DNA of 64,000 bases from Chthoniobacterales bacterium. Lineage in GTDB: Bacteria; Verrucomicrobiota; Verrucomicrobiia; Chthoniobacterales; UBA10450. Where the stretch lies: the NCBI GenBank assembly GCA_013821455.1, contig JACDGS010000005.1:1-64000 (forward strand). Reading direction: 5' to 3'. The notes beneath the pieces were generated by a model. The model was not told the origin of the DNA. It ran no database searches and worked only from the letters and a program-made list of their open reading frames with translations. The translations under genes were made by a program, and so were the position numbers. This document shows positions 1-64,000 of this stretch, piece by piece. Position 1 is the stretch's first letter; each line of letters starts with the position of its first letter.

Positions 1-91
1 ACCCCGCAAGCGTCACTCGACGCCCCACTCTCAGTTCACGCCGAGTGACGCTTGCGAGGTCCCTCTCCGCGCTGCGCCGAATCGGGATGAC
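1..91. repeat. REP-like palindromic repeat, partial
   Basis: This is the right half of a dispersed element whose full copies run from GTCATCCC to GGGATGAC; its left part lies outside the window. It holds a perfect 15-bp inverted repeat (5-19 against 42-56, arm CGCAAGCGTCACTCG, 22-nt loop). It sits just downstream of the sodC stop and may end sodC transcription. Confidence 0.7.
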
Positions 92-109
92 ACATGTCGT
101 GCGCGATCG

Positions 110-661
110 TTAGGGCTTGGCAATGCCAATAACCCCGCAAGCCACGCGACCACCCGCGTCACCTGTCGGCTGCGTTTTCAAATCATCGGCTTTTTCATGC
201 ACGATGAGCCCGTGGCCGATAATCGATTCGTCGCCGCTCATCTTCATCATTTTATCGGTCAACTCGAGATGTGCTTTGCCTGAGCTATCCGCTTCAATGT
301 TCCCCAGATCGCCCGCATGACGCATGGCCGCATCAGGTCCCGCGTGCGGATGTTTCTCGGGATTAAAATGACCGCCGGCCGCCTTGCCATCAGGCGACGA
401 GCAATCGCCGAATTCGTGAATATGAAAACCATGTTTGCCCGGAGTGAGACCGGTGACATCAGCGACGACTTTCACGCCCTCGTCGCTTTTGGTGAAGGTC
501 ACGACGCCTTCGACCGAGCTGCCTGTGGTCGGATGAAGAACGGCGATGGCTTTGGTCGGCTCCTCGGCAAAAGTCGAAGCGGTGGAGACGGCGAAGGCTG
601 CGAAAAGGCCCAGCCCTATTTGCAGAAGTCGGATTGGTTTCATCCGCCAAACTACACGCAT
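110..661 (-). CDS. sodC: Cu-Zn superoxide dismutase
   Basis: Periplasmic dismutation of superoxide to peroxide and oxygen. The 183-residue product has an N-terminal signal peptide (hydrophobic core about 13-31, likely cleaved near AEEP). The family metal-site pattern is complete: GFHIHEFGDC (His80, His82), GGHFNP (His98), a His at 106, RHAGDLGN (His115, Asp118), VHEKADD (His155). Cys87 and Cys175 can form the conserved disulfide, and GGRVACG carries the active-site Arg. A second start six codons in (MKPIRLL) looks more like a signal peptide start; neither has a strong ribosome site. The stop TAA lies in a one-mismatch copy of the 9-bp word. Single gene; the next gene upstream encodes an HMA-like protein on the same strand. 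Confidence 0.95.
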   Translation of the reverse strand: MRVVWRMKPIRLLQIGLGLFAAFAVSTASTFAEEPTKAIAVLHPTTGSSVEGVVTFTKSDEGVKVVADVTGLTPGKHGFHIHEFGDCSSPDGKAAGGHFNPEKHPHAGPDAAMRHAGDLGNIEADSSGKAHLELTDKMMKMSGDESIIGHGLIVHEKADDLKTQPTGDAGGRVACGVIGIAKP

Positions 662-709
662 GCAGGGTGATGTCAGATGGCCGCGCCAGCGCGCGCACAG
701 GGGAAGAGG

Positions 710-985
710 CTATAGGAGCGGCGAGCTTTCGCTCTCGACCTGTTTCAGCTTGCCACCGGCTTGTTCGATGAGTCGGAGCAGATCTTCCTTTTTCGTCCGC
801 GTCGGATCGTAGGAAAACGAGATTTTCCTGGGGCCGATATCGCAGGAGTCGAACGCTTCCGAGTCGATTTTCTCCAGAGCATCGCGCAGATTTTTTTCCT
901 GCTCGGGACCGAGCGGGTCTGCCAGCTCGATCTCGGCGGCCACGAATTCCTCGGCGCCAGAGGATTTTTTCTCGTCGTCCGCCAT
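710..985 (-). CDS. Small HMA-like ferredoxin-fold protein
   Basis: A 91-residue soluble acidic protein. The C-terminal half (YDPTRTKKEDLLRLIEQAGG) resembles the last strand and helix of heavy-metal-associated (HMA) domains, and the spacing suits a single beta-alpha-beta-beta-alpha-beta fold. The usual metal-binding CxxC is missing: the only cysteine is in DSCDIG near residue 48. Metal binding is therefore doubtful. It lies between sodC and an HTTM membrane protein on the same strand with short gaps, so co-transcription is possible. The assignment rests on fold pattern only. Confidence 0.65.
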   Translation of the reverse strand: MADDEKKSSGAEEFVAAEIELADPLGPEQEKNLRDALEKIDSEAFDSCDIGPRKISFSYDPTRTKKEDLLRLIEQAGGKLKQVESESSPLL

Positions 986-1007
986 ACTTTCAAAACGTCT
1001 CCCGTCG

Positions 1008-1876
1008 CTAAACTGGATGGATCAAGTTCGTTAGGCGATCGTCAAATGATTGGAAAGCGGCGACCCGCCAGAAGGAAAGCCAGCGCGGATCGAAGACGAA
1101 GAAGTGCGCGAGCAGCATGGCGAACGTGAGATCGGCGAAGTTGACGAAACCGAGTATGACAAGCTGCAAAACCGTGAGTGCGAACCAGATCGCGGAGCGC
1201 GTCGTTAGGCAAAAACTCAGCGGCAAAAAGGCCAGCTCCGGCGCGAGCGAGAGCCAGCTCGCAACCCGCAGGGTCAGCGGCGGCGCGAGCAAGAGCGCTC
1301 CGCGCAGCGGGCCTGGGCGGGCAAGCGGATTTTCGAGAATGTGAAGCAGAGCGCTGCCGTCGATCCAGCTCGGGCTGCTCAGTTTAACCCAGCCGCTGTA
1401 GCTGTAACCGGCGGCGAGTAGCAGCCACGCGACCCAGTAAACGCTGGCCGGAAATCGCCAGTCGCTCCGCGACCTCGTGAAAGTCCAGCCTTCGCCTAAC
1501 GGAACCACCGCGCTCAGGAGCAGGAGCAACCCAACGTAGGGAATCGATGGGTTGGTGATCAGGTTATTGCGATTGAAAAGACAAGCCCAACCGAACCAGA
1601 GGAAAATCGCGGCGCTTCGGCGGCAAATTCCACCCGCGAAAGCCAGGGCCGCGAGCAGCAGCAGCACGAGAAAAACCGTCACGACCGCAGGTGAATCCCA
1701 GAGCGCGAGCGGATTCGGGAAGAGGCCGAAAGTCAGGTTGAGCCGCGCGTCCGGCAGCATTCCCTGGTTGCTGAAAGCTCGGCGCCATACGGGAGCAGTT
1801 GCGCAAAATGAATCGTTAGGTAAACGCCGAGCGCGATGCGGAAGAGGGCAAATTGTTCACGCGAGATCGCGCTCAT
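1008..1876 (-). pseudogene. HTTM-family membrane protein, frameshifted
   Basis: The longest intact piece (stop 1008, first Met at 1760) encodes about 250 residues with at least six hydrophobic helices. Upstream, another frame opens with ATG at 1874-1876 and reads MSAISREQFALFRIALGVYL, the typical first helix of HTTM / vitamin-K-carboxylase-like proteins. Both pieces join if one base is restored in the CTTTCAGC run near 1774-1777 (giving ELFSNQGMLPD). The ATG overlaps the stop of the upstream gene by 4 nt (ATGA), which supports 1876 as the true start. So this is a single-base deletion: a pseudogene, or a sequencing or assembly error. The function of bacterial HTTM proteins is mostly unknown. 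Confidence 0.75.
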
Positions 1877-2349
1877 TTTGCGTCCTCCGGCGCAGTTAAT
1901 CTCCAGACATCCGCACGGCCGCGGGTCTGCGTGCGGACGACAGTGGTGATCGATTCGATGTCGTTAGGCAAATTGATTTCGCGGCGCAGCGGACCACCGC
2001 GCGACCAGCCGTAGCGATAAACCGGTTGCCACAAACGCGGCGGCAACTTGGGCGCAAACGAAAGCACCGCGCCGTAGGCATTGCGGCGATTGTACGGTCC
2101 GCGGAGCCGGCCGTATAATTCCGGCGTAATCCGAATTTCGCTCCTGGTTCCCGCGCGGCTTTCGAGTTCCAGCGTGAAGGTCGAAGCAAATCCTTCGAGC
2201 CCATTGACGTCGCAAAAAACTTTTGGGCACGGCGCCAGCGCGCTCGCCGCGCCAATTCCTTTGAGCGCGCGAATGCCTAACGAGTCGCCTGCCATTTGCG
2301 TCAAACCGAGAAGACCGATCGCCACTGCTGCCGATACGCGCCACGTCAT
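1873..2349 (-). CDS. Hypothetical exported protein of the HTTM cluster
   Basis: A 158-residue product starting MTWRVSAAVAIGLLGLTQ, with one hydrophobic N-terminal segment (signal or anchor) followed by a soluble domain with paired Cys (APCPKVFCDVNG). The ATG overlaps the stop of the desaturase-like gene by 4 nt, and its own stop overlaps the HTTM start, so the three genes form one translationally coupled unit. The word TCGTTAGGC encodes LPND in the C-terminal half. I do not recognise the family; the context suggests a partner of the HTTM membrane protein. Confidence 0.7.
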   Translation of the reverse strand: MTWRVSAAVAIGLLGLTQMAGDSLGIRALKGIGAASALAPCPKVFCDVNGLEGFASTFTLELESRAGTRSEIRITPELYGRLRGPYNRRNAYGAVLSFAPKLPPRLWQPVYRYGWSRGGPLRREINLPNDIESITTVVRTQTRGRADVWRLTAPEDAK

Positions 2350-3161
2350 CGCGCGCTCTCCATTTGTGTGCCGGCGCAAGCCCACCGCTTCCGGCAACCA
2401 AAGCACGTCGGTAGGAAGACAGGCGTGCGCGCTTTCTCGTTCGCGGCCGCGTGCACATCGCGGAAGAGCAGCATTTCCTCGATGCGCTCTTCACGTTCCG
2501 GCTCGAAACCGCAGCGCGCCGGATTGCGCCGCGCGTTATCGAGCGTGCCGAAAATCGCATCCCAAATCGGCAGATCCGCAAAGTTACTCGTGTGATGCCG
2601 GAACTGATGATGAATGCGATGCGACTCCGGCCGCTGCACGACGAACCCGAGCCAGCGCGGCGTGCGGATATTCCAGTGATAGAAAAATTCCGCACCCACG
2701 CTGAGCAAAGTGCAAATCGCCGCTGCGCGCGGAGTGCAGCCGAGAAGCAGATAAGTAAGGCCGCAGCCGAGCAGGGCATTGAGGAAAATCTCGACCGGAT
2801 GTTTGTAGAAACTGGTCACGATTTCGAGCCGGCGCGCGGAGTGATGCAGTTGATGACAAGTGCGCCAGAAGAACTGCGACTCGTGCCGGCAGCGATGCCA
2901 CCAGTAATAAAAAAATGTCGCCACGAGATAAGCGATTGCGCCGCTCGCGAGGTCGCCGCAGTGCGCGGAAAGATGCAGCAGCGAGAAGCGCGCGAGCCAG
3001 CGATCCCAGCCCGCGCCGACCACGACGACGATGCCTAACTGAAGCGCATTAACGAGCGCGACCCGCGCCCACCAGCCGCGCACGCTGGGCAATTCATTCG
3101 CTGGCCAGAAGCGCTCCACCGCGATCCCGCCAGCCGCGATCCCACAGATGATCCACCACAT
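2346..3161 (-). CDS. Sterol desaturase / fatty acid hydroxylase family protein
   Basis: A 271-residue integral membrane di-iron enzyme. Several hydrophobic helices surround the family histidine clusters: HRCRHE, HQLHHS and ESHRIHH, with a further His in FYHWNIRT. These ligate two irons and use O2 to hydroxylate or desaturate a lipid chain; the substrate cannot be read from sequence. It is the first gene of the desaturase-hypothetical-HTTM set, divergent from the LysR gene across an 81-bp gap that must hold both promoters. That placement makes the LysR protein a candidate regulator (inference). Confidence 0.85.
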   Translation of the reverse strand: MWWIICGIAAGGIAVERFWPANELPSVRGWWARVALVNALQLGIVVVVGAGWDRWLARFSLLHLSAHCGDLASGAIAYLVATFFYYWWHRCRHESQFFWRTCHQLHHSARRLEIVTSFYKHPVEIFLNALLGCGLTYLLLGCTPRAAAICTLLSVGAEFFYHWNIRTPRWLGFVVQRPESHRIHHQFRHHTSNFADLPIWDAIFGTLDNARRNPARCGFEPEREERIEEMLLFRDVHAAANEKARTPVFLPTCFGCRKRWACAGTQMESAR

Positions 3162-3242
3162 GCGCCGAGCGTAAAACCGAGCGCGGCGGCATTGTTAATT
3201 GATAAGAATTTCGACAGCATCGAGTGAAACGATGAACGCCCG

Positions 3243-4132
3243 ATGAACATTCACTACCTCGAGCTTTTCTATCACGTCGCGAAAAATCGCGGGATTAGCT
3301 CGGCCGTGCGCAAGATGCCCTACAGCATTCAGCAGCCGGCAGTCAGCGCGCAAATTCTCCGCCTTGAAGAAGACCTTGGCACCGTCCTCTTCCAGCGCCG
3401 TCCCTTTCGCCTAACGACTGCGGGCGCGGAACTTTTTCGTTTCATCGAGCGGTTCTTCGCCCAGCTCGACGAAGTCGCGTCGCGGATTCGCGGTACGGCG
3501 GACCAGCGCCTGCGCCTCGCTGCTTCCGGACCGATCCTGCGCAAATATTTCCCGGGACTGCTCGCGGCCTTGCGGCGCAAATATCCGGCTCTGCGCCTGG
3601 CCTTGCGCGAGACGAATCAACTCGAAGCCGAAACGCTATTGCAAGCCGGCGAAATCGATCTCGCGATCACCGAGTTGGAAGGCAAATCGCCGCCTGGGAT
3701 CAAGTCGTGCGTCATCGTTAGGCTACACTGGCGTTGTTAGTGGCGCGGGATTCGAAATGCCGCAGCGCGGAGCAGTTCCTCCGGCAACAGGAGGGCGCGC
3801 CCGAGCCGCTCATCTCGCTCCCCGAAGAGGAAGCGCTGACGCGGTTGTTCAAGAAGGGATTCGCGACCCGCGGCCTCCGCTTCGCGATCGGCGTCGAAGT
3901 GGCGTCGCTCGAATCCCTCAGAACTTATGCGGCCGCGGGATTCGGCGTCGGGCTTTCGGTGGCCAATCCAGAAGCCAGCGACGATCCGGCGCTGCGCGTC
4001 CTGCCGCTGGCGAAATTTCCGAAGCTCGTGCTCGGTGCGCTGTGGACTGGAAAACTCTCAGAGATCGCCCGCTCTTTCCTGGATGAAATCCAGCGGCATG
4101 CCAAAGAGTTGACGTCATCCCGAGCGGAATGA
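3243..4132 (+). pseudogene. LysR-type transcriptional regulator, frameshifted
   Basis: The first frame (3243-3740) encodes the winged-helix DNA-binding domain (LELFYHVAKNRGISSAVRKM, then PAVSAQILRLEEDLG) and the first part of the effector domain. It stops after CVIVRLHWRC. A second frame (from about 3727 to 4132) continues the effector domain (TLALLVARDSK ... GFGVGLSVAN). Adding one base near 3723-3726, just after a copy of TCGTTAGGC, restores a protein of about 297 residues, the normal LysR length. The last five codons (SSRAE) come from the left arm of a REP-like repeat. Either a recent pseudogene or an indel error in the sequence. Confidence 0.8.
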
Positions 4133-4253
4133 AGCGAAGCGCAATGGAGTCGAGGGATCCCGTCGCCTAACGAGAAGCGTCGAACGCAAGAACGAAGTTT
4201 GGACACGCAGTCGGAACTTCACGGCGACTCCGCTGCGCTTCGCTCAGGATGAC
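4114..4253. repeat. REP-like palindromic repeat (GTCATCCC...GGATGAC)
   Basis: Left arm GTCATCCCGAGCGGAATGAA and right arm GCTTCGCTCAGGATGAC are inverted; a second inner pair (GGAGTCGAGGGATCC against CGGCGACTCCGC) extends the structure. It lies between the convergent LysR and lpd genes and overlaps the LysR stop. Same family as the repeats at 1, 5790, 49476 and 62042. A copy of the 9-bp word sits in the loop. Confidence 0.8.
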
Positions 4254-4316
4254 GAAGCGGGCGAGCGAACGATCCTCTCGCAGCGGGAGCGCCGTCCGGT
4301 TCCGGACAATCGCTTT

Positions 4317-4344
4317 TCGTTAGGCGAGGTTGTTCGCCTAACGA
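4317..4344. terminator. Hairpin from two facing copies of the 9-bp word
   Basis: TCGTTAGGCGA (4317-4327) and TCGCCTAACGA (4334-4344) form a perfect 11-bp stem with a 6-nt loop. The lpd stop codon TAG (complement of 4338-4340) is inside the right arm, so the hairpin forms at the very end of the lpd transcript. There is no long U tract. This mirrors the way inverted uptake-sequence pairs serve as terminators in Neisseria and Haemophilus (known there, inferred here). Confidence 0.6.
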
Positions 4345-5744
4345 TTGCCGATGTGGATGGCATGCTTCCCCACCGCGAGGGCGGCTTCCTTGACGGCTTC
4401 GCTCAGGGTCGGATGCGCGTGGACGGTGCGGCCGAGGTCTTCGCTGCTGCCACCGAATTCCATCACGGCGACGATCTCGGCGATTAATTCGGAAGCGGCG
4501 TGCGAGAGGATCGACGCGCCGAGGATGCGGTCGGTCTCGGCGTCGGCGATGAATTTTACCCAGCCTTCGGCGTCGGCATTTGCGAGCGCGCGACCGTTGG
4601 CGCGGAAGGGAAATTTTCCCACCCGGACATTCATTCCTTTTTCTTTGGCGAAGTCTTCCGTGAGGCCGACTCCAGCCAGCTCCGGATTCGTGTAGATGAT
4701 TCCGGGGATGACGCCGTAGTTCACGTGCCCGGCTTTGCCCGCGATCAATTCGACGCAGGCGATTCCTTCTTCTTCGGCTTTGTGCGCGAGCATCGGGCCG
4801 GCGATGACATCGCCGATCGCGTAAACTCCTTCGATGTTGGTGCGGAAAAGTTCGTCCACTTTTATCCGCCCGCGCTCGTCCATGGCGACGCCGATCTTGT
4901 CCGCGCCAACTCCTTCGGCGAAGGCGCGACGGCCGACGGAGACGAGAACTTTGTCGGCTTCGAAGTTTAGTTCTTCGCCGCCTTTCGTGGCGGCTGCGAT
5001 CGCGCGGCCGTTGTTCACCTTCACGGAGCCGACTTTGGTTTCGAGATGAAACGTCATGCCCTGTGCGGTGAGCGCGCGCTGCAGCAGGTTCGCCATTTCG
5101 AGATCGAAACCGATGGCGATGCGCGGGAGGAATTCGAGCACGGTGACCTCGGAGCCGAGGCGGCTCCATACTGAGCCGAGCTCGAGCCCGATCGCGCCCG
5201 CGCCGATGACGAGGAATTTTTCCGGCGGTTTGTCGAAGCAAAGGGCTTCGGTGCTGCTCACCACGGTTTCGCCGTCGAAAGGCATACTCGGGAGATTGAT
5301 CGGCACGCTGCCGGTCGCGATGACGATGTGATCAGCCGCGATTTCGTTAGGCTCGCCGTCGTTAGGCTGGATGCGGACCTTGCCCGGCTCGATGATGGTG
5401 GCGAGACCGCTAAAGGTCGTGACTTTGTTGCCCTTCATGAGGGCGCGCACGCCGCCGGTGAGGGTTTTTACGACCTTGTCTTTGCGCGCGAGCATCGTTG
5501 GAAGATCGAGCTGCACGCCGTCGATTTTGATGCCGTGTTTGGCGGCTTCCTTTTTAGCGAAAACGAAATGGTCGCTCGAGGCGAGGAGAGCTTTGCTCGG
5601 GATGCAGCCGATGTTCAGGCAGGTGCCGCCGAGCTCGGTGTGCTTTTCGATGATGGCGGTTTTGAGTCCGAGCTGTGCGGCGCGGATGGCCGCGACGTAG
5701 CCGCCCGGACCGGAGCCGATGATGATGACGTCGAATTTTTCCAT
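4338..5744 (-). CDS. lpdA: Dihydrolipoyl dehydrogenase (E3)
   Basis: FAD/NAD disulfide oxidoreductase that re-oxidises the lipoyl arm of 2-oxo-acid dehydrogenases. The 468-residue length is normal. FAD-binding GSGPGGYVAAI is at about 10-20; the redox pair is in GGTCLNIGCIPSK (Cys42, Cys47); the NAD-binding GAGAIGLELG and second FAD motif YAIGDV follow; the C-terminal interface holds the catalytic HAHPTLSEA. It lies downstream of the E2 gene on the same strand, separated by a REP-like repeat, so it is probably made with E2 but may be partly uncoupled. The stop TAG lies in a copy of the 9-bp word. Confidence 0.97.
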   Translation of the reverse strand: MEKFDVIIIGSGPGGYVAAIRAAQLGLKTAIIEKHTELGGTCLNIGCIPSKALLASSDHFVFAKKEAAKHGIKIDGVQLDLPTMLARKDKVVKTLTGGVRALMKGNKVTTFSGLATIIEPGKVRIQPNDGEPNEIAADHIVIATGSVPINLPSMPFDGETVVSSTEALCFDKPPEKFLVIGAGAIGLELGSVWSRLGSEVTVLEFLPRIAIGFDLEMANLLQRALTAQGMTFHLETKVGSVKVNNGRAIAAATKGGEELNFEADKVLVSVGRRAFAEGVGADKIGVAMDERGRIKVDELFRTNIEGVYAIGDVIAGPMLAHKAEEEGIACVELIAGKAGHVNYGVIPGIIYTNPELAGVGLTEDFAKEKGMNVRVGKFPFRANGRALANADAEGWVKFIADAETDRILGASILSHAASELIAEIVAVMEFGGSSEDLGRTVHAHPTLSEAVKEAALAVGKHAIHIGNR

Positions 5745-5789
5745 GGAAATTTGGGCGTGTTTCTTAATTTGGGCGCGGCGACACAGGTT

Positions 5790-5902
5790 GTCATCCCGAG
5801 CGGAGCGAGGGACCTCGCAAGCGTTGCTTGGGGCGACTTGGAAGAGGGACGTCTGAGCCGGCTTGCGGGGTCCTTCGCCGCGCTTCGCCGGCTCAGGATG
5901 AC
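5790..5902. repeat. REP-like palindromic repeat
   Basis: Starts GTCATCCCGAGCGGAGCGAG and ends CGGCTCAGGATGAC; an inner inverted pair (ACCTCGCAAGC near 5812, GAGCCGGCTTGCGGGGTCC near 5852) makes a long imperfect hairpin. It lies in the gap between the E2 gene and lpd, where it may attenuate or process the transcript. Confidence 0.75.
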
Positions 5903-5931
5903 AAACTGCGGGGCGCTCGCCTAACGAATAC

Positions 5932-7167
5932 TCAGAGATCCAGCAGCAACCCGGTCGGGTTTTCGATCGCTTCTTTTACTTTGATCAGGAACGTAACCGC
6001 TTCTTTTCCGTCCACCGCGCGGTGATCGTAACTGAGCGCGAGGTACATCATCGGCCTAACGACGACTTCACCTTTCACCGCGACCGGCCGTTGCTGGATG
6101 GCGTGCATGCCAAGGATACCGCTCTGCGGCGGATTGAGGATGGGCGTGCCCATGAGTGAGCCGTAAACCCCGCCGTTCGAAATGGTGAAAACGCCGCCCT
6201 GAAGATCTTCAATTTTGATTTTGCCGTCGCGTGCTCGCGCGGCGAAATCGGCAATGTCGCGTTCGAGATCGGCGAAGCTTTTCTGATCGGCGTCGCGCAC
6301 GACCGGGACGACGAGCCCTCGCTCGGTACCAACGGCGACGCCGATATCGAAGTAGTGGTTCAGAATAAAATCGTCGCCTTCGATGCGGCTGTTGATGGAT
6401 GGAACGGCGCGAAGCGCTTCCACCGTCGCTTTGAGGAAGAAAGACATGAAGCCGAGCTTGAGTCCGTGATCGGCCTGGAATTTTTCCTGCGCTTTTTTGC
6501 GAAAGGCCATGACCTCGCTCATGTCGCATTCGTTGAAAGTGGTGAGAATGGCGGCGGTCTGTTGCGACATGACGAGCTGCGCCGCGATCTTGCGGCGGAG
6601 CGGCGACATTTTTTTGCGGGTGAAGCGCTCGCTGCTCGCCGCCGGTTGTTGCTCAACATCCGACTTCTTTTGGGCGCGCGGCTTTTCCTGATCGTCCGTA
6701 GCCGGTCCCGAATCCTTCTTTTGCAGGTGGCCGAGGACATCGCTTTTCGTTAGGCGACCGCCTTTGCCGGTGCCGGTGATTTCGGAGGGTGTGAGCTTTT
6801 CTTCGGTCGTTAGGCGTTTGACCGCGGGTGAAAGGACATCGGCGTTAGGCGAACGCTTTTCCGTCGTGTGTTTGGCCGCGGGCGCCGGCTCGTTAGGCGC
6901 CGCCGTGCTTTTCTCTTTGCTTGGAGCGGTGGCATTGTCGTCGATGGTCGCCACCACTTCGCCGATTTTCACTTCCTGGCCTTCCTCAACTTTGGTCTCG
7001 AGCACACCAGCTTTTTCGGCGGTGATTTCGCTGGAAACTTTATCGGTCTCGAGGGTGAGGAGCGCTTCACCCGCCGCGACGTAATCGCCGGACTTTTTGT
7101 GCCAGACGGAGACAACGCCGCTGGTGATGGACTCGCCGACCGGCGGGATTTTGACTTCGATGCTCAT
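5932..7167 (-). CDS. sucB: 2-oxoglutarate dehydrogenase E2 (dihydrolipoyl succinyltransferase)
   Basis: Transfers the succinyl group from E1 through its lipoyl arm to CoA in the TCA cycle. Domains in order: lipoyl domain 1-77 with the lipoylated lysine in ETDKVSSE (Lys43); an Ala/Pro-rich linker; E3/E1-binding domain about 110-147 (SPAVKRL ... [15 protein letters not shown]); a second linker; catalytic domain from about 180, ending with the active-site [11 protein letters not shown]. The total of 411 residues fits. Copies of the 9-bp word encode LTT, LTK, PNAD and PNEP here, four of them in or next to the linkers. The E1 gene is not in the window. The assignment to succinyl rather than acetyl transfer rests on single-lipoyl architecture and N-terminal similarity. 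Confidence 0.92.
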
Positions 7168-7296
7168 GCTGAGGGAAAGTTAAGCCGAAGAGCGCGGCGA
7201 GGTCGAATCTTTGCGTGCCGTAACCGCTTTCGCTGTGCGAAGCGCTGATGCGTGGCTAAGGCCAAGCCGCCGCCCGCGTCGCCCACAGGACGACGG

Positions 7297-8250
7297 CTAC
7301 AGTGCTTGCTTCTTCACTGCGGCTTGGACGTATTTGCCCCAGCTCAGGTTGTCGCGGCCGGCGACGTGTTCACGCGCTTTGCGGATGGCCATGTCGGAGA
7401 CGGCTTCGACCACCCAGTTGAAGTTTTCCTGGCCAACGGACGTCACTTCCGCATCCGGTGCGGGATTGCAAAAATCAATAGCGAGCGGCACGCCATCGCG
7501 GATCGCGAACTCCACCGTGTTCAAGTCGTAGCCGAGATATTCATTCAACTTGAGCACGCCTTGTTCGACCTTTTCGAGAATGTCCCGCGGCGCCTGCCAA
7601 TCGGTCACGTAGCGCAGGTGATAGGGATGGCGCGGTTCGTAATTCATCACCTTTACGTGGCGCTGGTCGATGCAGTAACAGCGGAAATATTTCTCAAAAA
7701 TCACTTCCTCCTGCAGCATCATGACGAGCTGTCCGGTCTCGCTGTAGGCGCGGAAAAATTCATCCGCGTCGTTGAGCTTGTAGACATTTTTCCAACCGCC
7801 GCCGGCGAATGGCTTGAAGTACGCGGGCCAACCGACATAGGCGAAAATCGCTTCCCAGTTGAGAGGGTAGGCGAGGTTGCGGAAGGAGTTGTCGTTCGTG
7901 TCGGGTGGCGGCTGATGAGAGGGCAGAAGGACCGTTTTGGGAACGGCGACGCCGATTTTGGTCGCGAGAGCGTTGTTGAAAAATTTCTCGTCCGCGCTCC
8001 ACCAGAACGGATTGTTCACCACCGCGCAGCCGGTGAGCGCTTCGTTCTTGAGCCAGCCGCGATAGAAGGGAACGTCCTGCGAAATACGGTCGATGACGAC
8101 GTCGTAACTGGTGGCCTCGCCCTGGATGACTTTGTCGATCCGGACCGGCTCGGCCATGATGTCTTTGCCGCCGGTTTTCTGGTTTACGCGCTCGACGAAC
8201 GCGGGTGGAAAGCTGTTTTCCTGGCCGTAAAGGATTCCGATTTTTTTCAT
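7297..8250 (-). CDS. ATP-grasp domain protein
   Basis: A 317-residue soluble protein beginning MKKIGILYGQENSFP. The central part has the ATP-grasp pattern: a lysine strand (WPAYFKPFAGGGWKNV), a hinge (MLQEEVIFEKYFRCYCI) and late metal-binding acidic and Asn residues (NTVEFAIRDG, AIDFCNPAPDA). Such enzymes ligate a carboxylate to an amine or thiol using ATP; the substrate is not evident, and RimK-like or glutathione-synthase-like ligases are the nearest pattern. It lies 129 bp upstream of sucB on the same strand, but a link to the TCA cycle is not implied by sequence. Confidence 0.8.
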   Translation of the reverse strand: MKKIGILYGQENSFPPAFVERVNQKTGGKDIMAEPVRIDKVIQGEATSYDVVIDRISQDVPFYRGWLKNEALTGCAVVNNPFWWSADEKFFNNALATKIGVAVPKTVLLPSHQPPPDTNDNSFRNLAYPLNWEAIFAYVGWPAYFKPFAGGGWKNVYKLNDADEFFRAYSETGQLVMMLQEEVIFEKYFRCYCIDQRHVKVMNYEPRHPYHLRYVTDWQAPRDILEKVEQGVLKLNEYLGYDLNTVEFAIRDGVPLAIDFCNPAPDAEVTSVGQENFNWVVEAVSDMAIRKAREHVAGRDNLSWGKYVQAAVKKQAL

Positions 8251-8337
8251 AAAGACGAAGCGAAGGGCGACAGTCTGGCATCGGCGGCGAGAAGTGGCAA
8301 TCGCCGACTTCGAGCCGAAAAGGAACTGGACAGATAA

Positions 8338-8419
8338 CTTGACTTACACTTGACCAAAGAGCTTCGATCTGACAAATATGGACTTGACTAAAAACTGGAC
8401 TTACGCTTGACTAATCGTT
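8338..8419 (+). promoter_or_regulatory. Four direct CTTGAC repeats upstream of fic
   Basis: CTTGAC occurs at 8338, 8349, 8383 and 8406, each in a near-identical 10-mer (A/G)CTTGAC(T/C)(T/A)A. The last copy ends 8 bp before the fic start codon. They may be binding sites for a regulator, or multiple -35-like TTGACT boxes. No such cluster is seen before other genes in the window. Confidence 0.4.
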
Positions 8420-9424
8420 GTGAGTTTCCAGCCGATTTTTACGATTACGCCCCTGTTGCTCACGCGCGTCGAGGAGATTGCGGCCTTGCGCGAACGCATT
8501 TTGGCCGCGGCCGTTCAGGTCGCGTGGGTTCCGGCTTTGCAAAAAGACGCCCGGATTCGCAACGCGCATTCCTCGACGGCGATCGAGGGGAATCCGCTGA
8601 CCCTCGAGCAGGTGCGCGCGATCGAGGAAGGCCGGGAAATTCCCGCCACCGGAATGCGCCCGCGCCGCGAAGTAGCGAATTATTTTGCCGGCCTGCGCTT
8701 TGTGGAAAAGAACGCGAGTCGCCGCACGATCACCGACACTGAAGTGCTGAAGCTGCATCGCATCATGGCGGGCCAGGTGATGGACCAGGGCGAGGCGGGC
8801 AAGTACCGCGTCATTCGGGTGCGGGTGGGTGATTACGTTGCGCCGCCGCCGGAACGGGTGCGACCGCTCATGTCGGACCTGCTGAGTTGGTGGAACAAGG
8901 AGGCAGCCGATCTCTCGCCGATCCTCAGCTCCGCGATCGTGCATCATCAATTCGAGACCATTCATCCCTTTGCCGATGGCAATGGGCGCGCCGGCCGCAT
9001 GCTCAGCCTCTGGGAGCTGTATCGGCGCGGGTTCGATAATCATCACCTCTTTTCGGTGGACGAATTTTACTGGGAAGATCGTCCCCGCTATTACGCCGCG
9101 CTCAAGACTGTGCGCGAGGAAGAAGGCGACCTCACCAGTTGGCTGGAGTATTGCGCGGAAGGATTGCGCGGAACGCTGGAGCGCGTCTGGACCCGCACGC
9201 AAAAGCTGAGCGCGCACGCCGGAAAAGCGAAGCTGGTCCTGCGGCCGAAGCAGGAGCAGTTGTTGCATCTGCTCCGCGAACACAAGGCCATGACGCCGCG
9301 CGAGATTTGGGATGGTGTTGGAATGTCGAAGCAGGGCGCGCTCGATTTGCTTCGGCCGCTGATGAAGGCGGGCCTGGTGCGACGGATCGGGACAAAGAAG
9401 AGCGGCCGTTATGTGCTGCGCTGA
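8420..9424 (+). CDS. Fic-domain protein with inhibitory helix and winged-helix tail
   Basis: Fic enzymes transfer AMP (or a related group) to target hydroxyls. The 334-residue protein has the canonical core HPFADGNGRAGR at 182-193 with catalytic His182. An N-terminal inhibitory motif, SSTAIEGN (51-58, Glu56), makes it a self-restrained class II Fic. The C-terminal 70 residues (EQLLHLLREHKAMTPREIW ... GLVRRIGTKKSGRYVLR) look like a winged helix, suggesting DNA binding and autoregulation. Start is GTG. No antitoxin gene adjoins it, as expected when the inhibitor is built in. The target is unknown. Confidence 0.92.
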   Translation: MSFQPIFTITPLLLTRVEEIAALRERILAAAVQVAWVPALQKDARIRNAHSSTAIEGNPLTLEQVRAIEEGREIPATGMRPRREVANYFAGLRFVEKNASRRTITDTEVLKLHRIMAGQVMDQGEAGKYRVIRVRVGDYVAPPPERVRPLMSDLLSWWNKEAADLSPILSSAIVHHQFETIHPFADGNGRAGRMLSLWELYRRGFDNHHLFSVDEFYWEDRPRYYAALKTVREEEGDLTSWLEYCAEGLRGTLERVWTRTQKLSAHAGKAKLVLRPKQEQLLHLLREHKAMTPREIWDGVGMSKQGALDLLRPLMKAGLVRRIGTKKSGRYVLR

Positions 9425-9510
9425 AAAATTGCGCGACCACAGCATGACTTCCGTCGCGCAAACCCTGGCTGGTTGCACGGGCGATTCTCCTCAGCGATAA
9501 AAGCGCGCCG

Positions 9511-10368
9511 ATGGATGAAACGCACACGCTCACTGGAAATATCCAGGCGCATCCGCAGTTTGAATCGCGCATTCTGCGCAAACAGCGGGATGTGCTGGTT
9601 TACTTGCCTCCGGGCTATCGGCGTTCGCCGCGGCGGCGTTATCCCGTTCTCTATATGAACGACGGCCAGAATGTTTTCGACGCCGCGACTTCTTTCGCCG
9701 GGGTGGAATGGGGCGCGGACGAATCCGCCCAACGGCTCATTGGCATGCGCTGGATCGAGCCGTTAATTATCGTGGCAGTTGCGAACACGGGCGAGAATCG
9801 GATTCACGAATATGCGCCGACCAGAGGCATCATCGACGCCGGGGGAAAACGGAAACGGCGGAGCCGCGGCGCACTGCGCAAATACGGGCGTTTTCTGCTC
9901 GAAGAATTAAAGCCGATGATCGACCGCACCTATCGAACGCGGACCGAGGCGGAATTTACCGGACTGGCTGGCTCATCGTTAGGCGGGCTGGCGACACTGG
10001 CTTTGGGTTTATGGTTTCCGCAGGCTTTCAGTCGGCTCGCGGTGATGTCGCCTTCGATCTGGTGGGACAACTGCGCGATCTACGACATCGTGGACAAAAT
10101 CGAGGAGAAGCCGCCGCTGAAAATCTGGCTCGATACCGGGACGCAGGAGGAGGGTTGGGAACGCGCGGCCGTCCTGCGCGATCGGTTGGTTGGGAAGGGC
10201 TGGCGACTTTACGACGATCTGCAATACACCGAAGTGAGTGGTGGCAACCATAGCGAAGGTGCGTGGGCGGCACGCTTCGAAGCGGTGCTGCGATTTCTCT
10301 ATCCGCCGCTGCCAGCAGGGGCGAAAGACCCCTTGCCGCCGCCGCTGGTCTCGACGGCGACTCGTTAG
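9511..10368 (+). CDS. Alpha/beta hydrolase, esterase D / Fes-like
   Basis: A 285-residue cytoplasmic-looking serine esterase (no signal peptide). Strand YPVLYMNDGQNVFD, nucleophile elbow GSSLGG (Ser156), a late acid in WLDTGTQEEG and the catalytic His in GGNHSEGAW match the putative-esterase family (esterase D, enterochelin esterase). The nucleophile elbow codons TCG TTA GGC are exactly one copy of the 9-bp word. The stop TAG falls in another copy, and the gene ends 3 bp from convergent accA. Natural substrate unknown. Confidence 0.88.
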   Translation: MDETHTLTGNIQAHPQFESRILRKQRDVLVYLPPGYRRSPRRRYPVLYMNDGQNVFDAATSFAGVEWGADESAQRLIGMRWIEPLIIVAVANTGENRIHEYAPTRGIIDAGGKRKRRSRGALRKYGRFLLEELKPMIDRTYRTRTEAEFTGLAGSSLGGLATLALGLWFPQAFSRLAVMSPSIWWDNCAIYDIVDKIEEKPPLKIWLDTGTQEEGWERAAVLRDRLVGKGWRLYDDLQYTEVSGGNHSEGAWAARFEAVLRFLYPPLPAGAKDPLPPPLVSTATR

Positions 10369-10371
10369 GCG

Positions 10372-11349
10372 CTAGGCGCCATTTTTTATTTTCGCTTCGG
10401 CGAAGTTGCCGAGCTTCCGGAACTTTGCATAGCGCTCTTTCCGGAGCTCCTCGATCGGCGTTTCCAGGGCGCGTTTTAGATTGCGGCGCAAGGTCGATCC
10501 CAGATTCGCCGCCGCCAGATCGTGATCGCGATGCGCGCCACCTTCCGGTTCCGCGACAACTTCATCGACCACGCCGAGGCGCATGAGATCGTCCGCCGTC
10601 AGTTTGAGCGCGTCCGCAGCTTCCGGCGCGTGCTTGCGGTCTTTCCAGAGAATGGCCGAACACGCTTCCGGGCTGATGACGGAATAATAAGCGTTCTCTA
10701 AAATTAAAACGCGATCCGCCACGCCGATCCCGAGCGCGCCGCCGGAGCCGCCTTCGCCGATAACGCAGGCGATGATCGGCACTTTGAGCGTCATCATCTC
10801 GCGCAGGTTCACCGCGATCGCTTCGGCGATGTGGCGTTCCTCCGATCCAATTCCAGGATAGGCGCCGGGCGTGTCGATCAAGGCGATCACCGGCAGATTA
10901 AATTTTTCGCCGAGCCGCATTACGCGCAACGCTTTGCGATAGCCCTCCGGATAAGCGCAGCCGAAGTTGCGCATCACGTTTTCCTTCGTGTCGCGCCCTT
11001 TTTGTTGCGAGACGACCACACAACGTTGCGTGCCGAGTTTCGCGAGGCCGCATGGCATGGCGCGGTCGTCGCCGAAGACGCGGTCGCCACGCAGTTCCAC
11101 CCATTCCGTAAAACAGCGGCCGATGTAATCGAGCGCGAACGGACGTTGCACATGCCGCGCGATTTGCACCCGCTGCCAGGCGGTGAGGTTGTCGTAAATC
11201 ATGCGGCGCGTTTCGCGGATCTTCAGCTCCATCGAGTCCACTTCGGAGTCGAAATCGATGTCGTGTTTATCCGAGTGCGCCTTGAGGTCATTGAGCCGGC
11301 GCTGCAATTCGAGGATCGGCTTTTCGAAATCGAGCGGGTGCGAATCCAT
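10372..11349 (-). CDS. accA: Acetyl-CoA carboxylase carboxyltransferase subunit alpha
   Basis: Forms the carboxyltransferase with AccD and makes malonyl-CoA for fatty acid synthesis. The length of 325 residues is normal. Visible family blocks: the N-terminal helical part (DFEKPILELQRRLNDL), the core RPFALDYIGRCF, LIDTPGAYPGIGSEERHIAEA, and the oxyanion and CoA-site GEGGSGGALGIGVADRV followed by YYSVISPEACSAILW. accD is not nearby. Monocistronic by context: convergent with the esterase, with a LysM gene upstream on the same strand. Confidence 0.97.
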   Translation of the reverse strand: MDSHPLDFEKPILELQRRLNDLKAHSDKHDIDFDSEVDSMELKIRETRRMIYDNLTAWQRVQIARHVQRPFALDYIGRCFTEWVELRGDRVFGDDRAMPCGLAKLGTQRCVVVSQQKGRDTKENVMRNFGCAYPEGYRKALRVMRLGEKFNLPVIALIDTPGAYPGIGSEERHIAEAIAVNLREMMTLKVPIIACVIGEGGSGGALGIGVADRVLILENAYYSVISPEACSAILWKDRKHAPEAADALKLTADDLMRLGVVDEVVAEPEGGAHRDHDLAAANLGSTLRRNLKRALETPIEELRKERYAKFRKLGNFAEAKIKNGA

Positions 11350-11409
11350 GATCGATCAGGGTGCGTTTGCGGAAATGGCCGGCCGAAGAAGTTGGCTTCC
11401 CGGCTTTTT

Positions 11410-12249
11410 CTAGGGAGTAATTGTGACAGCGGTCTTCGTATTAACAAGGCTGCTCAACTCTTCCACGTCGGTCGCACTCAAGCCGATGCCTTCGTTAGGC
11501 GGAGGAACGTCGAGGACCGGATGGGAATCGTCCGGCTCCGAGTAGAGCACGTAGCCGGGCGCAGCGAGGCGAATCCAGCGCGTGCTGTTGAGGAAATCGC
11601 GGCTGCCCATGCCGATACGTTTGCCGTTTTTCCAAGCCAGGATTTCCGCGACGCGCGTGACGATTTTTGGCGGCGGACGCACCGGTAATTTTTGATGAAG
11701 AAAATGATAGCGCTTAAAAAAAAGATCGTGATCAAGCAGATAAATCAGCCCCTTGTCGCGCTGGATAAGGGCCGTGAAAACCGGATGCGAGATGAGCAGC
11801 CTGTCGCCGATCCGCAGCATCGTGCCGCTGAGATTGTTCGTGCGCATGATCAGCTCCGGGGTCGATTTCATCCGGGCCGCGATGCGCGCGAGCACGTCGC
11901 CGCTCCGCACGGTGTATTCCTCCTTTTCCGGCGACGGATAATTCGAAAGCAGGATGCTGGTGTTGACGTCGCCGAGCAGATCCTGCGCTTCGCCGACGTG
12001 CGCGCCGCTCGGATATTTTTGGATGAACGCGGTCAGCGCAGCGCGGGCTTCGGCGAGTTTTCCGTCAGTCTTTAGTTTCGCCGCAGCTTCAAATTCCGGC
12101 AGCCCCAAGTCCGGCGACTCCCGCGTTGGCCCGCCACCCTTCAATTCGTCGCGCACCGCGATTTCCGGGCGCAAAAAAACTTTGTAACCAACAAGCGCGG
12201 CTCCGCCGAAAACGACGGTGGCGAGGAGGAGAGCGAAAAGCCATTTCAT
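11410..12249 (-). CDS. LysM-domain envelope protein
   Basis: A 279-residue protein with an N-terminal membrane anchor or signal (MKWLFALLLATVVFGGAAL), then a TPR-like helical segment (LAEARAALTAFIQKYPSGAHV), then a LysM peptidoglycan-binding module (EYTVRSGDVLARIAARM ... GTMLRIGDRLLI). The last 110 residues resemble the degenerate catalytic part of LysM-L,D-transpeptidase-like proteins, but no Cys of the HxxG-SHGC motif is present, so no transpeptidase activity is expected. Probable periplasmic cell-wall binding. Separate from accA by 60 bp. Confidence 0.8.
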   Translation of the reverse strand: MKWLFALLLATVVFGGAALVGYKVFLRPEIAVRDELKGGGPTRESPDLGLPEFEAAAKLKTDGKLAEARAALTAFIQKYPSGAHVGEAQDLLGDVNTSILLSNYPSPEKEEYTVRSGDVLARIAARMKSTPELIMRTNNLSGTMLRIGDRLLISHPVFTALIQRDKGLIYLLDHDLFFKRYHFLHQKLPVRPPPKIVTRVAEILAWKNGKRIGMGSRDFLNSTRWIRLAAPGYVLYSEPDDSHPVLDVPPPNEGIGLSATDVEELSSLVNTKTAVTITP

Positions 12250-12318
12250 GAATGAACGCGGCGGATGCGATGGAAGTGCCGCTCATCGCCAGCAGCCCAC
12301 GAGCCACTACGCGCGAGC

Positions 12319-12762
12319 TTAACCCTGGCGTTCAGGCCCGGAGAAAAAGCGATTCCAGAAACGATAACGCGGCTGCGCGTCGTCGTTCGCCCAGGTAAAC
12401 TGGCAATCCTGGCAATAAAATTCCTTCGGGAAAATCTTGAGCGCGAAAAGAATTCCAGCGAGAGCCGGCGTGAGAAATTTGCGCGTGAGCTGCGGGTATT
12501 CGACGCGAGGCGAGTTGCACTGCGGGCAACGAATTGCACCGATGTCGGGATCGGCCGCTTCCCAATCCACCATCAATGCTTGAGCGCGATCGAAGTCGGC
12601 CTCTTCGACTTTCACTTTCACATTCGCCTGCGGCTTCGACATGAAGGCGTAGGTCTGCAGATTCGACTCGTTATTGACGTCAGCCTTGACCCCGGCGGCC
12701 TTGAATTTTTCCTTCAGATTTTTTGCCTTGGCCGGCTCGTTGTAGGTCGCAATCGTCACCAT
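12319..12762 (-). CDS. DUF2007-like / zinc-ribbon protein
   Basis: A 147-residue protein. The N-terminal half (MVTIATYNEPAKAKNLKEKFKA ... VKVEEADFDRAQALM) resembles the DUF2007 signal-transduction fold. The C-terminal half has two cysteine pairs, IRCPQCNS and FYCQDCQF, forming a zinc ribbon, with a hydrophobic stretch between them (PALAGILFALKIF) that could be a short membrane hairpin. Role unknown. It lies between the LysM and DUF420 genes on the same strand with gaps over 40 bp. Confidence 0.75.
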   Translation of the reverse strand: MVTIATYNEPAKAKNLKEKFKAAGVKADVNNESNLQTYAFMSKPQANVKVKVEEADFDRAQALMVDWEAADPDIGAIRCPQCNSPRVEYPQLTRKFLTPALAGILFALKIFPKEFYCQDCQFTWANDDAQPRYRFWNRFFSGPERQG

Positions 12763-12803
12763 AAAATGCCCGGACTTTTCCGGTGTTTCTGATCAAACAT
12801 CAA

Positions 12804-13247
12804 CTACCGAGCCAGCGCAAGACCGCTCGGCGGGAACCAGCGATAGAGCATCAAATAAACGAGCACGCCCGTGACCGAAACGTAGAGCCAGATCGGCATC
12901 GTCCAGCGCGCAACGTGCCGGTGTTTATCCCAGCGCCGCCGAAACACCGGCACCAGCGTGATGATGACAAGCGGCAGCGTGGCAAACGCGAGGAGGATGT
13001 GCGAGGCGAGCATCGGGAAATAAAACCACGCGATGAGGCCGTGATAGCCGGATGATTTTTCGCCCACGTGCACGTGGTAGATGATGTAGCTCGTCAAAAA
13101 AACCGTCGAAGAGGAAAGCGCGGAAATCATGCAGACCATGTGCGGCCGCCATTTTCCGCGCCGGATAAAAAACCAGCCTAACGAAAGGAAAATCGTGCTG
13201 ATAAAATTGAGCGACGCGTTCAACGCCGGGAGATCGGAAATGCTCAT
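12804..13247 (-). CDS. DUF420 membrane protein
   Basis: A 147-residue protein with four hydrophobic helices: LNFISTIFLSLGWFF, MISALSSSTVFLTSYIIYHV, FYFPMLASHILLAFATLPLV and MPIWLYVSVTGVLVYLMLY. It has conserved histidines in IYHVHVG, SGYHGL, ASHILLA and KHRHVA. This is the DUF420 pattern, a family linked in Firmicutes to heme-copper oxidase assembly (CtaM). No cytochrome oxidase gene is visible here, so the link is by family only. It starts next to a long hairpin shared with the divergent AsmA-like gene. Confidence 0.85.
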   Translation of the reverse strand: MSISDLPALNASLNFISTIFLSLGWFFIRRGKWRPHMVCMISALSSSTVFLTSYIIYHVHVGEKSSGYHGLIAWFYFPMLASHILLAFATLPLVIITLVPVFRRRWDKHRHVARWTMPIWLYVSVTGVLVYLMLYRWFPPSGLALAR

Positions 13248-13253
13248 GCTTAA

Positions 13254-13336
13254 CTCTTAATCCTTCTCTTGCTCCTGCTCCTGCTCTTAATCCCCTGTCT
13301 CCCCTGAGAGAGCAGGAGTAGGAGCAGGATTAAGAG
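13254..13336. repeat. Long inverted repeat between divergent genes
   Basis: CTCTTAATCC (13254-13263) pairs with GGATTAAGAG (13327-13336), and the inner pyrimidine tract TGCTCCTGCTCCTGCTCT pairs with AGAGCAGGAGTAGGAGCA. This gives a stem of about 28 bp with one bulge and a loop of about 16 nt. One strand is nearly all pyrimidine, the other purine. It occupies the divergent promoter space between the DUF420 and AsmA-like genes. Function unknown: regulator site, small hairpin RNA, or remnant of a mobile repeat. Confidence 0.6.
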
Positions 13337-13383
13337 CGGAAGCAGGAGAGTTGAAATAAAAATCGCTGCTCGTAGGAATCAGG

Positions 13384-15777
13384 ATGCCCGACACCCTCAC
13401 GCGCGAAGCCCCGCCGCCGCGCTTGCATCGCGGTCGCCTCCGCGTTTCCGCCGCGCGCCGAGCGCTGCGTGCGTGCGTTCGCCTAACGATCGTCCTCGTC
13501 ATGGCCGGATTCGCCTTCGGCGCGTGGTATCTGGCACGCAAAGGATTCAGCCGAAACTGGCGCAACCTCGTCGTGGAAGAACTGCACAAGCGCGGCGTCG
13601 AGGCATCGGTGAAACGTCTCACGCTCGATCCGTTTCGCGGGCTAATCGCGCGCGACGTGCGCATCTTCGATTACAAAAAACGCGATCAAACGCTCGCCGT
13701 CGTGAGCGAGATTTCGCTCGATATCAATTACGCGGCGCTCTTTCATCATGAGCCCTTTCTTAACGCCATCGACATTCGGAACGGCGATCTCACCATCCCG
13801 CTTCCGCACGTCCCAGGCCAGGTCACCCATGCCGATCTGCGTCGCTTTCGTGCGCACGTTTATTTTCTGCCGGAGCGAATCGAGGTCAGCCAGGCGGAAG
13901 GAATCTTTTGCGGAATTCGAATTTCGGCTACGGGCCAGTTGATCAAGCGCGGAAACTTCGCCACTTCCAAAACCAACACCGCGGCAGATGCCGCCCGTCG
14001 TCTTCGTCTGCTGCAAACCGTCGTAACGATGTTGCAGCGTTTCCAATATCCCGGCTCACCTCCGGAATTGCAGGTGAAGTTTTCCGGCGATCTGGCCGAA
14101 CTCGAAAGCGCGCGCCTCGAGGCCACTTTGCGCGCGAGCAAGATTGTGCGCGATCGCTACGAAGCGCGGGATCTCAGCCTAACGACGGAATGGAAAGACC
14201 AAACGTTAACCGTCCCACAACTGGAATGGAGCGACGCGGGGGGGCGTTTTTCCGGCACTGGGAATTGGAGCCGGCCTAATGGCGCCGCGACCTACCAGGC
14301 ACGGTCGAGCATCGATCTCGCTTCATTGTTAGGCAGTTTCGGGCTGAGCGAACTCCTGCACGATTTCACCTACAGCACGCCGCCGCTGATCGAGGCTTCC
14401 GGCTCGGCCACGATCAGCGACGCGGCGGCGAAAATCGAAGTCATCGGAAAAATCGCGCTCGATAAATTCACCTACAAGACCGTCGCGTTTGATGGACTAA
14501 CCGCGGACTTCGCCTGGGATCGCGACCGTACCATGTTGCGCGATCTTCGGCTCCGCCATCGCAGCGGACAGATCGATGCCGACTTGCTCGACGCGCCTAA
14601 CGACTTTCGTCTCAACCTCGAAAGCTCGCTCGCGCCAGCGGCGCTGACTCCGCTGGTCTCGCCGGAAGTCGGCCGTTTCCTGGGCTTCTGGGAATGGCAG
14701 CATTCGCCGAAACTTCATCTCAGCGTCCGCGGCGTTTCGCGCGATCCGGATACGTGGCATGGCGACGGGACGATCGCGCTGGGGCCGGCGCGTTTTCGCG
14801 GCGTGAGCCTGAACAGCGCGAGCGGCGATCTGCATTTCGGCGACGGCGTTTACGGCGTGGAAAATTTCAAAATCACCCGCGACGAAGGCAAAGGCACGGG
14901 CGCGTTTTCCTACAATACGAAGCGGCACGAAATCAAAATCGACCACGCCGAGACCACGCTCACTCCGAGCGAAGTGATCATGTGGATCGACCCGAAATTT
15001 TGGGAACATGTGAAGCCGTATCGCTTCCACCACACCCCGCATGTGGACGTAAACGGCATCGTCCAGTTAGGCGGCGGAAAACAAACCCATCTCCAGCTCG
15101 ATGTCTCCGCGCCCGGCGGGATGGACTACACTTTTATCGACAAGGTTCTGCCCTTCGATCGCATCGCCGGGCAATTGCTTTTCACCGACGACCGACTGCA
15201 AATCTTCGACCTCAAGGGCGGCCTTTTCTCCGGCGATCTCAGCGGCAGCGCGGACATCTCGCTCGCGCGCAACGACCATCACTACACGGCGAAACTCGCG
15301 GTCGAGAAAGTCGATTTCCCGACCGTGACCGATCTCTATTTCAAATACAAAACATCGCAGGGCGAGCTCGGCGGCGACTTCGATTTTGGGGGCGACGGTG
15401 GGGAGCGTGCGGCGTTATACGGCACGGGCAAAGTCGAAGTGCGCAACGGCAACGTCTTCGCGATCCCTGTTTTCGGACCGCTCTCGGAATTGATGAATAA
15501 GTTCTTCAGCGGCGCCGGCTACAGCGTCGCGCACGAGGCGACAGCGCCCTTCACGATCCGCAACGGAGTGATTCACACCGAGAAACTCAAAGTCGCGGGC
15601 ACACTTTTTGCCATGGTGGGCCACGGCGACATCGACTTCATCAAGAACGATCTCGACTTCGACATCCGCATTGACGCGAACGGCCCGGGCGCGCTCCTCA
15701 CACCGCTCTACCAACTCTTTGAATATCACGGCTCGGGCAGCCTAACGAAACCAGTCTGGCGGCCGAAACATCTCTAG
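13384..15777 (+). CDS. AsmA-like inner-membrane-anchored protein
   Basis: A 797-residue protein with one N-terminal transmembrane helix (about 33-50, LTIVLVMAGFAFGAWYLA) and a long periplasmic part rich in alternating beta strands. The C-terminal part contains the AsmA-type segment (SGDLSGSADISLARNDHHY, then FPTVTDLYFKYKTSQGELGG, then KVAGTLFAMVGHGDIDF). AsmA/TamB-like proteins form a hydrophobic groove and are tied to phospholipid or outer-membrane component transport (known for the family). The nfo start follows the stop with a 1-nt gap, so the two are co-transcribed. Several copies of the 9-bp word lie inside. Confidence 0.85.
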   Translation: MPDTLTREAPPPRLHRGRLRVSAARRALRACVRLTIVLVMAGFAFGAWYLARKGFSRNWRNLVVEELHKRGVEASVKRLTLDPFRGLIARDVRIFDYKKRDQTLAVVSEISLDINYAALFHHEPFLNAIDIRNGDLTIPLPHVPGQVTHADLRRFRAHVYFLPERIEVSQAEGIFCGIRISATGQLIKRGNFATSKTNTAADAARRLRLLQTVVTMLQRFQYPGSPPELQVKFSGDLAELESARLEATLRASKIVRDRYEARDLSLTTEWKDQTLTVPQLEWSDAGGRFSGTGNWSRPNGAATYQARSSIDLASLLGSFGLSELLHDFTYSTPPLIEASGSATISDAAAKIEVIGKIALDKFTYKTVAFDGLTADFAWDRDRTMLRDLRLRHRSGQIDADLLDAPNDFRLNLESSLAPAALTPLVSPEVGRFLGFWEWQHSPKLHLSVRGVSRDPDTWHGDGTIALGPARFRGVSLNSASGDLHFGDGVYGVENFKITRDEGKGTGAFSYNTKRHEIKIDHAETTLTPSEVIMWIDPKFWEHVKPYRFHHTPHVDVNGIVQLGGGKQTHLQLDVSAPGGMDYTFIDKVLPFDRIAGQLLFTDDRLQIFDLKGGLFSGDLSGSADISLARNDHHYTAKLAVEKVDFPTVTDLYFKYKTSQGELGGDFDFGGDGGERAALYGTGKVEVRNGNVFAIPVFGPLSELMNKFFSGAGYSVAHEATAPFTIRNGVIHTEKLKVAGTLFAMVGHGDIDFIKNDLDFDIRIDANGPGALLTPLYQLFEYHGSGSLTKPVWRPKHL

Positions 15778-15778
15778 G

Positions 15779-16699
15779 ATGGCGGCTGGGGAAAGGGCTG
15801 CGCCGCTATTGTTAGGCGCGCACATGTCGATCGCCGGCGGCACGCAGCGCGCGATCGAACGCGCGCGCTCGATCGAGAGCAATGCGATGCAGATTTTTGT
15901 GAAGAACAACATGCAATGGTTCGCGCGGCCGTTTTTGCCTAACGAGATCAAAGCCTTCCGCGAACACACGCAGCGGCACGAGCTGGCCGCGGTCTTTGCG
16001 CACGCGAATTACCTCATCAATCTCGCGGCGACGAATCCGCAGTTTTACGCCAACTCCCTGCGCGCTTTGGCGGAGGAGCTGGTGCGCGCCGATCAGCTTG
16101 GATTGCCTTTCATCGTTCTCCATCCGGGCGCGCATTTGGGCGCGGGCGAGGAAGCCGGCTTGGAAAAAGTCGTGTCGTCAATCGACAAGATTTTCGCGAA
16201 AATTCCAAAGGTGAAAAGCCGCATCGCGCTCGAAACCACTGCCGGCCAGGGCTCGTGTCTCGGCCACACCTTTGCCCATCTCGCCTATATCATCGCGAAC
16301 GTGCATGAGCCGGAGCGGCTCTGCGTTTGCCTCGACACGGCGCACGTTTTCGCGGCCGGCTACGACCTCACGAGTGAGGCCGGAACAAAGAAAACTTTGC
16401 GCGAATTTGAGCACGTCGTCGGCTTGCCATATCTCGCCGCCCTGCACTTGAACGACTCAAAAACGGCGCGCGGCTCGCGCGTGGATCGCCACCATCACAT
16501 CGGCAAGGGGCAGATCGGCCTCGATGCGTTTCGCGTCATCATGCGCGACCGTCGTTTCCACAAAATCCCCAAAGTCCTGGAAACGCCAAAAGGCAAAGAT
16601 CTTCGCGAAGATGTGGAGAACATGACAACCCTCCGCGGCCTGGCGGCAGGAAAACCCCACCAGTTCACAGCGGTGGAGCGGAGGACCCCGCCCCTGTAG
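15779..16699 (+). CDS. nfo: Endonuclease IV (AP endonuclease)
   Basis: Cuts DNA 5' to abasic sites in base excision repair. The 306-residue protein shows the TIM-barrel zinc enzyme pattern: GAHMSIAGG start, MQIFVKNNMQW, FIVLHPGAHLGAG, IALETTAGQGSCLG, VCLDTAHVFAAGYD, LHLNDSKTARGSRVDRHHHIGKGQIG and KVLETPKG. These hold the expected His, Glu and Asp metal ligands. An internal Met at MSIAG could also start translation. Its stop codon lies inside a palindromic repeat (16696-16766), which may terminate transcription against the convergent DUF4870 gene. Confidence 0.95.
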   Translation: MAAGERAAPLLLGAHMSIAGGTQRAIERARSIESNAMQIFVKNNMQWFARPFLPNEIKAFREHTQRHELAAVFAHANYLINLAATNPQFYANSLRALAEELVRADQLGLPFIVLHPGAHLGAGEEAGLEKVVSSIDKIFAKIPKVKSRIALETTAGQGSCLGHTFAHLAYIIANVHEPERLCVCLDTAHVFAAGYDLTSEAGTKKTLREFEHVVGLPYLAALHLNDSKTARGSRVDRHHHIGKGQIGLDAFRVIMRDRRFHKIPKVLETPKGKDLREDVENMTTLRGLAAGKPHQFTAVERRTPPL

Positions 16700-16766
16700 C
16701 GTGCGCTGTCCTCAGCGCATTTCCCGAACGTCGAAAACGCCGAATCCGCCGAGGACAGCAGACGCT
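16696..16766. repeat. Palindromic intergenic repeat (GTAGCG..CTGTCCTC / GAGGACAGC)
   Basis: AGCGTGCGCTGTCCTCAGCG and CGCCGAGGACAGCAGACGCT are imperfect inverses. A second family of dispersed hairpin, unlike the GTCATCCC family. It contains the nfo stop codon and is followed directly by a small hairpin of the 9-bp word (CGTTAG-CGC-CTAACG, 16772-16786). Confidence 0.6.
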
Positions 16767-16803
16767 CGAGGCGTTAGCGCCTAACGATAAGAAGCTACTT
16801 GCG

Positions 16804-16834
16804 CCTAACGAACTACAAAAAGCGGATCGTTAGG
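16804..16834. terminator. Second hairpin of facing 9-bp words at a gene end
   Basis: CCTAACGA (16804-16811) and TCGTTAGG (16827-16834) form an 8-bp stem around the stop codon of the DUF4870 gene (complement of 16813-16815), with a 15-nt loop. With the neighbouring copies at 16772-16786 this packs three word-based structures into a 65-bp convergent gap. Confidence 0.45.
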
Positions 16835-17184
16835 GGATAACGATAAAATTTTCCTTCGCTCGCTCTGATCGAGGCGATGACGACCAGGATCGTGTTCGCC
16901 AGCCAAAGCAGGATCAGGATCGGGATGCCGATGAGGAAGAAGCAGAGAACAAAGGCGACCGCGTCGTAGATCAGCATCGTGAGTTGGAAGTTGAGCGACT
17001 CTTTGCCGTGAGCATCGATCTCGGCGCCATCGCCGCGCTTCGCCAGCCAGATGATGAGCGGCCCCAAGATGTGGCCGAGGAAGTGAAAGAAGAGTCCGAG
17101 TAAAGCAGCAGCGTGACAGAGGACGCACCAGGTCGGCGTGTTCGACGAGCTGGCGGGAACCGGGATCGGCGGGATCGTTTCCAT
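16813..17184 (-). CDS. DUF4870 membrane protein
   Basis: A 123-residue protein. After a Pro/Ser-rich start (METIPPIPVPASSS) come three hydrophobic segments: CHAAALLGLFFHFLGHILGPLIIW, LTMLIYDAVAFVLCFFLIG and PILILLWLANTILVVIASI. The conserved GKESLNFQLT and the C-terminal YRYPLTIRFL are DUF4870 signatures. Function unknown. It lies 4 bp downstream of the murA stop on the opposite side of no promoter space, so it is probably read through from murA. Confidence 0.85.
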   Translation of the reverse strand: METIPPIPVPASSSNTPTWCVLCHAAALLGLFFHFLGHILGPLIIWLAKRGDGAEIDAHGKESLNFQLTMLIYDAVAFVLCFFLIGIPILILLWLANTILVVIASIRASEGKFYRYPLTIRFL

Positions 17185-17188
17185 GCCG

Positions 17189-18451
17189 TTATTCTTTCAC
17201 GCGTTCGATGTGCGCGCCAAGCTCGCTCAGCTTTTCGTCGAGGTGTTCGTAGCCGCGATCGATGTGGTAAACGCGATGCACTTCGGTCACGCCTTCCGCT
17301 TTCAAACCGGCCAGCACAAGCGCGGCGGAAGCGCGCAAATCGCTGGCCATAACGGGCGCGCCTAACAATCGCTCGACTCCCTGGATGATTGCCGTTGCGC
17401 CCTCGAGCTGCACTTGCGCGCCCATCCGTTTCAGTTCCGCGACGTGCATGTAACGCTGCGGAAAAATATTCTCCGTGATCACGCTGATCCCTTTGGTAGT
17501 GGAAAGGAGCGCGCACATTTGCGCCTGCATGTCCGTCGGAAAACCCGGGTAGGGCTCGGTGATCAATTCCATCGGCCTGGTGACGGCGCCGTTAGGCGAA
17601 ACGGAGATGGAGTTCTTCGTCGTCTCGACTTTGAATCCGGCACCCGTTAGGGCATTTGTCACCGAAACCACATGCGCCGGTTCCACCCGTTGCAAGGTGA
17701 TGCCTTTGCCACAGATCGCGCCCGCGACCATGAAGGTGCCCGTCTCGATGCGATCCGGAATGACGTCGTGTTCCGCGCCGTGCAATTCTTTCACGCCTTC
17801 GATGATGATGCGGCGGGTGCCGGCGCCTTCGATTTTCGCGCCCATCTTGTTTAGGAAATCGGCGAGGTCGCAGACTTCGGGCTCGGCCGCGGCGCCTTCG
17901 ATTACGGTCACGCCGTCAGCGAGGACCGCGGCCATCATGACGTTATCGGTGCCGAGAACGGTGGGACCAAACTTGCCGCGCAGGTTAATGATCGCGCCGG
18001 TTAATTTCGGAGCGAAGACTTTGACGTTGCCGTTCTCGACGCGCACCGCCGCGCCTAACGACTCAAAACCTTTGAGGTGCAAATCGATCGGGCGATCGCC
18101 AATGACGCAGCCGCCGGGCAGCGAAACGGTCGCCTCTTTGCAACGGCCTAACAATGGACCAAGAACGCAAACGGAGGCGCGCATTTTGCGCACGACTTCG
18201 TAAGGCGCGACCGATTCCACCTTCTCGGCCTTCACCGTCACGGTGCCGCTGGCGCGCTCCACTTCCGCGCCGAGATGATGCAGGATTTGCAGCATGTAGT
18301 TCGTGTCGCTCAAATCCGGCACGCGATGAAGGACGCACGGGTCGCGCGTGAGGAGCGTGGCGGCGATGATCGGCAGCGCGGAATTTTTCGAGCCGCTGAT
18401 CTTGATCGAGCCCGAGAGCGGATGGCCGCCGTGAACGAGAATTTTATCCAT
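17189..18451 (-). CDS. murA: UDP-N-acetylglucosamine 1-carboxyvinyltransferase
   Basis: First committed step of peptidoglycan synthesis: transfer of enolpyruvate from PEP to UDP-GlcNAc. The length is 420 residues from [12 protein letters not shown]; the start overlaps the prmC stop by 8 nt. Key features: [10 protein letters not shown] with the PEP-binding Lys, [12 protein letters not shown] with the catalytic, fosfomycin-sensitive Cys, and [11 protein letters not shown] near the C-terminal half. An earlier ATG (18484) lies inside prmC and is unlikely. Operon: acyltransferase-prmC-murA-DUF4870, all coupled or nearly so. Confidence 0.97.
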
Positions 18452-19280
18452 GCCGCGCAAAGAGGAATCGCAGGGTCCCTGCATAGTCTTTTTTAGCAGC
18501 GATGTCGTGGTAATTCTGCTGGGCGAAAAAGGCCATCAAACCGGTGGATTGATCGTGGCCGATCTCAAGCGCGAGCAATCCGGCAGGGCGCAGGTGCGCG
18601 GGCGCGGTGACGATGAGTTGGCGGATCAATTCATCGCCGCTCGATCCGCCGAAAAGGGCGATGGGCGGATCGTGACGAACCTCCGGAGCGAGCTGCGAGG
18701 CGTCGCTCGTGGCGACGTAGGGAAGGTTGGCGACGATGAGATCAAATTCGCCTTCCACGCTGGCGAGGAGATTGCCTAACGAAAAGCGAATCCGCTCCGC
18801 TGCTCCGAGCCGCTCGGCGTTTTCACGCGCGAGCGCGAGCGCTTCCTCAGAAATATCGACGGCGTGCAACTCTGCCTCCGGAAAGCGCGCGGCCAGCGCG
18901 AGCACGATGACGCCGCTGCCCGTGCCAACATCGAGCATGCGCGTCCCGGCCGGCCAGGAGAAATCGCAGAGATACTCAACCAGTTGCTCGGTTTCCGGCC
19001 GCGGGATGAGCGCGCGGCGGTCGCTCGCGAAAATCTGTTCGGCGAATTCCACCGTGCCCAAGAGATGCTGCAACGGTTCTCCCTGGCCGCGCCGCCTAAC
19101 GAGTTCGCGCAGAGGCGCCAGCTCCGGTTCGCCTAACGAACGCGCGAAATCGAGGTAAAGCTCGATTCGTTTTTTGCCTAACGAATGAGCGATCAGGTGC
19201 TCAGCGTTGAGGCGCGGACTTTCGATCGCGTGTTTTTGAAAATAAGCCGTTGTCGATTGCACGACTTCGAGAACGGTCAT
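18444..19280 (-). CDS. prmC: Release factor glutamine methyltransferase
   Basis: Methylates the Gln of the GGQ loop of release factors. The 278-residue product starts MTVLEVVQSTTAYF; the reading frame is open far upstream but that part overlaps the acyltransferase gene in another frame. It has the N-terminal helical substrate domain (RRRALIPRPETEQLVEYL), the SAM site LDVGTGSGVIVLALA and VDISEEALALA, and the catalytic loop VANLPYVA. The loop usually reads NPPY; here it is NLPY. The target prfA is 1.2 kb upstream on the same strand, beyond the acyltransferase gene. Confidence 0.93.
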   Translation of the reverse strand: MTVLEVVQSTTAYFQKHAIESPRLNAEHLIAHSLGKKRIELYLDFARSLGEPELAPLRELVRRRGQGEPLQHLLGTVEFAEQIFASDRRALIPRPETEQLVEYLCDFSWPAGTRMLDVGTGSGVIVLALAARFPEAELHAVDISEEALALARENAERLGAAERIRFSLGNLLASVEGEFDLIVANLPYVATSDASQLAPEVRHDPPIALFGGSSGDELIRQLIVTAPAHLRPAGLLALEIGHDQSTGLMAFFAQQNYHDIAAKKDYAGTLRFLFARHG

Positions 19281-20419
19281 GACGCGGGTCGGAGATGACG
19301 CCCGAGGCGCTGAAAAGGACGTTCGATTAAACACCAGGAAAGCCAGGAAACGAGAAACACGGCCGGAATGCTGGCGCCCGTCGTCCAGAAGAAGAGCTGG
19401 CTGGTGGAGGACGGATTGATCCAACGCCAAATAGCGGCCTGCAGCAAAATGATCACCGGGGAATGGAAAAGATAAGTGCTGTAGGAGATGCGGCCGAGCA
19501 ACTGGAATGGGCCGGAATTGAAGCAGGCACGCAACCAACCGAAGCGACCGAAGCGGACGGCGACCACGACTATTGCCCAAACAATCGGCGCGAGAAGCGC
19601 TTCGTTGCGGCGGCCTGCCTCTAGCCAGAGCAACGAAAGAATGATAGGCGGCGCGAGCGATAGAAGCCACGCTTTCCACTTTGGGCCCGGCTGCGTGACC
19701 GCAAAAAAACTTAAACCGCCGACGAGGAAAAAGGCGGCTTTCGCGGGAAGGAACGCGTTGGAAAACACGCCGATAATTTTCCCGGCGCAGAGGGTGATCG
19801 TTGTTACCACGACGATGATCGTGATGAGTGCGACTCGCGTTCTCCGGCACCAGGCGACGATCGCCGGCGCGACGAGATAAAATTGCGCTTCGAGTGAGAG
19901 ACTCCAACCCACACCGAGCAGCGTGTAGGGCAGGGCCGGAAGGATCGCCGCCGTAAACACGCCGTGCAGGAAAAGAAAATGCAACGGCGCGTCGAGCGCG
20001 AGACGTTCGCTCCCGATGGCGCAAATCTGAAAATAAACCGGCGCGATAGTGTCCGCCGGGAGGTGGCGCATGTTCTCCGCAAGCTGGCCATTGAGGAGAA
20101 TTCCAGCGAGCAAAGCGACATAGTAAGCGGGCACAATCCGCAACGCGCGGCGCGCAAAGTAATGCGCAGTCCGCGGCCGCAGCATGAGCACGTGGGTGAT
20201 GGCGAAACCGCTCAGAAGCATGAAAACATCCACCGCCGATTCGCCGAAGTCCTGGATGATGGGAACGCGCCTAACGACCTCAGGAAAACAGCCGGAGACG
20301 ATGAGCAGATGACTGAACACTACGGTCCAGGCGAGGAATCCGCGCAGGCCGTCGAACTCGGTGATGCGCTCGTTAGGCAACCGCGGCGTTCGGGCCGCGG
20401 CCTGATGGCTCGAGCTCAC
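19277..20419 (-). CDS. Acyltransferase 3 family membrane protein
   Basis: A 380-residue protein with about ten transmembrane helices. It begins with the family block ERITEFDGLRGFLAWTVVFSHLL, in which the conserved Arg and His (FSH) lie, followed by FMLLSGFAITHVL and the family order of helices. Such proteins (OafA/YrhL) O-acetylate or acylate LPS, capsule or peptidoglycan sugars at the inner membrane. Its stop overlaps the prmC start (ATGA). A copy of the 9-bp word encodes LPNE at the start of the protein. Substrate unknown. Confidence 0.88.
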   Translation of the reverse strand: MSSSHQAAARTPRLPNERITEFDGLRGFLAWTVVFSHLLIVSGCFPEVVRRVPIIQDFGESAVDVFMLLSGFAITHVLMLRPRTAHYFARRALRIVPAYYVALLAGILLNGQLAENMRHLPADTIAPVYFQICAIGSERLALDAPLHFLFLHGVFTAAILPALPYTLLGVGWSLSLEAQFYLVAPAIVAWCRRTRVALITIIVVVTTITLCAGKIIGVFSNAFLPAKAAFFLVGGLSFFAVTQPGPKWKAWLLSLAPPIILSLLWLEAGRRNEALLAPIVWAIVVVAVRFGRFGWLRACFNSGPFQLLGRISYSTYLFHSPVIILLQAAIWRWINPSSTSQLFFWTTGASIPAVFLVSWLSWCLIERPFQRLGRHLRPAS

Positions 20420-20433
20420 CGTGGAGTGGCCGA

Positions 20434-21513
20434 TTAGCTCGAGGGAACGGCGGCGAGCAAACGCGCTTCCAAGTCGGCGCGTTGCAGAGTCGAGATCATT
20501 TCCTCGAGAGCGCCTTCCATCACGCGATCGAGATTATAAAGCGTGAGCCCGACGCGGTGATCGGTGATCCGGTTCTGCGGGAAATTGTAGGTGCGAATTT
20601 TTTCCTCACGGCCACCGGAGCCGATCTGGCTTTTGCGCGCGGCGGAATATTTCGCCTCTTCTTCGCGCTGTTTATCCTCGAGGAGCCGCGCGCGCAGAAT
20701 GCTGAGCGCTTTTTCCTTGTTCTTCTGCTGGCTGCGGCCGTCCTGGCACCTCACGATGCGGCCAGTCGGAATGTACATCACCTGCACCGCGGAGTCGGTC
20801 GTGTTAACGCCTTGGCCGCCCGGGCCGCCCGAGCGGCAAACTTCGATGCGGAGGTCTTCGGGCTTAATCTCGAAATCGACTTCTTCTGCTTCGGGCAAAA
20901 CGGCGACCGTGGCGGTGGAAGTGTGGATGCGGCCCTGCGCTTCCGTCGCCGGCACGCGTTGCACGCGATGGACGCCGCTCTCGTAACGCAACTTCCGAAA
21001 AACCGATTCGCCCGAAATTTTGAAAATCGTTTCCTTCAGACCGCCGAGCTCCGATGAACTCGATTCGAGATCCTCGATCTTTAAGCCGGCGCTTTCCGCA
21101 TAGCGATTATACATCCGGTAAAGATCGGCCGCGAAAATCGCCGCTTCACTGCCACCAGTGCCGGCGCGGATCTCGACGATCGCATCGCGCTCATCATTTT
21201 CATCCGGCGGCAGGAGCGCGACCTGGAGCGCGAATTCAAGATCGGCGACGCGCTTTTCCAACGCCGGAATTTCCTCCTGCGCCATCTGCGCCAGATCGGC
21301 GTCGGCGGCGTGCGAGAGTTCGCGATTGTCCTCGAGTTGACGTTGCGTGGTCTCGAATTGCTGCCACTTCGCGAGCAGATCTTTCGTCCCGGCGTGCTCG
21401 CGCATCGTGTCGCTGGCGCGCTTGCGATTGTCGAAAAGACGCGGATCGGCAATCTCGCTTTCGAGTTCTCGAAAGCGCCCGCGTTTGCGATCGATAAGCG
21501 TCTGGAAGTCCAT
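20434..21513 (-). CDS. prfA: Peptide chain release factor 1
   Basis: Recognises UAA and UAG and triggers peptide release. The 359-residue length is normal. The catalytic loop [14 protein letters not shown] holds the GGQ; the codon-reading tripeptide PAT ([16 protein letters not shown]) is the RF1 form, not the SPF of RF2. The start lies directly after the rpmE terminator, so prfA probably has its own promoter inside or before rpmE, or depends on read-through. UAG reading by RF1 fits the several TAG stops made by the 9-bp word. Confidence 0.97.
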
Positions 21514-21554
21514 AAATAAAAACGGCGACCTCGAAGACGTCCGAGGTCACCGTT
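21513..21554 (-). terminator. Rho-independent terminator after rpmE
   Basis: Read on the - strand: AACGGTGACCTCG, an 8-nt loop, CGAGGTCGCCGTT (one mismatch), then TTTATTT running into the prfA start codon. A strong 13-bp stem plus T tract is the classic form. Two copies of the 9-bp word lie between the rpmE stop and the stem. Confidence 0.85.
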
Positions 21555-21570
21555 CGTTAGGCGGAAGTCG

Positions 21571-21804
21571 TTAGGCTTTTTTGGCGACGCCGGCGCGGGA
21601 GGCTTTGGTGCTGCCGTAGCGGCGGGCAAATTTCTCGACGCGTCCGGCGGTATCGACGAATTTCTGTTCGCCCGTAAAAAAGGGATGGCAGGCGGCGCAG
21701 ATGCCGATCTTAATGTCTTTGCGGGTCGAGCGGGTGTGGTAGACGGCGCCGCAGGCGCAGCTAATCTCGGTCTCGTTATAGTCAGGATGAATGTCCGTTT
21801 TCAT
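21571..21804 (-). CDS. rpmE: 50S ribosomal protein L31
   Basis: A 77-residue L31 starting [19 protein letters not shown]. It is the zinc-binding (C+) form: cysteines in SCACG and GICAACHPF. The family core [25 protein letters not shown] is complete. The stop TAA is part of a copy of the 9-bp word, followed by a second copy and the terminator hairpin. The gene neighbour prfA is a common pairing. Confidence 0.96.
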
Positions 21805-21851
21805 AGGTCAAAAAGAGCCAGCAAAGTAGCCGCGAACCGGGCACGCCGCAA

Positions 21852-23243
21852 GTGACGCTGCCTAACGACGCGCTCCTCGCGGCCTGGAACGAAACGCTCG
21901 CGCGGCGCGGGCGCGATCCGGCGATTTTCGACACGCAGCGGCGCGTGCTGCAGCTGTTTTGCGAGGTCGAGGAGGTGAGCCGCGCTTATGAGACGGAAAG
22001 CGGCCTAACGAGTTTTAAGTCAGGCGAAATTGTCGCGCTGCAGATTGGGAACCACGCGCATTGGCCGGCGATCCTGCTCGCCTGTCTGCGGCGGGGGATC
22101 GTGGTTCTGCCACTCGAACGCACGATGAGCGCGCACGAGCGGGCGTCGGCGTTGCAGGCTTGTCACGCGTCCGGACTGATCGTTGCGCCGGAGCGCGCGA
22201 TCGAGCGCTGCGAGGCCGGCGGTGAAATCGCCTGGGGAGACGAGACACCGGTGCTGCTCAAGCTCACTTCCGGAACGACGGCGGCACCCCGGGCGATACG
22301 GTTTCGGAGTGCGCAACTCGTCGCCGATGCGCGGCAGATTTGCACCACAATGGAAATTACTGAGGCCGATTTGAACTTCGCGGTCATCCCGCTTTCGCAT
22401 TCCTACGGGTTGAGCAATCTGGTCACTTCATTGTTAGTCTGCGGAGTTCCGTTCGCGATCAGTGGCGATCGGATGCCGCGCGCGGTGCTCGACGATCTCG
22501 CGCGAACGGAAGCGACGGTGTTTCCGGGGATGCCCCTCTTCTACCAGGCATTTTGCGAAATGCCGAACGTACCTTCCTTGCCGAAATTGCGTCTCTGCAT
22601 CTCGGCCGGCGCGCCGCTCACGCGCAAAATCGCACGTAATTTCAAAAAGAAATTCGGACGCGCCATTCATTCGTTTTACGGCGCTTCGGAGTGCGGCGGG
22701 ATTTGCTACGATCGTGCAGTGACGGACGAGCGCGAAGGTTTCGTCGGTCCGGCGATGGATGGAGCTAAAATTTCGCCTAACGAACGCGGTGACGGTCCGA
22801 CGCAAATCGAGGTGCGAAGCGCCGCGGTGGGTGACGGTTATTTTCCGGAGCCGGAACCCGCGAAGCTGAGCGCGGGCGTTTTCCGGCCAGACGATCTCGT
22901 GGAAATAAGCGCCGCGGGTTTCCGTCTCGCAGGCCGGCTTTCGGATGTAATCAATGTCGCCGGAAAAAAAGTGAATCCCGCGGAAGTCGAGGCGCAGCTT
23001 CTCAGCTACGAAGGCGTGCGACAGGCGGTGGTTTTTGGCCGCGCCTCCGCGTCGCGCAACGAGGAAGTGGCAGCTTGCGTGGTGGCGGACGAGCGAACTA
23101 ACGAAACGGCGCTGCTCGAATTTTGCCGGGCGAGGCTGAGCGGATGGCAGGTGCCGAAACGCGTCTTTCTTGTCGCCGAGTTACCCGTGAGCGAACGAGG
23201 GAAAATCAGCCGGCGAGAGATTGCTGCGCACTTTGCCGCTTAA
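21852..23243 (+). CDS. AMP-dependent acyl-CoA synthetase / ligase
   Basis: A 463-residue member of the adenylate-forming (ANL) superfamily, starting with GTG and reading MTLPNDALL. Core motifs: the P-loop-like LLKLTSGTTAAPRAIRF (the usual PKG is PRA), the Tyr/Glu block FYGASECGGICYD, the hinge region ISAAGFRLAGRLSDVINVAGKKV, and the C-terminal catalytic Lys in ERGKISRREI. It activates a carboxylate as the acyl adenylate; length and motifs fit short- or medium-chain acyl-CoA or benzoate-type ligases. Monocistronic, divergent from rpmE. The substrate cannot be read. Confidence 0.85.
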   Translation: MTLPNDALLAAWNETLARRGRDPAIFDTQRRVLQLFCEVEEVSRAYETESGLTSFKSGEIVALQIGNHAHWPAILLACLRRGIVVLPLERTMSAHERASALQACHASGLIVAPERAIERCEAGGEIAWGDETPVLLKLTSGTTAAPRAIRFRSAQLVADARQICTTMEITEADLNFAVIPLSHSYGLSNLVTSLLVCGVPFAISGDRMPRAVLDDLARTEATVFPGMPLFYQAFCEMPNVPSLPKLRLCISAGAPLTRKIARNFKKKFGRAIHSFYGASECGGICYDRAVTDEREGFVGPAMDGAKISPNERGDGPTQIEVRSAAVGDGYFPEPEPAKLSAGVFRPDDLVEISAAGFRLAGRLSDVINVAGKKVNPAEVEAQLLSYEGVRQAVVFGRASASRNEEVAACVVADERTNETALLEFCRARLSGWQVPKRVFLVAELPVSERGKISRREIAAHFAA

Positions 23244-23340
23244 GAATGCTGAACGAAAGCAACGGAAGTTTCGTGGGCGGCAAATTGGCGACACTCACTT
23301 GACCGCTCGCTAACGAATGTAAAAATGAACCATTAACACT

Positions 23341-23463
23341 ATGCGAACCATCCTTTTTTCCTCATTCGCCGCCATCATCCTGCTCGCAGCTTTCTCCAGC
23401 TGCTCTACCACGGTGAGAACGGATAATGGCCACGCCGTCACTACCGGCGTGCACACAAACTAA
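23341..23463 (+). CDS. Tiny lipoprotein-like exported peptide
   Basis: An open frame of 40 codons starting ATG: a basic residue, a hydrophobic core (TILFSSFAAIILLAAFSSC) and Cys21 in a lipobox-like FSSC, then a 19-residue hydrophilic tail ending GVHTN. This resembles small entericidin-like lipoproteins, though the -3 position is Phe rather than Leu. It is followed at once by a palindrome (GCGTCG-TTAGG-CGACGC) containing the 9-bp word. Codon use is consistent with the neighbours. Confidence 0.6.
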   Translation: MRTILFSSFAAIILLAAFSSCSTTVRTDNGHAVTTGVHTN

Positions 23464-23621
23464 GCGTCGTTAGGCGACGCCCGACGAGGTTCCGGCGATA
23501 AACGTGGATCTGCGGGAGGCTGTGATCACCTTCCAGAGGCGCAGCATACCTTTTTGCTAAAAAGCGTATGTCTTAAGGCATGACTTGCGAAACGTCGTTT
23601 CGTTAGTTACTCCTCAAGGCC

Positions 23622-26066
23622 ATGGTGAAAGAAGCCATCTCCCCTGCAGCATCGGTGCGGCCGTTTCAGGTTTTGATTTTGGAGCCGGATCATAAGCTCG
23701 GCGCCGAAATTGTTTCCACTTTGCAGGAGGCGGTTCCCGGCACGATCAGCGCCATGGCGCGATCTGTAGGCGAAGCACAAAAGCTGGCGGTTGCGCAAAA
23801 GCCGGAGCTGTTTGTCCTGGACGTCGATGCGGGTTACGAGGCCGCGCAGGAATTCATTTACGACTTGCGTACCAGCCATCCGAACGCGCGCGCCATCATT
23901 CTTACCGCGACGCATTTTACCGCGCAACGCGATCCCGTCGCCGGTCTGGGCGCGATGCATTTTTTAGAAAAACCATTTCCGCGCAGCGACTTCATGGTCC
24001 TGGTCGAAGCTCTCCTCGCCCCGGCCAGCAGCAAAAAGGAAGACCATTTTCAAGGCACGCTCAGCGATCTTCACATCGCAGATATCATTCAGTTGAAATG
24101 CATCAGCGGCGCGACCTCGCTGCTCGAGTTCACCGGCCCGCGCGGAGAAAAGGCGCGTGTCTATTTCGAAAACGGACAGGTGCGGCACGCGACGGCTCCG
24201 GGGAAGGAAGGACGCGAAGCCTTTAATCAAATCGTCGATTGGAAGGGCGGGAAAATCTCCGAAGTACCGGTGCCTGCCGGCACACCGCACACGATCACGC
24301 TCGATTGGCAGGTTCTCTTGATGGAGGCTGTGCGCCACCTCGACGAAGCGCGCGAGACTAAAGCGGCGGACAAGACAGGAGCGACCAAGCCGAAACAAGC
24401 CGCGCAGACCATCATCGTCATCGACGACAGTCTGATGCTGCTGAGTTTCGTGAAGGAAATTTTAGAAGAACAGCACTATCACGTCGTCACCGCAGCGACG
24501 GCGCAGGAAGGGCTCAAGGCCTGTCACAACAGTTCGCCGGGCTTGATCCTGCTCGATTACGTGCTGCCCGATATGAAGGGCGACGAAGTCTGTCGCAAGC
24601 TGGTGGCGAATCCGGTGACCTCGAAGATTCCGGTCGTTTACATGTCGGGTTATGGCAGCGATTTGCAGCCGGATCGCTCTCAGATTCCCAACGTGATCGG
24701 CTCACTCAGCAAACCGTTTACCTCCGAATCGCTGATCAAGGCGGTGCGAGATTATCTCACGGGTGGCGCGACGCCGGCGTCGGCATCGTTAGGCAAAAAA
24801 GAAGAGGAAAGAGCGAGGACAACACCGGCGCCGGCGACGCAACTCCCAGTCGTTACCGGTGGAAAAATCGTGGCGCGAGAAAATCAGCCCGCATCAGGGG
24901 AGAAATCGAAGCCGACGAATATTCCTGTCGCACCTCTCGTGAAATCCAATTCTGGTCAGACACTCAGCGGACCGATCGTGGCGCGCGAATCTGGAGTGAA
25001 CGTGTCGCCCACCACACCAGCACCAGCACCAGCACCCGCACCGACTTCCAGCGGCCCGATCGTCGCACGCGAGACAACGGCAAAAATCATTGGAAAGCCT
25101 GCGGCCGCGATGGCACCAAGCGGGCCGATCGTGGCGCGCGAGTCGGCCTCGACCGAGGCGGCCCAGAATCCAGCGCCCCCGGCATCTGACATGCGCGATG
25201 CCGCGAAAAGCAAGCCGGTAATTCTTGCCGCTTCCTCGCCTTCTACCCAGTCGGCAGCGACAGCTCCCAGGAGTTTGCCTAACGATCCCGACAAAGCGTA
25301 TTTCTGCGGCGACTCCAGTTTCTTTTCCCTGCACTGGGCTTTGCAAACGATCGCGCGCGAGAAACTCACCGGCACTTTGCGCACTTTTTGGTCGCAGGAT
25401 TCCGTCGAGTTGCTCGCACACAATGGCAAAGTGCTTTTCGTCACAACTCGCGCAGCGAAACTCTATTGCGACGAGGCGCCCGTCACGCTGCTCAATGTGG
25501 ACACGGGAAAAATCGAAGCGGCGCGTGCGCAGCAGGCTCGCGACGGTTGTCCGTTTTTTCTCACCCTCGCAAAAGAGGGACTGATTCTGCGCGATCCGGG
25601 GTTACAACTTGTGCAGCATTACGGCCAGAAATTGTTCGCGCAATTATGGGCGGCGGAACGCGTTCGTTTCGTTTTCGAACAGGAATCATTGCCGGCCTAT
25701 GCGCGCGACTATCCCCCGGGCGAAGACGATATGGATCAATGGGCGCTGAGCACGCTGCGTGTCGTCCAATATCAGGAGTTGGGCAAAGGGGCGACCGTCG
25801 ATTCCACCTGTGTGCCCGCCTACACGCGCGATGGCTACGACCGTGTGCAACAATTGCGGCTGACCGTGGCTGAGGCGCAGTTCGCTTCGCAGTTCAACGG
25901 CAGCCGGTCCATCGCGCAAATTTCCAAAAACCTGCGGCTCGACATTAAGTTTGCGCGCGTCACGCTTTTTCGTTTTCTCGCGCTCGAGATCGTGGAGTGC
26001 TGGCCGGCGCAGCTCGCGCAAAGACCGGAAGGCCGCGGCAGATTGCGCGGCATCTTCGGTCGTTAG
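23622..26066 (+). CDS. Double-receiver protein with two DUF4388-like domains
   Basis: An 814-residue cytoplasmic regulator. Order: receiver-like domain about 14-130 (LFVLDVDAG); DUF4388-like domain about 140-240 (FQGTLSDLHIADIIQLKCIS ... ARVYFENGQVRHA); full receiver about 260-380 with phospho-acceptor in LILLDYVLPDMKG and a switch Lys in LSKPF; a low-complexity linker about 385-560 with four copies of (S/G)G(P/K)IVARE about 20-35 residues apart; and a C-terminal DUF4388-like region (FSLHWALQTIAREKLTGTLRTF). There is no DNA-binding domain. DUF4388 proteins occur with gliding or chemotaxis-like signalling. Stop TAG lies in the 9-bp word. Stand-alone gene. Confidence 0.8.
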   Translation: MVKEAISPAASVRPFQVLILEPDHKLGAEIVSTLQEAVPGTISAMARSVGEAQKLAVAQKPELFVLDVDAGYEAAQEFIYDLRTSHPNARAIILTATHFTAQRDPVAGLGAMHFLEKPFPRSDFMVLVEALLAPASSKKEDHFQGTLSDLHIADIIQLKCISGATSLLEFTGPRGEKARVYFENGQVRHATAPGKEGREAFNQIVDWKGGKISEVPVPAGTPHTITLDWQVLLMEAVRHLDEARETKAADKTGATKPKQAAQTIIVIDDSLMLLSFVKEILEEQHYHVVTAATAQEGLKACHNSSPGLILLDYVLPDMKGDEVCRKLVANPVTSKIPVVYMSGYGSDLQPDRSQIPNVIGSLSKPFTSESLIKAVRDYLTGGATPASASLGKKEEERARTTPAPATQLPVVTGGKIVARENQPASGEKSKPTNIPVAPLVKSNSGQTLSGPIVARESGVNVSPTTPAPAPAPAPTSSGPIVARETTAKIIGKPAAAMAPSGPIVARESASTEAAQNPAPPASDMRDAAKSKPVILAASSPSTQSAATAPRSLPNDPDKAYFCGDSSFFSLHWALQTIAREKLTGTLRTFWSQDSVELLAHNGKVLFVTTRAAKLYCDEAPVTLLNVDTGKIEAARAQQARDGCPFFLTLAKEGLILRDPGLQLVQHYGQKLFAQLWAAERVRFVFEQESLPAYARDYPPGEDDMDQWALSTLRVVQYQELGKGATVDSTCVPAYTRDGYDRVQQLRLTVAEAQFASQFNGSRSIAQISKNLRLDIKFARVTLFRFLALEIVECWPAQLAQRPEGRGRLRGIFGR

Positions 26067-26111
26067 GCTACGGGCGAACCGCGCGGAACGCGACCGCGCT
26101 GGCGGAACTGC

Positions 26112-27947
26112 CTAACGAGAAGTAGATGGAAGCACAGCGTCCCCTGGCGCTGCGGTGACCGTGATCGTTCTCGTGGGCGGACTGGGATCGTTCACCCCTA
26201 AATCATCGATCACCGTCAGCGAAACCACATGGGTGCCCGCTTCCGCAAAAGTAATTACCCCAGGATTCCGCAGCGAGCTGGTCGCGGGCGTCCCTCCGGG
26301 AAAATTCCATGAGTAAGCCGCGACTGTGCCGTCGGTATCTCGCGCGCTCCCCGCGAAGCGAACCGCCAGGCCCGCGGCAATCGTTAGGTCAGTACCGGGT
26401 AAAGTGATCGTACCTTCGGGCGCAAGATCCCGCGGCGTCGCGGAGAGATGCACGAACCTCGCCACCGAGGGAACGCCGGCTTGGTCGATCAGGAAGAGCA
26501 TGTAGTAGCCGGGCGGCGCGATGAAACCGTTAGGCGGCGCGACCGCCCGCACCGTGCTGCCACTCGGGGTGAAAGTGAGGCCGATGAGGCGTTGCTCGAA
26601 ATCAAAGGCATGGCTGACCGAGCTTGGCCTAACGAGCACGACCTGACTGATCAGCAGCGCATCGGGCGTTGTAACCTTGAAACTCGCTCCGTAACCGATT
26701 TCCGCCGGCGCACTCGTGATCGTCGGGCGGGCGGCTGGGATGACGTTACCGTTCGGATCGACGGCGAAGAGATAGGGAGGGGTATAAATTTCCATGTGCT
26801 CTTCATAGGTGCCGCGCATCGGATTACCGCCCGCCACCCACACCGTCCCGTCGGGCAAAAGAAGCGAAACGGAGTGATATAAGCGCGCGAATGCTTCCCT
26901 CCCGGCCGGCGACCAAGTGCCGCTCGCAGGATCGTAGAGGTCAGCATCCAGGCTGGCGTTGTAGATGTCCTCGTTAATCTCCGAGCCGCCTAGCGCAATC
27001 ACTTTCCCGGTGGGCAAAAGGGTTGCGTTCATCTGCGTGCGCGGCTCGGACATCGGCCCGGTGTAGACCCACGCCGGCGTCGCCGCCATTGGCTCGATGA
27101 TTTCCACGGAAGTTGTCGCGGGCGAATATCCACCCATGGTCATGACACGCGCGGTGTAGCCTTCCTCCGGTCGCAGGGGCAGGAGGACCACCGAGCCGTA
27201 GGTCCTGCTCTGTTTGAAATTCGTCTTCGCGATATTCAGCGTCCACGTCTGATCGGCCGGATGGAAAAGATGGGAGTCGATCGTTTCCCCAGCATAGAAA
27301 ATATCGCCGTCGGGCATTAGGACGAGCCGCGGATAGAGCGGCGGATCCCAGGGCGCGAGATATTCCGGACTCCAGCCGGAGCCGACTTTGTAAATCTCCA
27401 CGGTATTATTGGTCCCGCCGTCTTCGTTCGTGCCCGAGAAGGTCATGAGGCGGCCATCGCCGAGCGCGGTCACGGTGGCGTACCACCGGCCGTGCGCCAT
27501 GCTTTCGACCTCGTTGAATTTCTCCGTCGCGGGATCATAGATCGTCGCCCGTGGATCGCCGTAGAATGGATCATATTCAGCGGTCCCACCGACGATGACA
27601 AAACGCCCATCACTCAATGCGGCCATCCCGTTGCAGAACACATCCCAAAGCAAATCCTGCTCGACAATGCTACCCGTCGTCGGGTCCCAGACCGCTGCTT
27701 TGGAAATATTGTCACCATGCTCGTCATCGTCGTTCTCAGAACCGGCGACGACGACCACTTTGCCTGTGTGCGTGACGCCGCAATGAATTGGATTGATCGG
27801 CATCAAATAATCCAGCGTCTCCCACGATCCAGTGAGGACCGGAGACTGCGCCCGCGCGGAAGTCGCCGTTGCCAGCAGCACCAGCAAGGCGCACTTGCCT
27901 AACGAACAACCGAACCTCCTGCGCCATCCAAAAATTGAAACCTGCAT
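26112..27947 (-). CDS. Galactose-oxidase-like copper radical oxidase with PKD domain
   Basis: A 611-residue secreted protein starting MQVSIFGWRRRFG, with a signal peptide ending near SARA-QSP. A kelch-type seven-blade propeller is followed by the DUF1929 C-terminal domain and a final PKD domain (AVRFAGSARDTDGTVAAYSW). Residues aligning by eye with the galactose oxidase site are present: a Cys (DVFCNGMAAL) for the Tyr-Cys cofactor, a Tyr (GRWYATVTAL), the Tyr-His pair (LYHSVSLLLPDG) and a late His (VSHAFDFEQR). It should oxidise a primary alcohol or aldehyde to give H2O2 (family knowledge). The frame is open further upstream, but the signal peptide fixes this start. The mobile element begins 215 bp upstream. 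Confidence 0.85.
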   Translation of the reverse strand: MQVSIFGWRRRFGCSLGKCALLVLLATATSARAQSPVLTGSWETLDYLMPINPIHCGVTHTGKVVVVAGSENDDDEHGDNISKAAVWDPTTGSIVEQDLLWDVFCNGMAALSDGRFVIVGGTAEYDPFYGDPRATIYDPATEKFNEVESMAHGRWYATVTALGDGRLMTFSGTNEDGGTNNTVEIYKVGSGWSPEYLAPWDPPLYPRLVLMPDGDIFYAGETIDSHLFHPADQTWTLNIAKTNFKQSRTYGSVVLLPLRPEEGYTARVMTMGGYSPATTSVEIIEPMAATPAWVYTGPMSEPRTQMNATLLPTGKVIALGGSEINEDIYNASLDADLYDPASGTWSPAGREAFARLYHSVSLLLPDGTVWVAGGNPMRGTYEEHMEIYTPPYLFAVDPNGNVIPAARPTITSAPAEIGYGASFKVTTPDALLISQVVLVRPSSVSHAFDFEQRLIGLTFTPSGSTVRAVAPPNGFIAPPGYYMLFLIDQAGVPSVARFVHLSATPRDLAPEGTITLPGTDLTIAAGLAVRFAGSARDTDGTVAAYSWNFPGGTPATSSLRNPGVITFAEAGTHVVSLTVIDDLGVNDPSPPTRTITVTAAPGDAVLPSTSR

Positions 27948-28162
27948 GGATTCCTTCCGTGCCTGGAAGTGTTTCAACCCTCGGGGCCAGCCGGAAGGGA
28001 AGGAGTTCCAGGCCCGCCCGCATCCGCACCAACTGCCGGTGCGAAAATGCGCGACCAGGCTACCGGCTGTCGAGATCAAATTTCACGGTGGAAAGACGTT
28101 TGGCGGTGGAAAGGCAAACCGGCGGCGGCGGTCGCCTAACGAGAAGGCCGGCAGTTATCGTC

Positions 28163-28200
28163 TGTAGGCGCGTCGATAACTTGTCCGTTTTTTCTTGTCC
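28163..28200 (+). repeat. Left terminal repeat of the element
   Basis: Begins TGT and contains CGCGTCG and two TTGTCC boxes (28181-28186 and 28195-28200). Repeated boxes of this kind are the usual form of binding sites for Mu/Tn7-type transposases at element ends. The ATPase gene stops 86 bp inside. Confidence 0.75.
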
Positions 28201-28285
28201 CGTGTCCAAGTGGCCGGGGCATAGCTCAGGCGTTCGCTCGTTCAGTCCCTCAAAACGCTTTCGCGGCGTTCGTGAAACTGATCGG

Positions 28286-29791
28286 CTAAGCGCCCGTCAA
28301 TTCGGACGCGCGAGCGCGCCGCAAGGCGGGATTCGTCGAAACAACCGACGAATTTCTGGACATCTGTTGGTTTCCTGAGGGGGCAAAATTACGGGTACCT
28401 GGCTGATCGATCGACGGGTCGACCGCCGGATCTGGCGCGTGTTCCTTAGCTATGTGAGGGAGCTTCGCGGAGTGATGGTGCTTTTTTGGAAGCGGGCTGA
28501 ATGCTTTGCGCATCGCGATGTCCGACTCGGTCTGAGCGGTTAGAGCTTCCGCGACATCGCGCAAGCCTACGATGTCGCGGCCGTTGCCATTCTGAGCTAG
28601 GAAGCGCGCTTCCTCGACTATCGATCTCACGGAGGGCAACGGGAGAAAGCTTGACCCGGCATAGCCGACAATCGCTTTCACGGCCGCTGTAGACACGGGA
28701 GCGCTCCGGGCTGAATTGATCCAGGATCGCGCGTCTTCTGACCATCTCATCGAAAGCAAATGAGTCGTGACGGCCTCCAGATCGGTGCGTGACGGACGTT
28801 CTTGCAGCTTCGTATAGCGAAACGTTCGGTGCATGAACTGAGCACTCGTCCAACCGGTTTGCTTTTCGACGCGCGCCTTCAGCGTCGCGAACTGATCGGT
28901 CGCGATTAGGGCGACTGGGACGCCGCTATTGACAAGGGCGGTATCGACCCAATCGACGAGCTCAGGGCTCGAATGATTCCGACGATGTTGCGGCCACAAA
29001 AAATGCGCCTCGTCAATGACGAGCATTAGCTTCGTCGAGGCGAGAACGCCTTCGATTTTGGCTTGCAGTTTGGAGCTAGCCTGTTGGCAAATTCCGATTC
29101 CAAGGGCCGCACCGATCTTCTGAAAAAAGCCGGTCCGATTCGTGATTCCTGTTAAATCAATGAAACGCGCTTCCCCTAGATGCTCCTCGCACCATGCTCG
29201 CGCTTCAAACGTTTTACCGCTTCCTGATTCGCCTTCGATCACGACCATTCGGCGGGTAGCTAACCCTTTATCGAGACAGCCATGTACAACCTTGCCTAAC
29301 GAAGTGATAACGCGATTCGCACGGAGATCCGTGACCTGAGCAAGACGGTAGGTTTCGAGAACCTCAAGAATACCTGCACGGGGAATCCCTCGTAACGAGT
29401 CCAAGTCCACCGCGGGATTGATACAAAGTCGAATCAGCGATTTCTGTACGAGTCCAACAAAGTCGAAGTCCGCGCTGCAAACGTCCGAGCCGGCGAGATA
29501 GGCCGAAAAGGACTCCTCCAACATGACTGTGTCAGGAAGGATATTAGAGGCGAACTGCCCACTAGACGGAAAGGCCGCGAGCAGCTTCCCCGCGAACTCG
29601 AACAGGCCGCCGGGCCTCATGGACATGGCTTGGAGCCAAAAGAGCAGGCGTCGATCGGCGGGAGACGAATAGCCGGCCGCTTTCTCTGCCACGACGTTGA
29701 ACGGGATCGGGCGTCGCTCCGTATATGTCCCACTGCTCATGTAGCGCTCGAAGGCAATCGGCTCGTCTTCCTGGCGGCGTCGTGTCGGCAT
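28286..29791 (-). CDS. MuB/TniB-like AAA+ ATPase
   Basis: A 501-residue protein. The N-terminal 165 residues are of unknown fold; then comes an AAA+ core with Walker A GESGSGKT and Walker B LMLVIDEAHFLWP, a sensor-type IATDQF, and a helical C-terminus. MuB, TnsC and TniB proteins bind target DNA with ATP and activate the transposase (family knowledge). It is the last gene of the leftward operon, 3 bp after the protease gene, and stops 86 bp from the element end. It is longer than MuB (312 residues), so extra functions are possible. Confidence 0.85.
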   Translation of the reverse strand: MPTRRRQEDEPIAFERYMSSGTYTERRPIPFNVVAEKAAGYSSPADRRLLFWLQAMSMRPGGLFEFAGKLLAAFPSSGQFASNILPDTVMLEESFSAYLAGSDVCSADFDFVGLVQKSLIRLCINPAVDLDSLRGIPRAGILEVLETYRLAQVTDLRANRVITSLGKVVHGCLDKGLATRRMVVIEGESGSGKTFEARAWCEEHLGEARFIDLTGITNRTGFFQKIGAALGIGICQQASSKLQAKIEGVLASTKLMLVIDEAHFLWPQHRRNHSSPELVDWVDTALVNSGVPVALIATDQFATLKARVEKQTGWTSAQFMHRTFRYTKLQERPSRTDLEAVTTHLLSMRWSEDARSWINSARSAPVSTAAVKAIVGYAGSSFLPLPSVRSIVEEARFLAQNGNGRDIVGLRDVAEALTAQTESDIAMRKAFSPLPKKHHHSAKLPHIAKEHAPDPAVDPSIDQPGTRNFAPSGNQQMSRNSSVVSTNPALRRARASELTGA

Positions 29792-29794
29792 TTC

Positions 29795-30844
29795 TTACAA
29801 GCTCTGGCGATAACTATCGTACAACTCCGGAGATTGCCGGGCCGCGATCCCAAAGGCGGCAGTGATGTCGATTTTGCGCTGCGTCGCGATGCTTTTTGCT
29901 AGCAGGAAAAACGGGGAGGCTTCCGCGCGAGCGTGGACCGCTAGAACTCGTTCGTTGTAGTGTCGAGAGTCACCTAGGCCCAACTTGTCTCGATAGCGCT
30001 CATAGAGCGCCGGTTGCGAGCGCGCTAGCTGATTCGCGGCCGCGTCAAGGGTCAAATCCAGCGCATCGGATAATGCTTTCGCCTGAGTTACAAATTCGTC
30101 GTGCTCTGCGAGCTGCCACCGGGCGAGATAGGTTGTCTCTTGCGGAGACTCAGGTTTCCGGCCGCCGAGTCCTAGCACTTCCCAGCGATAGCAATCGTAG
30201 AGATACGGCTCTGCGTGCGCGAGGACTTGGTAGGAATCCCAATCGCTAAGATTGCGCGACCTCGCCAACACCTTCGCCTTTGAAAGGAAATCAGGCGCAC
30301 TCGTTAGGGCGTTCGCTTCCGCCAGCTTCGACATGATAGGCGCGATCCGCTGGAAGGCCGCGCGATTGACCAAGCCGCCGCAGTTGACTGGCATTCCGCG
30401 GATCTCGCCTTTGCCATCGACATAGAAGGAAGGCGAGAACCGCCGAAAATCGCGGCCTAGGACGGCGCGCTTGCCAGCGCCGGTCCAGTCCAGATTCGCC
30501 CGGATACCGCCCTTCTGCGGATCGTCCCCACCCCAAAAAAATCCCTTCGGATGCGCGCTCGCTTCCTTGTCGTCATGATTGAAATCGAAGTAAGCGCGAT
30601 CACCTTCGCCGCTATCGGCCGCTGCGGTATAGCGCGCGTGCATCTCCGCGACTCGCTGCGCACCGGCCGGAGTCACGTTGACATCGAGTTCGACTGGCTT
30701 GCCCCCTCTGGAAGCGTGGATCGAATGGCTTCCAGGGGGAGCCCATTGAATATCGTTAGGCATCGCGCCAGCGTCCGCCATCCCTGGTAAGTCCAGCGCG
30801 ATCCGCGCTTCGATCGCGTTAGGGTCCTTCGTCAATTCGTTCAT
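29795..30844 (-). CDS. Mu gpI-like phage protease
   Basis: A 349-residue protein. Residues about 83-170 fit the Mu I protease family: YFDFNHDDKEASAHPKGFF, GGIRANLDWTGAGKRAV, DFRRFSPSFYVDGKGEI and a closing GGLVNRAAF block. In Mu the protease matures the prohead and its C-terminal portion acts as scaffold. The C-terminal half here (about 180-349) is helical and charged and could play the scaffold role. Its start overlaps the transposase stop by 4 nt. No major capsid gene is visible, which makes its target unclear. Confidence 0.8.
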   Translation of the reverse strand: MNELTKDPNAIEARIALDLPGMADAGAMPNDIQWAPPGSHSIHASRGGKPVELDVNVTPAGAQRVAEMHARYTAAADSGEGDRAYFDFNHDDKEASAHPKGFFWGGDDPQKGGIRANLDWTGAGKRAVLGRDFRRFSPSFYVDGKGEIRGMPVNCGGLVNRAAFQRIAPIMSKLAEANALTSAPDFLSKAKVLARSRNLSDWDSYQVLAHAEPYLYDCYRWEVLGLGGRKPESPQETTYLARWQLAEHDEFVTQAKALSDALDLTLDAAANQLARSQPALYERYRDKLGLGDSRHYNERVLAVHARAEASPFFLLAKSIATQRKIDITAAFGIAARQSPELYDSYRQSL

Positions 30845-33267
30845 AAGTCTTCCCTCTCTAGTGCCAGCGCTTCGTTGATCTCCGAAAGGCCCGCGTTGTA
30901 GTCGTCGAGATAGCCAAGTGATTCCTCGTCACGATGAACCAAGGCGGATGGGAGTTGGGCCGCGCGCGCACGCCGATTCAGTGAAGCATCGAGCTGGGTC
31001 TTTTCCTTCTGCCTGGCTGTGACCTCACGATTTTGGAGCGCCATTTTCTCGCCCGTCTCCCGGGTCCAGCGATCGACGATGACTGGTCGATAATGCTTTT
31101 GAGAAAGGGAATTTTTGAGCGTGCGGTAACGCTCCACCGCATAGCGATCGTGAGCTGCGGTCTTCGCATTCTCTTCGGCGAAATTCGAGGCGTCGATTCG
31201 ATCGTCTAACTCATTGTAGCGCGGGACGGTAAAGACATCCTTCTTGTCGAGCGTCGTGCAGCATAGGACATCCGGGCGTCGCGCGTTTACCCACGCTAAG
31301 ACGCTTTCACCAGCCCTGGCCCCCGTCTCGTCGCCGATGTAGCGCACTTTCCCGACGCCCGGAATGGTTAGCATGATGCCATTACGCTGACTGATCTTAA
31401 CCTTCTGCGGGTTGTTAGAGAGAAGCCAAAGTGACTTATCGTCGAAACGCGCGAGAGGCGTTGTCTGGAGTCGCTCCCACCCCTGACGTGGCGTTAGTCC
31501 CTTGAGCTTCCTTCCCTCTTGTGGCGTGTCGTTATACCGCTCGAAGATTTTGGTGTAAGCACTGACTAACTGATCTTCGCTGAGGAGATGTTGAGCGGGG
31601 TCGGCATGTCCGCTTTCGATGTCGCGCTTCAGCTTTTCAAAGCGCTCATTCCGAATCTGCCGTTCATTCCGGGAACTCCAGCCAGGGAGAGCAACCATCT
31701 CCGACTGCACCAGTCCGAAAACTCTTTCGATGCTCTTCCCGCGCGGTTGCTTCGCGTGAATAATGCGGCCGGCCACGCGCATCAGTCCCTGATCTCCTAG
31801 GCCAGTCCGGTCAGCGTCGCGGCGCCCTTTGATCCAACTGGAACGACGCCAGAGACCATTCTCAAGGACTAGTGCCCTACGAGGGATGCCAAAGTCCGAA
31901 AATGCGTCAGTAAAGACATTGTAAATTTGCGCTGAGTTATAGACGGGCTCAGAGATGAAAACGAAGGCCAGGATAAAAGTCGTTCTCTCATCGATCACCA
32001 TAAGAAGCTGACCGCGGATGAGTGAGAGCCGACCTTCGGAATCCCATCGGTAAGTATAAACAGGACTCGTTAGGTCATCCGCGCTAAAAAGGTCTCCGGC
32101 GGCAACATTATCCCAGTTAACTTGATGGTACGCCCCAAGCCGCTTGTGCTCACGCGGGCCGCGATGGATCGCTTCCAACCGCTTCGCCTCCGGTATGCAT
32201 AGCTTTCTGACTTCGTTAGGCACATAGGACTTTGCGCGCGGGTTAGAAAGGTAGTTACTCACAAAAGAGTCACTTAGTTCACCGCTGCCTCGCAAAGCAC
32301 GAATAGCCGGCGCGATCTCTCCCTCCCGGTTGATCACCGCTTCGCCGACAATCTTGTCAAAGTCGCCAGTTCTTACGAGGTCAGGCTTTCGAAACCAGCC
32401 TGAGTTAGTGGACCGCTTATCTTCTAAGACCGAGAAGGTTTGCCCATTTTCCAACCATGATCCGTACTTACGATTGATCTGCCTCCTAAGAGCCTCTTCG
32501 GTGCGAGCTACCTGCACGCCACAATCCCGGAGTAACTCTAAGAGTCTCCGCTTTGCGAAGATCTCTCTCGCTCCCACCGCCCCGACTAAGTAGGCGATGA
32601 ACTCACAGGCTCGCGCCCAGATTGAAGCTAGCTCTGCCAGGGTCGGCTCCGTCGGTTTCTTGACCGCAGCAGTAGCGTCTAAAAGCGTTCGCTCGGCGGC
32701 CGTGTCCGCGATCGCGATCGTCGCCCGCGCCCCAGCCCGGAGAGTAACTGTCTTATCGAAATAGAGCGCCAGATCTTCGAAACGGTCTTCGCCGGCATCG
32801 CGCTGAATCGTGCGATCGAGCATTCGATTCCACGTCTTCTTATCGCAGTCTCCCCAAGTAGCAGTGAAGCTCGCAAAGGCCGCTTGCTTGGTTTCTGCTG
32901 TCGTTAGGCTGTCGCGCTTCTCCAAGCTAAACACGAGCGCCTGGCGCAAACGATGCGCGCGCGCGACATGATGCGCAGAGATGTCTGCGATAGGGATTTT
33001 ATTTCCCTTCCGATCGATCGGCGCGAATCGCGCCGGCGGATCGCTCACCAGGTGTTCAGCGTTACGATAACCAATAGTGGGGGCGCGAGCGTCGAGTTGC
33101 TGAACGAAGTGGTAGGGAAGGCTCGTGAGTAACCAGCCATCGGCCTGCTGTCCGCGCACGAAGACGACTCCATTCGGGGTAGTATCGGCGAGCGCGAGCT
33201 GCACCGCGCGCTTCGACTTAGCCAACAAGCCGGCAAGACGTGAGGCCGTGGCCAGTGGCGTACTCAT
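30841..33267 (-). CDS. MuA-like DDE transposase
   Basis: An 808-residue protein. The N-terminal part looks like a DNA-binding module (SRLAGLLAKSKRAVQLALAD). The catalytic core, about 385-530, has the first Asp in VAAGDLFSADD, the middle position in ALVLENGLW, and the final Glu in PRGKSIERVFG, matching MuA GDGY, ITIDN and KPVERAFG. The middle residue reads Glu instead of Asp. A Mu-type C-terminal beta-barrel follows (LKGLTPRQGWERL ... VGKVRYIGDETGA), then a basic tail. It cuts and joins element ends to target DNA. The ATG overlaps the stop of the tape measure gene, an odd place for an early gene. Confidence 0.9.
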   Translation of the reverse strand: MSTPLATASRLAGLLAKSKRAVQLALADTTPNGVVFVRGQQADGWLLTSLPYHFVQQLDARAPTIGYRNAEHLVSDPPARFAPIDRKGNKIPIADISAHHVARAHRLRQALVFSLEKRDSLTTAETKQAAFASFTATWGDCDKKTWNRMLDRTIQRDAGEDRFEDLALYFDKTVTLRAGARATIAIADTAAERTLLDATAAVKKPTEPTLAELASIWARACEFIAYLVGAVGAREIFAKRRLLELLRDCGVQVARTEEALRRQINRKYGSWLENGQTFSVLEDKRSTNSGWFRKPDLVRTGDFDKIVGEAVINREGEIAPAIRALRGSGELSDSFVSNYLSNPRAKSYVPNEVRKLCIPEAKRLEAIHRGPREHKRLGAYHQVNWDNVAAGDLFSADDLTSPVYTYRWDSEGRLSLIRGQLLMVIDERTTFILAFVFISEPVYNSAQIYNVFTDAFSDFGIPRRALVLENGLWRRSSWIKGRRDADRTGLGDQGLMRVAGRIIHAKQPRGKSIERVFGLVQSEMVALPGWSSRNERQIRNERFEKLKRDIESGHADPAQHLLSEDQLVSAYTKIFERYNDTPQEGRKLKGLTPRQGWERLQTTPLARFDDKSLWLLSNNPQKVKISQRNGIMLTIPGVGKVRYIGDETGARAGESVLAWVNARRPDVLCCTTLDKKDVFTVPRYNELDDRIDASNFAEENAKTAAHDRYAVERYRTLKNSLSQKHYRPVIVDRWTRETGEKMALQNREVTARQKEKTQLDASLNRRARAAQLPSALVHRDEESLGYLDDYNAGLSEINEALALEREDL

Positions 33268-35792
33268 CCGCGAAGATTTCCTCCAGCTTCGTTAACCACA
33301 CGGACGATTTTCTTTACTGCGGCAGTTGATTCCAGGACGCGCCGCTGCATCTCGCGCTCGTCCATGAGAATGAAAATGTGCGTCTCGCCGCCGAGCTTGC
33401 CTGACGAACCACTTGAAGCGGATGATCCGCCGCCGGTATAACCTCCGAGCGCAAAACCGCCTCCCTGCCGACCGACCGTGTGAATATTCTCCAGGAAGGC
33501 AAGCCCGAGATTGCCAACCGCCGGGGCGCTGACCACGAACTCATTTCGGTGCACGAGCCCAGCGACTTCGCTTGAGCTGCCAAGGCCCGTGAAACCTCCA
33601 CTTTGAAAGCCTCCGGCGCTGGATGCGGCAACCGCAGCCCCAGTCCCTACAGCTAGGGCTGCGATGAACGCGGCCGTCCCGAAACCGGCAGCGGCTCCGT
33701 AGCTCGCGATCGAGGCCGCAGTAGCAGCGGGAGCCCATGCTGCCGCCGCAGACTCAGCCTGCTTGTTGGCGATGGACCCTGCCGCCTTACCGAAGATGGC
33801 ATTGAGAGCGAGAATCACCGCCTGCTGCGCGATCCACTGCAACACGATGTTGATGAGATTGCCGATGATCGCCTGCGCGGCCTGCGCAAACGCCTGCTGC
33901 CAGGTCTGAGTCTTGAAGATAAGTCCCGTGATGGCATTCGAGAGCCCGCTCACGGCCGACCCGATGGTGCTCGTGATCGCGGTGGCAATCTGATGGGACG
34001 TGCTGCCGAACTGGTTCGCGAACGAAGTTAGATCAGCTCTCAGAGCGCCCGTGAAACCACTCTTCGCGATCGAAAATTGCAGCTCCTGGAATGTCGTGCC
34101 TAACGAGGATAACCTGCCTTGCAACTGAGTGACTTCTGCCTGGCTAGGTGGACCAAAGGCACCATTCAGCGCATCGCTCGTGCGCTTGATTTCAGCGGTT
34201 ACCTCAGCCTGTTGCTGAAGATCGATTTGATGAAGCTGGGATTGCTTGGCGTCGGCGGAGATAAACGGGTTGTCGTTTACCGACTTCTCTTGCGCCTTCA
34301 ACTGCGTGAGAAGCTGGGATTCCTCCCGCTGTAGATCGGTAATTTGCTGATGCGTTTCCTTCTCTGCTTCTGCTTCCGCCCGATTGCCGGCGGCCGCGCT
34401 CTTCTTCGCAAACAATGCGAGCGTTTGATTACTCACCGACTCTTCAATCTTATGTCCGGCATCGATTTCCGCGTTCGTGATCGGCCCCAGCTTCGCCGCT
34501 TCCTCGATGAACTTCTCAAAGGCCGCCCGCCCCTTCTCCGCCGCGACCGTGGGGCCATCCCCAGAGAGTGTCGCCTGCAGGATGCGCGCTTCCTGATTTG
34601 CCTTGTAAATCAAGTCGGCCTGCTTCTGCGCTGCCTCGTTTAGTTTCTGGGCTCCCGGTTCGACCGTTTGCTGGTAGGTCGCGCCGAGTTGCTGCCCATT
34701 CTGGATCGCCTGCTTCGTCGCGACATTTTGCTGCTCCACTGCCGCCTTCGATTTATCGAACGCGTCGGCAACGGCATCATTGACGCCGTGGAACAAGAGG
34801 CCGCCGGGAGTGCTATTCGAAATCGCGAGCAGAACGCCCGCGAGAACGTGATACTTCTTGCCTACCTCCTCGATCGCTGTGCCCAGGCTAACGATCTTCC
34901 CTACGGCACCCAAGGCTTCAGCGCCCAGTTCCCCGATGGTGTGCGCCAGAATTTTAAACTGCTCGATCTTCGCCGGATCGATCGCTCCATCGATCCCGCT
35001 CTTGAGCGGCTCCATGATGGGCTTGGCCGCTTCGCCCTCGATATCAAGAATCGCGTTCTTAAGACGATTGCTGTCGGCATTGAAATTGTTCGACGAGTCC
35101 TGGATCGCCGCCGCGAATCCGCTGAACTTCGTCTGCAGGAAGGTAAGTAAATCACCTTCTTGAATGTGAGATTGCAGCAGCTTATCGAAACTCTCCTTCG
35201 TCTCATTGATGGCAGCGGCGAGCCGGCCGCCGCCTAACGTTCTCGCCGCGTTACCCTGCAGAATGTCGCCGATGTCGCGCGAAGCTTGACTGGCGGACAC
35301 GCCCACTGATTGCATGGCCTGCACCAGCAACTGCGTGGCCTGGATGACTTGCGAGATGTCGGTAATGCCAGCGCTGGCGAGCTGCGTTTGGGTGTGAGTG
35401 ACCGCCTCAAACATGTCCTCGTAGGCAATACCAACCTTATTGGCCGAGGCCTTGATGACCTCGATGTAGTCAACCGCGGCCTTCTTCGCTTCGGTAAAAT
35501 CAGCAAAGCGGCCGGGCTGCGTTTGCGTCAGGACAGCCGCGATCCCGGTGGCGACATCCTGCAATTTCGCTTGGAACTCGACGCCGGCCGAGATGGCTTC
35601 ATAGAGCTTTGCGGGGATTTCTGCGATCCCGTCCGCGATGCGATGCACGATGTCGATCGCGCCGGCAAATTGGAAAGCCTGACCCGCGCTCTCGGCCACG
35701 GAATGCAAATTCTGTATTTGCTGGACGGCGGTATCGATCGCGGAAATCTTCGCGTCGATGGAAATTAGAATGTCGTAGCTTTTATCTGCCAT
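33264..35792 (-). CDS. Phage tail tape measure protein
   Basis: An 842-residue protein. Long alpha-helical and coiled-coil regions are rich in Ala and Gln; an N-terminal TP901-type block (AIDIVHRIADGIAEIP ... GVEFQAKLQDVATGIAAV ... YEDMFEAVTHTQTQLASAGI) leads to hydrophobic segments about 610-740, then a Gly/Ser-rich tail with the family end-motif GLVHRNEFVVSAPAVGNLG. Tape measures set tail length and help DNA passage through the host membrane. By length it suits a tail of very roughly 120 nm at 1.5 angstrom per residue (inference). No tail tube or sheath gene is seen beside it. Confidence 0.9.
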   Translation of the reverse strand: MADKSYDILISIDAKISAIDTAVQQIQNLHSVAESAGQAFQFAGAIDIVHRIADGIAEIPAKLYEAISAGVEFQAKLQDVATGIAAVLTQTQPGRFADFTEAKKAAVDYIEVIKASANKVGIAYEDMFEAVTHTQTQLASAGITDISQVIQATQLLVQAMQSVGVSASQASRDIGDILQGNAARTLGGGRLAAAINETKESFDKLLQSHIQEGDLLTFLQTKFSGFAAAIQDSSNNFNADSNRLKNAILDIEGEAAKPIMEPLKSGIDGAIDPAKIEQFKILAHTIGELGAEALGAVGKIVSLGTAIEEVGKKYHVLAGVLLAISNSTPGGLLFHGVNDAVADAFDKSKAAVEQQNVATKQAIQNGQQLGATYQQTVEPGAQKLNEAAQKQADLIYKANQEARILQATLSGDGPTVAAEKGRAAFEKFIEEAAKLGPITNAEIDAGHKIEESVSNQTLALFAKKSAAAGNRAEAEAEKETHQQITDLQREESQLLTQLKAQEKSVNDNPFISADAKQSQLHQIDLQQQAEVTAEIKRTSDALNGAFGPPSQAEVTQLQGRLSSLGTTFQELQFSIAKSGFTGALRADLTSFANQFGSTSHQIATAITSTIGSAVSGLSNAITGLIFKTQTWQQAFAQAAQAIIGNLINIVLQWIAQQAVILALNAIFGKAAGSIANKQAESAAAAWAPAATAASIASYGAAAGFGTAAFIAALAVGTGAAVAASSAGGFQSGGFTGLGSSSEVAGLVHRNEFVVSAPAVGNLGLAFLENIHTVGRQGGGFALGGYTGGGSSASSGSSGKLGGETHIFILMDEREMQRRVLESTAAVKKIVRVVNEAGGNLRG

Positions 35793-35797
35793 ACTCG

Positions 35798-36382
35798 TTA
35801 GGCACGGTTAAGGTCACGACGCAGCGTTGCATCCGCTTCGTCCAGAATTGCAGCGTTGAATTGGGCGCGCGGCGGGAGAGCGTTCGGATCGGCATCTTGG
35901 TTGACCCCTTTGGAGAGCACGTAGAAAACCTTCACCTGGCCGTCGCCGAGCTTGCCCGCTAAGAGGTTTGTGAGCGTCCCGCCTTTCTTTCGCAGAAGGA
36001 AAAGTTTGATGCCGGTGTCGTGCTCAAAGGTGAAGACGCTGACACCATAGGATTCAGGCGCGACTGGGATCGTTAGGCTCTTTTTTTGCTTCGGAGTAAT
36101 CCGCCCGCCATAGACCTTCTGATTGAAGCGAAAGTCGGTGACAGAGATTCGCGCAGTGCTGTTGTCCACGACGGAAGAACTAACGGAGCTGGCAAACGTG
36201 TTCCAAAGGTTCGCTCGCCGCCCGCCGAGTTTGTTAGGCGCGCTGTTGCGGCTGCGAAACCAGGCGCGCAATTCTGTGTTTCCCCGTAAGCCGACCTGGA
36301 CGAGAAGGGGCCGCTTGTTTTTTAGCTGCGCAGCGATGCCCTGGAGCCCGGCAATCGTGCCGCCGTCAATGAACTCAATCAT
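35798..36382 (-). CDS. Mu gpG / virion morphogenesis-like protein
   Basis: A 194-residue protein starting MIEFIDGGTIAGLQG; the ATG overlaps the upstream stop (ATGATTGA). The pattern LRAWFRSRN ... GGRRANLWNTFASSV ... VYGGRITPKQKKSLTIP resembles phage virion morphogenesis (gpG) and HK97 gp10-type tail completion proteins. It stands 5 bp before the tape measure gene. Family level assignment is moderate; exact role unknown. Confidence 0.6.
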   Translation of the reverse strand: MIEFIDGGTIAGLQGIAAQLKNKRPLLVQVGLRGNTELRAWFRSRNSAPNKLGGRRANLWNTFASSVSSSVVDNSTARISVTDFRFNQKVYGGRITPKQKKSLTIPVAPESYGVSVFTFEHDTGIKLFLLRKKGGTLTNLLAGKLGDGQVKVFYVLSKGVNQDADPNALPPRAQFNAAILDEADATLRRDLNRA

Positions 36383-37010
36383 TTTCTCCGCCTCCAGCAT
36401 CGGTCGCGCGGAGCGAATGAATGTCATTCGCTACCGCCGCCGGTTTGCCGTGGTGGGGCTGCTTTGTCGTCCGAACATGGCGAATGCTTTTCAAATCAAA
36501 AAAAACATCGAGAGGGCAGAGGTCGGGGCCGCCAGCGGCATCGACGCGATTGGCCCAGCGCCGGAGTTGCCGTTCCGATATGAGGGGTTGACCGCGCCTA
36601 ACGAGAGCCTTCCGAGCAGCGCGGTTCGCACTCACCTCCGTCATCCCGCAATCCAAGGCACAAAAGTAGCGATTCATCGCCTCTCGCCTAACGAACGCAG
36701 AATGTGGTGGCGACAGGCGCTGCTCCGCGAAAGTGAGGAAACACGCGCGCCGACTGCGCTGTAATGAAAGCCTAACGAGATGCTCTACAGAGTGGCACTC
36801 TTCTTCGATGCGAAGAGCTAGCAACACTGCCTTGATCGGGAGTGGTAGCAGATTGGGATGAAAGACCGGCACATGGCCGTAACTCCTCGCCACCCGCGCC
36901 GTGGGCTCCGGGTGAAATCCCAAAAAGACCGTGCGGGTCCAGCCGATCGTCAGTGCTAGCTCGCCACAAGTAAACATGGCGGCCGATGAGCCCGTGGCGA
37001 TCGCCCTCAT
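36375..37010 (-). CDS. Hypothetical element protein
   Basis: A 211-residue basic protein not recognised as a known family. It contains a helical region with Arg/Ala pairs (ANRAARKALVRRGQPLISERQLRRW) that could be a helix-turn-helix. Start and stop both overlap neighbours by 4-8 nt, so it belongs to the leftward operon. Three copies of the 9-bp word lie within it. Confidence 0.55.
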   Translation of the reverse strand: MRAIATGSSAAMFTCGELALTIGWTRTVFLGFHPEPTARVARSYGHVPVFHPNLLPLPIKAVLLALRIEEECHSVEHLVRLSLQRSRRACFLTFAEQRLSPPHSAFVRREAMNRYFCALDCGMTEVSANRAARKALVRRGQPLISERQLRRWANRVDAAGGPDLCPLDVFFDLKSIRHVRTTKQPHHGKPAAVANDIHSLRATDAGGGEND

Positions 37011-37345
37011 GCGATTTGCGGCTCTGCGCGCCGTAGGAAATTGGTGATTTTGCGAATCAATGGCGCGGCCTTTTCATAGACCTGATTGAGGGACGCCCCG
37101 GCCTTAGGTAAGGCTTTATGATGGCCTAAGTAACGATCGCCTCCGGCGACGTGGATCATTTCGCGCAAACGCTCATACTCATCCATGACTTCGCTGGTAG
37201 CGCGCACTACGTCGGGGGTTGGATTCCTACTCGGCCCGTTGTTGCGCGCGTCCGTGAAATCAAGCACCACGGCCTCGTGCAAACGGTCAATCAGGCGATC
37301 CGTTTCCTGGCTTAAGACTTCGTATAATTTTGCGGAGACCTTCAT
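37007..37345 (-). CDS. Hypothetical element protein
   Basis: A 112-residue, mainly helical protein (LYEVLSQETDRLIDRLHEAV ... MDEYERLREMIHVAGGDRY) with no recognised family. The start overlaps the previous gene's stop; a copy of the 9-bp word spans the junction (codons for LPNE, then stop, then the new ATG). Position before gpG-like and tape measure genes suggests a head-tail or assembly role, which is inference. Confidence 0.6.
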   Translation of the reverse strand: MKVSAKLYEVLSQETDRLIDRLHEAVVLDFTDARNNGPSRNPTPDVVRATSEVMDEYERLREMIHVAGGDRYLGHHKALPKAGASLNQVYEKAAPLIRKITNFLRRAEPQIA

Positions 37346-37644
37346 TCGTTAGGCAACACAATTCCCGCTTCGTTAGGCACGCCGGCCGCGATCTGATCAA
37401 CGGCGAAGCTGAATCGACCCCATATCACCGTCGCCGCCGAGAGATGCGCTTTCGCGGTGAACAGCTCCTTCGCGAAGTGACTCACGCGCAGTCCGGCAGT
37501 CCACTCACCCCCCGCTTCTTTTTCCAGACAATCGACGGCCTCTTGTAAATCCAGGCGGATTTCCGCGAGACCTTCCGCTAAGGCGAAGGCAACCAACCCA
37601 GCACGCGATCGGCGCCATTCGGGCAGAATGGAGAAAGTTTTCAT
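37342..37644 (-). CDS. Hypothetical element protein
   Basis: A 100-residue protein starting MKTFSILPEWRRSRAGLVAF, with an amphipathic helical middle (LAEGLAEIRLDLQEAVDCLEKEAGG). Not recognised. Translationally coupled to the following gene. The C-terminus reads VPNEAGIVLPNE; both PNE triplets come from copies of the 9-bp word. Confidence 0.6.
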   Translation of the reverse strand: MKTFSILPEWRRSRAGLVAFALAEGLAEIRLDLQEAVDCLEKEAGGEWTAGLRVSHFAKELFTAKAHLSAATVIWGRFSFAVDQIAAGVPNEAGIVLPNE

Positions 37645-37658
37645 TCGTCGTCAGGACA

Positions 37659-38393
37659 TCAACGACTGCTACTCAGCAAAACCTCGTCGAGGTCCTGCGC
37701 GATCCTGGCATTGTTAGGATGGGGCAATTTCGGAGGCCCCTGCCGAAGAGGCACGATCGGTTGCGCGAGAATCTCCTCAGCGATAGCAACCACGACTGCC
37801 GTGGAATCCTTCTGTGCATCGGCGCCCCTAATTTGTCGCACGCGCTTTTCGTAAACCGCGTAGGCCCTGGTATGAGAGAAAATTCTGTCTGAAGTCCCCT
37901 CGGTGAGAACGGGAAGATGGTGGCCCTCCCATTCAATCATCGAACCGAGCTCAGCTAAAAATTCCGCTTCCCCAAAAATGAGACTGCGATAACTCAGGTC
38001 GGGAAGAATCCTTTTGATCTCCAGGAAGTCATCGGTCCTTTGCGATTCAAGCTGCGACCTTTCTTCTGTCGCTTTGCTCTCATCCCCCCGGGCCGCTTCC
38101 TCCGCGATTTTTTCCTCATCCGCCAGCGCCGCCGCCGCTTCAGGACTGAGCTTGCGACGGTGCAACCCAACCGCGCTGAGGCTCTCTATTTCGACGCGAC
38201 TCTGCGCGTGTTTCTCACGATCAGATTGCGCGGCTTGCAACGTTTGCTGATTCGCCGCCAGGGCTGTTTCGTTCTTGCGATAGCGCGAAACGGCGACTTG
38301 CAGCGAGGCGACCATAGCCATGATCATCGCGCGCAACTTCGCAACTTTCGGTTCCTGATTTTCTGTTTCTGTCTTCATAGATTCGTTAGGCAT
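37659..38393 (-). CDS. Coiled-coil hypothetical element protein
   Basis: A 244-residue protein from MPNESMKTETENQ (a second ATG five codons in is also possible). Residues about 15-110 form a charged coiled coil (KNETALAANQQTLQAAQSDR, EEKIAEEAARGDESK), followed by a folded-looking C-terminal half. The first PNES comes from the 9-bp word, with a second near-copy just upstream of the ATG. Could be a scaffold or chaperone; not recognised. Confidence 0.6.
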   Translation of the reverse strand: MPNESMKTETENQEPKVAKLRAMIMAMVASLQVAVSRYRKNETALAANQQTLQAAQSDREKHAQSRVEIESLSAVGLHRRKLSPEAAAALADEEKIAEEAARGDESKATEERSQLESQRTDDFLEIKRILPDLSYRSLIFGEAEFLAELGSMIEWEGHHLPVLTEGTSDRIFSHTRAYAVYEKRVRQIRGADAQKDSTAVVVAIAEEILAQPIVPLRQGPPKLPHPNNARIAQDLDEVLLSSSR

Positions 38394-38431
38394 TGTTAGG
38401 CGTTCGATAAGTTTGAATGATTCTTTATTCG

Positions 38432-38776
38432 TTAGGCTTTGAGCGCGCCTTCGATGGCGCGCTGGGTGACGCTCTCGGCTTGCTTGACGAAGCCGGGATT
38501 CAGCAGCTCCAACCGCTGCAAGCGGCGGCGATACCAAGGCTCGAAGGCCTCTCGATTGATCTCCTCGCCTTTTCCAATTAGCGCGTTGTGACTCGCTGCC
38601 GTGAGTTGGCTCGACCAGCTTTCATCCTTGCCGGCGAAAAGCGCGGCGAGACTCACCTCGTCATCGAAGGCCGCGAGATACGCTGGCATTTCCCGGATCG
38701 AAAGCGGTTTTAGCGAGATGATTTCAGTCGGCCCGTCGAGCAAAGAGAGTTCAATTTGTGCTGCGTTATCGTTCAT
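38432..38776 (-). CDS. Small tail-assembly-like hypothetical protein
   Basis: A 114-residue protein starting MNDNAAQIELSLLDGPTEII, with a pattern like phage tail assembly chaperones (short beta N-terminus, helices LAALFAGKDESW and WYRRRLQRLELLNPGF). Such genes normally precede the tape measure; here it is 2.6 kb upstream of it. Stop TAA is in a copy of the 9-bp word. Family assignment is weak. Confidence 0.55.
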   Translation of the reverse strand: MNDNAAQIELSLLDGPTEIISLKPLSIREMPAYLAAFDDEVSLAALFAGKDESWSSQLTAASHNALIGKGEEINREAFEPWYRRRLQRLELLNPGFVKQAESVTQRAIEGALKA

Positions 38777-38808
38777 TTTCGTATTCGTTAGGCTGATTTT
38801 CGCCGTCG

Positions 38809-39039
38809 TTAGGCGGGTGCTGGGGTCGGATGTTTCCCGCGCGCATGATGCCGGAAAAAACGAGGGTGAGACCGGATCGCAGACAGGCATACGGCCAGCG
38901 CGTCGGCGCGCGCTTTACTGCCAGAAGGCGCATCGAAAAATGTTTCACGCGTCTCCTTCGGCACGAGGAGCCAGCAAGCCCTGCAAGTCGCGGCCCAAGC
39001 CGACTTCGGCCCCCCGCATAAACAAGTTTCAAGAGACAT
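38809..39039 (-). CDS. Zinc-ribbon-like small element protein
   Basis: A 76-residue protein with a cysteine array at its start (CLCGGPKSAWAATCRACW), typical of a compact zinc finger, followed by a basic helix (SGSKARADALAVCLSAIRSH). A competing frame over the same DNA lacks such a pattern. It overlaps the upstream HTH gene by 11 nt. Possibly a nucleic-acid-binding regulator of the element. Confidence 0.5.
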   Translation of the reverse strand: MSLETCLCGGPKSAWAATCRACWLLVPKETRETFFDAPSGSKARADALAVCLSAIRSHPRFFRHHARGKHPTPAPA

Positions 39040-39394
39040 TCCGCCCCCTTGTTTTCGTTAGGATGCAACCGCGCAGTGAGCCGCGCATCTGCTCGTGAAA
39101 TTCTTCGAGGGTGATCTCCTCCTCCTGCTCGCCGCAGGTGATGGGAGTGGCTTTAATCACCTGCTCAATCTTTTCGAGATGGCAGGGATGGTCACGGCGA
39201 CCGGAAAGGATATGGCTCGCCGCCGTGTAGTTAACGCCAGCGTCCCTTGCTACAGAGAGCAGAGTCAGCCCGCGCCGAGCCATAGCAACCCGAAGATGGG
39301 TAAGGGGCCGAAGCTCAGCAGATGCCACGGGGGCAAAACTCTTAGTCGTCGTCAAAGTGTTGACGGAGTATCTGGGAACTAAGTTCCCGTGCAA
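39029..39394 (-). CDS. XRE-like HTH regulator (leftward)
   Basis: Up to 121 residues; the central part (LRVAMARRGLTLLSVARDAGVNYTAASHILSGRRDHPCHLEKIEQVI) is a Cro/CI-type helix-turn-helix. The longest frame starts with TTG at 39394, but it would then run across two palindromes (39350-39388); a GTG at 39328 or ATG at 39283 would leave the palindromes upstream as operators and seems more natural. First gene of the leftward operon, divergent from the second regulator. Confidence 0.7.
   Translation of the reverse strand: MHGNLVPRYSVNTLTTTKSFAPVASAELRPLTHLRVAMARRGLTLLSVARDAGVNYTAASHILSGRRDHPCHLEKIEQVIKATPITCGEQEEEITLEEFHEQMRGSLRGCILTKTRGRNVS
39350..39388. promoter_or_regulatory. Two palindromic operators between divergent regulators
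   Basis: CGTCAA-AGTG-TTGACG (39350-39365) and GGGAAC-TAA-GTTCCC (39374-39388) are perfect inverted repeats, 8 bp apart, in the divergent control region of the element. They are good candidates for binding by the two HTH proteins, as in a lysogeny switch. Confidence 0.6.
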
Positions 39395-39438
39395 GTCAAA
39401 TTTTCTTACCCACGTCCGCTTTGTAAAGTAAAGCCAAC

Positions 39439-40248
39439 TTGAGCGCCCAAAACTCTTTTGCGGACCGACTGAAGAAGGTTATGGAGGGAAAAGGGATTAG
39501 CAGGCGGGAGTTAGCCAGACGAGTTGGTGTTACACCGGCTGCAGTGCGGAAATGGTTGAAGCACACCCGCCCGCGTGATCATGTCATTATCGTCCTTGGC
39601 TTAGAGCTAGAAACGTCCATTCCGTGGCTTGCTGAGGGGGTGGGGCAGCCATCCGACAGGGATAATCTTCCGCCTTCTTTGGTTGCTGCTCACTTCATTG
39701 CGGATCGAGAAGAGATTCGGCGTGAGCAGCGAGAGTTGCGCCGACGATATGAAGAATTGATCGCGCGCACAGAACGCCTCGCCAAGCGAACACGCCCCCA
39801 GATGATTTTTGTAAATAAGGATCAGTCGCTCATAAGAAAGCGTTTGATACTTTCAGATAAAGCAGTAATAAACTCCCTCATGCCACTCCCGGCAAACATA
39901 GGCGACCTGCTTGATCGATTGCGGCGTGCAACTGCGATTCGCGGAGAGAAGAAGGCCCTTGCCGACCATCTCGGTGTCTCGCAGCAGCAGCTAAGCGACT
40001 GGCTAACGACGACTGAGAAACGGAAAACTTCAATTCCGAAGCCGGGTGGCGAAATAACGCTTCGGATGCTTGCCTGGGTCCAGGCAAAAGAGGCGCACCA
40101 AAACGAAAGCCCTGCCACGGCGGTAACCGCGACAGGGCGAGTGACCCAACCTCAAGAATCGTATGCACAACCACAAAAAGTCAGGTCAAAATCACGGTCG
40201 AACGACCGCACGAAACGGTCAACTAAAACCAAGCAGAGCAGTCGTTAG
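39439..40248 (+). CDS. Two-HTH phage-type repressor
   Basis: A 269-residue protein starting with TTG. Residues about 5-65 (FADRLKKVMEGKGISRRELARRVGVTPAAVRKWLKH) form an XRE HTH. A second HTH lies at about 157-200 (LLDRLRRATAIRGEKKALADHLGVSQQQLSDWL), with a basic tail. Between them is a charged helix (EEIRREQRELRRRYEELIARTERL) that could dimerise. Two DNA-binding domains could bridge the paired operators upstream. Lower GC than the chromosome around it. Stop TAG is in a copy of the 9-bp word. Confidence 0.8.
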   Translation: MSAQNSFADRLKKVMEGKGISRRELARRVGVTPAAVRKWLKHTRPRDHVIIVLGLELETSIPWLAEGVGQPSDRDNLPPSLVAAHFIADREEIRREQRELRRRYEELIARTERLAKRTRPQMIFVNKDQSLIRKRLILSDKAVINSLMPLPANIGDLLDRLRRATAIRGEKKALADHLGVSQQQLSDWLTTTEKRKTSIPKPGGEITLRMLAWVQAKEAHQNESPATAVTATGRVTQPQESYAQPQKVRSKSRSNDRTKRSTKTKQSSR

Positions 40249-40255
40249 GCGAGAA

Positions 40256-41062
40256 ATGAAAAAGTTATCGCCGACCGCAAGATTGCTGCCCGACCTCGCC
40301 GTCGAGATCGAGGAAAAAGAAAGCCGTAAAAAGGTAAGAGTGTCGATGCCGCTCGCCCTCGCGGACGCGATCGACGCGAAAGCAAAAGAAATGGGGATCG
40401 ATCCCGACGAATGGTGCGAGCTCGCGGTGCGCACCTACTTTCGCGATCGCTCGCCTAACGACAAGGGCCATCGGCGGTCTAAACCGCCCGTGCCCTTCTC
40501 CTTCGTTGCGCCTGGCCTCCTTTCAAGCCTGGCTTTCGATTCATCCCGGCTCCTCGCGTTTCTCGCCAAGGAAATCCACGAGAGCGACCGCCGTATCGAG
40601 CAAGCGATGATGCGGGAGACTGCTAAAAAAACGGAGGATGAAAAACTTTTCTCCTTCATCGTCTGGCGCGAGGTGGCCTTGCTTGCGCATGAATTTCACA
40701 CTCAGAACCCGGAATTCCGCGTCGGCGTGGGCGGAATGTTCAACTCGCCGTTCGGTGGGATTACGGCGGAGCATCTCTTTTGCGAAGAGGATTTGCTCGA
40801 TTTGTTCTGCGAATTCCTCTTTGAGAATCGCGATGCGCTGGCGACGATGATCCGAGAGGAAAATGCGGCTGGCCGCTATTCGTTAGGCTTGGCGGAAGCG
40901 CTTGTTATCGCGGAAGAAGTGATGCGGCGCGATGGCTACGCGCCGGGCTCTGACTCCGTCGCGGGCAGCCCGGCGAAATTGGTGCGCCTCATGTGGGCGA
41001 CGCGAATTGCTTCGATCGAGGAGCGTTACATGCCGAAAGCCGTCACAGGCGGTGCGAAATGA
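40256..41062 (+). CDS. Hypothetical element protein with ribbon-helix-helix-like segment
   Basis: A 268-residue protein from MKKLSPTARLLPDL, 7 bp after the repressor stop. Residues about 20-60 (RKKVRVSMPLALADAIDAKAKEMGIDPDEWCELAVRTYF) look like a ribbon-helix-helix DNA-binding segment. The rest is helical and acidic, with no recognised family. Coupled to the next gene by ATGA overlap. Confidence 0.6.
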   Translation: MKKLSPTARLLPDLAVEIEEKESRKKVRVSMPLALADAIDAKAKEMGIDPDEWCELAVRTYFRDRSPNDKGHRRSKPPVPFSFVAPGLLSSLAFDSSRLLAFLAKEIHESDRRIEQAMMRETAKKTEDEKLFSFIVWREVALLAHEFHTQNPEFRVGVGGMFNSPFGGITAEHLFCEEDLLDLFCEFLFENRDALATMIREENAAGRYSLGLAEALVIAEEVMRRDGYAPGSDSVAGSPAKLVRLMWATRIASIEERYMPKAVTGGAK

Positions 41063-41304
41063 AGCTCCTAACGCCTAACGAGACGACAGCGCGCGATGCG
41101 CGCGAACAACTTGAAAACGCCATCATGACTTCGGCTGCGCTTCTCGAAGCGCTCGCCGAATTGATGATGAAGGGCTTGACGGGAGATTGCCTAACATTGA
41201 GCGCAGAGACTATTCGTGGCCTGCATTTATTAGCAGAAGAACAGGGGCAACATTTGCGAGGCCGGTTCAATGAACTGGTTGCCGCAACGCGAGCTAAGGC
41301 ATGA
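41059..41304 (+). CDS. Small helical hypothetical protein
   Basis: An 81-residue protein starting MKLLTPNETTARDAREQLEN, all-helical by composition, starting in the ATGA overlap with the preceding gene. Two near-tandem copies of the 9-bp word encode the LLTPNE region. Not recognised. Confidence 0.55.
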   Translation: MKLLTPNETTARDAREQLENAIMTSAALLEALAELMMKGLTGDCLTLSAETIRGLHLLAEEQGQHLRGRFNELVAATRAKA

Positions 41305-41383
41305 ATGGGGCGTTCGACAGTGTCCCACCAATCAAGACCGCAAACAAAACGTCCGACCCGTTTCGTTTGCCTAACGAATCTGC

Positions 41384-41728
41384 ATGAAAAAAATCGCCAA
41401 ACTAGCTGACGGCCGCAAGCTCTATCGCATCGAATGGCAGGTGCGCCCGAGCGAGGATCATCCGCTCTTTGGTAAGTCTGCGGCCGGCGCGCTTTCCATC
41501 TGGGTTTTCGAGCGCTCGCCCGGCGCGGCCGGCGTGCGCGCCATGAGCTTGTTGGAAGTCATGCCCTTCCTCACCACGAGCAAGGTTGCGGAATCTGTCA
41601 CGAACATCGTTCCGCCCCACGAAGCTTATCGAATTCTAGTGGACATGGTGGAGCTGACCGGATTCTCCGCTTACTACGATTCCCGAGAGGAGACGGCCCG
41701 GCGAGAGGTGTCGCCAGTGGTCGCCTAA
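41384..41728 (+). CDS. Hypothetical element protein
   Basis: A 114-residue protein starting MKKIAKLADGRKLYRIEWQV, of mixed alpha/beta pattern, unrecognised. Its stop TAA and the next gene's ATG are tied together by one copy of the 9-bp word (GCC TAA CGA ATG). It directly precedes the gpF-like gene, the usual place of the portal gene in Mu-like phages, but it is far too short to be a portal. Confidence 0.55.
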   Translation: MKKIAKLADGRKLYRIEWQVRPSEDHPLFGKSAAGALSIWVFERSPGAAGVRAMSLLEVMPFLTTSKVAESVTNIVPPHEAYRILVDMVELTGFSAYYDSREETARREVSPVVA

Positions 41729-41731
41729 CGA

Positions 41732-42574
41732 ATGGAATTAGTCGCCGGCATCACATTTGACGAGGCTCTGCAAAAGCTCGGCGAGAGATCTCCAGTTGGG
41801 TCAATTCTTAACAGCGCAGAATGGTCGCGCGTACCGGTCGCGCTACGCGAACGCGCCTTTTTTTCTGCCTCCGTTGAATCAACACGCTGGCTGCAATCGC
41901 GACTCGATTTCCTGAATGATAATCTCGCGAATACCACCGCCCTGAACGACAACGGCGAGCGTTATTTCGTCGCGGGCGGACGGGCGCAATTTATAAAAGA
42001 TGCGCAGCTTGACGCAGTTCGCTCCGGTCTCGGTCCTCTCGACCCTAACGATGCCGGAAGCTTGAAAGACATACGCTCCGGGACCCGGTTAGCCTTGATT
42101 TTCGACACCAGTATCGAGAGCGCGTATGGGTTTGGCCACTGGAAGCAAGGCCAAGACCCGGACGCGCTTGACGCGTACCCCGCCCAGAGGCTGATCCGCG
42201 TGCGCGCAGTACGCAAACCTCGCCCATATCACCAAGCGGCGCTGAAGGACGGGCCGCGACTCAAGAGTGATATAGCGTATTGGGTAAGCCTCAACCCAGA
42301 CTTCGGTGTACCTTGGCCGCCGTACGGTTGGAATTCCGGGTGCGACGTAGAGGGTGTCCGCCGCGCGGAGAGCGATCGGCTTGGCCTAACGAAGCCTAAC
42401 GAGGTGATCAAGCCGGTAGAAAAAGATTTTAACGATAATCTTAAGGCGAGTACGCAAGGGCTCAGCTCGCGCCTGCTTGATTTTCTGCGCGCGGCCTTTG
42501 GCCAGCAGGCGACATTTGAGGGCGACAGCGTGCGGTGGAATTCAGAAGACGACGACACGCCTTCGGAAGAATAA
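41732..42574 (+). CDS. Mu gpF-like head morphogenesis protein
   Basis: A 280-residue protein. The C-terminal half has the phage minor head protein block: GTRLALIFDTSIESAYGFGH, a YPAQRLIRVRAV strand, RPYHQAALKDGPRL, and the terminal PPYGWNSGCDVEGV (usually PPNGWNCRC; the first Cys is Ser here). The family takes part in head assembly around the portal. Near-tandem copies of the 9-bp word encode GLTKPNEV. Moderately degenerate motif, so function may be altered. Confidence 0.75.
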   Translation: MELVAGITFDEALQKLGERSPVGSILNSAEWSRVPVALRERAFFSASVESTRWLQSRLDFLNDNLANTTALNDNGERYFVAGGRAQFIKDAQLDAVRSGLGPLDPNDAGSLKDIRSGTRLALIFDTSIESAYGFGHWKQGQDPDALDAYPAQRLIRVRAVRKPRPYHQAALKDGPRLKSDIAYWVSLNPDFGVPWPPYGWNSGCDVEGVRRAESDRLGLTKPNEVIKPVEKDFNDNLKASTQGLSSRLLDFLRAAFGQQATFEGDSVRWNSEDDDTPSEE

Positions 42575-42596
42575 CGAAGAGGCGAAAATCGACGAG

Positions 42597-43148
42597 ATGG
42601 AAACCGAACTTCTACAGAGCTATCGCGCGATGCTGCTTCAACAATTCGACGTTGTTGGAATGTATCGACATGCGATCCGCAATGATCCAGACGTAACCCT
42701 CTTTGAGCAGATGATCGTCGAGGAGACTTTGCTGCGCGACACGCTCGACAATGCGGTGGAACACTTCATCGCGCGTCGCGCCTGGCCGAAATTGAGGGAC
42801 GAAGAAAAGTTCTACATCGGTCAGCGTTTCTTCATCGGGATGATGGCGATCGACGAACTGCTTGGTCAACCGACGCCGCCCCTAACCAACGAACAGGAAT
42901 CAGCGATACAAGCCTGCGCGCATGAGTTCGGTGATGTGCCTGTGATCGTGCATGAGCCATCGCCCCACGGGGCGCCGGTCACATTCAATCCGCCGGCGCC
43001 GAGCCCGTGCGACGGGGCCGCCTTCATCCGGTGGATGCTTATCTCGCTCTGGAAACCGCTTGGCCCGCTCTGGATAAAAATTTCTAGCGATTCCTGGCAG
43101 AGGCAACACCCGTTGACGCCGGTACGTTCAGGACAAGAAACGCGATGA
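42597..43148 (+). CDS. Hypothetical element protein
   Basis: A 183-residue protein starting METELLQSYRAMLLQQFDVV. Helical N-terminal 110 residues (LFEQMIVEETLLRDTLDNAV, KFYIGQRFFIGMMAIDELLG) with a Pro-rich C-terminal third. Not recognised. It starts 22 bp after the gpF-like gene and is co-oriented. Confidence 0.55.
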   Translation: METELLQSYRAMLLQQFDVVGMYRHAIRNDPDVTLFEQMIVEETLLRDTLDNAVEHFIARRAWPKLRDEEKFYIGQRFFIGMMAIDELLGQPTPPLTNEQESAIQACAHEFGDVPVIVHEPSPHGAPVTFNPPAPSPCDGAAFIRWMLISLWKPLGPLWIKISSDSWQRQHPLTPVRSGQETR

Positions 43149-43416
43149 AAACGCTTATGAAATCGTGTCTTCTTTTAGGGTTGGTGGACTGGCTGTTTTA
43201 GTTGGAATCCTGGTTCTCGGCTTAATGGCGATCTAATCTTCTTAGGGAAGACTCCGGTGAAGAGAGGCATAATTCCAATGGAAGAAAGTTTGGACGAGCT
43301 CTTAGACAGAGAAATTACTGACTCAGATCTCCCCGAGTCTTTCAAACAGCTTTGACGCGGCCCCCTAGGGAAGTTCGGATTTGTCAGCTAACGAAAACTA
43401 GCCTAACGATTACAGA
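43149..43416 (+). other. Gap with only short open frames
   Basis: Two weak candidates. A GTG at 43165 opens a 23-residue hydrophobic peptide (GGLAVLVGILVLGLMAI, stop 43234-43236), out of frame with an ATG at 43145, as if a small membrane protein were frameshifted. A GTG at 43257 opens a 32-residue acidic peptide (MEESLDELLDREITDSDLP from its internal ATG; stop 43353-43355). Neither can be confirmed from sequence alone. Confidence 0.3.
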
Positions 43417-43794
43417 GTGCTCGTCTTCAACACCCTCACCAAAGTCGACACCGACTTTAAAGCTGCAGGATGGGCTACGATCGCGACTCCCTCTTTAGGT
43501 CAGTGGGCTCGAGAAGTTCTGATGTCCGGACTAATGGCGCATACCGGAACAATTCTCATCGAGCCTAATTACGTTTGTAAAGATCACCGAAATCTGTTCA
43601 GCAATTTTTACTCAAAAAAGTTCATCGTCCGATCAGCCGATTGCGCGCGTCTTCATTTTTTTTCCCGCGGGAATCTTAACGTTGATGATTTCCAAAATGA
43701 ACCTGAGGGGTTCCAAAATGAGTATATAGGCTATAGCGTACTGCGCCCGGTCGCCGGGAGGAGTTTGGGCCGCACTGTGATCGATCTTCGCTGA
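43417..43794 (+). pseudogene. Fragment of an unrecognised larger protein
   Basis: The 125-residue frame starts with GTG mid-domain (the open frame reaches back only five codons to a stop and reads PNDYRVLVFN). It holds a conserved-looking block, CARLHFFSRG ... YIGYSVLRPVAGRSLGRTVI, then stops. The next frame carries another 40 open codons (ADAAESLNRQKKEIEDGDF ... HQVVGREQF, stop 43907-43909) without a start. The parts suggest a decayed cargo gene next to the element's right end. Function unknown. Confidence 0.4.
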
Positions 43795-44143
43795 CGCCGC
43801 AGAGTCACTTAATCGCCAAAAGAAAGAGATAGAGGACGGAGATTTTGCTCGACTAAATGAGACTTGGGCGCTTTTGGCCCATCAAGTCGTTGGTCGCGAG
43901 CAGTTCTAAGGCTTGCGGTAAGTTTTGTCGGCTGGGATTTTGTCGCAGGCAAAGTCTTGGACATTTGTTCCGATCAGGTGGGAAGCGAGGCCGGTGCGGA
44001 GCGCTGTAATTTCGGAGCGAAAAGCAGTTGGGAAAAACTCGCTTCTTCGCCTAACGGGTCGGTGAAATCGCAGAAGTCTAGTCGACAACGGAGACTCGCA
44101 AAGGGTCCGCCGGTAGAAAAAGTCCTTCGCACTTCGCACCTTT

Positions 44144-44410
44144 TGTGACGCGCTGATAACTTGTCCAATTTTAGACGACAGTTTGTCCAAGCTTGGGAGC
44201 TTTTCCCTCGTAGGCAGCGCTAAAAACTTCGCACCTTTTCTTGCCCAGGCTCGGACAAATGATTCGGACAACTTCTCCCAAGCTGGACAACTTGTCGTTT
44301 CTCGACGCCCCTGTTAAGCATGCGTAAGTAACATGCTTAACCACTCTTAACGCCTCTTCGCGGCTATTAACGCACTCCGCAGTTTAGGACAACTTCACGA
44401 CGCGTTGACA
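44144..44410 (-). repeat. Right-end array of the element
   Basis: The outer end is GGACAACTTCACGACGCGTTGACA (44387-44410, ending ACA). GGACAA boxes facing it lie at 44253, 44266, 44285 and 44387. Two TTGTCC boxes (44161, 44183) face the other way, the first inside a 23-bp near-copy of the LEFT end (TGTGACGCGCTGATAACTTG, from 44144). A 14-bp direct repeat, ACTTCGCACCTTTT, occurs at 44131 and 44226. This is longer and more complex than the left end, as in Tn7 and Mu. Confidence 0.7.
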
Positions 44411-44428
44411 CGTCACTGCGCGTGCCGT

Positions 44429-44508
44429 GCTCACGAGAGGAGTCGAACCTCCACGGGTTTCCCCATACGGTCCTGAGCCGTACGCGTCTGCCATTCCGCC
44501 ACGTGAGC
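44429..44508 (-). tRNA. tRNA-Leu (anticodon CAG)
   Basis: On the - strand the 7-bp acceptor stem GCTCACG / CGTGAGC closes an 80-nt cloverleaf. The D arm contains GGCGGAATGGCAGACGC; the anticodon arm TACGG-CTCAGGA-CCGTA gives CAG; the variable arm TGGGGAAACCC is long (class II); the T arm is GGAGG-TTCGACT-CCTCT. The CCA end is not encoded. The gene lies 18 bp from the outer end of the mobile element, on the 3' side of the tRNA, and is intact. Confidence 0.93.
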
Positions 44509-44571
44509 GTCGCGCCGAGGGCCTGTAAGTTGCCCGTGCGCGCAGCCCGCGCAAGGAGAAGTCAGCCTCGC

Positions 44572-45450
44572 CTAACGACGCCGCTTTTTCCGCGCGCGCG
44601 CTTCGAGCGACGCGGCTTTGCGCGCTTTGCCTAACGAACGCAGGAGATCAGCGTAATTCGAGGTCACGATTTCGTAGTCCTCCGGCGGGTCGCCCGCGAG
44701 GTTTTCCCATTTGCCTAACGACTCGCGGTAAAGTTCGCTCGCCCGCGCGAGGTCGCCCCGCGAGTGATAAACGACCGCGAGGTTGGAATTCGACTGCGCG
44801 ACATCGGCGTGGCCATCGGGATGAGCCTGGGTGCGGATGGCGAGGGCGCGCCGGTGCATCTGTTCCGCTTCGGGATAGCGGCGCTCACTCGTGTAGAAGA
44901 CGCCAAGGTTATTCAGGACCGCCGCGACATCGGGGTGGTTCGGACCGAGGTGCTTTTCGTAGAGTTCGAGCGCGTGGAGATAGTAAGGTTCCGCGGCTTT
45001 CTCCCGACCGCTCTTGCGATAAATCAACGCGACGTTGTTCAGCAGTGTGCCGAGTTCGGTATGCGAAATCGAATCGAGCTGACCACCGGCGCGGATCGCC
45101 GTTTCGTAACACGCTATCGCCGCTTCCTGTTCCCCGAGAGAATCGCAAAGATTCGCCAGCCGGCGCGAGCGGCGATAAATGACGCGCTGATCCGTCGGGA
45201 CGCTCTGCTCCGCGAGCGCAAGCGCTTTCGCGAGATACGGTTTTGCGAGATCGCTTCGGCCCTGTTCCTCGAGTAATTGCGCAAGGCGCTCATTGCTCAT
45301 GCCTAACGACGGATCGCCTGCTGGGAAGGCACGCCCCGCCACTTCAAGAGCTGTCTCGGCGATGCGGATCGCTTCCGTCCGACGCCCACCAGCGCGGAGC
45401 GTTTCCATCTTATCATTAAGAATGCGCCAGAGTTGCGCCTCGCCCTTCAC
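44572..45450 (-). CDS. Tetratricopeptide repeat protein
   Basis: A 292-residue protein without a signal peptide. At least five TPR units (for example EAAIACYETAIRAGG, TLLNNVALIYRKSGREKAAEPYY, AAVLNNLGVFYTSERRYPEAEQ, NSNLAVVYHSRGDLARASELY) of the kinesin-light-chain type. A protein-interaction scaffold; partner unknown. It lies just after lptE on the same strand (3-bp gap) and may be in the same unit. Four copies of the 9-bp word are in or at the end of the gene. Confidence 0.85.
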   Translation of the reverse strand: MKGEAQLWRILNDKMETLRAGGRRTEAIRIAETALEVAGRAFPAGDPSLGMSNERLAQLLEEQGRSDLAKPYLAKALALAEQSVPTDQRVIYRRSRRLANLCDSLGEQEAAIACYETAIRAGGQLDSISHTELGTLLNNVALIYRKSGREKAAEPYYLHALELYEKHLGPNHPDVAAVLNNLGVFYTSERRYPEAEQMHRRALAIRTQAHPDGHADVAQSNSNLAVVYHSRGDLARASELYRESLGKWENLAGDPPEDYEIVTSNYADLLRSLGKARKAASLEARARKKRRR

Positions 45451-45453
45451 GAA

Positions 45454-45960
45454 TCACCAACCCTCGCTTAACTGGCTAACGAGATGCACGGCCAACTCTT
45501 CGGCAGCGAGCGGGATCGCCTGCCGCTCGTCCGTTGTCACGTCATTCCCGACGAAGAAACTGGTGCTGCCGTAAACGATGGACGAGGCGAGTTCCTTGCC
45601 GGTGGAACGCTCGATAAGTTTGTAGCGCACCTGCAAAGCAAGGTTGAACTCGACTGTGGAGAGGACGTTGCCGCGCAGGGAGCGCGCGGGCGAGCGGGTG
45701 ATGCGATCGATTTTCCCCATGAGGACGGCGTCCGCATCGTCCCGGTTCGCAATGCGATAGGTTCCGTCCTGCTGGAACTGTTTGATCACGGTATCGCTGA
45801 CCAACACCGATATCCGCGGGATCAGAGTGCTATTTTTGAAGGTGGGCACGGCGATGGAATGGATCGCGCGCAAGTAATAAGGCTGCACCGGTCCGATGTG
45901 ATAACCGGCGCACCCGCCTAACGAAAAGGCGAGCAGGACCGCGGCGCCGAGCTTTCTCAC
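45454..45960 (-). CDS. lptE: LPS-assembly lipoprotein LptE family
   Basis: A 168-residue outer-membrane lipoprotein starting with GTG: signal MRKLGAAVLLAFSLGGC with the lipidated Cys17. The mature part (YHIGPVQPYYLRAIHSIAVPTFKNSTLIPRIS, then ERSTGKELASSIVYGSTSF) matches the LptE fold, which plugs LptD in LPS export. The gene follows directly on the TPR/BamD-like gene. The word GCCTAACGA lies in the signal peptide codons. Confidence 0.85.
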   Translation of the reverse strand: MRKLGAAVLLAFSLGGCAGYHIGPVQPYYLRAIHSIAVPTFKNSTLIPRISVLVSDTVIKQFQQDGTYRIANRDDADAVLMGKIDRITRSPARSLRGNVLSTVEFNLALQVRYKLIERSTGKELASSIVYGSTSFFVGNDVTTDERQAIPLAAEELAVHLVSQLSEGW

Positions 45961-47196
45961 CTAGGGGGTGCCGCTTGGCTCGGGAGTCGGCGTCGGCTCG
46001 GGCGTAGCCGAGGCATCGGGGAATGCCGAAGCGCCGGAGGCCGCGGGCGGGGGAAGCGAATCGGCCGACGGTGGCAAAGGTGCAAGCTCGTTCGGATCGG
46101 CGCGCATTTCCGGCCGGGCCGGTTCGCGTTCCTCGTGTGGCGGCAGAGCCGCGGGCGAGGCAGCGGCGATTGGTTTTTTCGGATTTTTCCTTGCCTGCGC
46201 TTCGGCAACGGTCGCAGCCGATTGCAGGCGCGCGTCACCATATTTGGCGCGCAATTGATCAATCCGTTTTTTCGCCAGCGCGCTCGAAGCCGAGCCTGGT
46301 TGCTGGCGGATGACTTCGTTGTAGTAGATCACGGCCGCCCGATATTCTTTTTTCCTATCATAGAACTGCGCGACCGAAAGCGAGCTGCCGACCTGGCGCT
46401 GATCGAGACGGCGCAGGTTCTCCTGCGCCTGGGGCGCTTTCTCGCTTTTCGGGAAACGGAAAAGGAAATCCTGAAAAGCAGTGCGCGCCTGTTCGGTCGC
46501 GTTCGGATCGTAGCTGCCACCACTGGCCGCTTTCAGCCAGATGTAGCCGATCTGGTATTGCGCATCAACGGCCAGCGGATCGTTAGGGAATTTCTCCACC
46601 ACGGCCTGAAAGGCGGTGATCGCGAGATCGCCCGCGCCCTGTTTTTCCCGCGCGCGACCGATGTCGAACTGCGCCCGCGCAGTGTAACTGCCATAAGGCG
46701 CGCTGCGCACGATCGCGGCGAAGATCTCGACCGCGTCGTCCATCGAGGTGGCCAGCGGCACGCCGAGAAACTTCACCTTCTTACCGTTGACGTAGAGTTC
46801 GCCGATGCGGAACTGAGCTTCAATCGCCTCCGTAAAATGCTCGGTCTTTGGATAAAATTCCATGAGAGCGCGGTAGGACTGGGCGGCTTTGATGAGGTCG
46901 CCGCGAGACTCCAAGACTTTCGCGTAGCGAAAAAGCGCGCCAGCGGCGAGAGTCGATTGCGGATGTTTTTTCACCAGCGTGCGATAGGCCTTGAGTGCGC
47001 GCCCCGTGTTACCATCCCGCTCAGCCTGCTGCCCCTTCTGGAAAAGCTGTTCGGCGTTCCCGCTAATTTCCTCTTCCCCCGGCGAGTGATATTTCACATT
47101 CTCGCCCGGCTTGAAAACGACCGGGGCGGGGCTTCGCTGCGGAAACGCGACGCCGGCCGCAGCGAGCAAACAGAGCAGGCGAAAGCGATAGCTCAT
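45961..47196 (-). CDS. BamD/YbgF-like TPR envelope protein
   Basis: A 411-residue exported protein; MSYRFRLLCLLAAAGVAFP is the signal peptide and fixes the start at the third possible codon. TPR-type repeats of the outer-membrane lipoprotein (BamD/Tol-Pal YbgF) kind: NAEQLFQKGQQAERDGNTGRALKAYRTL, AAQSYRALMEFYPKTEH, AITAFQAVVEKFPNDPLA, AVIYYNEVIRQQPGSA. No lipobox Cys. The C-terminal 75 residues are Pro/Ala/Glu-rich and disordered. It lies in front of lptE with touching ends, which supports an envelope assembly role. Confidence 0.8.
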   Translation of the reverse strand: MSYRFRLLCLLAAAGVAFPQRSPAPVVFKPGENVKYHSPGEEEISGNAEQLFQKGQQAERDGNTGRALKAYRTLVKKHPQSTLAAGALFRYAKVLESRGDLIKAAQSYRALMEFYPKTEHFTEAIEAQFRIGELYVNGKKVKFLGVPLATSMDDAVEIFAAIVRSAPYGSYTARAQFDIGRAREKQGAGDLAITAFQAVVEKFPNDPLAVDAQYQIGYIWLKAASGGSYDPNATEQARTAFQDFLFRFPKSEKAPQAQENLRRLDQRQVGSSLSVAQFYDRKKEYRAAVIYYNEVIRQQPGSASSALAKKRIDQLRAKYGDARLQSAATVAEAQARKNPKKPIAAASPAALPPHEEREPARPEMRADPNELAPLPPSADSLPPPAASGASAFPDASATPEPTPTPEPSGTP

Positions 47197-47336
47197 TGGG
47201 ATTCGCAGGTTAATGAACGTTGTCTGAGCCGTCAAGCTGGCCACCCGGTTGCAACAGCCGGCAGAGACCTTCGAAAAAGACGCGGCGGTTCGGCGACCTC
47301 CGATAGGTTGAAAGAAGCACGGAGTCGTTAGGCATT

Positions 47337-48227
47337 TTGAATCTCACCGACCAGCAAAAAATTCGCATCGGCACCTGCGCCTGGAGTTTTGAGGAATGGA
47401 GCGGCCCGCTTTATCCTGCGCAGTGGCCGTCGAACCGCTGGCTGGAATTTTACGCGCGCTATTTTCCGGCAGTCGAGATCGACTCCACCTTTTACAGCGC
47501 GCCCGCGGAGGCAACCGCGCGGCGATGGATGGAGATGACGCCGGCAAACTTCCGCTTCGCCTGCAAGCTCCCGCGCGAACTCACGCACGAACGACGCCTC
47601 CGCGATTGCCGCAATGAGCTGCTCGCGTTTCTCCGCGCGCTCGAGCCGCTCGCCGCGAAGCTGCAGGTCGTTCTCATTCAATTGCCGGCATCCTACGGCC
47701 CGGAGGAAGAGCAGACTGCATTTCGAGATTTCGTCGCGCAACTGCCGGGCGATTTCCGTTTCGCGGTCGAGTTTCGGCATCCCGGCTGGCATCGCCCCCG
47801 CTTCATCCGTCTTTTTGAAAAACACCGGCTCTGCTGGGTTTGGTCCGACATGAGCCCGCTTAACGAACGCAATCTCGCGCCCTTCGAATTCCAGCCGGTC
47901 ACGACCGACTTCCTTTATCTGCGCCTCCTCGGCCAGACCGAAACGAAGTACGACAGCGATGGGAAACGCCTGCATCGCTACCAAAAGCTTCTCTGGAAAC
48001 GCGAAGCCGCGCTTGACAGCTGGGCCCTGCGGCTTCAGCGGCACCTGGATGAAACTCGGAGCGTGTGGACTTTTGTGAACAACCATTACGAAGGCTTCGC
48101 GCCCGCCACCTGCCAGCGATTCGCGGACCGGCTCGGCTTCGAACTGCCCTTGCCTGCGAACGAAACTGTTTCGCCTAACGAGTCCGGCCAGCTCGATCTT
48201 TTCACGGAAACTCCACCCTTGGACTAG
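47337..48227 (+). CDS. DUF72 (YecE-like) TIM-barrel protein
   Basis: A 296-residue cytoplasmic protein starting with TTG. The family pattern is present: RIGTCAWSFEEWSGPLYPAQW near the N-terminus, then EIDSTFYSAP, FACKLPRELTHERRL, VVLIQLPASYGPEE, FAVEFRHPGWHRPRF, DFLYLRLLG and the C-terminal VWTFVNNHYEGFAPATC. The biochemical function is unknown. A near-full-length open frame on the opposite strand is a shadow. It is 6 bp upstream of the desulfurase-like gene. Confidence 0.9.
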   Translation: MNLTDQQKIRIGTCAWSFEEWSGPLYPAQWPSNRWLEFYARYFPAVEIDSTFYSAPAEATARRWMEMTPANFRFACKLPRELTHERRLRDCRNELLAFLRALEPLAAKLQVVLIQLPASYGPEEEQTAFRDFVAQLPGDFRFAVEFRHPGWHRPRFIRLFEKHRLCWVWSDMSPLNERNLAPFEFQPVTTDFLYLRLLGQTETKYDSDGKRLHRYQKLLWKREAALDSWALRLQRHLDETRSVWTFVNNHYEGFAPATCQRFADRLGFELPLPANETVSPNESGQLDLFTETPPLD

Positions 48228-48233
48228 CAAACT

Positions 48234-49472
48234 TTGATCAACCCAATGCCTGTCGTTGCCGTATCAGAAATCCGGAAGCTTTTCCCCGCGCTGGAACGCG
48301 TTTGCCATGACAGACCCGTCGCCTATTTCGACGGTCCGGGCGGAACGCAGGTGCCGCGCGCGGTCGTCGAGGCCATGACCGACTACCTCTATCGCCACAA
48401 TGCGAACACGCACTGGGCGTTTCCGACGAGCGAAGAAACCGACGCGATCATTAGCGACGCGCGCCAGACGCTCGCGGATTTTCTCGGCGCCGCGCCTAAC
48501 GAAATCGCCTTCGGTGCGAACATGACCACGCTTACTTTCCACCTCGCGCGCTCCCTCGGTCGTGGCCTCAAGCCCGGCGATGAAATCGTCCTCACCGAAC
48601 TGGATCATCATGCCAACATCGCGCCTTGGCGCGCGCTCGAGCAGGAGCGCGGCGTGACTGTGCGCGTGGCGAGGATGTTAACGGAAACCGGTCAGCTCGA
48701 TTGGCAACACTTGGAGGAGCAAGTGAATTCGCGCACGAAACTCGTCGCGATCGGTGCGGCCTCGAATGCGCTTGGCACCATCACTGATATCGGTCGCGCG
48801 GTGAAGTTGGGGCACGCGGTGGGCGCGAAGGTGTTCGTCGATGCCGTGCATTACGCGCCGCACCAGCTCGTCGATGTGCGAGCCTGGGATTGCGATTTCC
48901 TCGGGTGTTCGGCCTACAAGTTTTACGGTCCGCATGTCGGCATCCTGTTTGGCCGGAACGATCTACTCGCCGAGATCGATTTCCCAAAACTCCTGCCTGC
49001 GCCTAACGATGCGCCGGAGCGCGCGGAAACCGGCACGCAGAATCACGAAGGCATTGCCGGTGCGGCCGCCGCAGTCGATTTTCTTGCTTCACTCGCGCGC
49101 GGAGAAACGCGGCGCGCACGTCTTCTCGCTGCCTTCGCGGAGTTGCACGAGAGCGGCGCGCTTCTCGTTAGGCAATTATGGGAAGGCCTCGCCAGAATCG
49201 ATGGTGTCCAGCTCTGCGGCCCATCGCCCGAGCAGCCTCGCACACCGACCGTCGCCTTCATTGTCACGAGCGTTTCTTCCTCTGCAGTCGCGATGCATTT
49301 GGCGAAGAAAGGCGTGTTCGTTTCGCACGGCGACTTCTACGCCACGACTGTGGTCGAGCGCCTCGGCCAAAGCGACGGAGGCCTCGTCCGCGCGGGTTGC
49401 GCCTGTTACACCACGCACGAAGAAATCGCCCGCCTCATCGAAGGCGTCCGCGAGATCGCCCGCGCCACCTGA
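48234..49472 (+). CDS. Cysteine-desulfurase-like PLP enzyme
   Basis: A 412-residue class V aminotransferase, starting TTG (or the ATG four codons in). Blocks: VAYFDGPGGTQVPRAVVEAM, ELDHHANIAPWRALE, VAIGAASNALGTITDI, VFVDAVHYAPHQLVDV and the PLP lysine in GCSAYKFYGPHVG. It groups by pattern with the cysteine-desulfurase-like subfamily rather than IscS or SufS. The C-terminal RAGCACYTTHEE has Cys residues near the SufS catalytic position, but function is unproven. No Fe-S assembly genes adjoin. Confidence 0.85.
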   Translation: MINPMPVVAVSEIRKLFPALERVCHDRPVAYFDGPGGTQVPRAVVEAMTDYLYRHNANTHWAFPTSEETDAIISDARQTLADFLGAAPNEIAFGANMTTLTFHLARSLGRGLKPGDEIVLTELDHHANIAPWRALEQERGVTVRVARMLTETGQLDWQHLEEQVNSRTKLVAIGAASNALGTITDIGRAVKLGHAVGAKVFVDAVHYAPHQLVDVRAWDCDFLGCSAYKFYGPHVGILFGRNDLLAEIDFPKLLPAPNDAPERAETGTQNHEGIAGAAAAVDFLASLARGETRRARLLAAFAELHESGALLVRQLWEGLARIDGVQLCGPSPEQPRTPTVAFIVTSVSSSAVAMHLAKKGVFVSHGDFYATTVVERLGQSDGGLVRAGCACYTTHEEIARLIEGVREIARAT

Positions 49473-49475
49473 CCG

Positions 49476-49596
49476 TCATCCCGAGCGCAGCCGTGGGATC
49501 CCGTGGAGTTTCCGGGAAGGTTTGCAGCAGGAACAATTCGAGCTTCCCGAAACCCATCGGGATCCCTCGACTCCGCTGCGCTCCACTCGGGATGAC
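49476..49596. repeat. REP-like palindromic repeat
   Basis: GTCATCCCGAGCGCAGC and GCGCTCCACTCGGGATGAC are the inverted arms; the inner GGGATCCCGTGG ... ATCGGGATCCCTCG makes a second pairing. It lies between the desulfurase-like gene and the signalling operon, 3 bp after the stop, and could terminate transcription. Confidence 0.8.
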
Positions 49597-49675
49597 AACT
49601 GGGCACACGAGGAAGAGCTTGCGTCGTTCCCCGACGCTCTGGTATAAACCAACTGCCTAACCACTCCGAATCTTT

Positions 49676-50263
49676 ATGAACGCTGAACCCACACCCGATC
49701 CCGCCATTCGAGTCGATTTCCAACAACAGAATCGCCCTGACCAAGTCGAGGAAGCCGGCAAAGTCGATCGCATTCGTGACATTCTCTTCGGCTCGCAGAT
49801 GCGCGATTACGACGGGCGTTTTCAACGTCTCGATGAGCGTCTCGCGCGCGAAGCGGCTGAAGCTCGCACCGAGGTGCAACGCCGAATCGAAGGGCTGGAA
49901 AATTTCCTCAAAGGCGAAGTCCAATCCCTTACCCATCGCCTCACCGCCGAGCAATCCGACCGCAACGGGGCGATCGGAAAACTGGCGCACGACCTTGCTG
50001 AAACCGCGCGCAGCTTGGAAACAAAAATCAAAAACCTCGACGAACACACCGCGCGCGAGATTCACGATTTGCGCGAGCAACTCCTCGAACAATCCAAAGC
50101 TCTGGGCGCCGAGATCAAAGACAAACACGACCAGATGAAAGCCGGCCTCGACCACGAAGCGGCGCAAATCCGCCACGCCATGACCGGGCGCGAATCGCTC
50201 GCCGAGATGTTGAGCGAAGTAGCGCTCCGTTTAAAAAACGAGTTCCGCGTGCCCGGCGCCTAA
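49676..50263 (+). CDS. Coiled-coil protein, first gene of the GTPase operon
   Basis: A 195-residue soluble protein. From about residue 45 it is one long charged helix (FQRLDERLAREAAEARTEVQ, LETKIKNLDEHTAREIHDLREQLLEQSKALG) ending with a short helical cap. No signal peptide. It should dimerise and act as adaptor. Stop TAA lies in a copy of the 9-bp word; the OmpA gene starts 12 bp on. Similar charged helices begin the next protein, so the two may interact (inference). Confidence 0.75.
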   Translation: MNAEPTPDPAIRVDFQQQNRPDQVEEAGKVDRIRDILFGSQMRDYDGRFQRLDERLAREAAEARTEVQRRIEGLENFLKGEVQSLTHRLTAEQSDRNGAIGKLAHDLAETARSLETKIKNLDEHTAREIHDLREQLLEQSKALGAEIKDKHDQMKAGLDHEAAQIRHAMTGRESLAEMLSEVALRLKNEFRVPGA

Positions 50264-50275
50264 CGATCGCCGCAG

Positions 50276-52204
50276 ATGCGCCGATCGCCTGGTGACGCGG
50301 TGAAAGAGTTCGAGGAGCTCCGTCGCCTCCTCCTCAGCCAGGAGCGCCGCGAGATCGACGACCTGCGCGATCAGCTCACGAACAAGGAGCGCCGCTCGCA
50401 GGACGTCGCCGCCATTCTCCCCGAAGCGGTGAAAATGAGCCGCGCGCGTGGCGACGAGTTGGCCGGTGCTCTCCGACCGGCGGTCGAAACTTCCGTCCGC
50501 GAGTCGATCGAAAAACGCCCCGAGACTTTCGTTAACGCGCTGCATCCGATCATCGGGCCCATCGTTAGGCGCTCGCTCGCCGAGAGCATGCGGCGGCTCC
50601 TCCAGTCGCTCAATCAATCGCTCGAACACACCTTTTCCTGGCGCGGCTTGAAGTGGCGTTTTGAAGCGCTGCGCACCGGGAAAAGTTTCGCCGAGGTGGT
50701 CATGCTGCGCAGCCTCGTCTATCGCGTCGAACAAGTTTTTCTCATCCATCGCGAGACCAGTCTCGCCCTGCTTCACGTTTCGGCTGATCCCGGCCTCAGT
50801 CGCGATTCCGACATGGTCGCGGGCATGCTCAGCGCCATTCAGGATTTTGCCCGCGACTCCTTTCACACCGGCGACGATTCCAGCCTCGACGAATTTCGCA
50901 TGGGCCAATTGCAGGTCTGGATCGCGTCCGGTCCCTCCGCTTATCTGGCCGCGGTCATCCGTGGAAATCCTTCGCGCGAATTGCGCAACACCCTCGAGGA
51001 AACGATCGACAGCATCCACACCTTGAAAGGCTCGGCGCTCGCCAATTTCGGCGGCGATCCCGCAGTCTTCGAATCGCTCCGTCCCGAACTCGAAGCCTGT
51101 TTACGCGCGCAGTACGCCGACAAAAAAGGAAGCCGTCGTCCGATTCGCGCGTGGTTTATTATCGTCGCGGCCGCGGCCGTGGTCGCTGCCGGTGTCATCG
51201 CGCTCGCTCAGAGTGGAGCGCGCTGGAACAGATTCGTTAGGCAACTGGAGTCGCATCCCGGAATCGTGGTTACTGATGCGCAGCACCACTGGTTCGGAAA
51301 ATCGGAAGTGAGCGGTTTGCGCGACGCCGCCGCGACCGATCCCGCCAGCGTCGCGCGCGCCGCCGGCCTCGATCCCGCCGGCATCAAATTCGATTGGAAA
51401 GAATATCTCGCGCTCGACGACGCCAGCGTGCAGCGACGTTTTGAGCGGCGCTTTGGCGTTCCTCCCGGGGCCGTCATTCATCTGCAAAACGGGGTGCTCG
51501 CTCTTTCTGGCAACCCGCCCTACGAATGGCTCGATCGCGTGCGCCACGAAGCGACGCTCGTCCCTGGCGTCAACTCAATTGCCGATCAAGCCGCGAAGGT
51601 TTCCTTCGATCGCAACCTCGCCCAGGAACGCTTCGAGACGCGCTTCGGCCAGCCGGATGGCATCTATGCGCATGTCGAAAATGGCGTGCTCGCGCTGAAC
51701 GGCGAAGCGTCGCATCGCTGGCTCACGCGCGTGCGCGCGGAAGCGACCAAGCTGCCGGGCATCAGCTCGGTGGACTCTGGCTCGGTGGTCGATCTCGACG
51801 AGCGCGCTTTCGCGCAATCGAAATCGATCATCGAAAGCGCGTTCGTTTATTTCCTCACCAACAAAGACAACATCGCCACGGAAGGTTTCACCGCGCTCTC
51901 GCGCCTGCCCGACGAACTGCGTCGTTGCGATACCGCCGGGCGCCGCACCGGGCGCGAGATCTCCTTGGAAATCGATGGTCACGCGGACGTCGTCGGGAGC
52001 GAAGCAAAGAACGCAGATCTCAGCCTCCGCCGCGCGGAAAAGGTGAGTGAGTTCCTAGTCTCATGCGGCTTCGATCCGGGGATGCTCCATTCGAAGGGCG
52101 TCACCCAACCCGCCCCGGCGTCGGGGGATAAACCGTTACCCGAGGAATCCGACCGCCGCGTCGGCTTCAAAGTCGTTAGTCGTCCCATTGTCGCCAAACC
52201 ATGA
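50276..52204 (+). CDS. OmpA-domain transmembrane protein with cytoplasmic N-terminus
   Basis: A 642-residue protein. Residues 1-295 are helical and lack a signal peptide; one transmembrane helix is at about 297-318 (FIIVAAAAVVAAGVIALA). Two similar BON-like units follow (RRFERRFGVPPGAVIHLQNG and QERFETRFGQPDGIYAHVENG, each followed by a VLAL-SG or NG strand). A C-terminal OmpA/MotB-type peptidoglycan-binding domain (LEIDGHADVVGSEAKNADLSLRRAEKV) ends it. It thus spans the inner membrane and reaches the cell wall, like MotB. The GTPase gene overlaps its stop by 4 nt, so the cytoplasmic half may be the GTPase partner (inference). Confidence 0.85.
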   Translation: MRRSPGDAVKEFEELRRLLLSQERREIDDLRDQLTNKERRSQDVAAILPEAVKMSRARGDELAGALRPAVETSVRESIEKRPETFVNALHPIIGPIVRRSLAESMRRLLQSLNQSLEHTFSWRGLKWRFEALRTGKSFAEVVMLRSLVYRVEQVFLIHRETSLALLHVSADPGLSRDSDMVAGMLSAIQDFARDSFHTGDDSSLDEFRMGQLQVWIASGPSAYLAAVIRGNPSRELRNTLEETIDSIHTLKGSALANFGGDPAVFESLRPELEACLRAQYADKKGSRRPIRAWFIIVAAAAVVAAGVIALAQSGARWNRFVRQLESHPGIVVTDAQHHWFGKSEVSGLRDAAATDPASVARAAGLDPAGIKFDWKEYLALDDASVQRRFERRFGVPPGAVIHLQNGVLALSGNPPYEWLDRVRHEATLVPGVNSIADQAAKVSFDRNLAQERFETRFGQPDGIYAHVENGVLALNGEASHRWLTRVRAEATKLPGISSVDSGSVVDLDERAFAQSKSIIESAFVYFLTNKDNIATEGFTALSRLPDELRRCDTAGRRTGREISLEIDGHADVVGSEAKNADLSLRRAEKVSEFLVSCGFDPGMLHSKGVTQPAPASGDKPLPEESDRRVGFKVVSRPIVAKP

Positions 52205-52704
52205 TCCAGAAAAAAGTCTGCATGATCGGAGCCTCCGGTGTGGGCAAGACCAGCCTCGTGGCCAAGTTTGTCCACAGCATGTTTTCCGATAAGTACCTAA
52301 CGACTGTAGGTGTAAAGATCGATAAGAAGACCGTCACCGTCGATGGCACGGAAATGATGTTAATGATCTGGGATCTTTCTGGCGACGATGACTATCAGCG
52401 GCTGCAAACTTCCTATCTGCGCGGGACGAGCGGTTATCTCCTCGTATGCGATGGCACCCGCGCGATAACTCTCGACCAGGTGATCGAAATCCAGGAACGA
52501 ATCACCACCACCGTAGGTCCCGCGCCTTTCCTGCTCGCGCTGAACAAAGCCGACCTCACCACGCAATGGGAAATCAATGATGCGCGCATGACCGATCTCT
52601 CCGCGCGCGGCTGGAAGAACTATAAGACGAGCGCGAAAGAAGGTGCCAGCGTGGAAGAAGTGTTCGTCGAGCTGGGGCGGATGATGCTCAAACCAGCCGC
52701 CTAA
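52201..52704 (+). CDS. Ras/Rab-like small GTPase
   Basis: A 167-residue protein. All G motifs are visible: G1 GASGVGKTSL, G2 Thr in LTTVGVKID, G3 WDLSGDDDYQ, G4 NKADL, G5 TSAKEG. The usual catalytic Gln after DxxG is replaced: DLSGDDD where Ras has DTAGQE. Intrinsic GTPase rate may therefore be low (inference). No lipidation motif at the C-terminus, so membrane recruitment would need a partner such as the OmpA protein. Start overlaps the OmpA stop (ATGA); stop is in a copy of the 9-bp word. Confidence 0.9.
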   Translation: MIQKKVCMIGASGVGKTSLVAKFVHSMFSDKYLTTVGVKIDKKTVTVDGTEMMLMIWDLSGDDDYQRLQTSYLRGTSGYLLVCDGTRAITLDQVIEIQERITTTVGPAPFLLALNKADLTTQWEINDARMTDLSARGWKNYKTSAKEGASVEEVFVELGRMMLKPAA

Positions 52705-52711
52705 CGAGTAA

Positions 52712-53833
52712 ATGTCTACGCCCGACTCCCCGGCCAGCGCCGTGCTCGATGCTCTCGGCTACGCGCTTTTCTTGCGCGATGAGGCGGGCGAGCTGCGCCT
52801 GCACGGAAAACCTGCAACCTGGCTAAGTTCCCTCTGGCCCGGCCTAACGAGTATAGGTCTATCCATGACTGTGGCCGAGGCTTCACCCTTTTTGGAAAAT
52901 TTCCTCGTTGATGCCGCGGATTGCTGGGCTTCCGGTGGCTCCGCCCGCGTCTTGTCCGGGCCGTGGATAGAACAAGCCCCCGATGGCTCTGAGATTTCTC
53001 TCGAAGCCACGGCACTAACACTTGATGGCCAAGCCGCCCTCCTGCTCGAAAAGCTCGGTGAAGTCTTCGAAGCGAAGAAGTCGATGCTGCAAAAGGCGCG
53101 CGAGACCGTCATCGCTTACCAGCGTTTAAATTCCGAGACCCAGAAAAAGGAGATTCTCCTCAGCTGCGTCGCCGAAGAGATGAATGCCGCGCTGGCTAAT
53201 GCTATCACTGCGTTGCGCCTGATCGAGATGGAGAAACACTCCGCGCGCGCGCAACAACTGCTCGGCCTCGCTTTACGCGCGACCGAAGAGCAACAGGCAC
53301 TCATTAACAAGGTGCTCAACGTCTTCGCCGCCGAGTTAAAGGAGCTCTATGGCAGCCCGGGCAGCAGTGATTCCGCGTCATCGTTAGGCGAAGCGCTGCA
53401 CCAGGCCGGAGAGAATGTCGCGGGGAGTTTTGAGGAGAAACGAGTGCAGTTACATTGGCCTAACGAGTCTAAGACTGAAATTTATGCGGCGATGGATTCA
53501 GGTCATCTCGTCCGGGTTGTGACAAGCCTTCTGGAAAACGCCCTGGAAGATGCGCCATCGCGGGGAGAGGTCTCGGTCGAGATAAGCGACAAAGGAGAAA
53601 GTGTTCTTCTTAGAGTCATCGATAACGGTGCGGCTTTGCCCGGTAGCGTAGCCTATAATCTCTTTTCCAAAGACGTGAAAGCGACCGACAAAGCGTCCCC
53701 GGGCAGCTTGCGCCTGCAATTTTGCCGAATGGCGGTGGAGAAAGTTCAAGGTGAGTTTGGCTACGAGCCGCAAGGGCAACGCGGTAATTGTTTCTGGATT
53801 CGCCTTCGCCAGGTGACCAAGTCTGCCGCATGA
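52712..53833 (+). CDS. Histidine-kinase-like protein lacking the phospho-histidine
   Basis: A 373-residue soluble protein. An N-terminal PAS-like region (1-110), a helical dimerisation-like region about 130-215, then a GHKL ATPase-like fold about 220-370. At the H-box, the sequence reads SCVAEEMNAALANAI, where active kinases have (S/A)HE(L/M)xxPL: the His is Glu. The N-box LLENALEDA is good; the G1 box is VIDNGAALP and the G2 region PGSLRLQFCRMA is degenerate. It may bind nucleotide but should not autophosphorylate on His. Its stop overlaps the next start (ATGA). Confidence 0.75.
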   Translation: MSTPDSPASAVLDALGYALFLRDEAGELRLHGKPATWLSSLWPGLTSIGLSMTVAEASPFLENFLVDAADCWASGGSARVLSGPWIEQAPDGSEISLEATALTLDGQAALLLEKLGEVFEAKKSMLQKARETVIAYQRLNSETQKKEILLSCVAEEMNAALANAITALRLIEMEKHSARAQQLLGLALRATEEQQALINKVLNVFAAELKELYGSPGSSDSASSLGEALHQAGENVAGSFEEKRVQLHWPNESKTEIYAAMDSGHLVRVVTSLLENALEDAPSRGEVSVEISDKGESVLLRVIDNGAALPGSVAYNLFSKDVKATDKASPGSLRLQFCRMAVEKVQGEFGYEPQGQRGNCFWIRLRQVTKSAA

Positions 53834-55149
53834 AGACGCTGGTCCTGATCGAGAGCGACTCACTCACGCGGACACTTATCTCTGAGTGCCTGACGGGTGA
53901 GGATTGGTGTGTGCTCGAAGCCGAGGATGGTCAGGCTGGTCTCGACCTCGTCCTAAAACATCGCCCGACCGCAGTTATCTGCGATTTGCGCACCCCCAAG
54001 CGCAACGGTTTCCAAGTCTGTCGCACTATCCGTGAGCAAGCTTCGCTGAAACCTACCCGCGTCATCCTCATGACCGTAAGTCGTTTCGCGAACGATCGTG
54101 AGACAGCTTTCGCCACCGGCGCGGATGACTATCTGGTCAAGCCCATCGTGCCGGCAGAGTTACTCAAGATGCTCGCGGCCTCAGGTGAGAACGGCAATGC
54201 CGCCCCGGAAACACCACCTTCACAGCCTGTCATAACTGGTCCTACACTTGTCCGCTTTTGGGGCGTGCGCGGTTCCATTCCTTCCCCTGGTAATGAGACG
54301 GCGGGTTACGGCGGTAACACTTCTTGCGTCGAAGTGCGCGTGGGTGACCAGATCATTATCCTCGATGCCGGCTCGGGTATTCGGCGGCTGGGTCAGTCAC
54401 TCATGAAAGAAGTAGGTGAGGAGGGTCTCAATGTGACCATGCTCATCACTCATACGCACTGGGATCATATCCAGGGCTTTCCCTTCTTTGTCCCCGCCTA
54501 TCATCCAAAAGTTAACATTCGTATCCTGGGTTATGAAGGCGCCGTTCACGGCTTGCGTGGCGCGCTCTTTGAGCAAATGCAGACTGCCTTCTTTCCCGTA
54601 GGACTAAATCAAATGGCGACTCATCTGACTTTCGAAGAAATGGATGATATGCAGTTCGACCTCGGTGGTTCCGTCAAAGTGAGAACCATGTTCGCCAATC
54701 ATCCGGGCATTTGTCTGGGTTACCGACTTACTACTCCGCACGGCGATATCGTTTATATGCCGGATCATGAAGCCTACGAACGCTGTGAGGTCGAGCGACA
54801 AAAAGCCGAGAAAGATAACTCTTCCACGGGCCTTGAGTATGCGCGTTTGCAGGATGACAAGGTTGTAGAGTTTTTGCGCGGGGCCGAAGTAGTTATTGCC
54901 GACTCGCAGTACGATGCCATCGAATACCCAACTCGCCGTGGCTGGGGTCATACCTGTGCCGATGACACTGCGCAGCTGGCCGCGCGCGCGGGTGCGAAAC
55001 GCGTCTATCTCTTCCACCACGATCCCGACCATAACGACGAGAAAATGGCAAAGATGATTGCGAGTGCGCAAGAAGGTGTCAGGCAAAGCGGCAGCTCGAT
55101 TCAAGTTTTTGCCGCGCGCGAAGGCGAAACCGTGATCCTAGGCGAGTAA
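53830..55149 (+). CDS. Response regulator fused to a metallo-beta-lactamase-fold hydrolase
   Basis: A 439-residue protein starting MKTLVLIESDSLTRTLISEC. Receiver domain 1-125 with phospho-acceptor Asp in VICDLRTPKRNG and switch Lys in YLVKPIVP; short linker; MBL domain from about 140 (VRFWGVRGSIPSPG, THTHWDHIQGFPFF with the HxHxDH zinc motif, FANHPGICLGYRL, YMPDHEAYER, late His in LFHHDPDHND). The MBL type matches phosphodiesterase-like hydrolases, so the output may be a nucleotide or RNA cleavage rather than transcription. Codons differ from upstream genes: no copy of the 9-bp word lies in this gene. Confidence 0.85.
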   Translation: MKTLVLIESDSLTRTLISECLTGEDWCVLEAEDGQAGLDLVLKHRPTAVICDLRTPKRNGFQVCRTIREQASLKPTRVILMTVSRFANDRETAFATGADDYLVKPIVPAELLKMLAASGENGNAAPETPPSQPVITGPTLVRFWGVRGSIPSPGNETAGYGGNTSCVEVRVGDQIIILDAGSGIRRLGQSLMKEVGEEGLNVTMLITHTHWDHIQGFPFFVPAYHPKVNIRILGYEGAVHGLRGALFEQMQTAFFPVGLNQMATHLTFEEMDDMQFDLGGSVKVRTMFANHPGICLGYRLTTPHGDIVYMPDHEAYERCEVERQKAEKDNSSTGLEYARLQDDKVVEFLRGAEVVIADSQYDAIEYPTRRGWGHTCADDTAQLAARAGAKRVYLFHHDPDHNDEKMAKMIASAQEGVRQSGSSIQVFAAREGETVILGE

Positions 55150-55159
55150 CTAACGGAGA

Positions 55160-56461
55160 TTAGGCAGACGGTCTCGGAATTGGTTGCCGCGCAAGCACCG
55201 CCTTCCTGCGCCCGAGCCACAGACTTAACACACACCACGCCGCCGCCAGGGGCACTGCAACCCAGGAAATGCCGGTAAGTCCGAGCCCAAGCCAGCGCAG
55301 CGCCGGATAGGACCATGCGCCGATCTGATCGCCCGTGCGATAGACGAAGGTGTCCATAAAGCTCTTCGCCTTATACTTATCCTCCCGCCGCAAGACAGTG
55401 AACAGCACTTCCCGCGCAGGCCGAGACACAGCGTAATTCATGGCCCGTCGTAGCACTTGGAAGAAAGCCAGTAGAGAAAGGACGGGCATTATCGCCAGAG
55501 CAGCGAATCCGACCAAGCTAATGAGCGGTAACATAGCCAGGGTGAGACCTACACCTAGCCATTTTAGCAGCCTTCCGGTGAGAAAGATCTGCACTAACAC
55601 TGTGAGGATGTTTACCGATAGATCGAGCTGTGCGAAGAAAGCAGTGCGCGCGGCGCGATCGTGAAACTCATGCGCAGTAATATCGGCCTGTTGGAAGTAA
55701 ACCAGCGTCGCGGTGATCGCGTGCAAGAGCATGAAGGCACAAATACCGAGTAAGTAGGGTGAGCTGAAGACGTGCGAGATACCCGACCAAAGATTACCGC
55801 CAATCGGTCGCTCTGCATCCTTGCGCTCTTTCGCATCTTCGCGTCGAAATCCAGTAGGAAAGAAGCGCACGCACCATGCGCCGGCCTCGAGCAGGATGGC
55901 TGAAAGAATGAGCAGGTTAGCCGTTCCGATTTTCTGCACGAGAGAGGCAGTCAGTGTTCCACCGAGGATACCGCCGAGTGTCCCTCCGACACTGATAAAG
56001 CCAAAGAGTCTCTTTCCCTGATCGCTATTGAAGATATCAGTCATAAAAGCCCAAAAGACAGTTACGACAAAGAGATTGAAAACACTTACCCAGACATAGA
56101 AGCCGCGACCTACCCAAATCGCCTGAGTAGAACTAGCTGTCCGCATGAGAAGGTAAAACGCCGCGAGGTTGAGGATGAAGAAGCGATAGGACAGCGGAAT
56201 GAATTTCCGTCGCGACATTCGCGCGACGATGGCGGAGAAGAGCGCGTTGGCGATGAGCATACCCGCCAGCGTCGCGCTGAACATCCAGGAGAGATTTTCC
56301 ACGCCGCCCGCCGCGCCAATATCATCACGGATCGGCCGGATTACATAGTAGCTTGCGAGGACAATGAAGTTGAAGAGGAAAGCGAACCAAAGCGCGCGCA
56401 CTTCCTCCGGCCGGACATCAACGATCCTGCGCTGCCAGCTAGCGAGAAGTCCGCGCATCAC
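55160..56461 (-). CDS. MFS-type transporter, nucleotide transporter-like
   Basis: A 433-residue protein with about 12 hydrophobic helices. The N-terminal block ALWFAFLFNFIVLASYYVIRPIRDDIGA resembles the NTT/Npt-like ATP:ADP antiporter branch and its MFS relatives, with the RPxRD pair typical of that branch. Substrate unknown. Convergent with the signalling operon (10-bp gap). Rich in TAG/CTA words and lacking the 9-bp word, unlike most of the window. Confidence 0.75.
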   Translation of the reverse strand: MMRGLLASWQRRIVDVRPEEVRALWFAFLFNFIVLASYYVIRPIRDDIGAAGGVENLSWMFSATLAGMLIANALFSAIVARMSRRKFIPLSYRFFILNLAAFYLLMRTASSTQAIWVGRGFYVWVSVFNLFVVTVFWAFMTDIFNSDQGKRLFGFISVGGTLGGILGGTLTASLVQKIGTANLLILSAILLEAGAWCVRFFPTGFRREDAKERKDAERPIGGNLWSGISHVFSSPYLLGICAFMLLHAITATLVYFQQADITAHEFHDRAARTAFFAQLDLSVNILTVLVQIFLTGRLLKWLGVGLTLAMLPLISLVGFAALAIMPVLSLLAFFQVLRRAMNYAVSRPAREVLFTVLRREDKYKAKSFMDTFVYRTGDQIGAWSYPALRWLGLGLTGISWVAVPLAAAWCVLSLWLGRRKAVLARQPIPRPSA

Positions 56462-56496
56462 GCCTCTAACCTCTTGGCCTGTAAGAAGGACTAAGT

Positions 56497-57645
56497 CTAC
56501 TTAGTCTCCGTGGCCATCGTGATGACCACTTTCCCTCTGGCGTGACCCTTCTCCAGGTAGCGCAGCGCTTCGGCGATCTGACTTAGTGGATATGTGCGAT
56601 CGATCACGGCTTTTACCTTCCCGGACTGCATCAGGTCCGCCACGGTCGTCAGGTCGTTTTTCGTTAGGTCTGCCATCATCATACTCATCTTCTGGCTGAT
56701 GAAGGGCGAGAGGAGAAGCGCTTTGAGCGGACGAGCCATCGGACCTATCAAGCCATTGTCGCCAGGGCCGCCGCCCCCGATCATGACGCAGATACCTTTC
56801 GGTTTAAGCACTTGTTTGAAGCCTGACAACGGCTGGTTTCCTACATTGTCGAGAATGAGGTCGTAGCGTTCGCTTCCTTTGGTGAAATCTTCCTTCGTGT
56901 AATCGATGACGTGATCTGCACCGAGCGAACGCACTAAGTCCAGGTTCTTAGTGCTACATACTCCGGTTACGTCCGCGCCGAAAGACTTAGCGATCTGCAC
57001 CGCGAAAGTACCAACACCACCGGACGCGCCGTTGATCAGGACCTTTTGCCCAGCCTGAATCCTTCCCGTGTCCCGCAGCCCCTGCAAAGCGGTAACTCCT
57101 GCGGTAGGAATCGAAGCGGCCTGCTCGAAGGTCAGACTCGCCGGCTTCAAGACGATGGCGCGATCGGCGCGCGCACACACATACTCCGCGAATGCGCCCT
57201 GCTTCCCACCGAAGACCTCATCGCCGGGTTTAAACTGCGTGACATTTTTGCCAATGGCCTCGACCACCCCGGCTAGGTTTATACCCAGGCGCGGCTGCTC
57301 TGGTTTGCGCAAACCTACTCCCATCGCACGCATAACGTAGGGAGTTCCTTCCAGGTAATGCCAATCAAGCGGATTGACGGAAGCGGCGTGGACTTTGATC
57401 AGGATCTGATCGTCGTTAGGAACAGGCTTCTTAATGTCTCTAACTTCGATTACATCCGGCGATCCATAGTTAGTATAGATCGCTGCCTTCATATGTGGCT
57501 CTCCAGTTTCGATAGCTTCCTGGCGGGCGCCAGTAGCCCACGCATAGATGGCTAGGACTCCTACCAGTCCGATGATGAAATAGAAGATCCACCGAATCTT
57601 GAATTTACGGCGTCGTGGCGATGTCTTTGTCGTGGATTGAGTCAT
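56497..57645 (-). CDS. Membrane-anchored NAD(P)-dependent MDR oxidoreductase
   Basis: A 382-residue protein. An N-terminal basic patch and one transmembrane helix (IRWIFYFIIGLVGVLAIYAW) precede a quinone-reductase/zinc-free alcohol dehydrogenase fold: MKAAIYTNYGSPDVIEV, HAASVNPLDWHYLEG, PGDEVFGGKQGAFAEYV, and the nucleotide-binding NGASGGVGTFAVQIAKSFGA. Catalytic zinc ligands of true alcohol dehydrogenases are absent. It reduces activated alkenes or quinones by family analogy. The anchor is unusual for the family; a second Met (MKAAIY) would give a soluble form. Confidence 0.85.
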   Translation of the reverse strand: MTQSTTKTSPRRRKFKIRWIFYFIIGLVGVLAIYAWATGARQEAIETGEPHMKAAIYTNYGSPDVIEVRDIKKPVPNDDQILIKVHAASVNPLDWHYLEGTPYVMRAMGVGLRKPEQPRLGINLAGVVEAIGKNVTQFKPGDEVFGGKQGAFAEYVCARADRAIVLKPASLTFEQAASIPTAGVTALQGLRDTGRIQAGQKVLINGASGGVGTFAVQIAKSFGADVTGVCSTKNLDLVRSLGADHVIDYTKEDFTKGSERYDLILDNVGNQPLSGFKQVLKPKGICVMIGGGGPGDNGLIGPMARPLKALLLSPFISQKMSMMMADLTKNDLTTVADLMQSGKVKAVIDRTYPLSQIAEALRYLEKGHARGKVVITMATETK

Positions 57646-57705
57646 ATCGGATGTTGTTAGAGGTGTCGTGTAATGGTCGTTAAGATCTGGAATGAAGTCG
57701 ATGAC

Positions 57706-58618
57706 TCATAGCGGGCCGTGGTATCGGCGCAACCGCACCGTCACAGCGAGGAACGCGACGGCAACAATAAGTCCCAGCCATAATCCTGGGCTGCTTAGGA
57801 ACTTCATCGGAGCAAGGTGAGCGATGCGAATCGAACATCGGAATTAGCGCACCCTTTGGCTGCGGGACAATGTCAAAAGCGACCTCTTCGCTGCCAAAGA
57901 GTCGGCTTCCGAGTAGCTGGGCAAAATGCGCGGTATTGAATGCCAGCTTCTCCACGATGCAGATAGCGAGCCATGGCAGCACGGCCCAAAGGAAGGTAGC
58001 GCGCCGCGCCCAGCTCGAGACGAGCAGGAGCCAGCCATAGATAGGTATCGACCATAACACCGAGGTAATAATTCCGTAGAGTTGGATCACTGACATTTGA
58101 AAGAACGGCAGTCGGGCAAAAGTGGTCGCAGCTAATCCGCTCGGTAGCAGAACGACCGTAGAAATAAGGAGAATGACTAACTGAGTCATCTCGATAGCTG
58201 CGAAGGCAATCAGGGGCAGAATGGCCAGCGGAAGAAGGAGCTTGCTGAGCACAGTCGTGAGGTCGGAGACCGGGAGGGACTTCCAGAAAAGAATGCTGCG
58301 ATCGCGGCGTTCGCCGTGGAGCGCGTCGAGGCAGTAAAAGATGCCAACGAGAAACGCTGTCAGTAGTAAGGCGATCGCAGCGGCATCATACGGCTGCTCG
58401 ATAGTCGCTTGTTGCTGGTTGAGGTCGAGAAGGAGAAGCGCGCGCCGGCGATGCGGCAATCCTATCGCGCTGATCATAAAGCCCAAGATTGTAAGGGCAC
58501 TAACCAGGAGTGGCGCTATGTAGATAGAACGGTTTTCCCATAACTCGCGACGCACCGACCAATAAAGTGGTCGAGTAGGAGCTGTGTGAGTAGTCGCTGG
58601 ATCTGAGTTATGACTCAT
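57706..58618 (-). pseudogene. ABC transporter permease, frameshifted near its end
   Basis: The first 275 residues have six or so helices (APLLVSALTILGFMISAIG, AIALLLTAFLVGIFYC, LPLAILPLIAFAAIEMTQLVILL). After GALIPMFDS the frame runs into a hydrophilic tail with no family look. The neighbouring frame continues FLSSPGLWLGLIVAVAFLAV then VRLRRYHGPL and stops at 57706-57708: the expected last helix and basic end. One base gained or lost near 57820-57835 explains this. Translated as is, the protein ends at 57680. It overlaps the ATPase gene by 4 nt. Confidence 0.75.
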
Positions 58619-59490
58619 TTCTTAGCTCCTTCTGGTTGGGCCGTCTTATGACTCATCATCGCGACAAACAAATCTGCGATGCCCGGCTTCCGCACTTCGC
58701 CGAGCGCGGCGAGTTGCTCGCGTTCTATTTGATCGAACAACAGGACACTGCGGCCAAAGACGGGACGTTCGTGGAGAGGATGAAGCGCGCGGGCCGCGTC
58801 GAGCTGCTCAGGGTTCACCATCACCTCGAGGTAGCGTGTCTCGAATTCTTCCATGCTACACGCGAGGACGATGCGGCCGCGGTCGATGAACATAAGATCT
58901 GTCAGGACGTCCTGGATCTCTTCGACCTGATGAGTGGTCACAACGATGGTGCGACCGCGATCAAAGTAATCGTTGAGCAAGGAATCGTAGAACTGTTTGC
59001 GATAGAGAAGGTCGAGACCCAGCGTCGGTTCGTCCAGGATGAGTAACTTCGCATCGATGGCCATCACAAGAGCCAGGTGTAACTGAGTAACCATGCCCTT
59101 AGATAACTGTCTTACTTTGCTCTTAAGCTTGATCTCGGTCCTGGCGAGAAAGCCTTCGGCCTTGGCGCGATCAAAGCGCGGATGCACACCCGCGACATAG
59201 TCGAGAGCTTGGGAAACGCGCAGCCATCTTGGCAATACCGCGACGTCCGCGATAAAAGAGACATCGCGCATGAGTTGGTCGCGATCAGTCCAGGGATCGC
59301 GTCCCAACACTCTTAGCTGTCCTTCGTAAGGAGTGAGACCGAGAATCGCATCGAGCGCGGTCGTCTTACCAGCGCCGTTAGGACCGATTAACCCAAGGAT
59401 GCGACCTTCCGCCACCTCTAGGTCGATGCCATCGAGCGCGATGGTTTCGCCAAAGGTCTTGCGCAGTCCACGTGCTTCTATACAAGCCAT
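58615..59490 (-). CDS. ABC transporter ATP-binding protein (YtrB-like)
   Basis: A 291-residue ATPase: Walker A GPNGAGKTTALD, Q-loop DVSFIADVAVLP, signature QLSKGMVTQ (LSKGM for LSGGQ, common in this branch), Walker B LLILDEPTLGLD and the H-loop TTHQ. It drives the adjoining permease. The set GntR-ATPase-permease matches the YtrABC type operon, induced in Bacillus by cell-wall antibiotics (known there). Start lies 4 bp after the regulator gene's stop. Confidence 0.9.
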   Translation of the reverse strand: MACIEARGLRKTFGETIALDGIDLEVAEGRILGLIGPNGAGKTTALDAILGLTPYEGQLRVLGRDPWTDRDQLMRDVSFIADVAVLPRWLRVSQALDYVAGVHPRFDRAKAEGFLARTEIKLKSKVRQLSKGMVTQLHLALVMAIDAKLLILDEPTLGLDLLYRKQFYDSLLNDYFDRGRTIVVTTHQVEEIQDVLTDLMFIDRGRIVLACSMEEFETRYLEVMVNPEQLDAARALHPLHERPVFGRSVLLFDQIEREQLAALGEVRKPGIADLFVAMMSHKTAQPEGAKK

Positions 59491-59494
59491 GACT

Positions 59495-59881
59495 CTAGCC
59501 TTTCTCCTTTGAGCCTTTCACGGGACGGCTTTTGGCTGCTTTGATCAGTTCTTTTGTCGTTAGGCCAAGGCGCTGAATGGTCGCGGCGATGCGCGGCCAT
59601 TGTTCGGCGAGAAACTTCTGACGCTCTCCCTTCAGCAGGAGGTTGCGCGCGCCGGCGTTGATGAACATGCCCAGCCCGCGCCGGCTCTCGACTAAGTCTT
59701 CGTCCACCAGTTGCTGGTAGGCTTTGAGGACAGTGAGCGGATTCACCCGATACTCGGCCGCGACATTGCGCACCGATGGCAGCGGATCGCCTTCCCTGAG
59801 GAGGCCGTCGAGAATCATGGCAACAACGCGATGCCGCAGCTGGCGGTAAATTGGCTGAGTGTCGTGCCATTCCTTATCCAT
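59495..59881 (-). CDS. GntR-family repressor, YtrA type
   Basis: A 128-residue protein from MDKEWHDTQPIYRQL (an ATA/GTG-type start four codons earlier is possible). Winged helix at about 8-75: YRQLRHRVVAMILDGLLREGDPLPSVRNVAAEYRVNPLTVLKAYQQLVDEDLVESRRG, with a short C-terminal dimerisation helix. This short form lacking an effector domain is the YtrA subfamily. A strong palindrome lies 25 bp upstream of the start, so autorepression is likely. Confidence 0.9.
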   Translation of the reverse strand: MDKEWHDTQPIYRQLRHRVVAMILDGLLREGDPLPSVRNVAAEYRVNPLTVLKAYQQLVDEDLVESRRGLGMFINAGARNLLLKGERQKFLAEQWPRIAATIQRLGLTTKELIKAAKSRPVKGSKEKG

Positions 59882-59905
59882 TCCGGGTGTCACCGTCGTC
59901 CTTCA

Positions 59906-59933
59906 TTGGTGATATAGTCAACTATAACACCAA
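59906..59933 (-). promoter_or_regulatory. Palindromic operator for the GntR repressor
   Basis: TTGGTG-A-TATAGT-CA-ACTATA-A-CACCAA: two 6-bp arm pairs in perfect inverse order, only the four spacer bases unmatched. It resembles known YtrA-type operators with TATAGT-like half-sites. It contains TTGACTATA-type promoter words on the - strand, so bound repressor would block RNA polymerase. Confidence 0.75.
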
Positions 59934-60048
59934 AGCTCTGGCAAGCTTTATTTCTGATTTCTTTTTGGCTTTGGGTCTCGGGCCGCAGGCCTGCAACGGT
60001 CGCGGCCACGTGCTAGAGTTAGCCGAGATCTTAAGGAGACGCAGAACG

Positions 60049-60327
60049 ATGAAAGCAACCTGGCATGGAACCACCCTCGCAGAGAGCGACGACACGGTCG
60101 TCGTTGAAGGCAACCACTACTTTCCGGCCGACTCAATTCGGCACGAGTATTTCCGAGAGAGTGAGGAGCACAGCCATTGTCCCTGGAAAGGCGAAGCCAG
60201 TTACTACGATATCGCAGTTGAGGGCGAGGAGAACAAAGGCGCCGCCTGGTATTACCCAAAGCCGAAGGAAGCCGCGGCTAACATCAAGGGCCGCGTCGCC
60301 TTCTGGAAAGGCGTGACAGTTAGTTAA
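60049..60327 (+). CDS. DUF427 protein
   Basis: A 92-residue soluble protein. The ATG is fixed by an ideal ribosome site AAGGAG at 60033-60038, 10 nt upstream; longer in-frame starts run back over the GntR operator. The family block is complete: MKATWHGTTLAESDDTVVVEGNHYFP, then HCPWKGEASYYDI and AAWYYPKPKEAA. The Cys-Pro-Trp-Lys-Gly motif is the hallmark. Biochemical role unknown. Single gene between divergent GntR and convergent transporter. Confidence 0.92.
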   Translation: MKATWHGTTLAESDDTVVVEGNHYFPADSIRHEYFRESEEHSHCPWKGEASYYDIAVEGEENKGAAWYYPKPKEAAANIKGRVAFWKGVTVS

Positions 60328-60392
60328 ACGCCTGCGTCCGACGAGTAGTCTGCTCCGACAACGACGTCCTTCGACTTTCGCTGCGCGTCCGC

Positions 60393-61898
60393 TTAGGAGG
60401 ACACGCGCGCGGCGGCCGTTTTGTGAGAAGCACCGTGGCCTTTCCGGCCCTCGTTTTCGTGGATGAATTTGCGCGTGGCGGCCGGCAGCTCGTTCCAAAT
60501 CCGAGCTGCGATCAGGCTACCGATTAAGGCGAAGGGCATGAGGAATACTGGCCACCATTGCCAGCTATGATGAGTCACTAAGTAACCGACACCGAGTGAC
60601 TGAATGCCGCTCCCGAGATAGACGCAACCATCGACAATCCCAGAAGAAGTCGCACTCGCTTTGCGTCCGCCGAAATCCGCCGCGGCCGTCCCGGACATGA
60701 GTGAGTGGACGCCCGTAACAGCCGCTACGATAAGAAGCGCGGCGACGCCGACGAGGAATGGCTCTTTGAAGAGGAACGCGGCCATGACTCCGGCAAGCCC
60801 TAGCATGATTCCGCAGAAGATCGCCGCCGGAGGCCCGCGCCGGGATTGAAAGAGCTTATCCGAGATAAGTCCGCCGGCGAAGCCACCAACTATGCCAAAA
60901 AGACAAAGGAGTAGTCCCCAGTTAGCAACGATTCCTTCCGCGCCGGCTTGCTTAATCTCATGACCGAAGATGGTATACCATTGCATAATGCCATTACGGA
61001 GGACTCCCGCAGTGAGCTCGATGCCGGCAAACATGAGCATGAGTGGGTTAAGGAAAACCTTCTTTAGTAAGTCGAGGGCCGAGTAACTCTCGTCCATATG
61101 TCCGGCGGAAGCGTCGTGCGTTTCGAGATAGGGAAAGCCGGCTTCTTCGGGGGTGTCTTTGATCAGGAAGATATCGATAAGTGCCCAGGTAGTGAGTATC
61201 GCTGCGGGGACAAAGAAGACTGCCCAGGTCGCGTCGCTAGTCGCGCCATCAGGCACAAAAACCCTTCGAAGTAGAGGCGTCGCCCAAGAGTCGTTAGCAG
61301 GCGCGGAAGCTTTGGTCAGGTTCACGATGGCCTGCCCCCAATCGAAGGCGAAATAAACACCGAAAGAAATGAGAGTGCCGAAAATCGCCCCAAAGATGCC
61401 GCGTTCCCGGACGTGAAACCAGTTAGCCTTGACCTTGATAATAGAAACCGCGCCATAACTCTGGAAGTACATGTTAAGCGCATAGATCACCGAGAAAATG
61501 CCGACGAGTCGCATATGCAGGCGACCACTTAGGACCAGCCAGGTGATAACTCCGAGAGCACAGTTAGCCGCGGCGGCGCCGAGCGCGGCGATAAGGATGC
61601 CGCTTTTGCCGCCTATCTTATCGACGAGCGGGCCATTAATCAGGAAGGAGAAGGCATAGGTGAGCGTGCCGGCGGCGAAGATGATCCCAAACTCTTCATT
61701 GGAAATGCCGCTGCCGAGCGCGGTCTTGGCGACGGTAAGATTATAGCGTCCCATGTAGAGGAATGAGTAAGTCATTCCCAAGGGAAACCAGTTAATGAAG
61801 CGGCGAGTAAGGAACCAAGAGCTATGCCCGAGCGGGTTGTTGTAGAAGTAGGCTCCGATGACCAGCGCGAGGCAGAGTAGGACGATGATGAGAGACAT
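60393..61898 (-). CDS. Organophosphate:phosphate antiporter family MFS (GlpT/UhpT-like)
   Basis: A 501-residue protein with 12 helices. The OPA-type blocks are visible: TRRFINWFPLGMTYSFLYMGRYNLTVAK at the first helix (basic residue conserved for phosphate binding), GPLVDKIGGKSG in the loop after helix 2, and late DFGGRKASATSSGIVDGCVYLGSG. It should exchange a phosphorylated substrate such as glycerol-3-phosphate or hexose phosphate for Pi; which one is not clear. Only the region to its left is close (65 bp from DUF427). Confidence 0.88.
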   Translation of the reverse strand: MSLIIVLLCLALVIGAYFYNNPLGHSSWFLTRRFINWFPLGMTYSFLYMGRYNLTVAKTALGSGISNEEFGIIFAAGTLTYAFSFLINGPLVDKIGGKSGILIAALGAAAANCALGVITWLVLSGRLHMRLVGIFSVIYALNMYFQSYGAVSIIKVKANWFHVRERGIFGAIFGTLISFGVYFAFDWGQAIVNLTKASAPANDSWATPLLRRVFVPDGATSDATWAVFFVPAAILTTWALIDIFLIKDTPEEAGFPYLETHDASAGHMDESYSALDLLKKVFLNPLMLMFAGIELTAGVLRNGIMQWYTIFGHEIKQAGAEGIVANWGLLLCLFGIVGGFAGGLISDKLFQSRRGPPAAIFCGIMLGLAGVMAAFLFKEPFLVGVAALLIVAAVTGVHSLMSGTAAADFGGRKASATSSGIVDGCVYLGSGIQSLGVGYLVTHHSWQWWPVFLMPFALIGSLIAARIWNELPAATRKFIHENEGRKGHGASHKTAAARVSS

Positions 61899-62218
61899 GG
61901 AGAATCGTGCTAGCTACGCGATACTTGTATTGCGCGGGCAGCGTCGGGTCGCATAACTCTTTTCACGGCCTCATCCCATGACGTGAATGCGATAAGGCGT
62001 CACGTTATTTTTAGCGCACCCACTGAAGCGCTAACCCGTATGTCATCCCGGGCGGAGTGAAGCGGAGTCGAGGGATCCGGTGGGACAACCGGAAACCCCG
62101 CGGGATCCTTCGGCTTCGCTCGGGATGACGAGCTGTAGGAGCGAAGGGGGAGCGCCTAACTCTCGCTTACCGGACGAGCCCATGCGCCCGTCCGCGCCTG
62201 CCTAACGAAAAGCCAAAG
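61899..62218. other. Intergenic region with a REP-like repeat
   Basis: The 320 bp between the antiporter start and the glutaredoxin stop hold no gene. 61899-62041 is the antiporter promoter region, without a recognisable operator beyond TGACGTG ... GCGTCACG. 62042-62129 is a GTCATCCC...GGGATGAC repeat. One copy and one near-copy of the 9-bp word follow at 62.15-62.21 kb. Confidence 0.6.
62042..62129. repeat. REP-like palindromic repeat
   Basis: GTCATCCCGGGCGGAGTGAA and CTTCGGCTTCGCTCGGGATGAC are the arms; an inner pair GATCCGGTGGGACAACCGG and GCGGGATCC extends the hairpin. The shortest complete copy in the window. Confidence 0.8.
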
Positions 62219-62554
62219 CTAGAACTTCAACTTCACCGGCTCGCCGTGCATTTCATTTGCGCAGGGCGCGTTGATGGGCACTCCGGCATCGGCATCGCTC
62301 GGCTCAGTCAGCTTCTTATCGATCAGGTAACGCTCGACGTCCTCACCACTCACATCGGCCAGCATCTCTCCGTCAATCTCGACGCAGGGCGAAAGCGGTT
62401 GACCGCTCTTGCTTTCCATCTCCCAGCGAAAGGCCGGGTTCTGAATGATGTCCTTTTCCGTGAAGGCAAGATTGTATTTCGCGAGCACGGCGCGCACGCC
62501 GCCGCTCCAGCCGCAATGAGTTTTGAGATAGGCGGTGATTTGTGGCTTTTCCAT
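62219..62554 (-). CDS. Glutaredoxin-like protein with CGWS site
   Basis: A 111-residue thioredoxin-fold protein: ITAYLKTHCGWSGGVRAVLAKY, a mid-strand with cis-Pro-like LSPCVEIDGEML and a C-terminal helix EDVERYLIDKK. The active site is Cys-Gly-Trp-Ser in place of CPYC (dithiol) or CGFS (monothiol). So it could act as a monothiol enzyme or bind Fe-S or glutathione. Further Cys residues in SPCVEID and NAPCANE. Lies downstream of the TraB-like gene on the same strand (51-bp gap). Confidence 0.85.
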   Translation of the reverse strand: MEKPQITAYLKTHCGWSGGVRAVLAKYNLAFTEKDIIQNPAFRWEMESKSGQPLSPCVEIDGEMLADVSGEDVERYLIDKKLTEPSDADAGVPINAPCANEMHGEPVKLKF

Positions 62555-62605
62555 GCCGGCAAATTAGCACCGGCAAAAATTTCAGCCACCAGTTTCAGCA
62601 GCGGG

Positions 62606-63478
62606 TCAGAGTTGAGTGATCGCGTAACCGCGGGCGCGCAGGAGAGCGAGCACGCCGTTCGGCCCGCCCATGTGCCCGGCGCCGACGACCACGAAACAGG
62701 TGTGGCCGCTCTGCAGATCGCGCTCGATTCTCGGAATCCAATTGCGAGTGCGCGCGTCCAGCACCCGATCCTCGAACGCCGGGAAAATCGACAACTCTTT
62801 GTGCGCATCACGCGCGATGGTTTCGACATCGCCGCGGCGCCAGGCGGCGAGCAGGGGCGACGGTGCGGAGGGATCCTGCGCGCCGGGAACCAGCGAAATG
62901 AGGACCAGCACCTCGCCCTGATGATCGCTCAGTCCGGAAAAAACTTCGAGATGTTCCCGGGGCGATTCCAAGCCGGACATCGGTTTGTGATTCGCCCGCG
63001 CCCGGCGTTCGAGATAACTCTCCACGCCGAGATCCGACGAGAGACCATGCAACGCCGGATCCTCGAGAAGCAACGCGATGAACCACGGCCGGTAAACGGC
63101 GAACTTGCTTTCCGGCACTCTGAAGACCGCAAAGAGCCGTCGCAAATAATCGTAAGTCCGCGGGTCCACGTGATTTTTCAGGCTGTCGCCGCGCGGATAA
63201 TGCGCCTCTTTCTCGACGCGCTGCGCGAAGGCCTTCAAGCCCGCGAGATCGACCTCGAAAACCAACCGGTCCGAAGCCTCGAACGCGAGGTTGTAGGCGG
63301 CGGGCAACGGGTAATCGATTCCGCGAAGCGCGTGCACGGAGCCGCCGAGATAGAGGATGTGATTGTTAGGCGAGGTGACTTTCCAGACGCAGGCGTGATT
63401 CTCCGCCGCCCCCGCCGAGGCGAGATTCAGACTAACGAAGGCTGCGCCGAGAATGAGAACCTGCCGCCGGGAAAACAT
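62606..63478 (-). CDS. TraB/GumN-family exported protein
   Basis: A 290-residue protein with a signal peptide (MFSRRQVLILGAAFVSLNLASAGA). Family features: ILYLGGSVHALR (a GxxH motif) near the N-terminus, DRLVFEVDL, a mid-part KPMSGLESPREHLEVF, and the C-terminal VVVGAGHMGGPNGVLALL with the GxGH motif. These conserved His and Glu residues are thought to form a metalloprotease-like site of the Tiki/TraB group. Role in this organism unknown. Confidence 0.85.
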   Translation of the reverse strand: MFSRRQVLILGAAFVSLNLASAGAAENHACVWKVTSPNNHILYLGGSVHALRGIDYPLPAAYNLAFEASDRLVFEVDLAGLKAFAQRVEKEAHYPRGDSLKNHVDPRTYDYLRRLFAVFRVPESKFAVYRPWFIALLLEDPALHGLSSDLGVESYLERRARANHKPMSGLESPREHLEVFSGLSDHQGEVLVLISLVPGAQDPSAPSPLLAAWRRGDVETIARDAHKELSIFPAFEDRVLDARTRNWIPRIERDLQSGHTCFVVVGAGHMGGPNGVLALLRARGYAITQL

Positions 63479-63569
63479 CGGCTCGCTCTAGCAGCGGCCC
63501 GGGCCGCTGACAAGCTTGGGCGCAGATTCCGCTCGCAGAATTTTCGCGAAACGTGTAAAGCGTGCGCCG

Positions 63570-64000
63570 ATGAAAATTCTCTGCCGCGCGCTCGGTTTCG
63601 GGTTGCTCTTTTTCGCCGGCGTCGCCCGCCTCGCCGCGCAGGAGCCGTCGATCGACAGCCTGCTCAAGAAGTTGCCGCCGCCCGAGAAGTTGATAAAAAA
63701 TCCTGCCCAGAGCGCGCTACAGCAGGAAGACCCGGCCTTCCAAAGCCCGACGGGGAAAAACCTCATGGAGGCCATAAAGCGGAAAGATTACCGAGGAGCG
63801 ATCGGTGCGTCCCATCACCTCACGCTCCTGTATCCCAAGAGCGCTTCCGTCCTCTCGGTCGATGCCGCCCTGCTCACGGTGACCCGGCAGATGAGCCTCG
63901 CGCAGAAGGAGCTCGAGCGCGCCGTCGTCCTGCAACCAAAATTCGGCTACGCCTGGTTCCTTCTTGGGGCAGTGCAAGCTGCGCAACAACAGGTCCCGGC
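63570..64000 (+). CDS. Exported TPR-like protein, truncated by the window end
   Basis: An open frame from ATG at 63570 to the last base, at least 143 residues: signal peptide MKILCRALGFGLLFFAGVARLAA, a short linker (SLLKKLPPPEKLIKNP), then two TPR-like helical pairs (LMEAIKRKDYRGAIGASHHL, VLQPKFGYAWFLLGAVQAA). Divergent from the TraB-like gene. Only the N-terminal part can be described. Confidence 0.8.
   Translation, partial: MKILCRALGFGLLFFAGVARLAAQEPSIDSLLKKLPPPEKLIKNPAQSALQQEDPAFQSPTGKNLMEAIKRKDYRGAIGASHHLTLLYPKSASVLSVDAALLTVTRQMSLAQKELERAVVLQPKFGYAWFLLGAVQAAQQQVP

Follow-up and report, generated by a model that had tools for sequence, protein, structure and literature searches.

A probable tRNA-homing MuA/MuB-type transposon with a partial set of virion genes in a Verrucomicrobiota genome

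A run of Mu-like genes next to a tRNA-Leu gene of a Chthoniobacterales bacterium raises the question of what kind of element combines a MuA/MuB-type transposition pair, a few lone virion genes and a position beside a tRNA gene. The element occupies positions 28163-44410 (16,248 bp) of the window, the whole stretch of 64,000 nucleotides that was analysed. Our reading, to which we give a probability of roughly 0.7, is that we are dealing with a complete transposon from a TniQ-less, tRNA-homing MuA/MuB-type family in which virion genes are kept as satellite or interference cargo. The family is so far undescribed and is found in Verrucomicrobiota, across which relatives of the transposase occur.

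The MuB-side, tRNA-distal end is a terminal inverted repeat of the form TGTA...TTGTCC (28163-28186, + strand; TGTAGGCGCGTCGATAACTTGTCC), and the tRNA-proximal end is its counterpart TGTC...TTGTCC (44387-44410, - strand; TGTCAACGCGTCGTGAAGTTGTCC); the left end and the reverse complement of the right end are identical at 18 of 24 positions. All TG...CA end pairs around the transposase and MuB genes were scanned exhaustively, and this one came out best, at 20.0 against 18.0 for the runner-up. The same kind of ends is present in seven homologous elements (G014, G153, G605, L037, G266, G578 and G127). A 4-bp target repeat, CGTC, flanks the element at 28159-28162 and 44411-44414, and the repeat measures 4 bp in six of the eight delimited elements compared (the window element, G000, and five others) and 5 bp in G605 and G127. 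TTGTCC occurs ten times in the element, and eight of these copies fall inside the terminal 48 and 261 bp, where 0.12 would be expected (P about 1e-12). The left end has its second box at 28195-28200 (+), while a cluster of five boxes at 44161-44290 (44161+, 44183+, 44253-, 44266- and 44285-) is probably a transposase-binding array. The complete Mu-type element with defined ends, the CGTC repeat and the TTGTCC boxes that an earlier note had proposed for this DNA are all borne out.

The genome itself holds a single copy of the left end. That note had also proposed looking for empty sites in related genomes, and the locus is indeed empty in a genome of the same genus (G003) and in one of the same family (G005), where the response-regulator gene (23622-26066 in the window) adjoins tRNA-Leu with a gap of about 10-25 bp. 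Both lack everything from 26070 to 44427, that is, the element together with a kelch gene (26112-28079). Because the kelch gene is missing there as well, only an enclosing empty locus was seen among the relatives examined and the exact edges are not confirmed in this way; the boundaries therefore rest on the ends, the target repeat, the homologous elements and the conserved 38-bp spacing to the tRNA gene.

A co-directional operon comprises virion-like genes together with those of the transposase, the protease and the MuB-like ATPase. The transposase (808 aa; 30841-33267, -) belongs to the MuA/TnsB superfamily, with a weak match to phrog_8463 transposase and acidic residues D397/D398, E469 and E514 conserved in 14 relatives. 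Its predicted model, of low confidence (pTM 0.30) and poor at the active site, matches MuA (4fcy, 6e-9) and also TnsB. The MuB/TnsC-like AAA+ ATPase (501 aa; 28286-29791, -) matches the DNA transposition proteins of phrog_296 (1e-11); its profile matches the solved MuB 8xvb (E 0.0027) and its predicted model both ShCAST TnsC (7plh) and MuB (8xvc). On these profile and fold matches, the transposase model being of low confidence, a pair of MuA-superfamily transposase and MuB ATPase is present in the element. No TnsA-like nuclease was matched among its ORFs in Pfam scans, which a divergent nuclease could escape.

Five genes resemble virion genes. A Mu I-type head maturation protease (349 aa; 29795-30844, -; PF10123 3e-6, phrog_328) lies between the ATPase and transposase genes and is 39% identical over 147 aa (E 4e-26) to the protease of a complete prophage, G620. 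The tape-measure-like protein (842 aa; 33264-35792, -), whose gene overlaps the transposase start, matches phrog tape measure families at up to 4e-10 and a protein of the G014 element at 35% over 873 aa. A tail-completion or virion-morphogenesis-like protein of 209 aa in the gpG position (35798-36427, -) matched no named family in Pfam, phrog and further family scans; it is 38% identical (E 4e-30) to a G620 frame located between the minor head gene and the protease, and 33% to a counterpart in a second prophage, G377. The tail assembly chaperone-like protein (38432-38890, -) is similar to a G620 protein (25%, 6e-9), itself matching phrog_1442 tail assembly chaperone, and to a protein of G706 (33%, 6e-12). 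The minor head protein of Mu gpF type (280 aa; 41732-42574, +; phrog_220 1e-5) is 47% identical to that of the L037 element and 38% to that of the G620 prophage.

A divergent promoter region adjoins the gene of a CI-type HTH repressor (269 aa; 39439-40248, +; PF07022, phrog_4), and a second HTH regulator (121 aa; 39029-39394, -; PF13560) weakly matches the transcriptional repressors of phrog_4583. The ORF at 40163-41062 (+; 299 aa) contains a ribbon-helix-helix/BrnA-antitoxin-like stretch (NF047399, E 0.0015, under the cut-off). No family was matched by the ORFs at 36375-37010 (211 aa), 37007-37345 (112 aa) and 37342-37644 (100 aa) on the - strand, nor by those at 40993-41304 (103 aa), 41384-41728 (114 aa), 42477-43148 (223 aa) and 43417-43794 (125 aa) on the + strand. 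A coiled-coil-like protein of at most 292 aa (37659-38537, -) probably starts internally. The coiled-coil proteins of the elements look alike, but their homology is undetectable and the idea that they form a single family was rejected.

The reduced Mu-like gene content described in the earlier note therefore stands for the transposase, ATPase, protease, minor head and tape measure proteins, while its picture of a simply shrunken Mu prophage gives way to that of a transposon lineage with partial virion cargo. All five virion genes match complete Verrucomicrobiota Mu-like prophages and have orthologues in G620 (C37) and G377 (C1), from whose lineage, that of complete Mu-like siphophages, they would derive. 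Those prophages carry full virion sets, and their transposases are only distantly related to that of the element. No gene for terminase, portal, major capsid or tail tip was found in the element, which is thus not a phage and whose virion proteins may accordingly work in trans, upon a related phage, either by satellite piracy of particles or by interference with assembly. That the element transposes and makes use of these genes is what we infer. Between G000 and G014, identity by codon position is 0.52/0.62/0.33 for the tape measure gene and 0.44/0.52/0.32 for the transposase gene, a pattern of purifying selection on the former. This pattern and the recurrence of virion genes in sister elements indicate that a partial virion set is kept under selection, a trait of satellites.

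Sister elements hold other lone virion genes, with tape-measure, portal, protease and minor-head genes recurring. Such recurrence fits the possibility, on balance less likely than not, that lone virion proteins serve as anti-phage cargo and poison the assembly of related phages in the manner of known tail-assembly blockers. The prophage-encoded blocker Tab targets the tape measure protein (PMC10884400); however, Tab blocks that protein and is no copy of it, and a PADLOC search of the window element returned no defence family. Next to its tape measure operon, the G014 element has genes that by eye resemble a defence cargo, which would agree with an anti-phage role.

It is somewhat unlikely, on balance, that the element is a phage satellite in the strict sense, which a Mu-like helper phage would induce and package and whose own tape measure, chaperone and protease would adapt the helper's particle. 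The element shares with PICI, cf-PICI and P4-like satellites an integrated state, a repressor, a partial set of virion-related genes and a tRNA-adjacent site, but uses a Mu-type transposase where the satellites use a tyrosine integrase. The constraint on the virion set speaks for this explanation, as do Mu-type portals elsewhere in the genomes hosting the sister elements G328 and G266. On the other hand, a Mu-type portal (PF06074) was not detected in the rest of the window's genome, which therefore yielded no helper phage, and the transposase, ATPase, tape measure protein and minor head protein have no relatives in 50,697 phage records or in IMG/VR scans. Moreover, the small members G152 and G016 contain no virion gene.

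What the earlier note overlooked is the fixed place on the side of a tRNA gene, which is the mark of the family. The tRNA-Leu(CAG) gene (44427-44508, -) faces the element with its 3' end, and its T-loop box GGTTCGA (44443-44449, -), presumably the recognised sequence, lies 38 bp from the right end. At nine independent loci the elements share one orientation and lie 37-40 bp away from GGTTCRA; for G644 and G693 the proximal ends were placed from this spacing, and the distal ends of G016, G152, G614, G644 and G693 are not firmly placed. The nine loci represent eight distinct targets, namely seven tRNA genes and one tmRNA gene; in G152, the tRNA-Leu site used here holds a different, independently inserted element, with a transposase 30% identical. 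The spacing is constant across class I tRNAs, class II tRNAs and tmRNA, which have only the T-arm/acceptor part in common, and the elements end 16-19 bp past the tRNA end. Insertion of fixed orientation and distance beside a conserved gene, a Tn7-like trait, is thus present, and the low target-site specificity of Mu is absent.

Phage Mu inserts at near-random targets. The element shares with Mu and Mu-like prophages the MuA-fold transposase, MuB-like ATPase, TGT/ACA-type ends, Mu I-type protease and gpF-type minor head protein, but differs in its 16-kb size, its 4-bp repeat (5 bp being the criterion for Mu) and its fixed tRNA site. A decaying Mu-like prophage, in which an ordinary transposable phage lost most virion genes and neighbours a tRNA gene by chance, is distinctly unlikely. 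In its favour, the five virion genes have orthologues in G620 and G377, partly in the same order, and these prophages carry MuA/MuB-like genes as well. Against it, the ends, operon and ORFs are all intact, the tape measure gene is better conserved than the transposase gene, and the tRNA spacing is repeated at nine loci. About twenty divergent relatives, the delimited ones being 3-16 kb long, include none with a complete virion set, and the slot between transposase and ATPase holds differing virion genes (protease, minor head, tape-measure-like) in G000, L037 and G644.

With Tn7-like elements and the tRNA-homing CASTs (types I-B2, I-D and V-K) the element shares a TnsB/TnsC-like pair and one-sided insertion at fixed distance and orientation, but not TniQ/TnsD, cas genes or a guide match, nor was TnsA found in Pfam scans. 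The cas families were absent among window ORFs in Pfam and phrog scans, and targeting by a guide RNA was rejected because the longest match to the tRNA region inside the elements did not exceed shuffles. CyCAST inserts about 30-33 nt past the tRNA end (PMC10293859), in contrast to the 16-19 bp of the present family. A Tn7-like transposon with an overlooked TniQ/TnsD is very improbable in spite of its site-specific insertion and the tRNA att sites known among Tn7-like elements (PMC11406308, PMC10293859), since TniQ (PF06527) gave nothing above cut-off in nine genomes and no match in the elements, and in G152 the stretch from the tRNA-side end to the end of the ATPase gene contains nothing but an HTH gene and the genes of the transposase and the ATPase.

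IS21 elements are a few kb long and carry no virion genes. Their IstA/IstB pair likewise consists of a transposase and an AAA+ ATPase, and short target repeats are shared as well; no target selector has been reported for IS21 (PMC10293859).

For the tRNA-homing transposon that we favour, the ATPase is the candidate selector. A peptide of the form MSxTRxA..ERYxSSPEF is present at its N-terminus in all eight tRNA-adjacent elements with a known ATPase and in none of five elements away from tRNA genes, and so tracks tRNA adjacency (8/9 versus 0/5, Fisher P 0.003, 14 elements). The window element carries a degenerate form of this motif, MPTRRRQEDEPIAFERYMSS. Counting against our reading, G153, a 3-kb derivative with a cut transposase and an altered peptide (MSSTW), does not adjoin a tRNA gene. 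Targeting as the property of one transposase clade was rejected, the trait being scattered over the transposase tree, and G605 combines a transposase of a non-tRNA clade with a peptide-type ATPase; the ATPase of G752 lacks the peptide. From these patterns we infer the selector role of the ATPase. The MuB-like ATPase would be positioned at the gene's T-loop/acceptor end, with the N-terminal peptide acting by itself or together with a host tRNA-gene factor, and spacing and direction would be fixed by the ATPase polymer on DNA; the transposase, sitting on the TTGTCC boxes, would then join the ends at the selected site. Transposition is probably Mu-like and replicative, because no TnsA-like nuclease was found in the Pfam scans.

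A further-reaching proposal is possible but on balance not probable: that the MuB/TnsC-type ATPase itself reads the box-B-like T-loop of tRNA and tmRNA genes through its short N-terminal peptide, without TniQ, guide RNA or any other selector, and that such elements, with captured single virion genes used to exploit or suppress Mu-like phages, are a new class of site-specific transposons. If a minimal transposase-ATPase pair does home to tRNA genes, it would show a way for targeting to come about ahead of TniQ or in its absence. It would also be a compact and testable system for integration by proteins alone, with a safe site that is universal, and it would resemble yeast Ty elements, which likewise target tRNA genes. 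Lone virion genes that keep recurring in such elements would put the interaction between transposons and phages in a new light.

The Mu-type element spans positions 28163-44410 of the window (16,248 bp), and these limits, proposed in the earlier note, scored best in a scan of every end pair near the transposase operon. Also as described there, the 24-bp ends match at 18 positions with CGTC on both flanks. Of the TTGTCC boxes, two fall in the terminal 48 bp on the left and six in the terminal 261 bp on the right, far more than expected by chance. The left end occurs as a single copy in the host genome (G000). In the relatives G003 (same genus) and G005 (same family) the response-regulator gene lies immediately beside tRNA-Leu, and therefore both the element and the neighbouring 2-kb kelch gene are absent there. 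This kelch/galactose-oxidase-like gene (26112-28079), which separates the element from the response-regulator gene, is without counterpart at the locus in these two genomes. In G004 (same genus) the same tRNA-Leu site holds 9.2 kb of unrelated DNA (locus L027, 2099-11303) and is thus a hotspot; judged by eye, its genes include amidase-like, ABC transporter-like and TPR ones.

The minus strand of the element carries an operon of overlapping genes for tail-chaperone-like, small, tail-completion-like and tape-measure-like proteins, the transposase, a protease of the Mu I type and a MuB-like ATPase. A pair of repressor genes is located at the divergent junction, and the plus strand encodes a minor head protein of Mu gpF type together with ORFs of unknown function. 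The predicted structure of the transposase matches MuA and TnsB best (model confidence is low), while that of the ATPase matches ShCAST TnsC and MuB. Comparison of 14 related transposases places the presumed catalytic residues at D397/D398, E469 and E514. At the middle position of this presumed triad, 469, all 14 transposases (window and 13 relatives) have Glu (ENG/ERG) instead of the usual Asp.

At tRNA-Leu(CAG), the right end of the element lies 17 bp beyond the discriminator base, and 38 bp separate it from the T-loop box GGTTCGA. Eight further elements have GGTTCRA at 37-40 bp in identical orientation, their targets being tRNA-Arg(CCT) in G014, tRNA-Leu(GAG) in G016, tRNA-Leu(CAG) in G152, tmRNA in G266, tRNA-Gly(CCC) in G605, tRNA-Arg(ACG) in G614, tRNA-Val(GAC) in G644 and tRNA-Val(CAC) in G693. 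If a 4-Mb genome is taken to carry 50 tRNA genes, the chance of such adjacency is roughly 2.5e-5 per element. The chromosomal site of the window element is occupied in G152 by a different element, and therefore the two insertions are separate. Since tmRNA has only the T-arm and acceptor stem in common with tRNAs, the part recognised should be the T-arm/acceptor-stem region.

Tn7-like elements use tRNA attachment sites via TnsD/TniQ or guide RNAs (PMC11406308; PMC10293859). A TniQ family search of nine genomes found no TniQ above the cut-off, no cas genes were found among the window ORFs and no guide-like tRNA match was found within the elements. The smallest tRNA-adjacent element, in G152, has an HTH gene, transposase and ATPase from its tRNA-side end to the end of the ATPase gene. 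In tRNA-adjacent elements the ATPase begins with the peptide MS[SN]TRxA...ERYxSSPEF (the window element has a degenerate form), which is missing from the ATPases of five elements away from tRNA genes (G127, L037, G578, G752 and G328). This association (Fisher P 0.003) has one exception, G153, a 3-kb derivative whose transposase is truncated and whose peptide is altered. Because the peptide tracks tRNA adjacency while the tRNA label is scattered over the transposase tree, the correlation points to the ATPase as the putative target selector; the transposase of G605, for example, clusters with those of G328, G752 and G578, yet its ATPase is of the peptide type and its site is a tRNA gene. In a literature search whose scope took in a minority of subscription papers, no paper was found that describes Mu-type elements which lack TniQ and home to tRNA genes.

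Profile searches found transposase relatives in Chthoniobacterales and across Verrucomicrobiota. Delimited elements of the family range from 3.0 to 16.2 kb, with TGT/TGA...TTGTC-type ends and repeats of 4 or 5 bp. A complete virion set is absent from every element of the family examined, and single virion genes are present in several: a tape-measure-like gene in G014, G752, G328 and G127 and, assigned by architecture only, in G266, G574, G455, G644 and G693; a Mu portal gene in G328 and G578; a protease gene in G644 and G328; and a minor head gene in L037. The transposase-ATPase interval holds differing virion genes, namely protease (G000), minor head (L037) and tape-measure-like (G644). Orthologues of the virion genes of the window element are carried by complete Mu-like siphophage-type prophages of Verrucomicrobiota, with all five in phage order in G620 and the minor head and tail-completion-like genes in G377; the transposases of both prophages are merely distant relatives. 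Comparison of G000 with G014 shows stronger conservation of the tape measure gene than of the transposase, with saturated third codon positions, so the tape measure gene is under purifying selection. Interference by lone virion genes is plausible, since one known prophage protein blocks tail assembly by acting on the tape measure protein (PMC10884400). By eye, cargo at the tRNA-side end of the G014 element (joined L008+L009, ~23032-26793) resembles a defence system, of ABC-3C or another type, and an inovirus-like block with a Zot-like ATPase gene adjoins the G127 element at its MuB end (joined L055/L056, ~21154-28403).

The 4.3-Mb G000 genome contains 4,605 copies of the 9-mer GCCTAACGA as compared to 62 of the reversed control. 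One-base variants are very few, and the 9-mer looks like a DNA uptake sequence. It is also enriched in G001-G005 and G014 and weakly in G152. The window contains 91 sites (1-64000), of which the element has 25 against 0.75 expected. As this density equals that of the host, the element has probably been resident in the host lineage for a long time and could pass from cell to cell by transformation. The host lies outside Neisseriaceae and Pasteurellaceae, the groups covered by the uptake-sequence papers found in one literature search. Another abundant word, AGATCGACA, was counted at the G014 locus (L008, L009), where 18.9 kb of flanking DNA contain 30 copies and the 15.1-kb element only 6.
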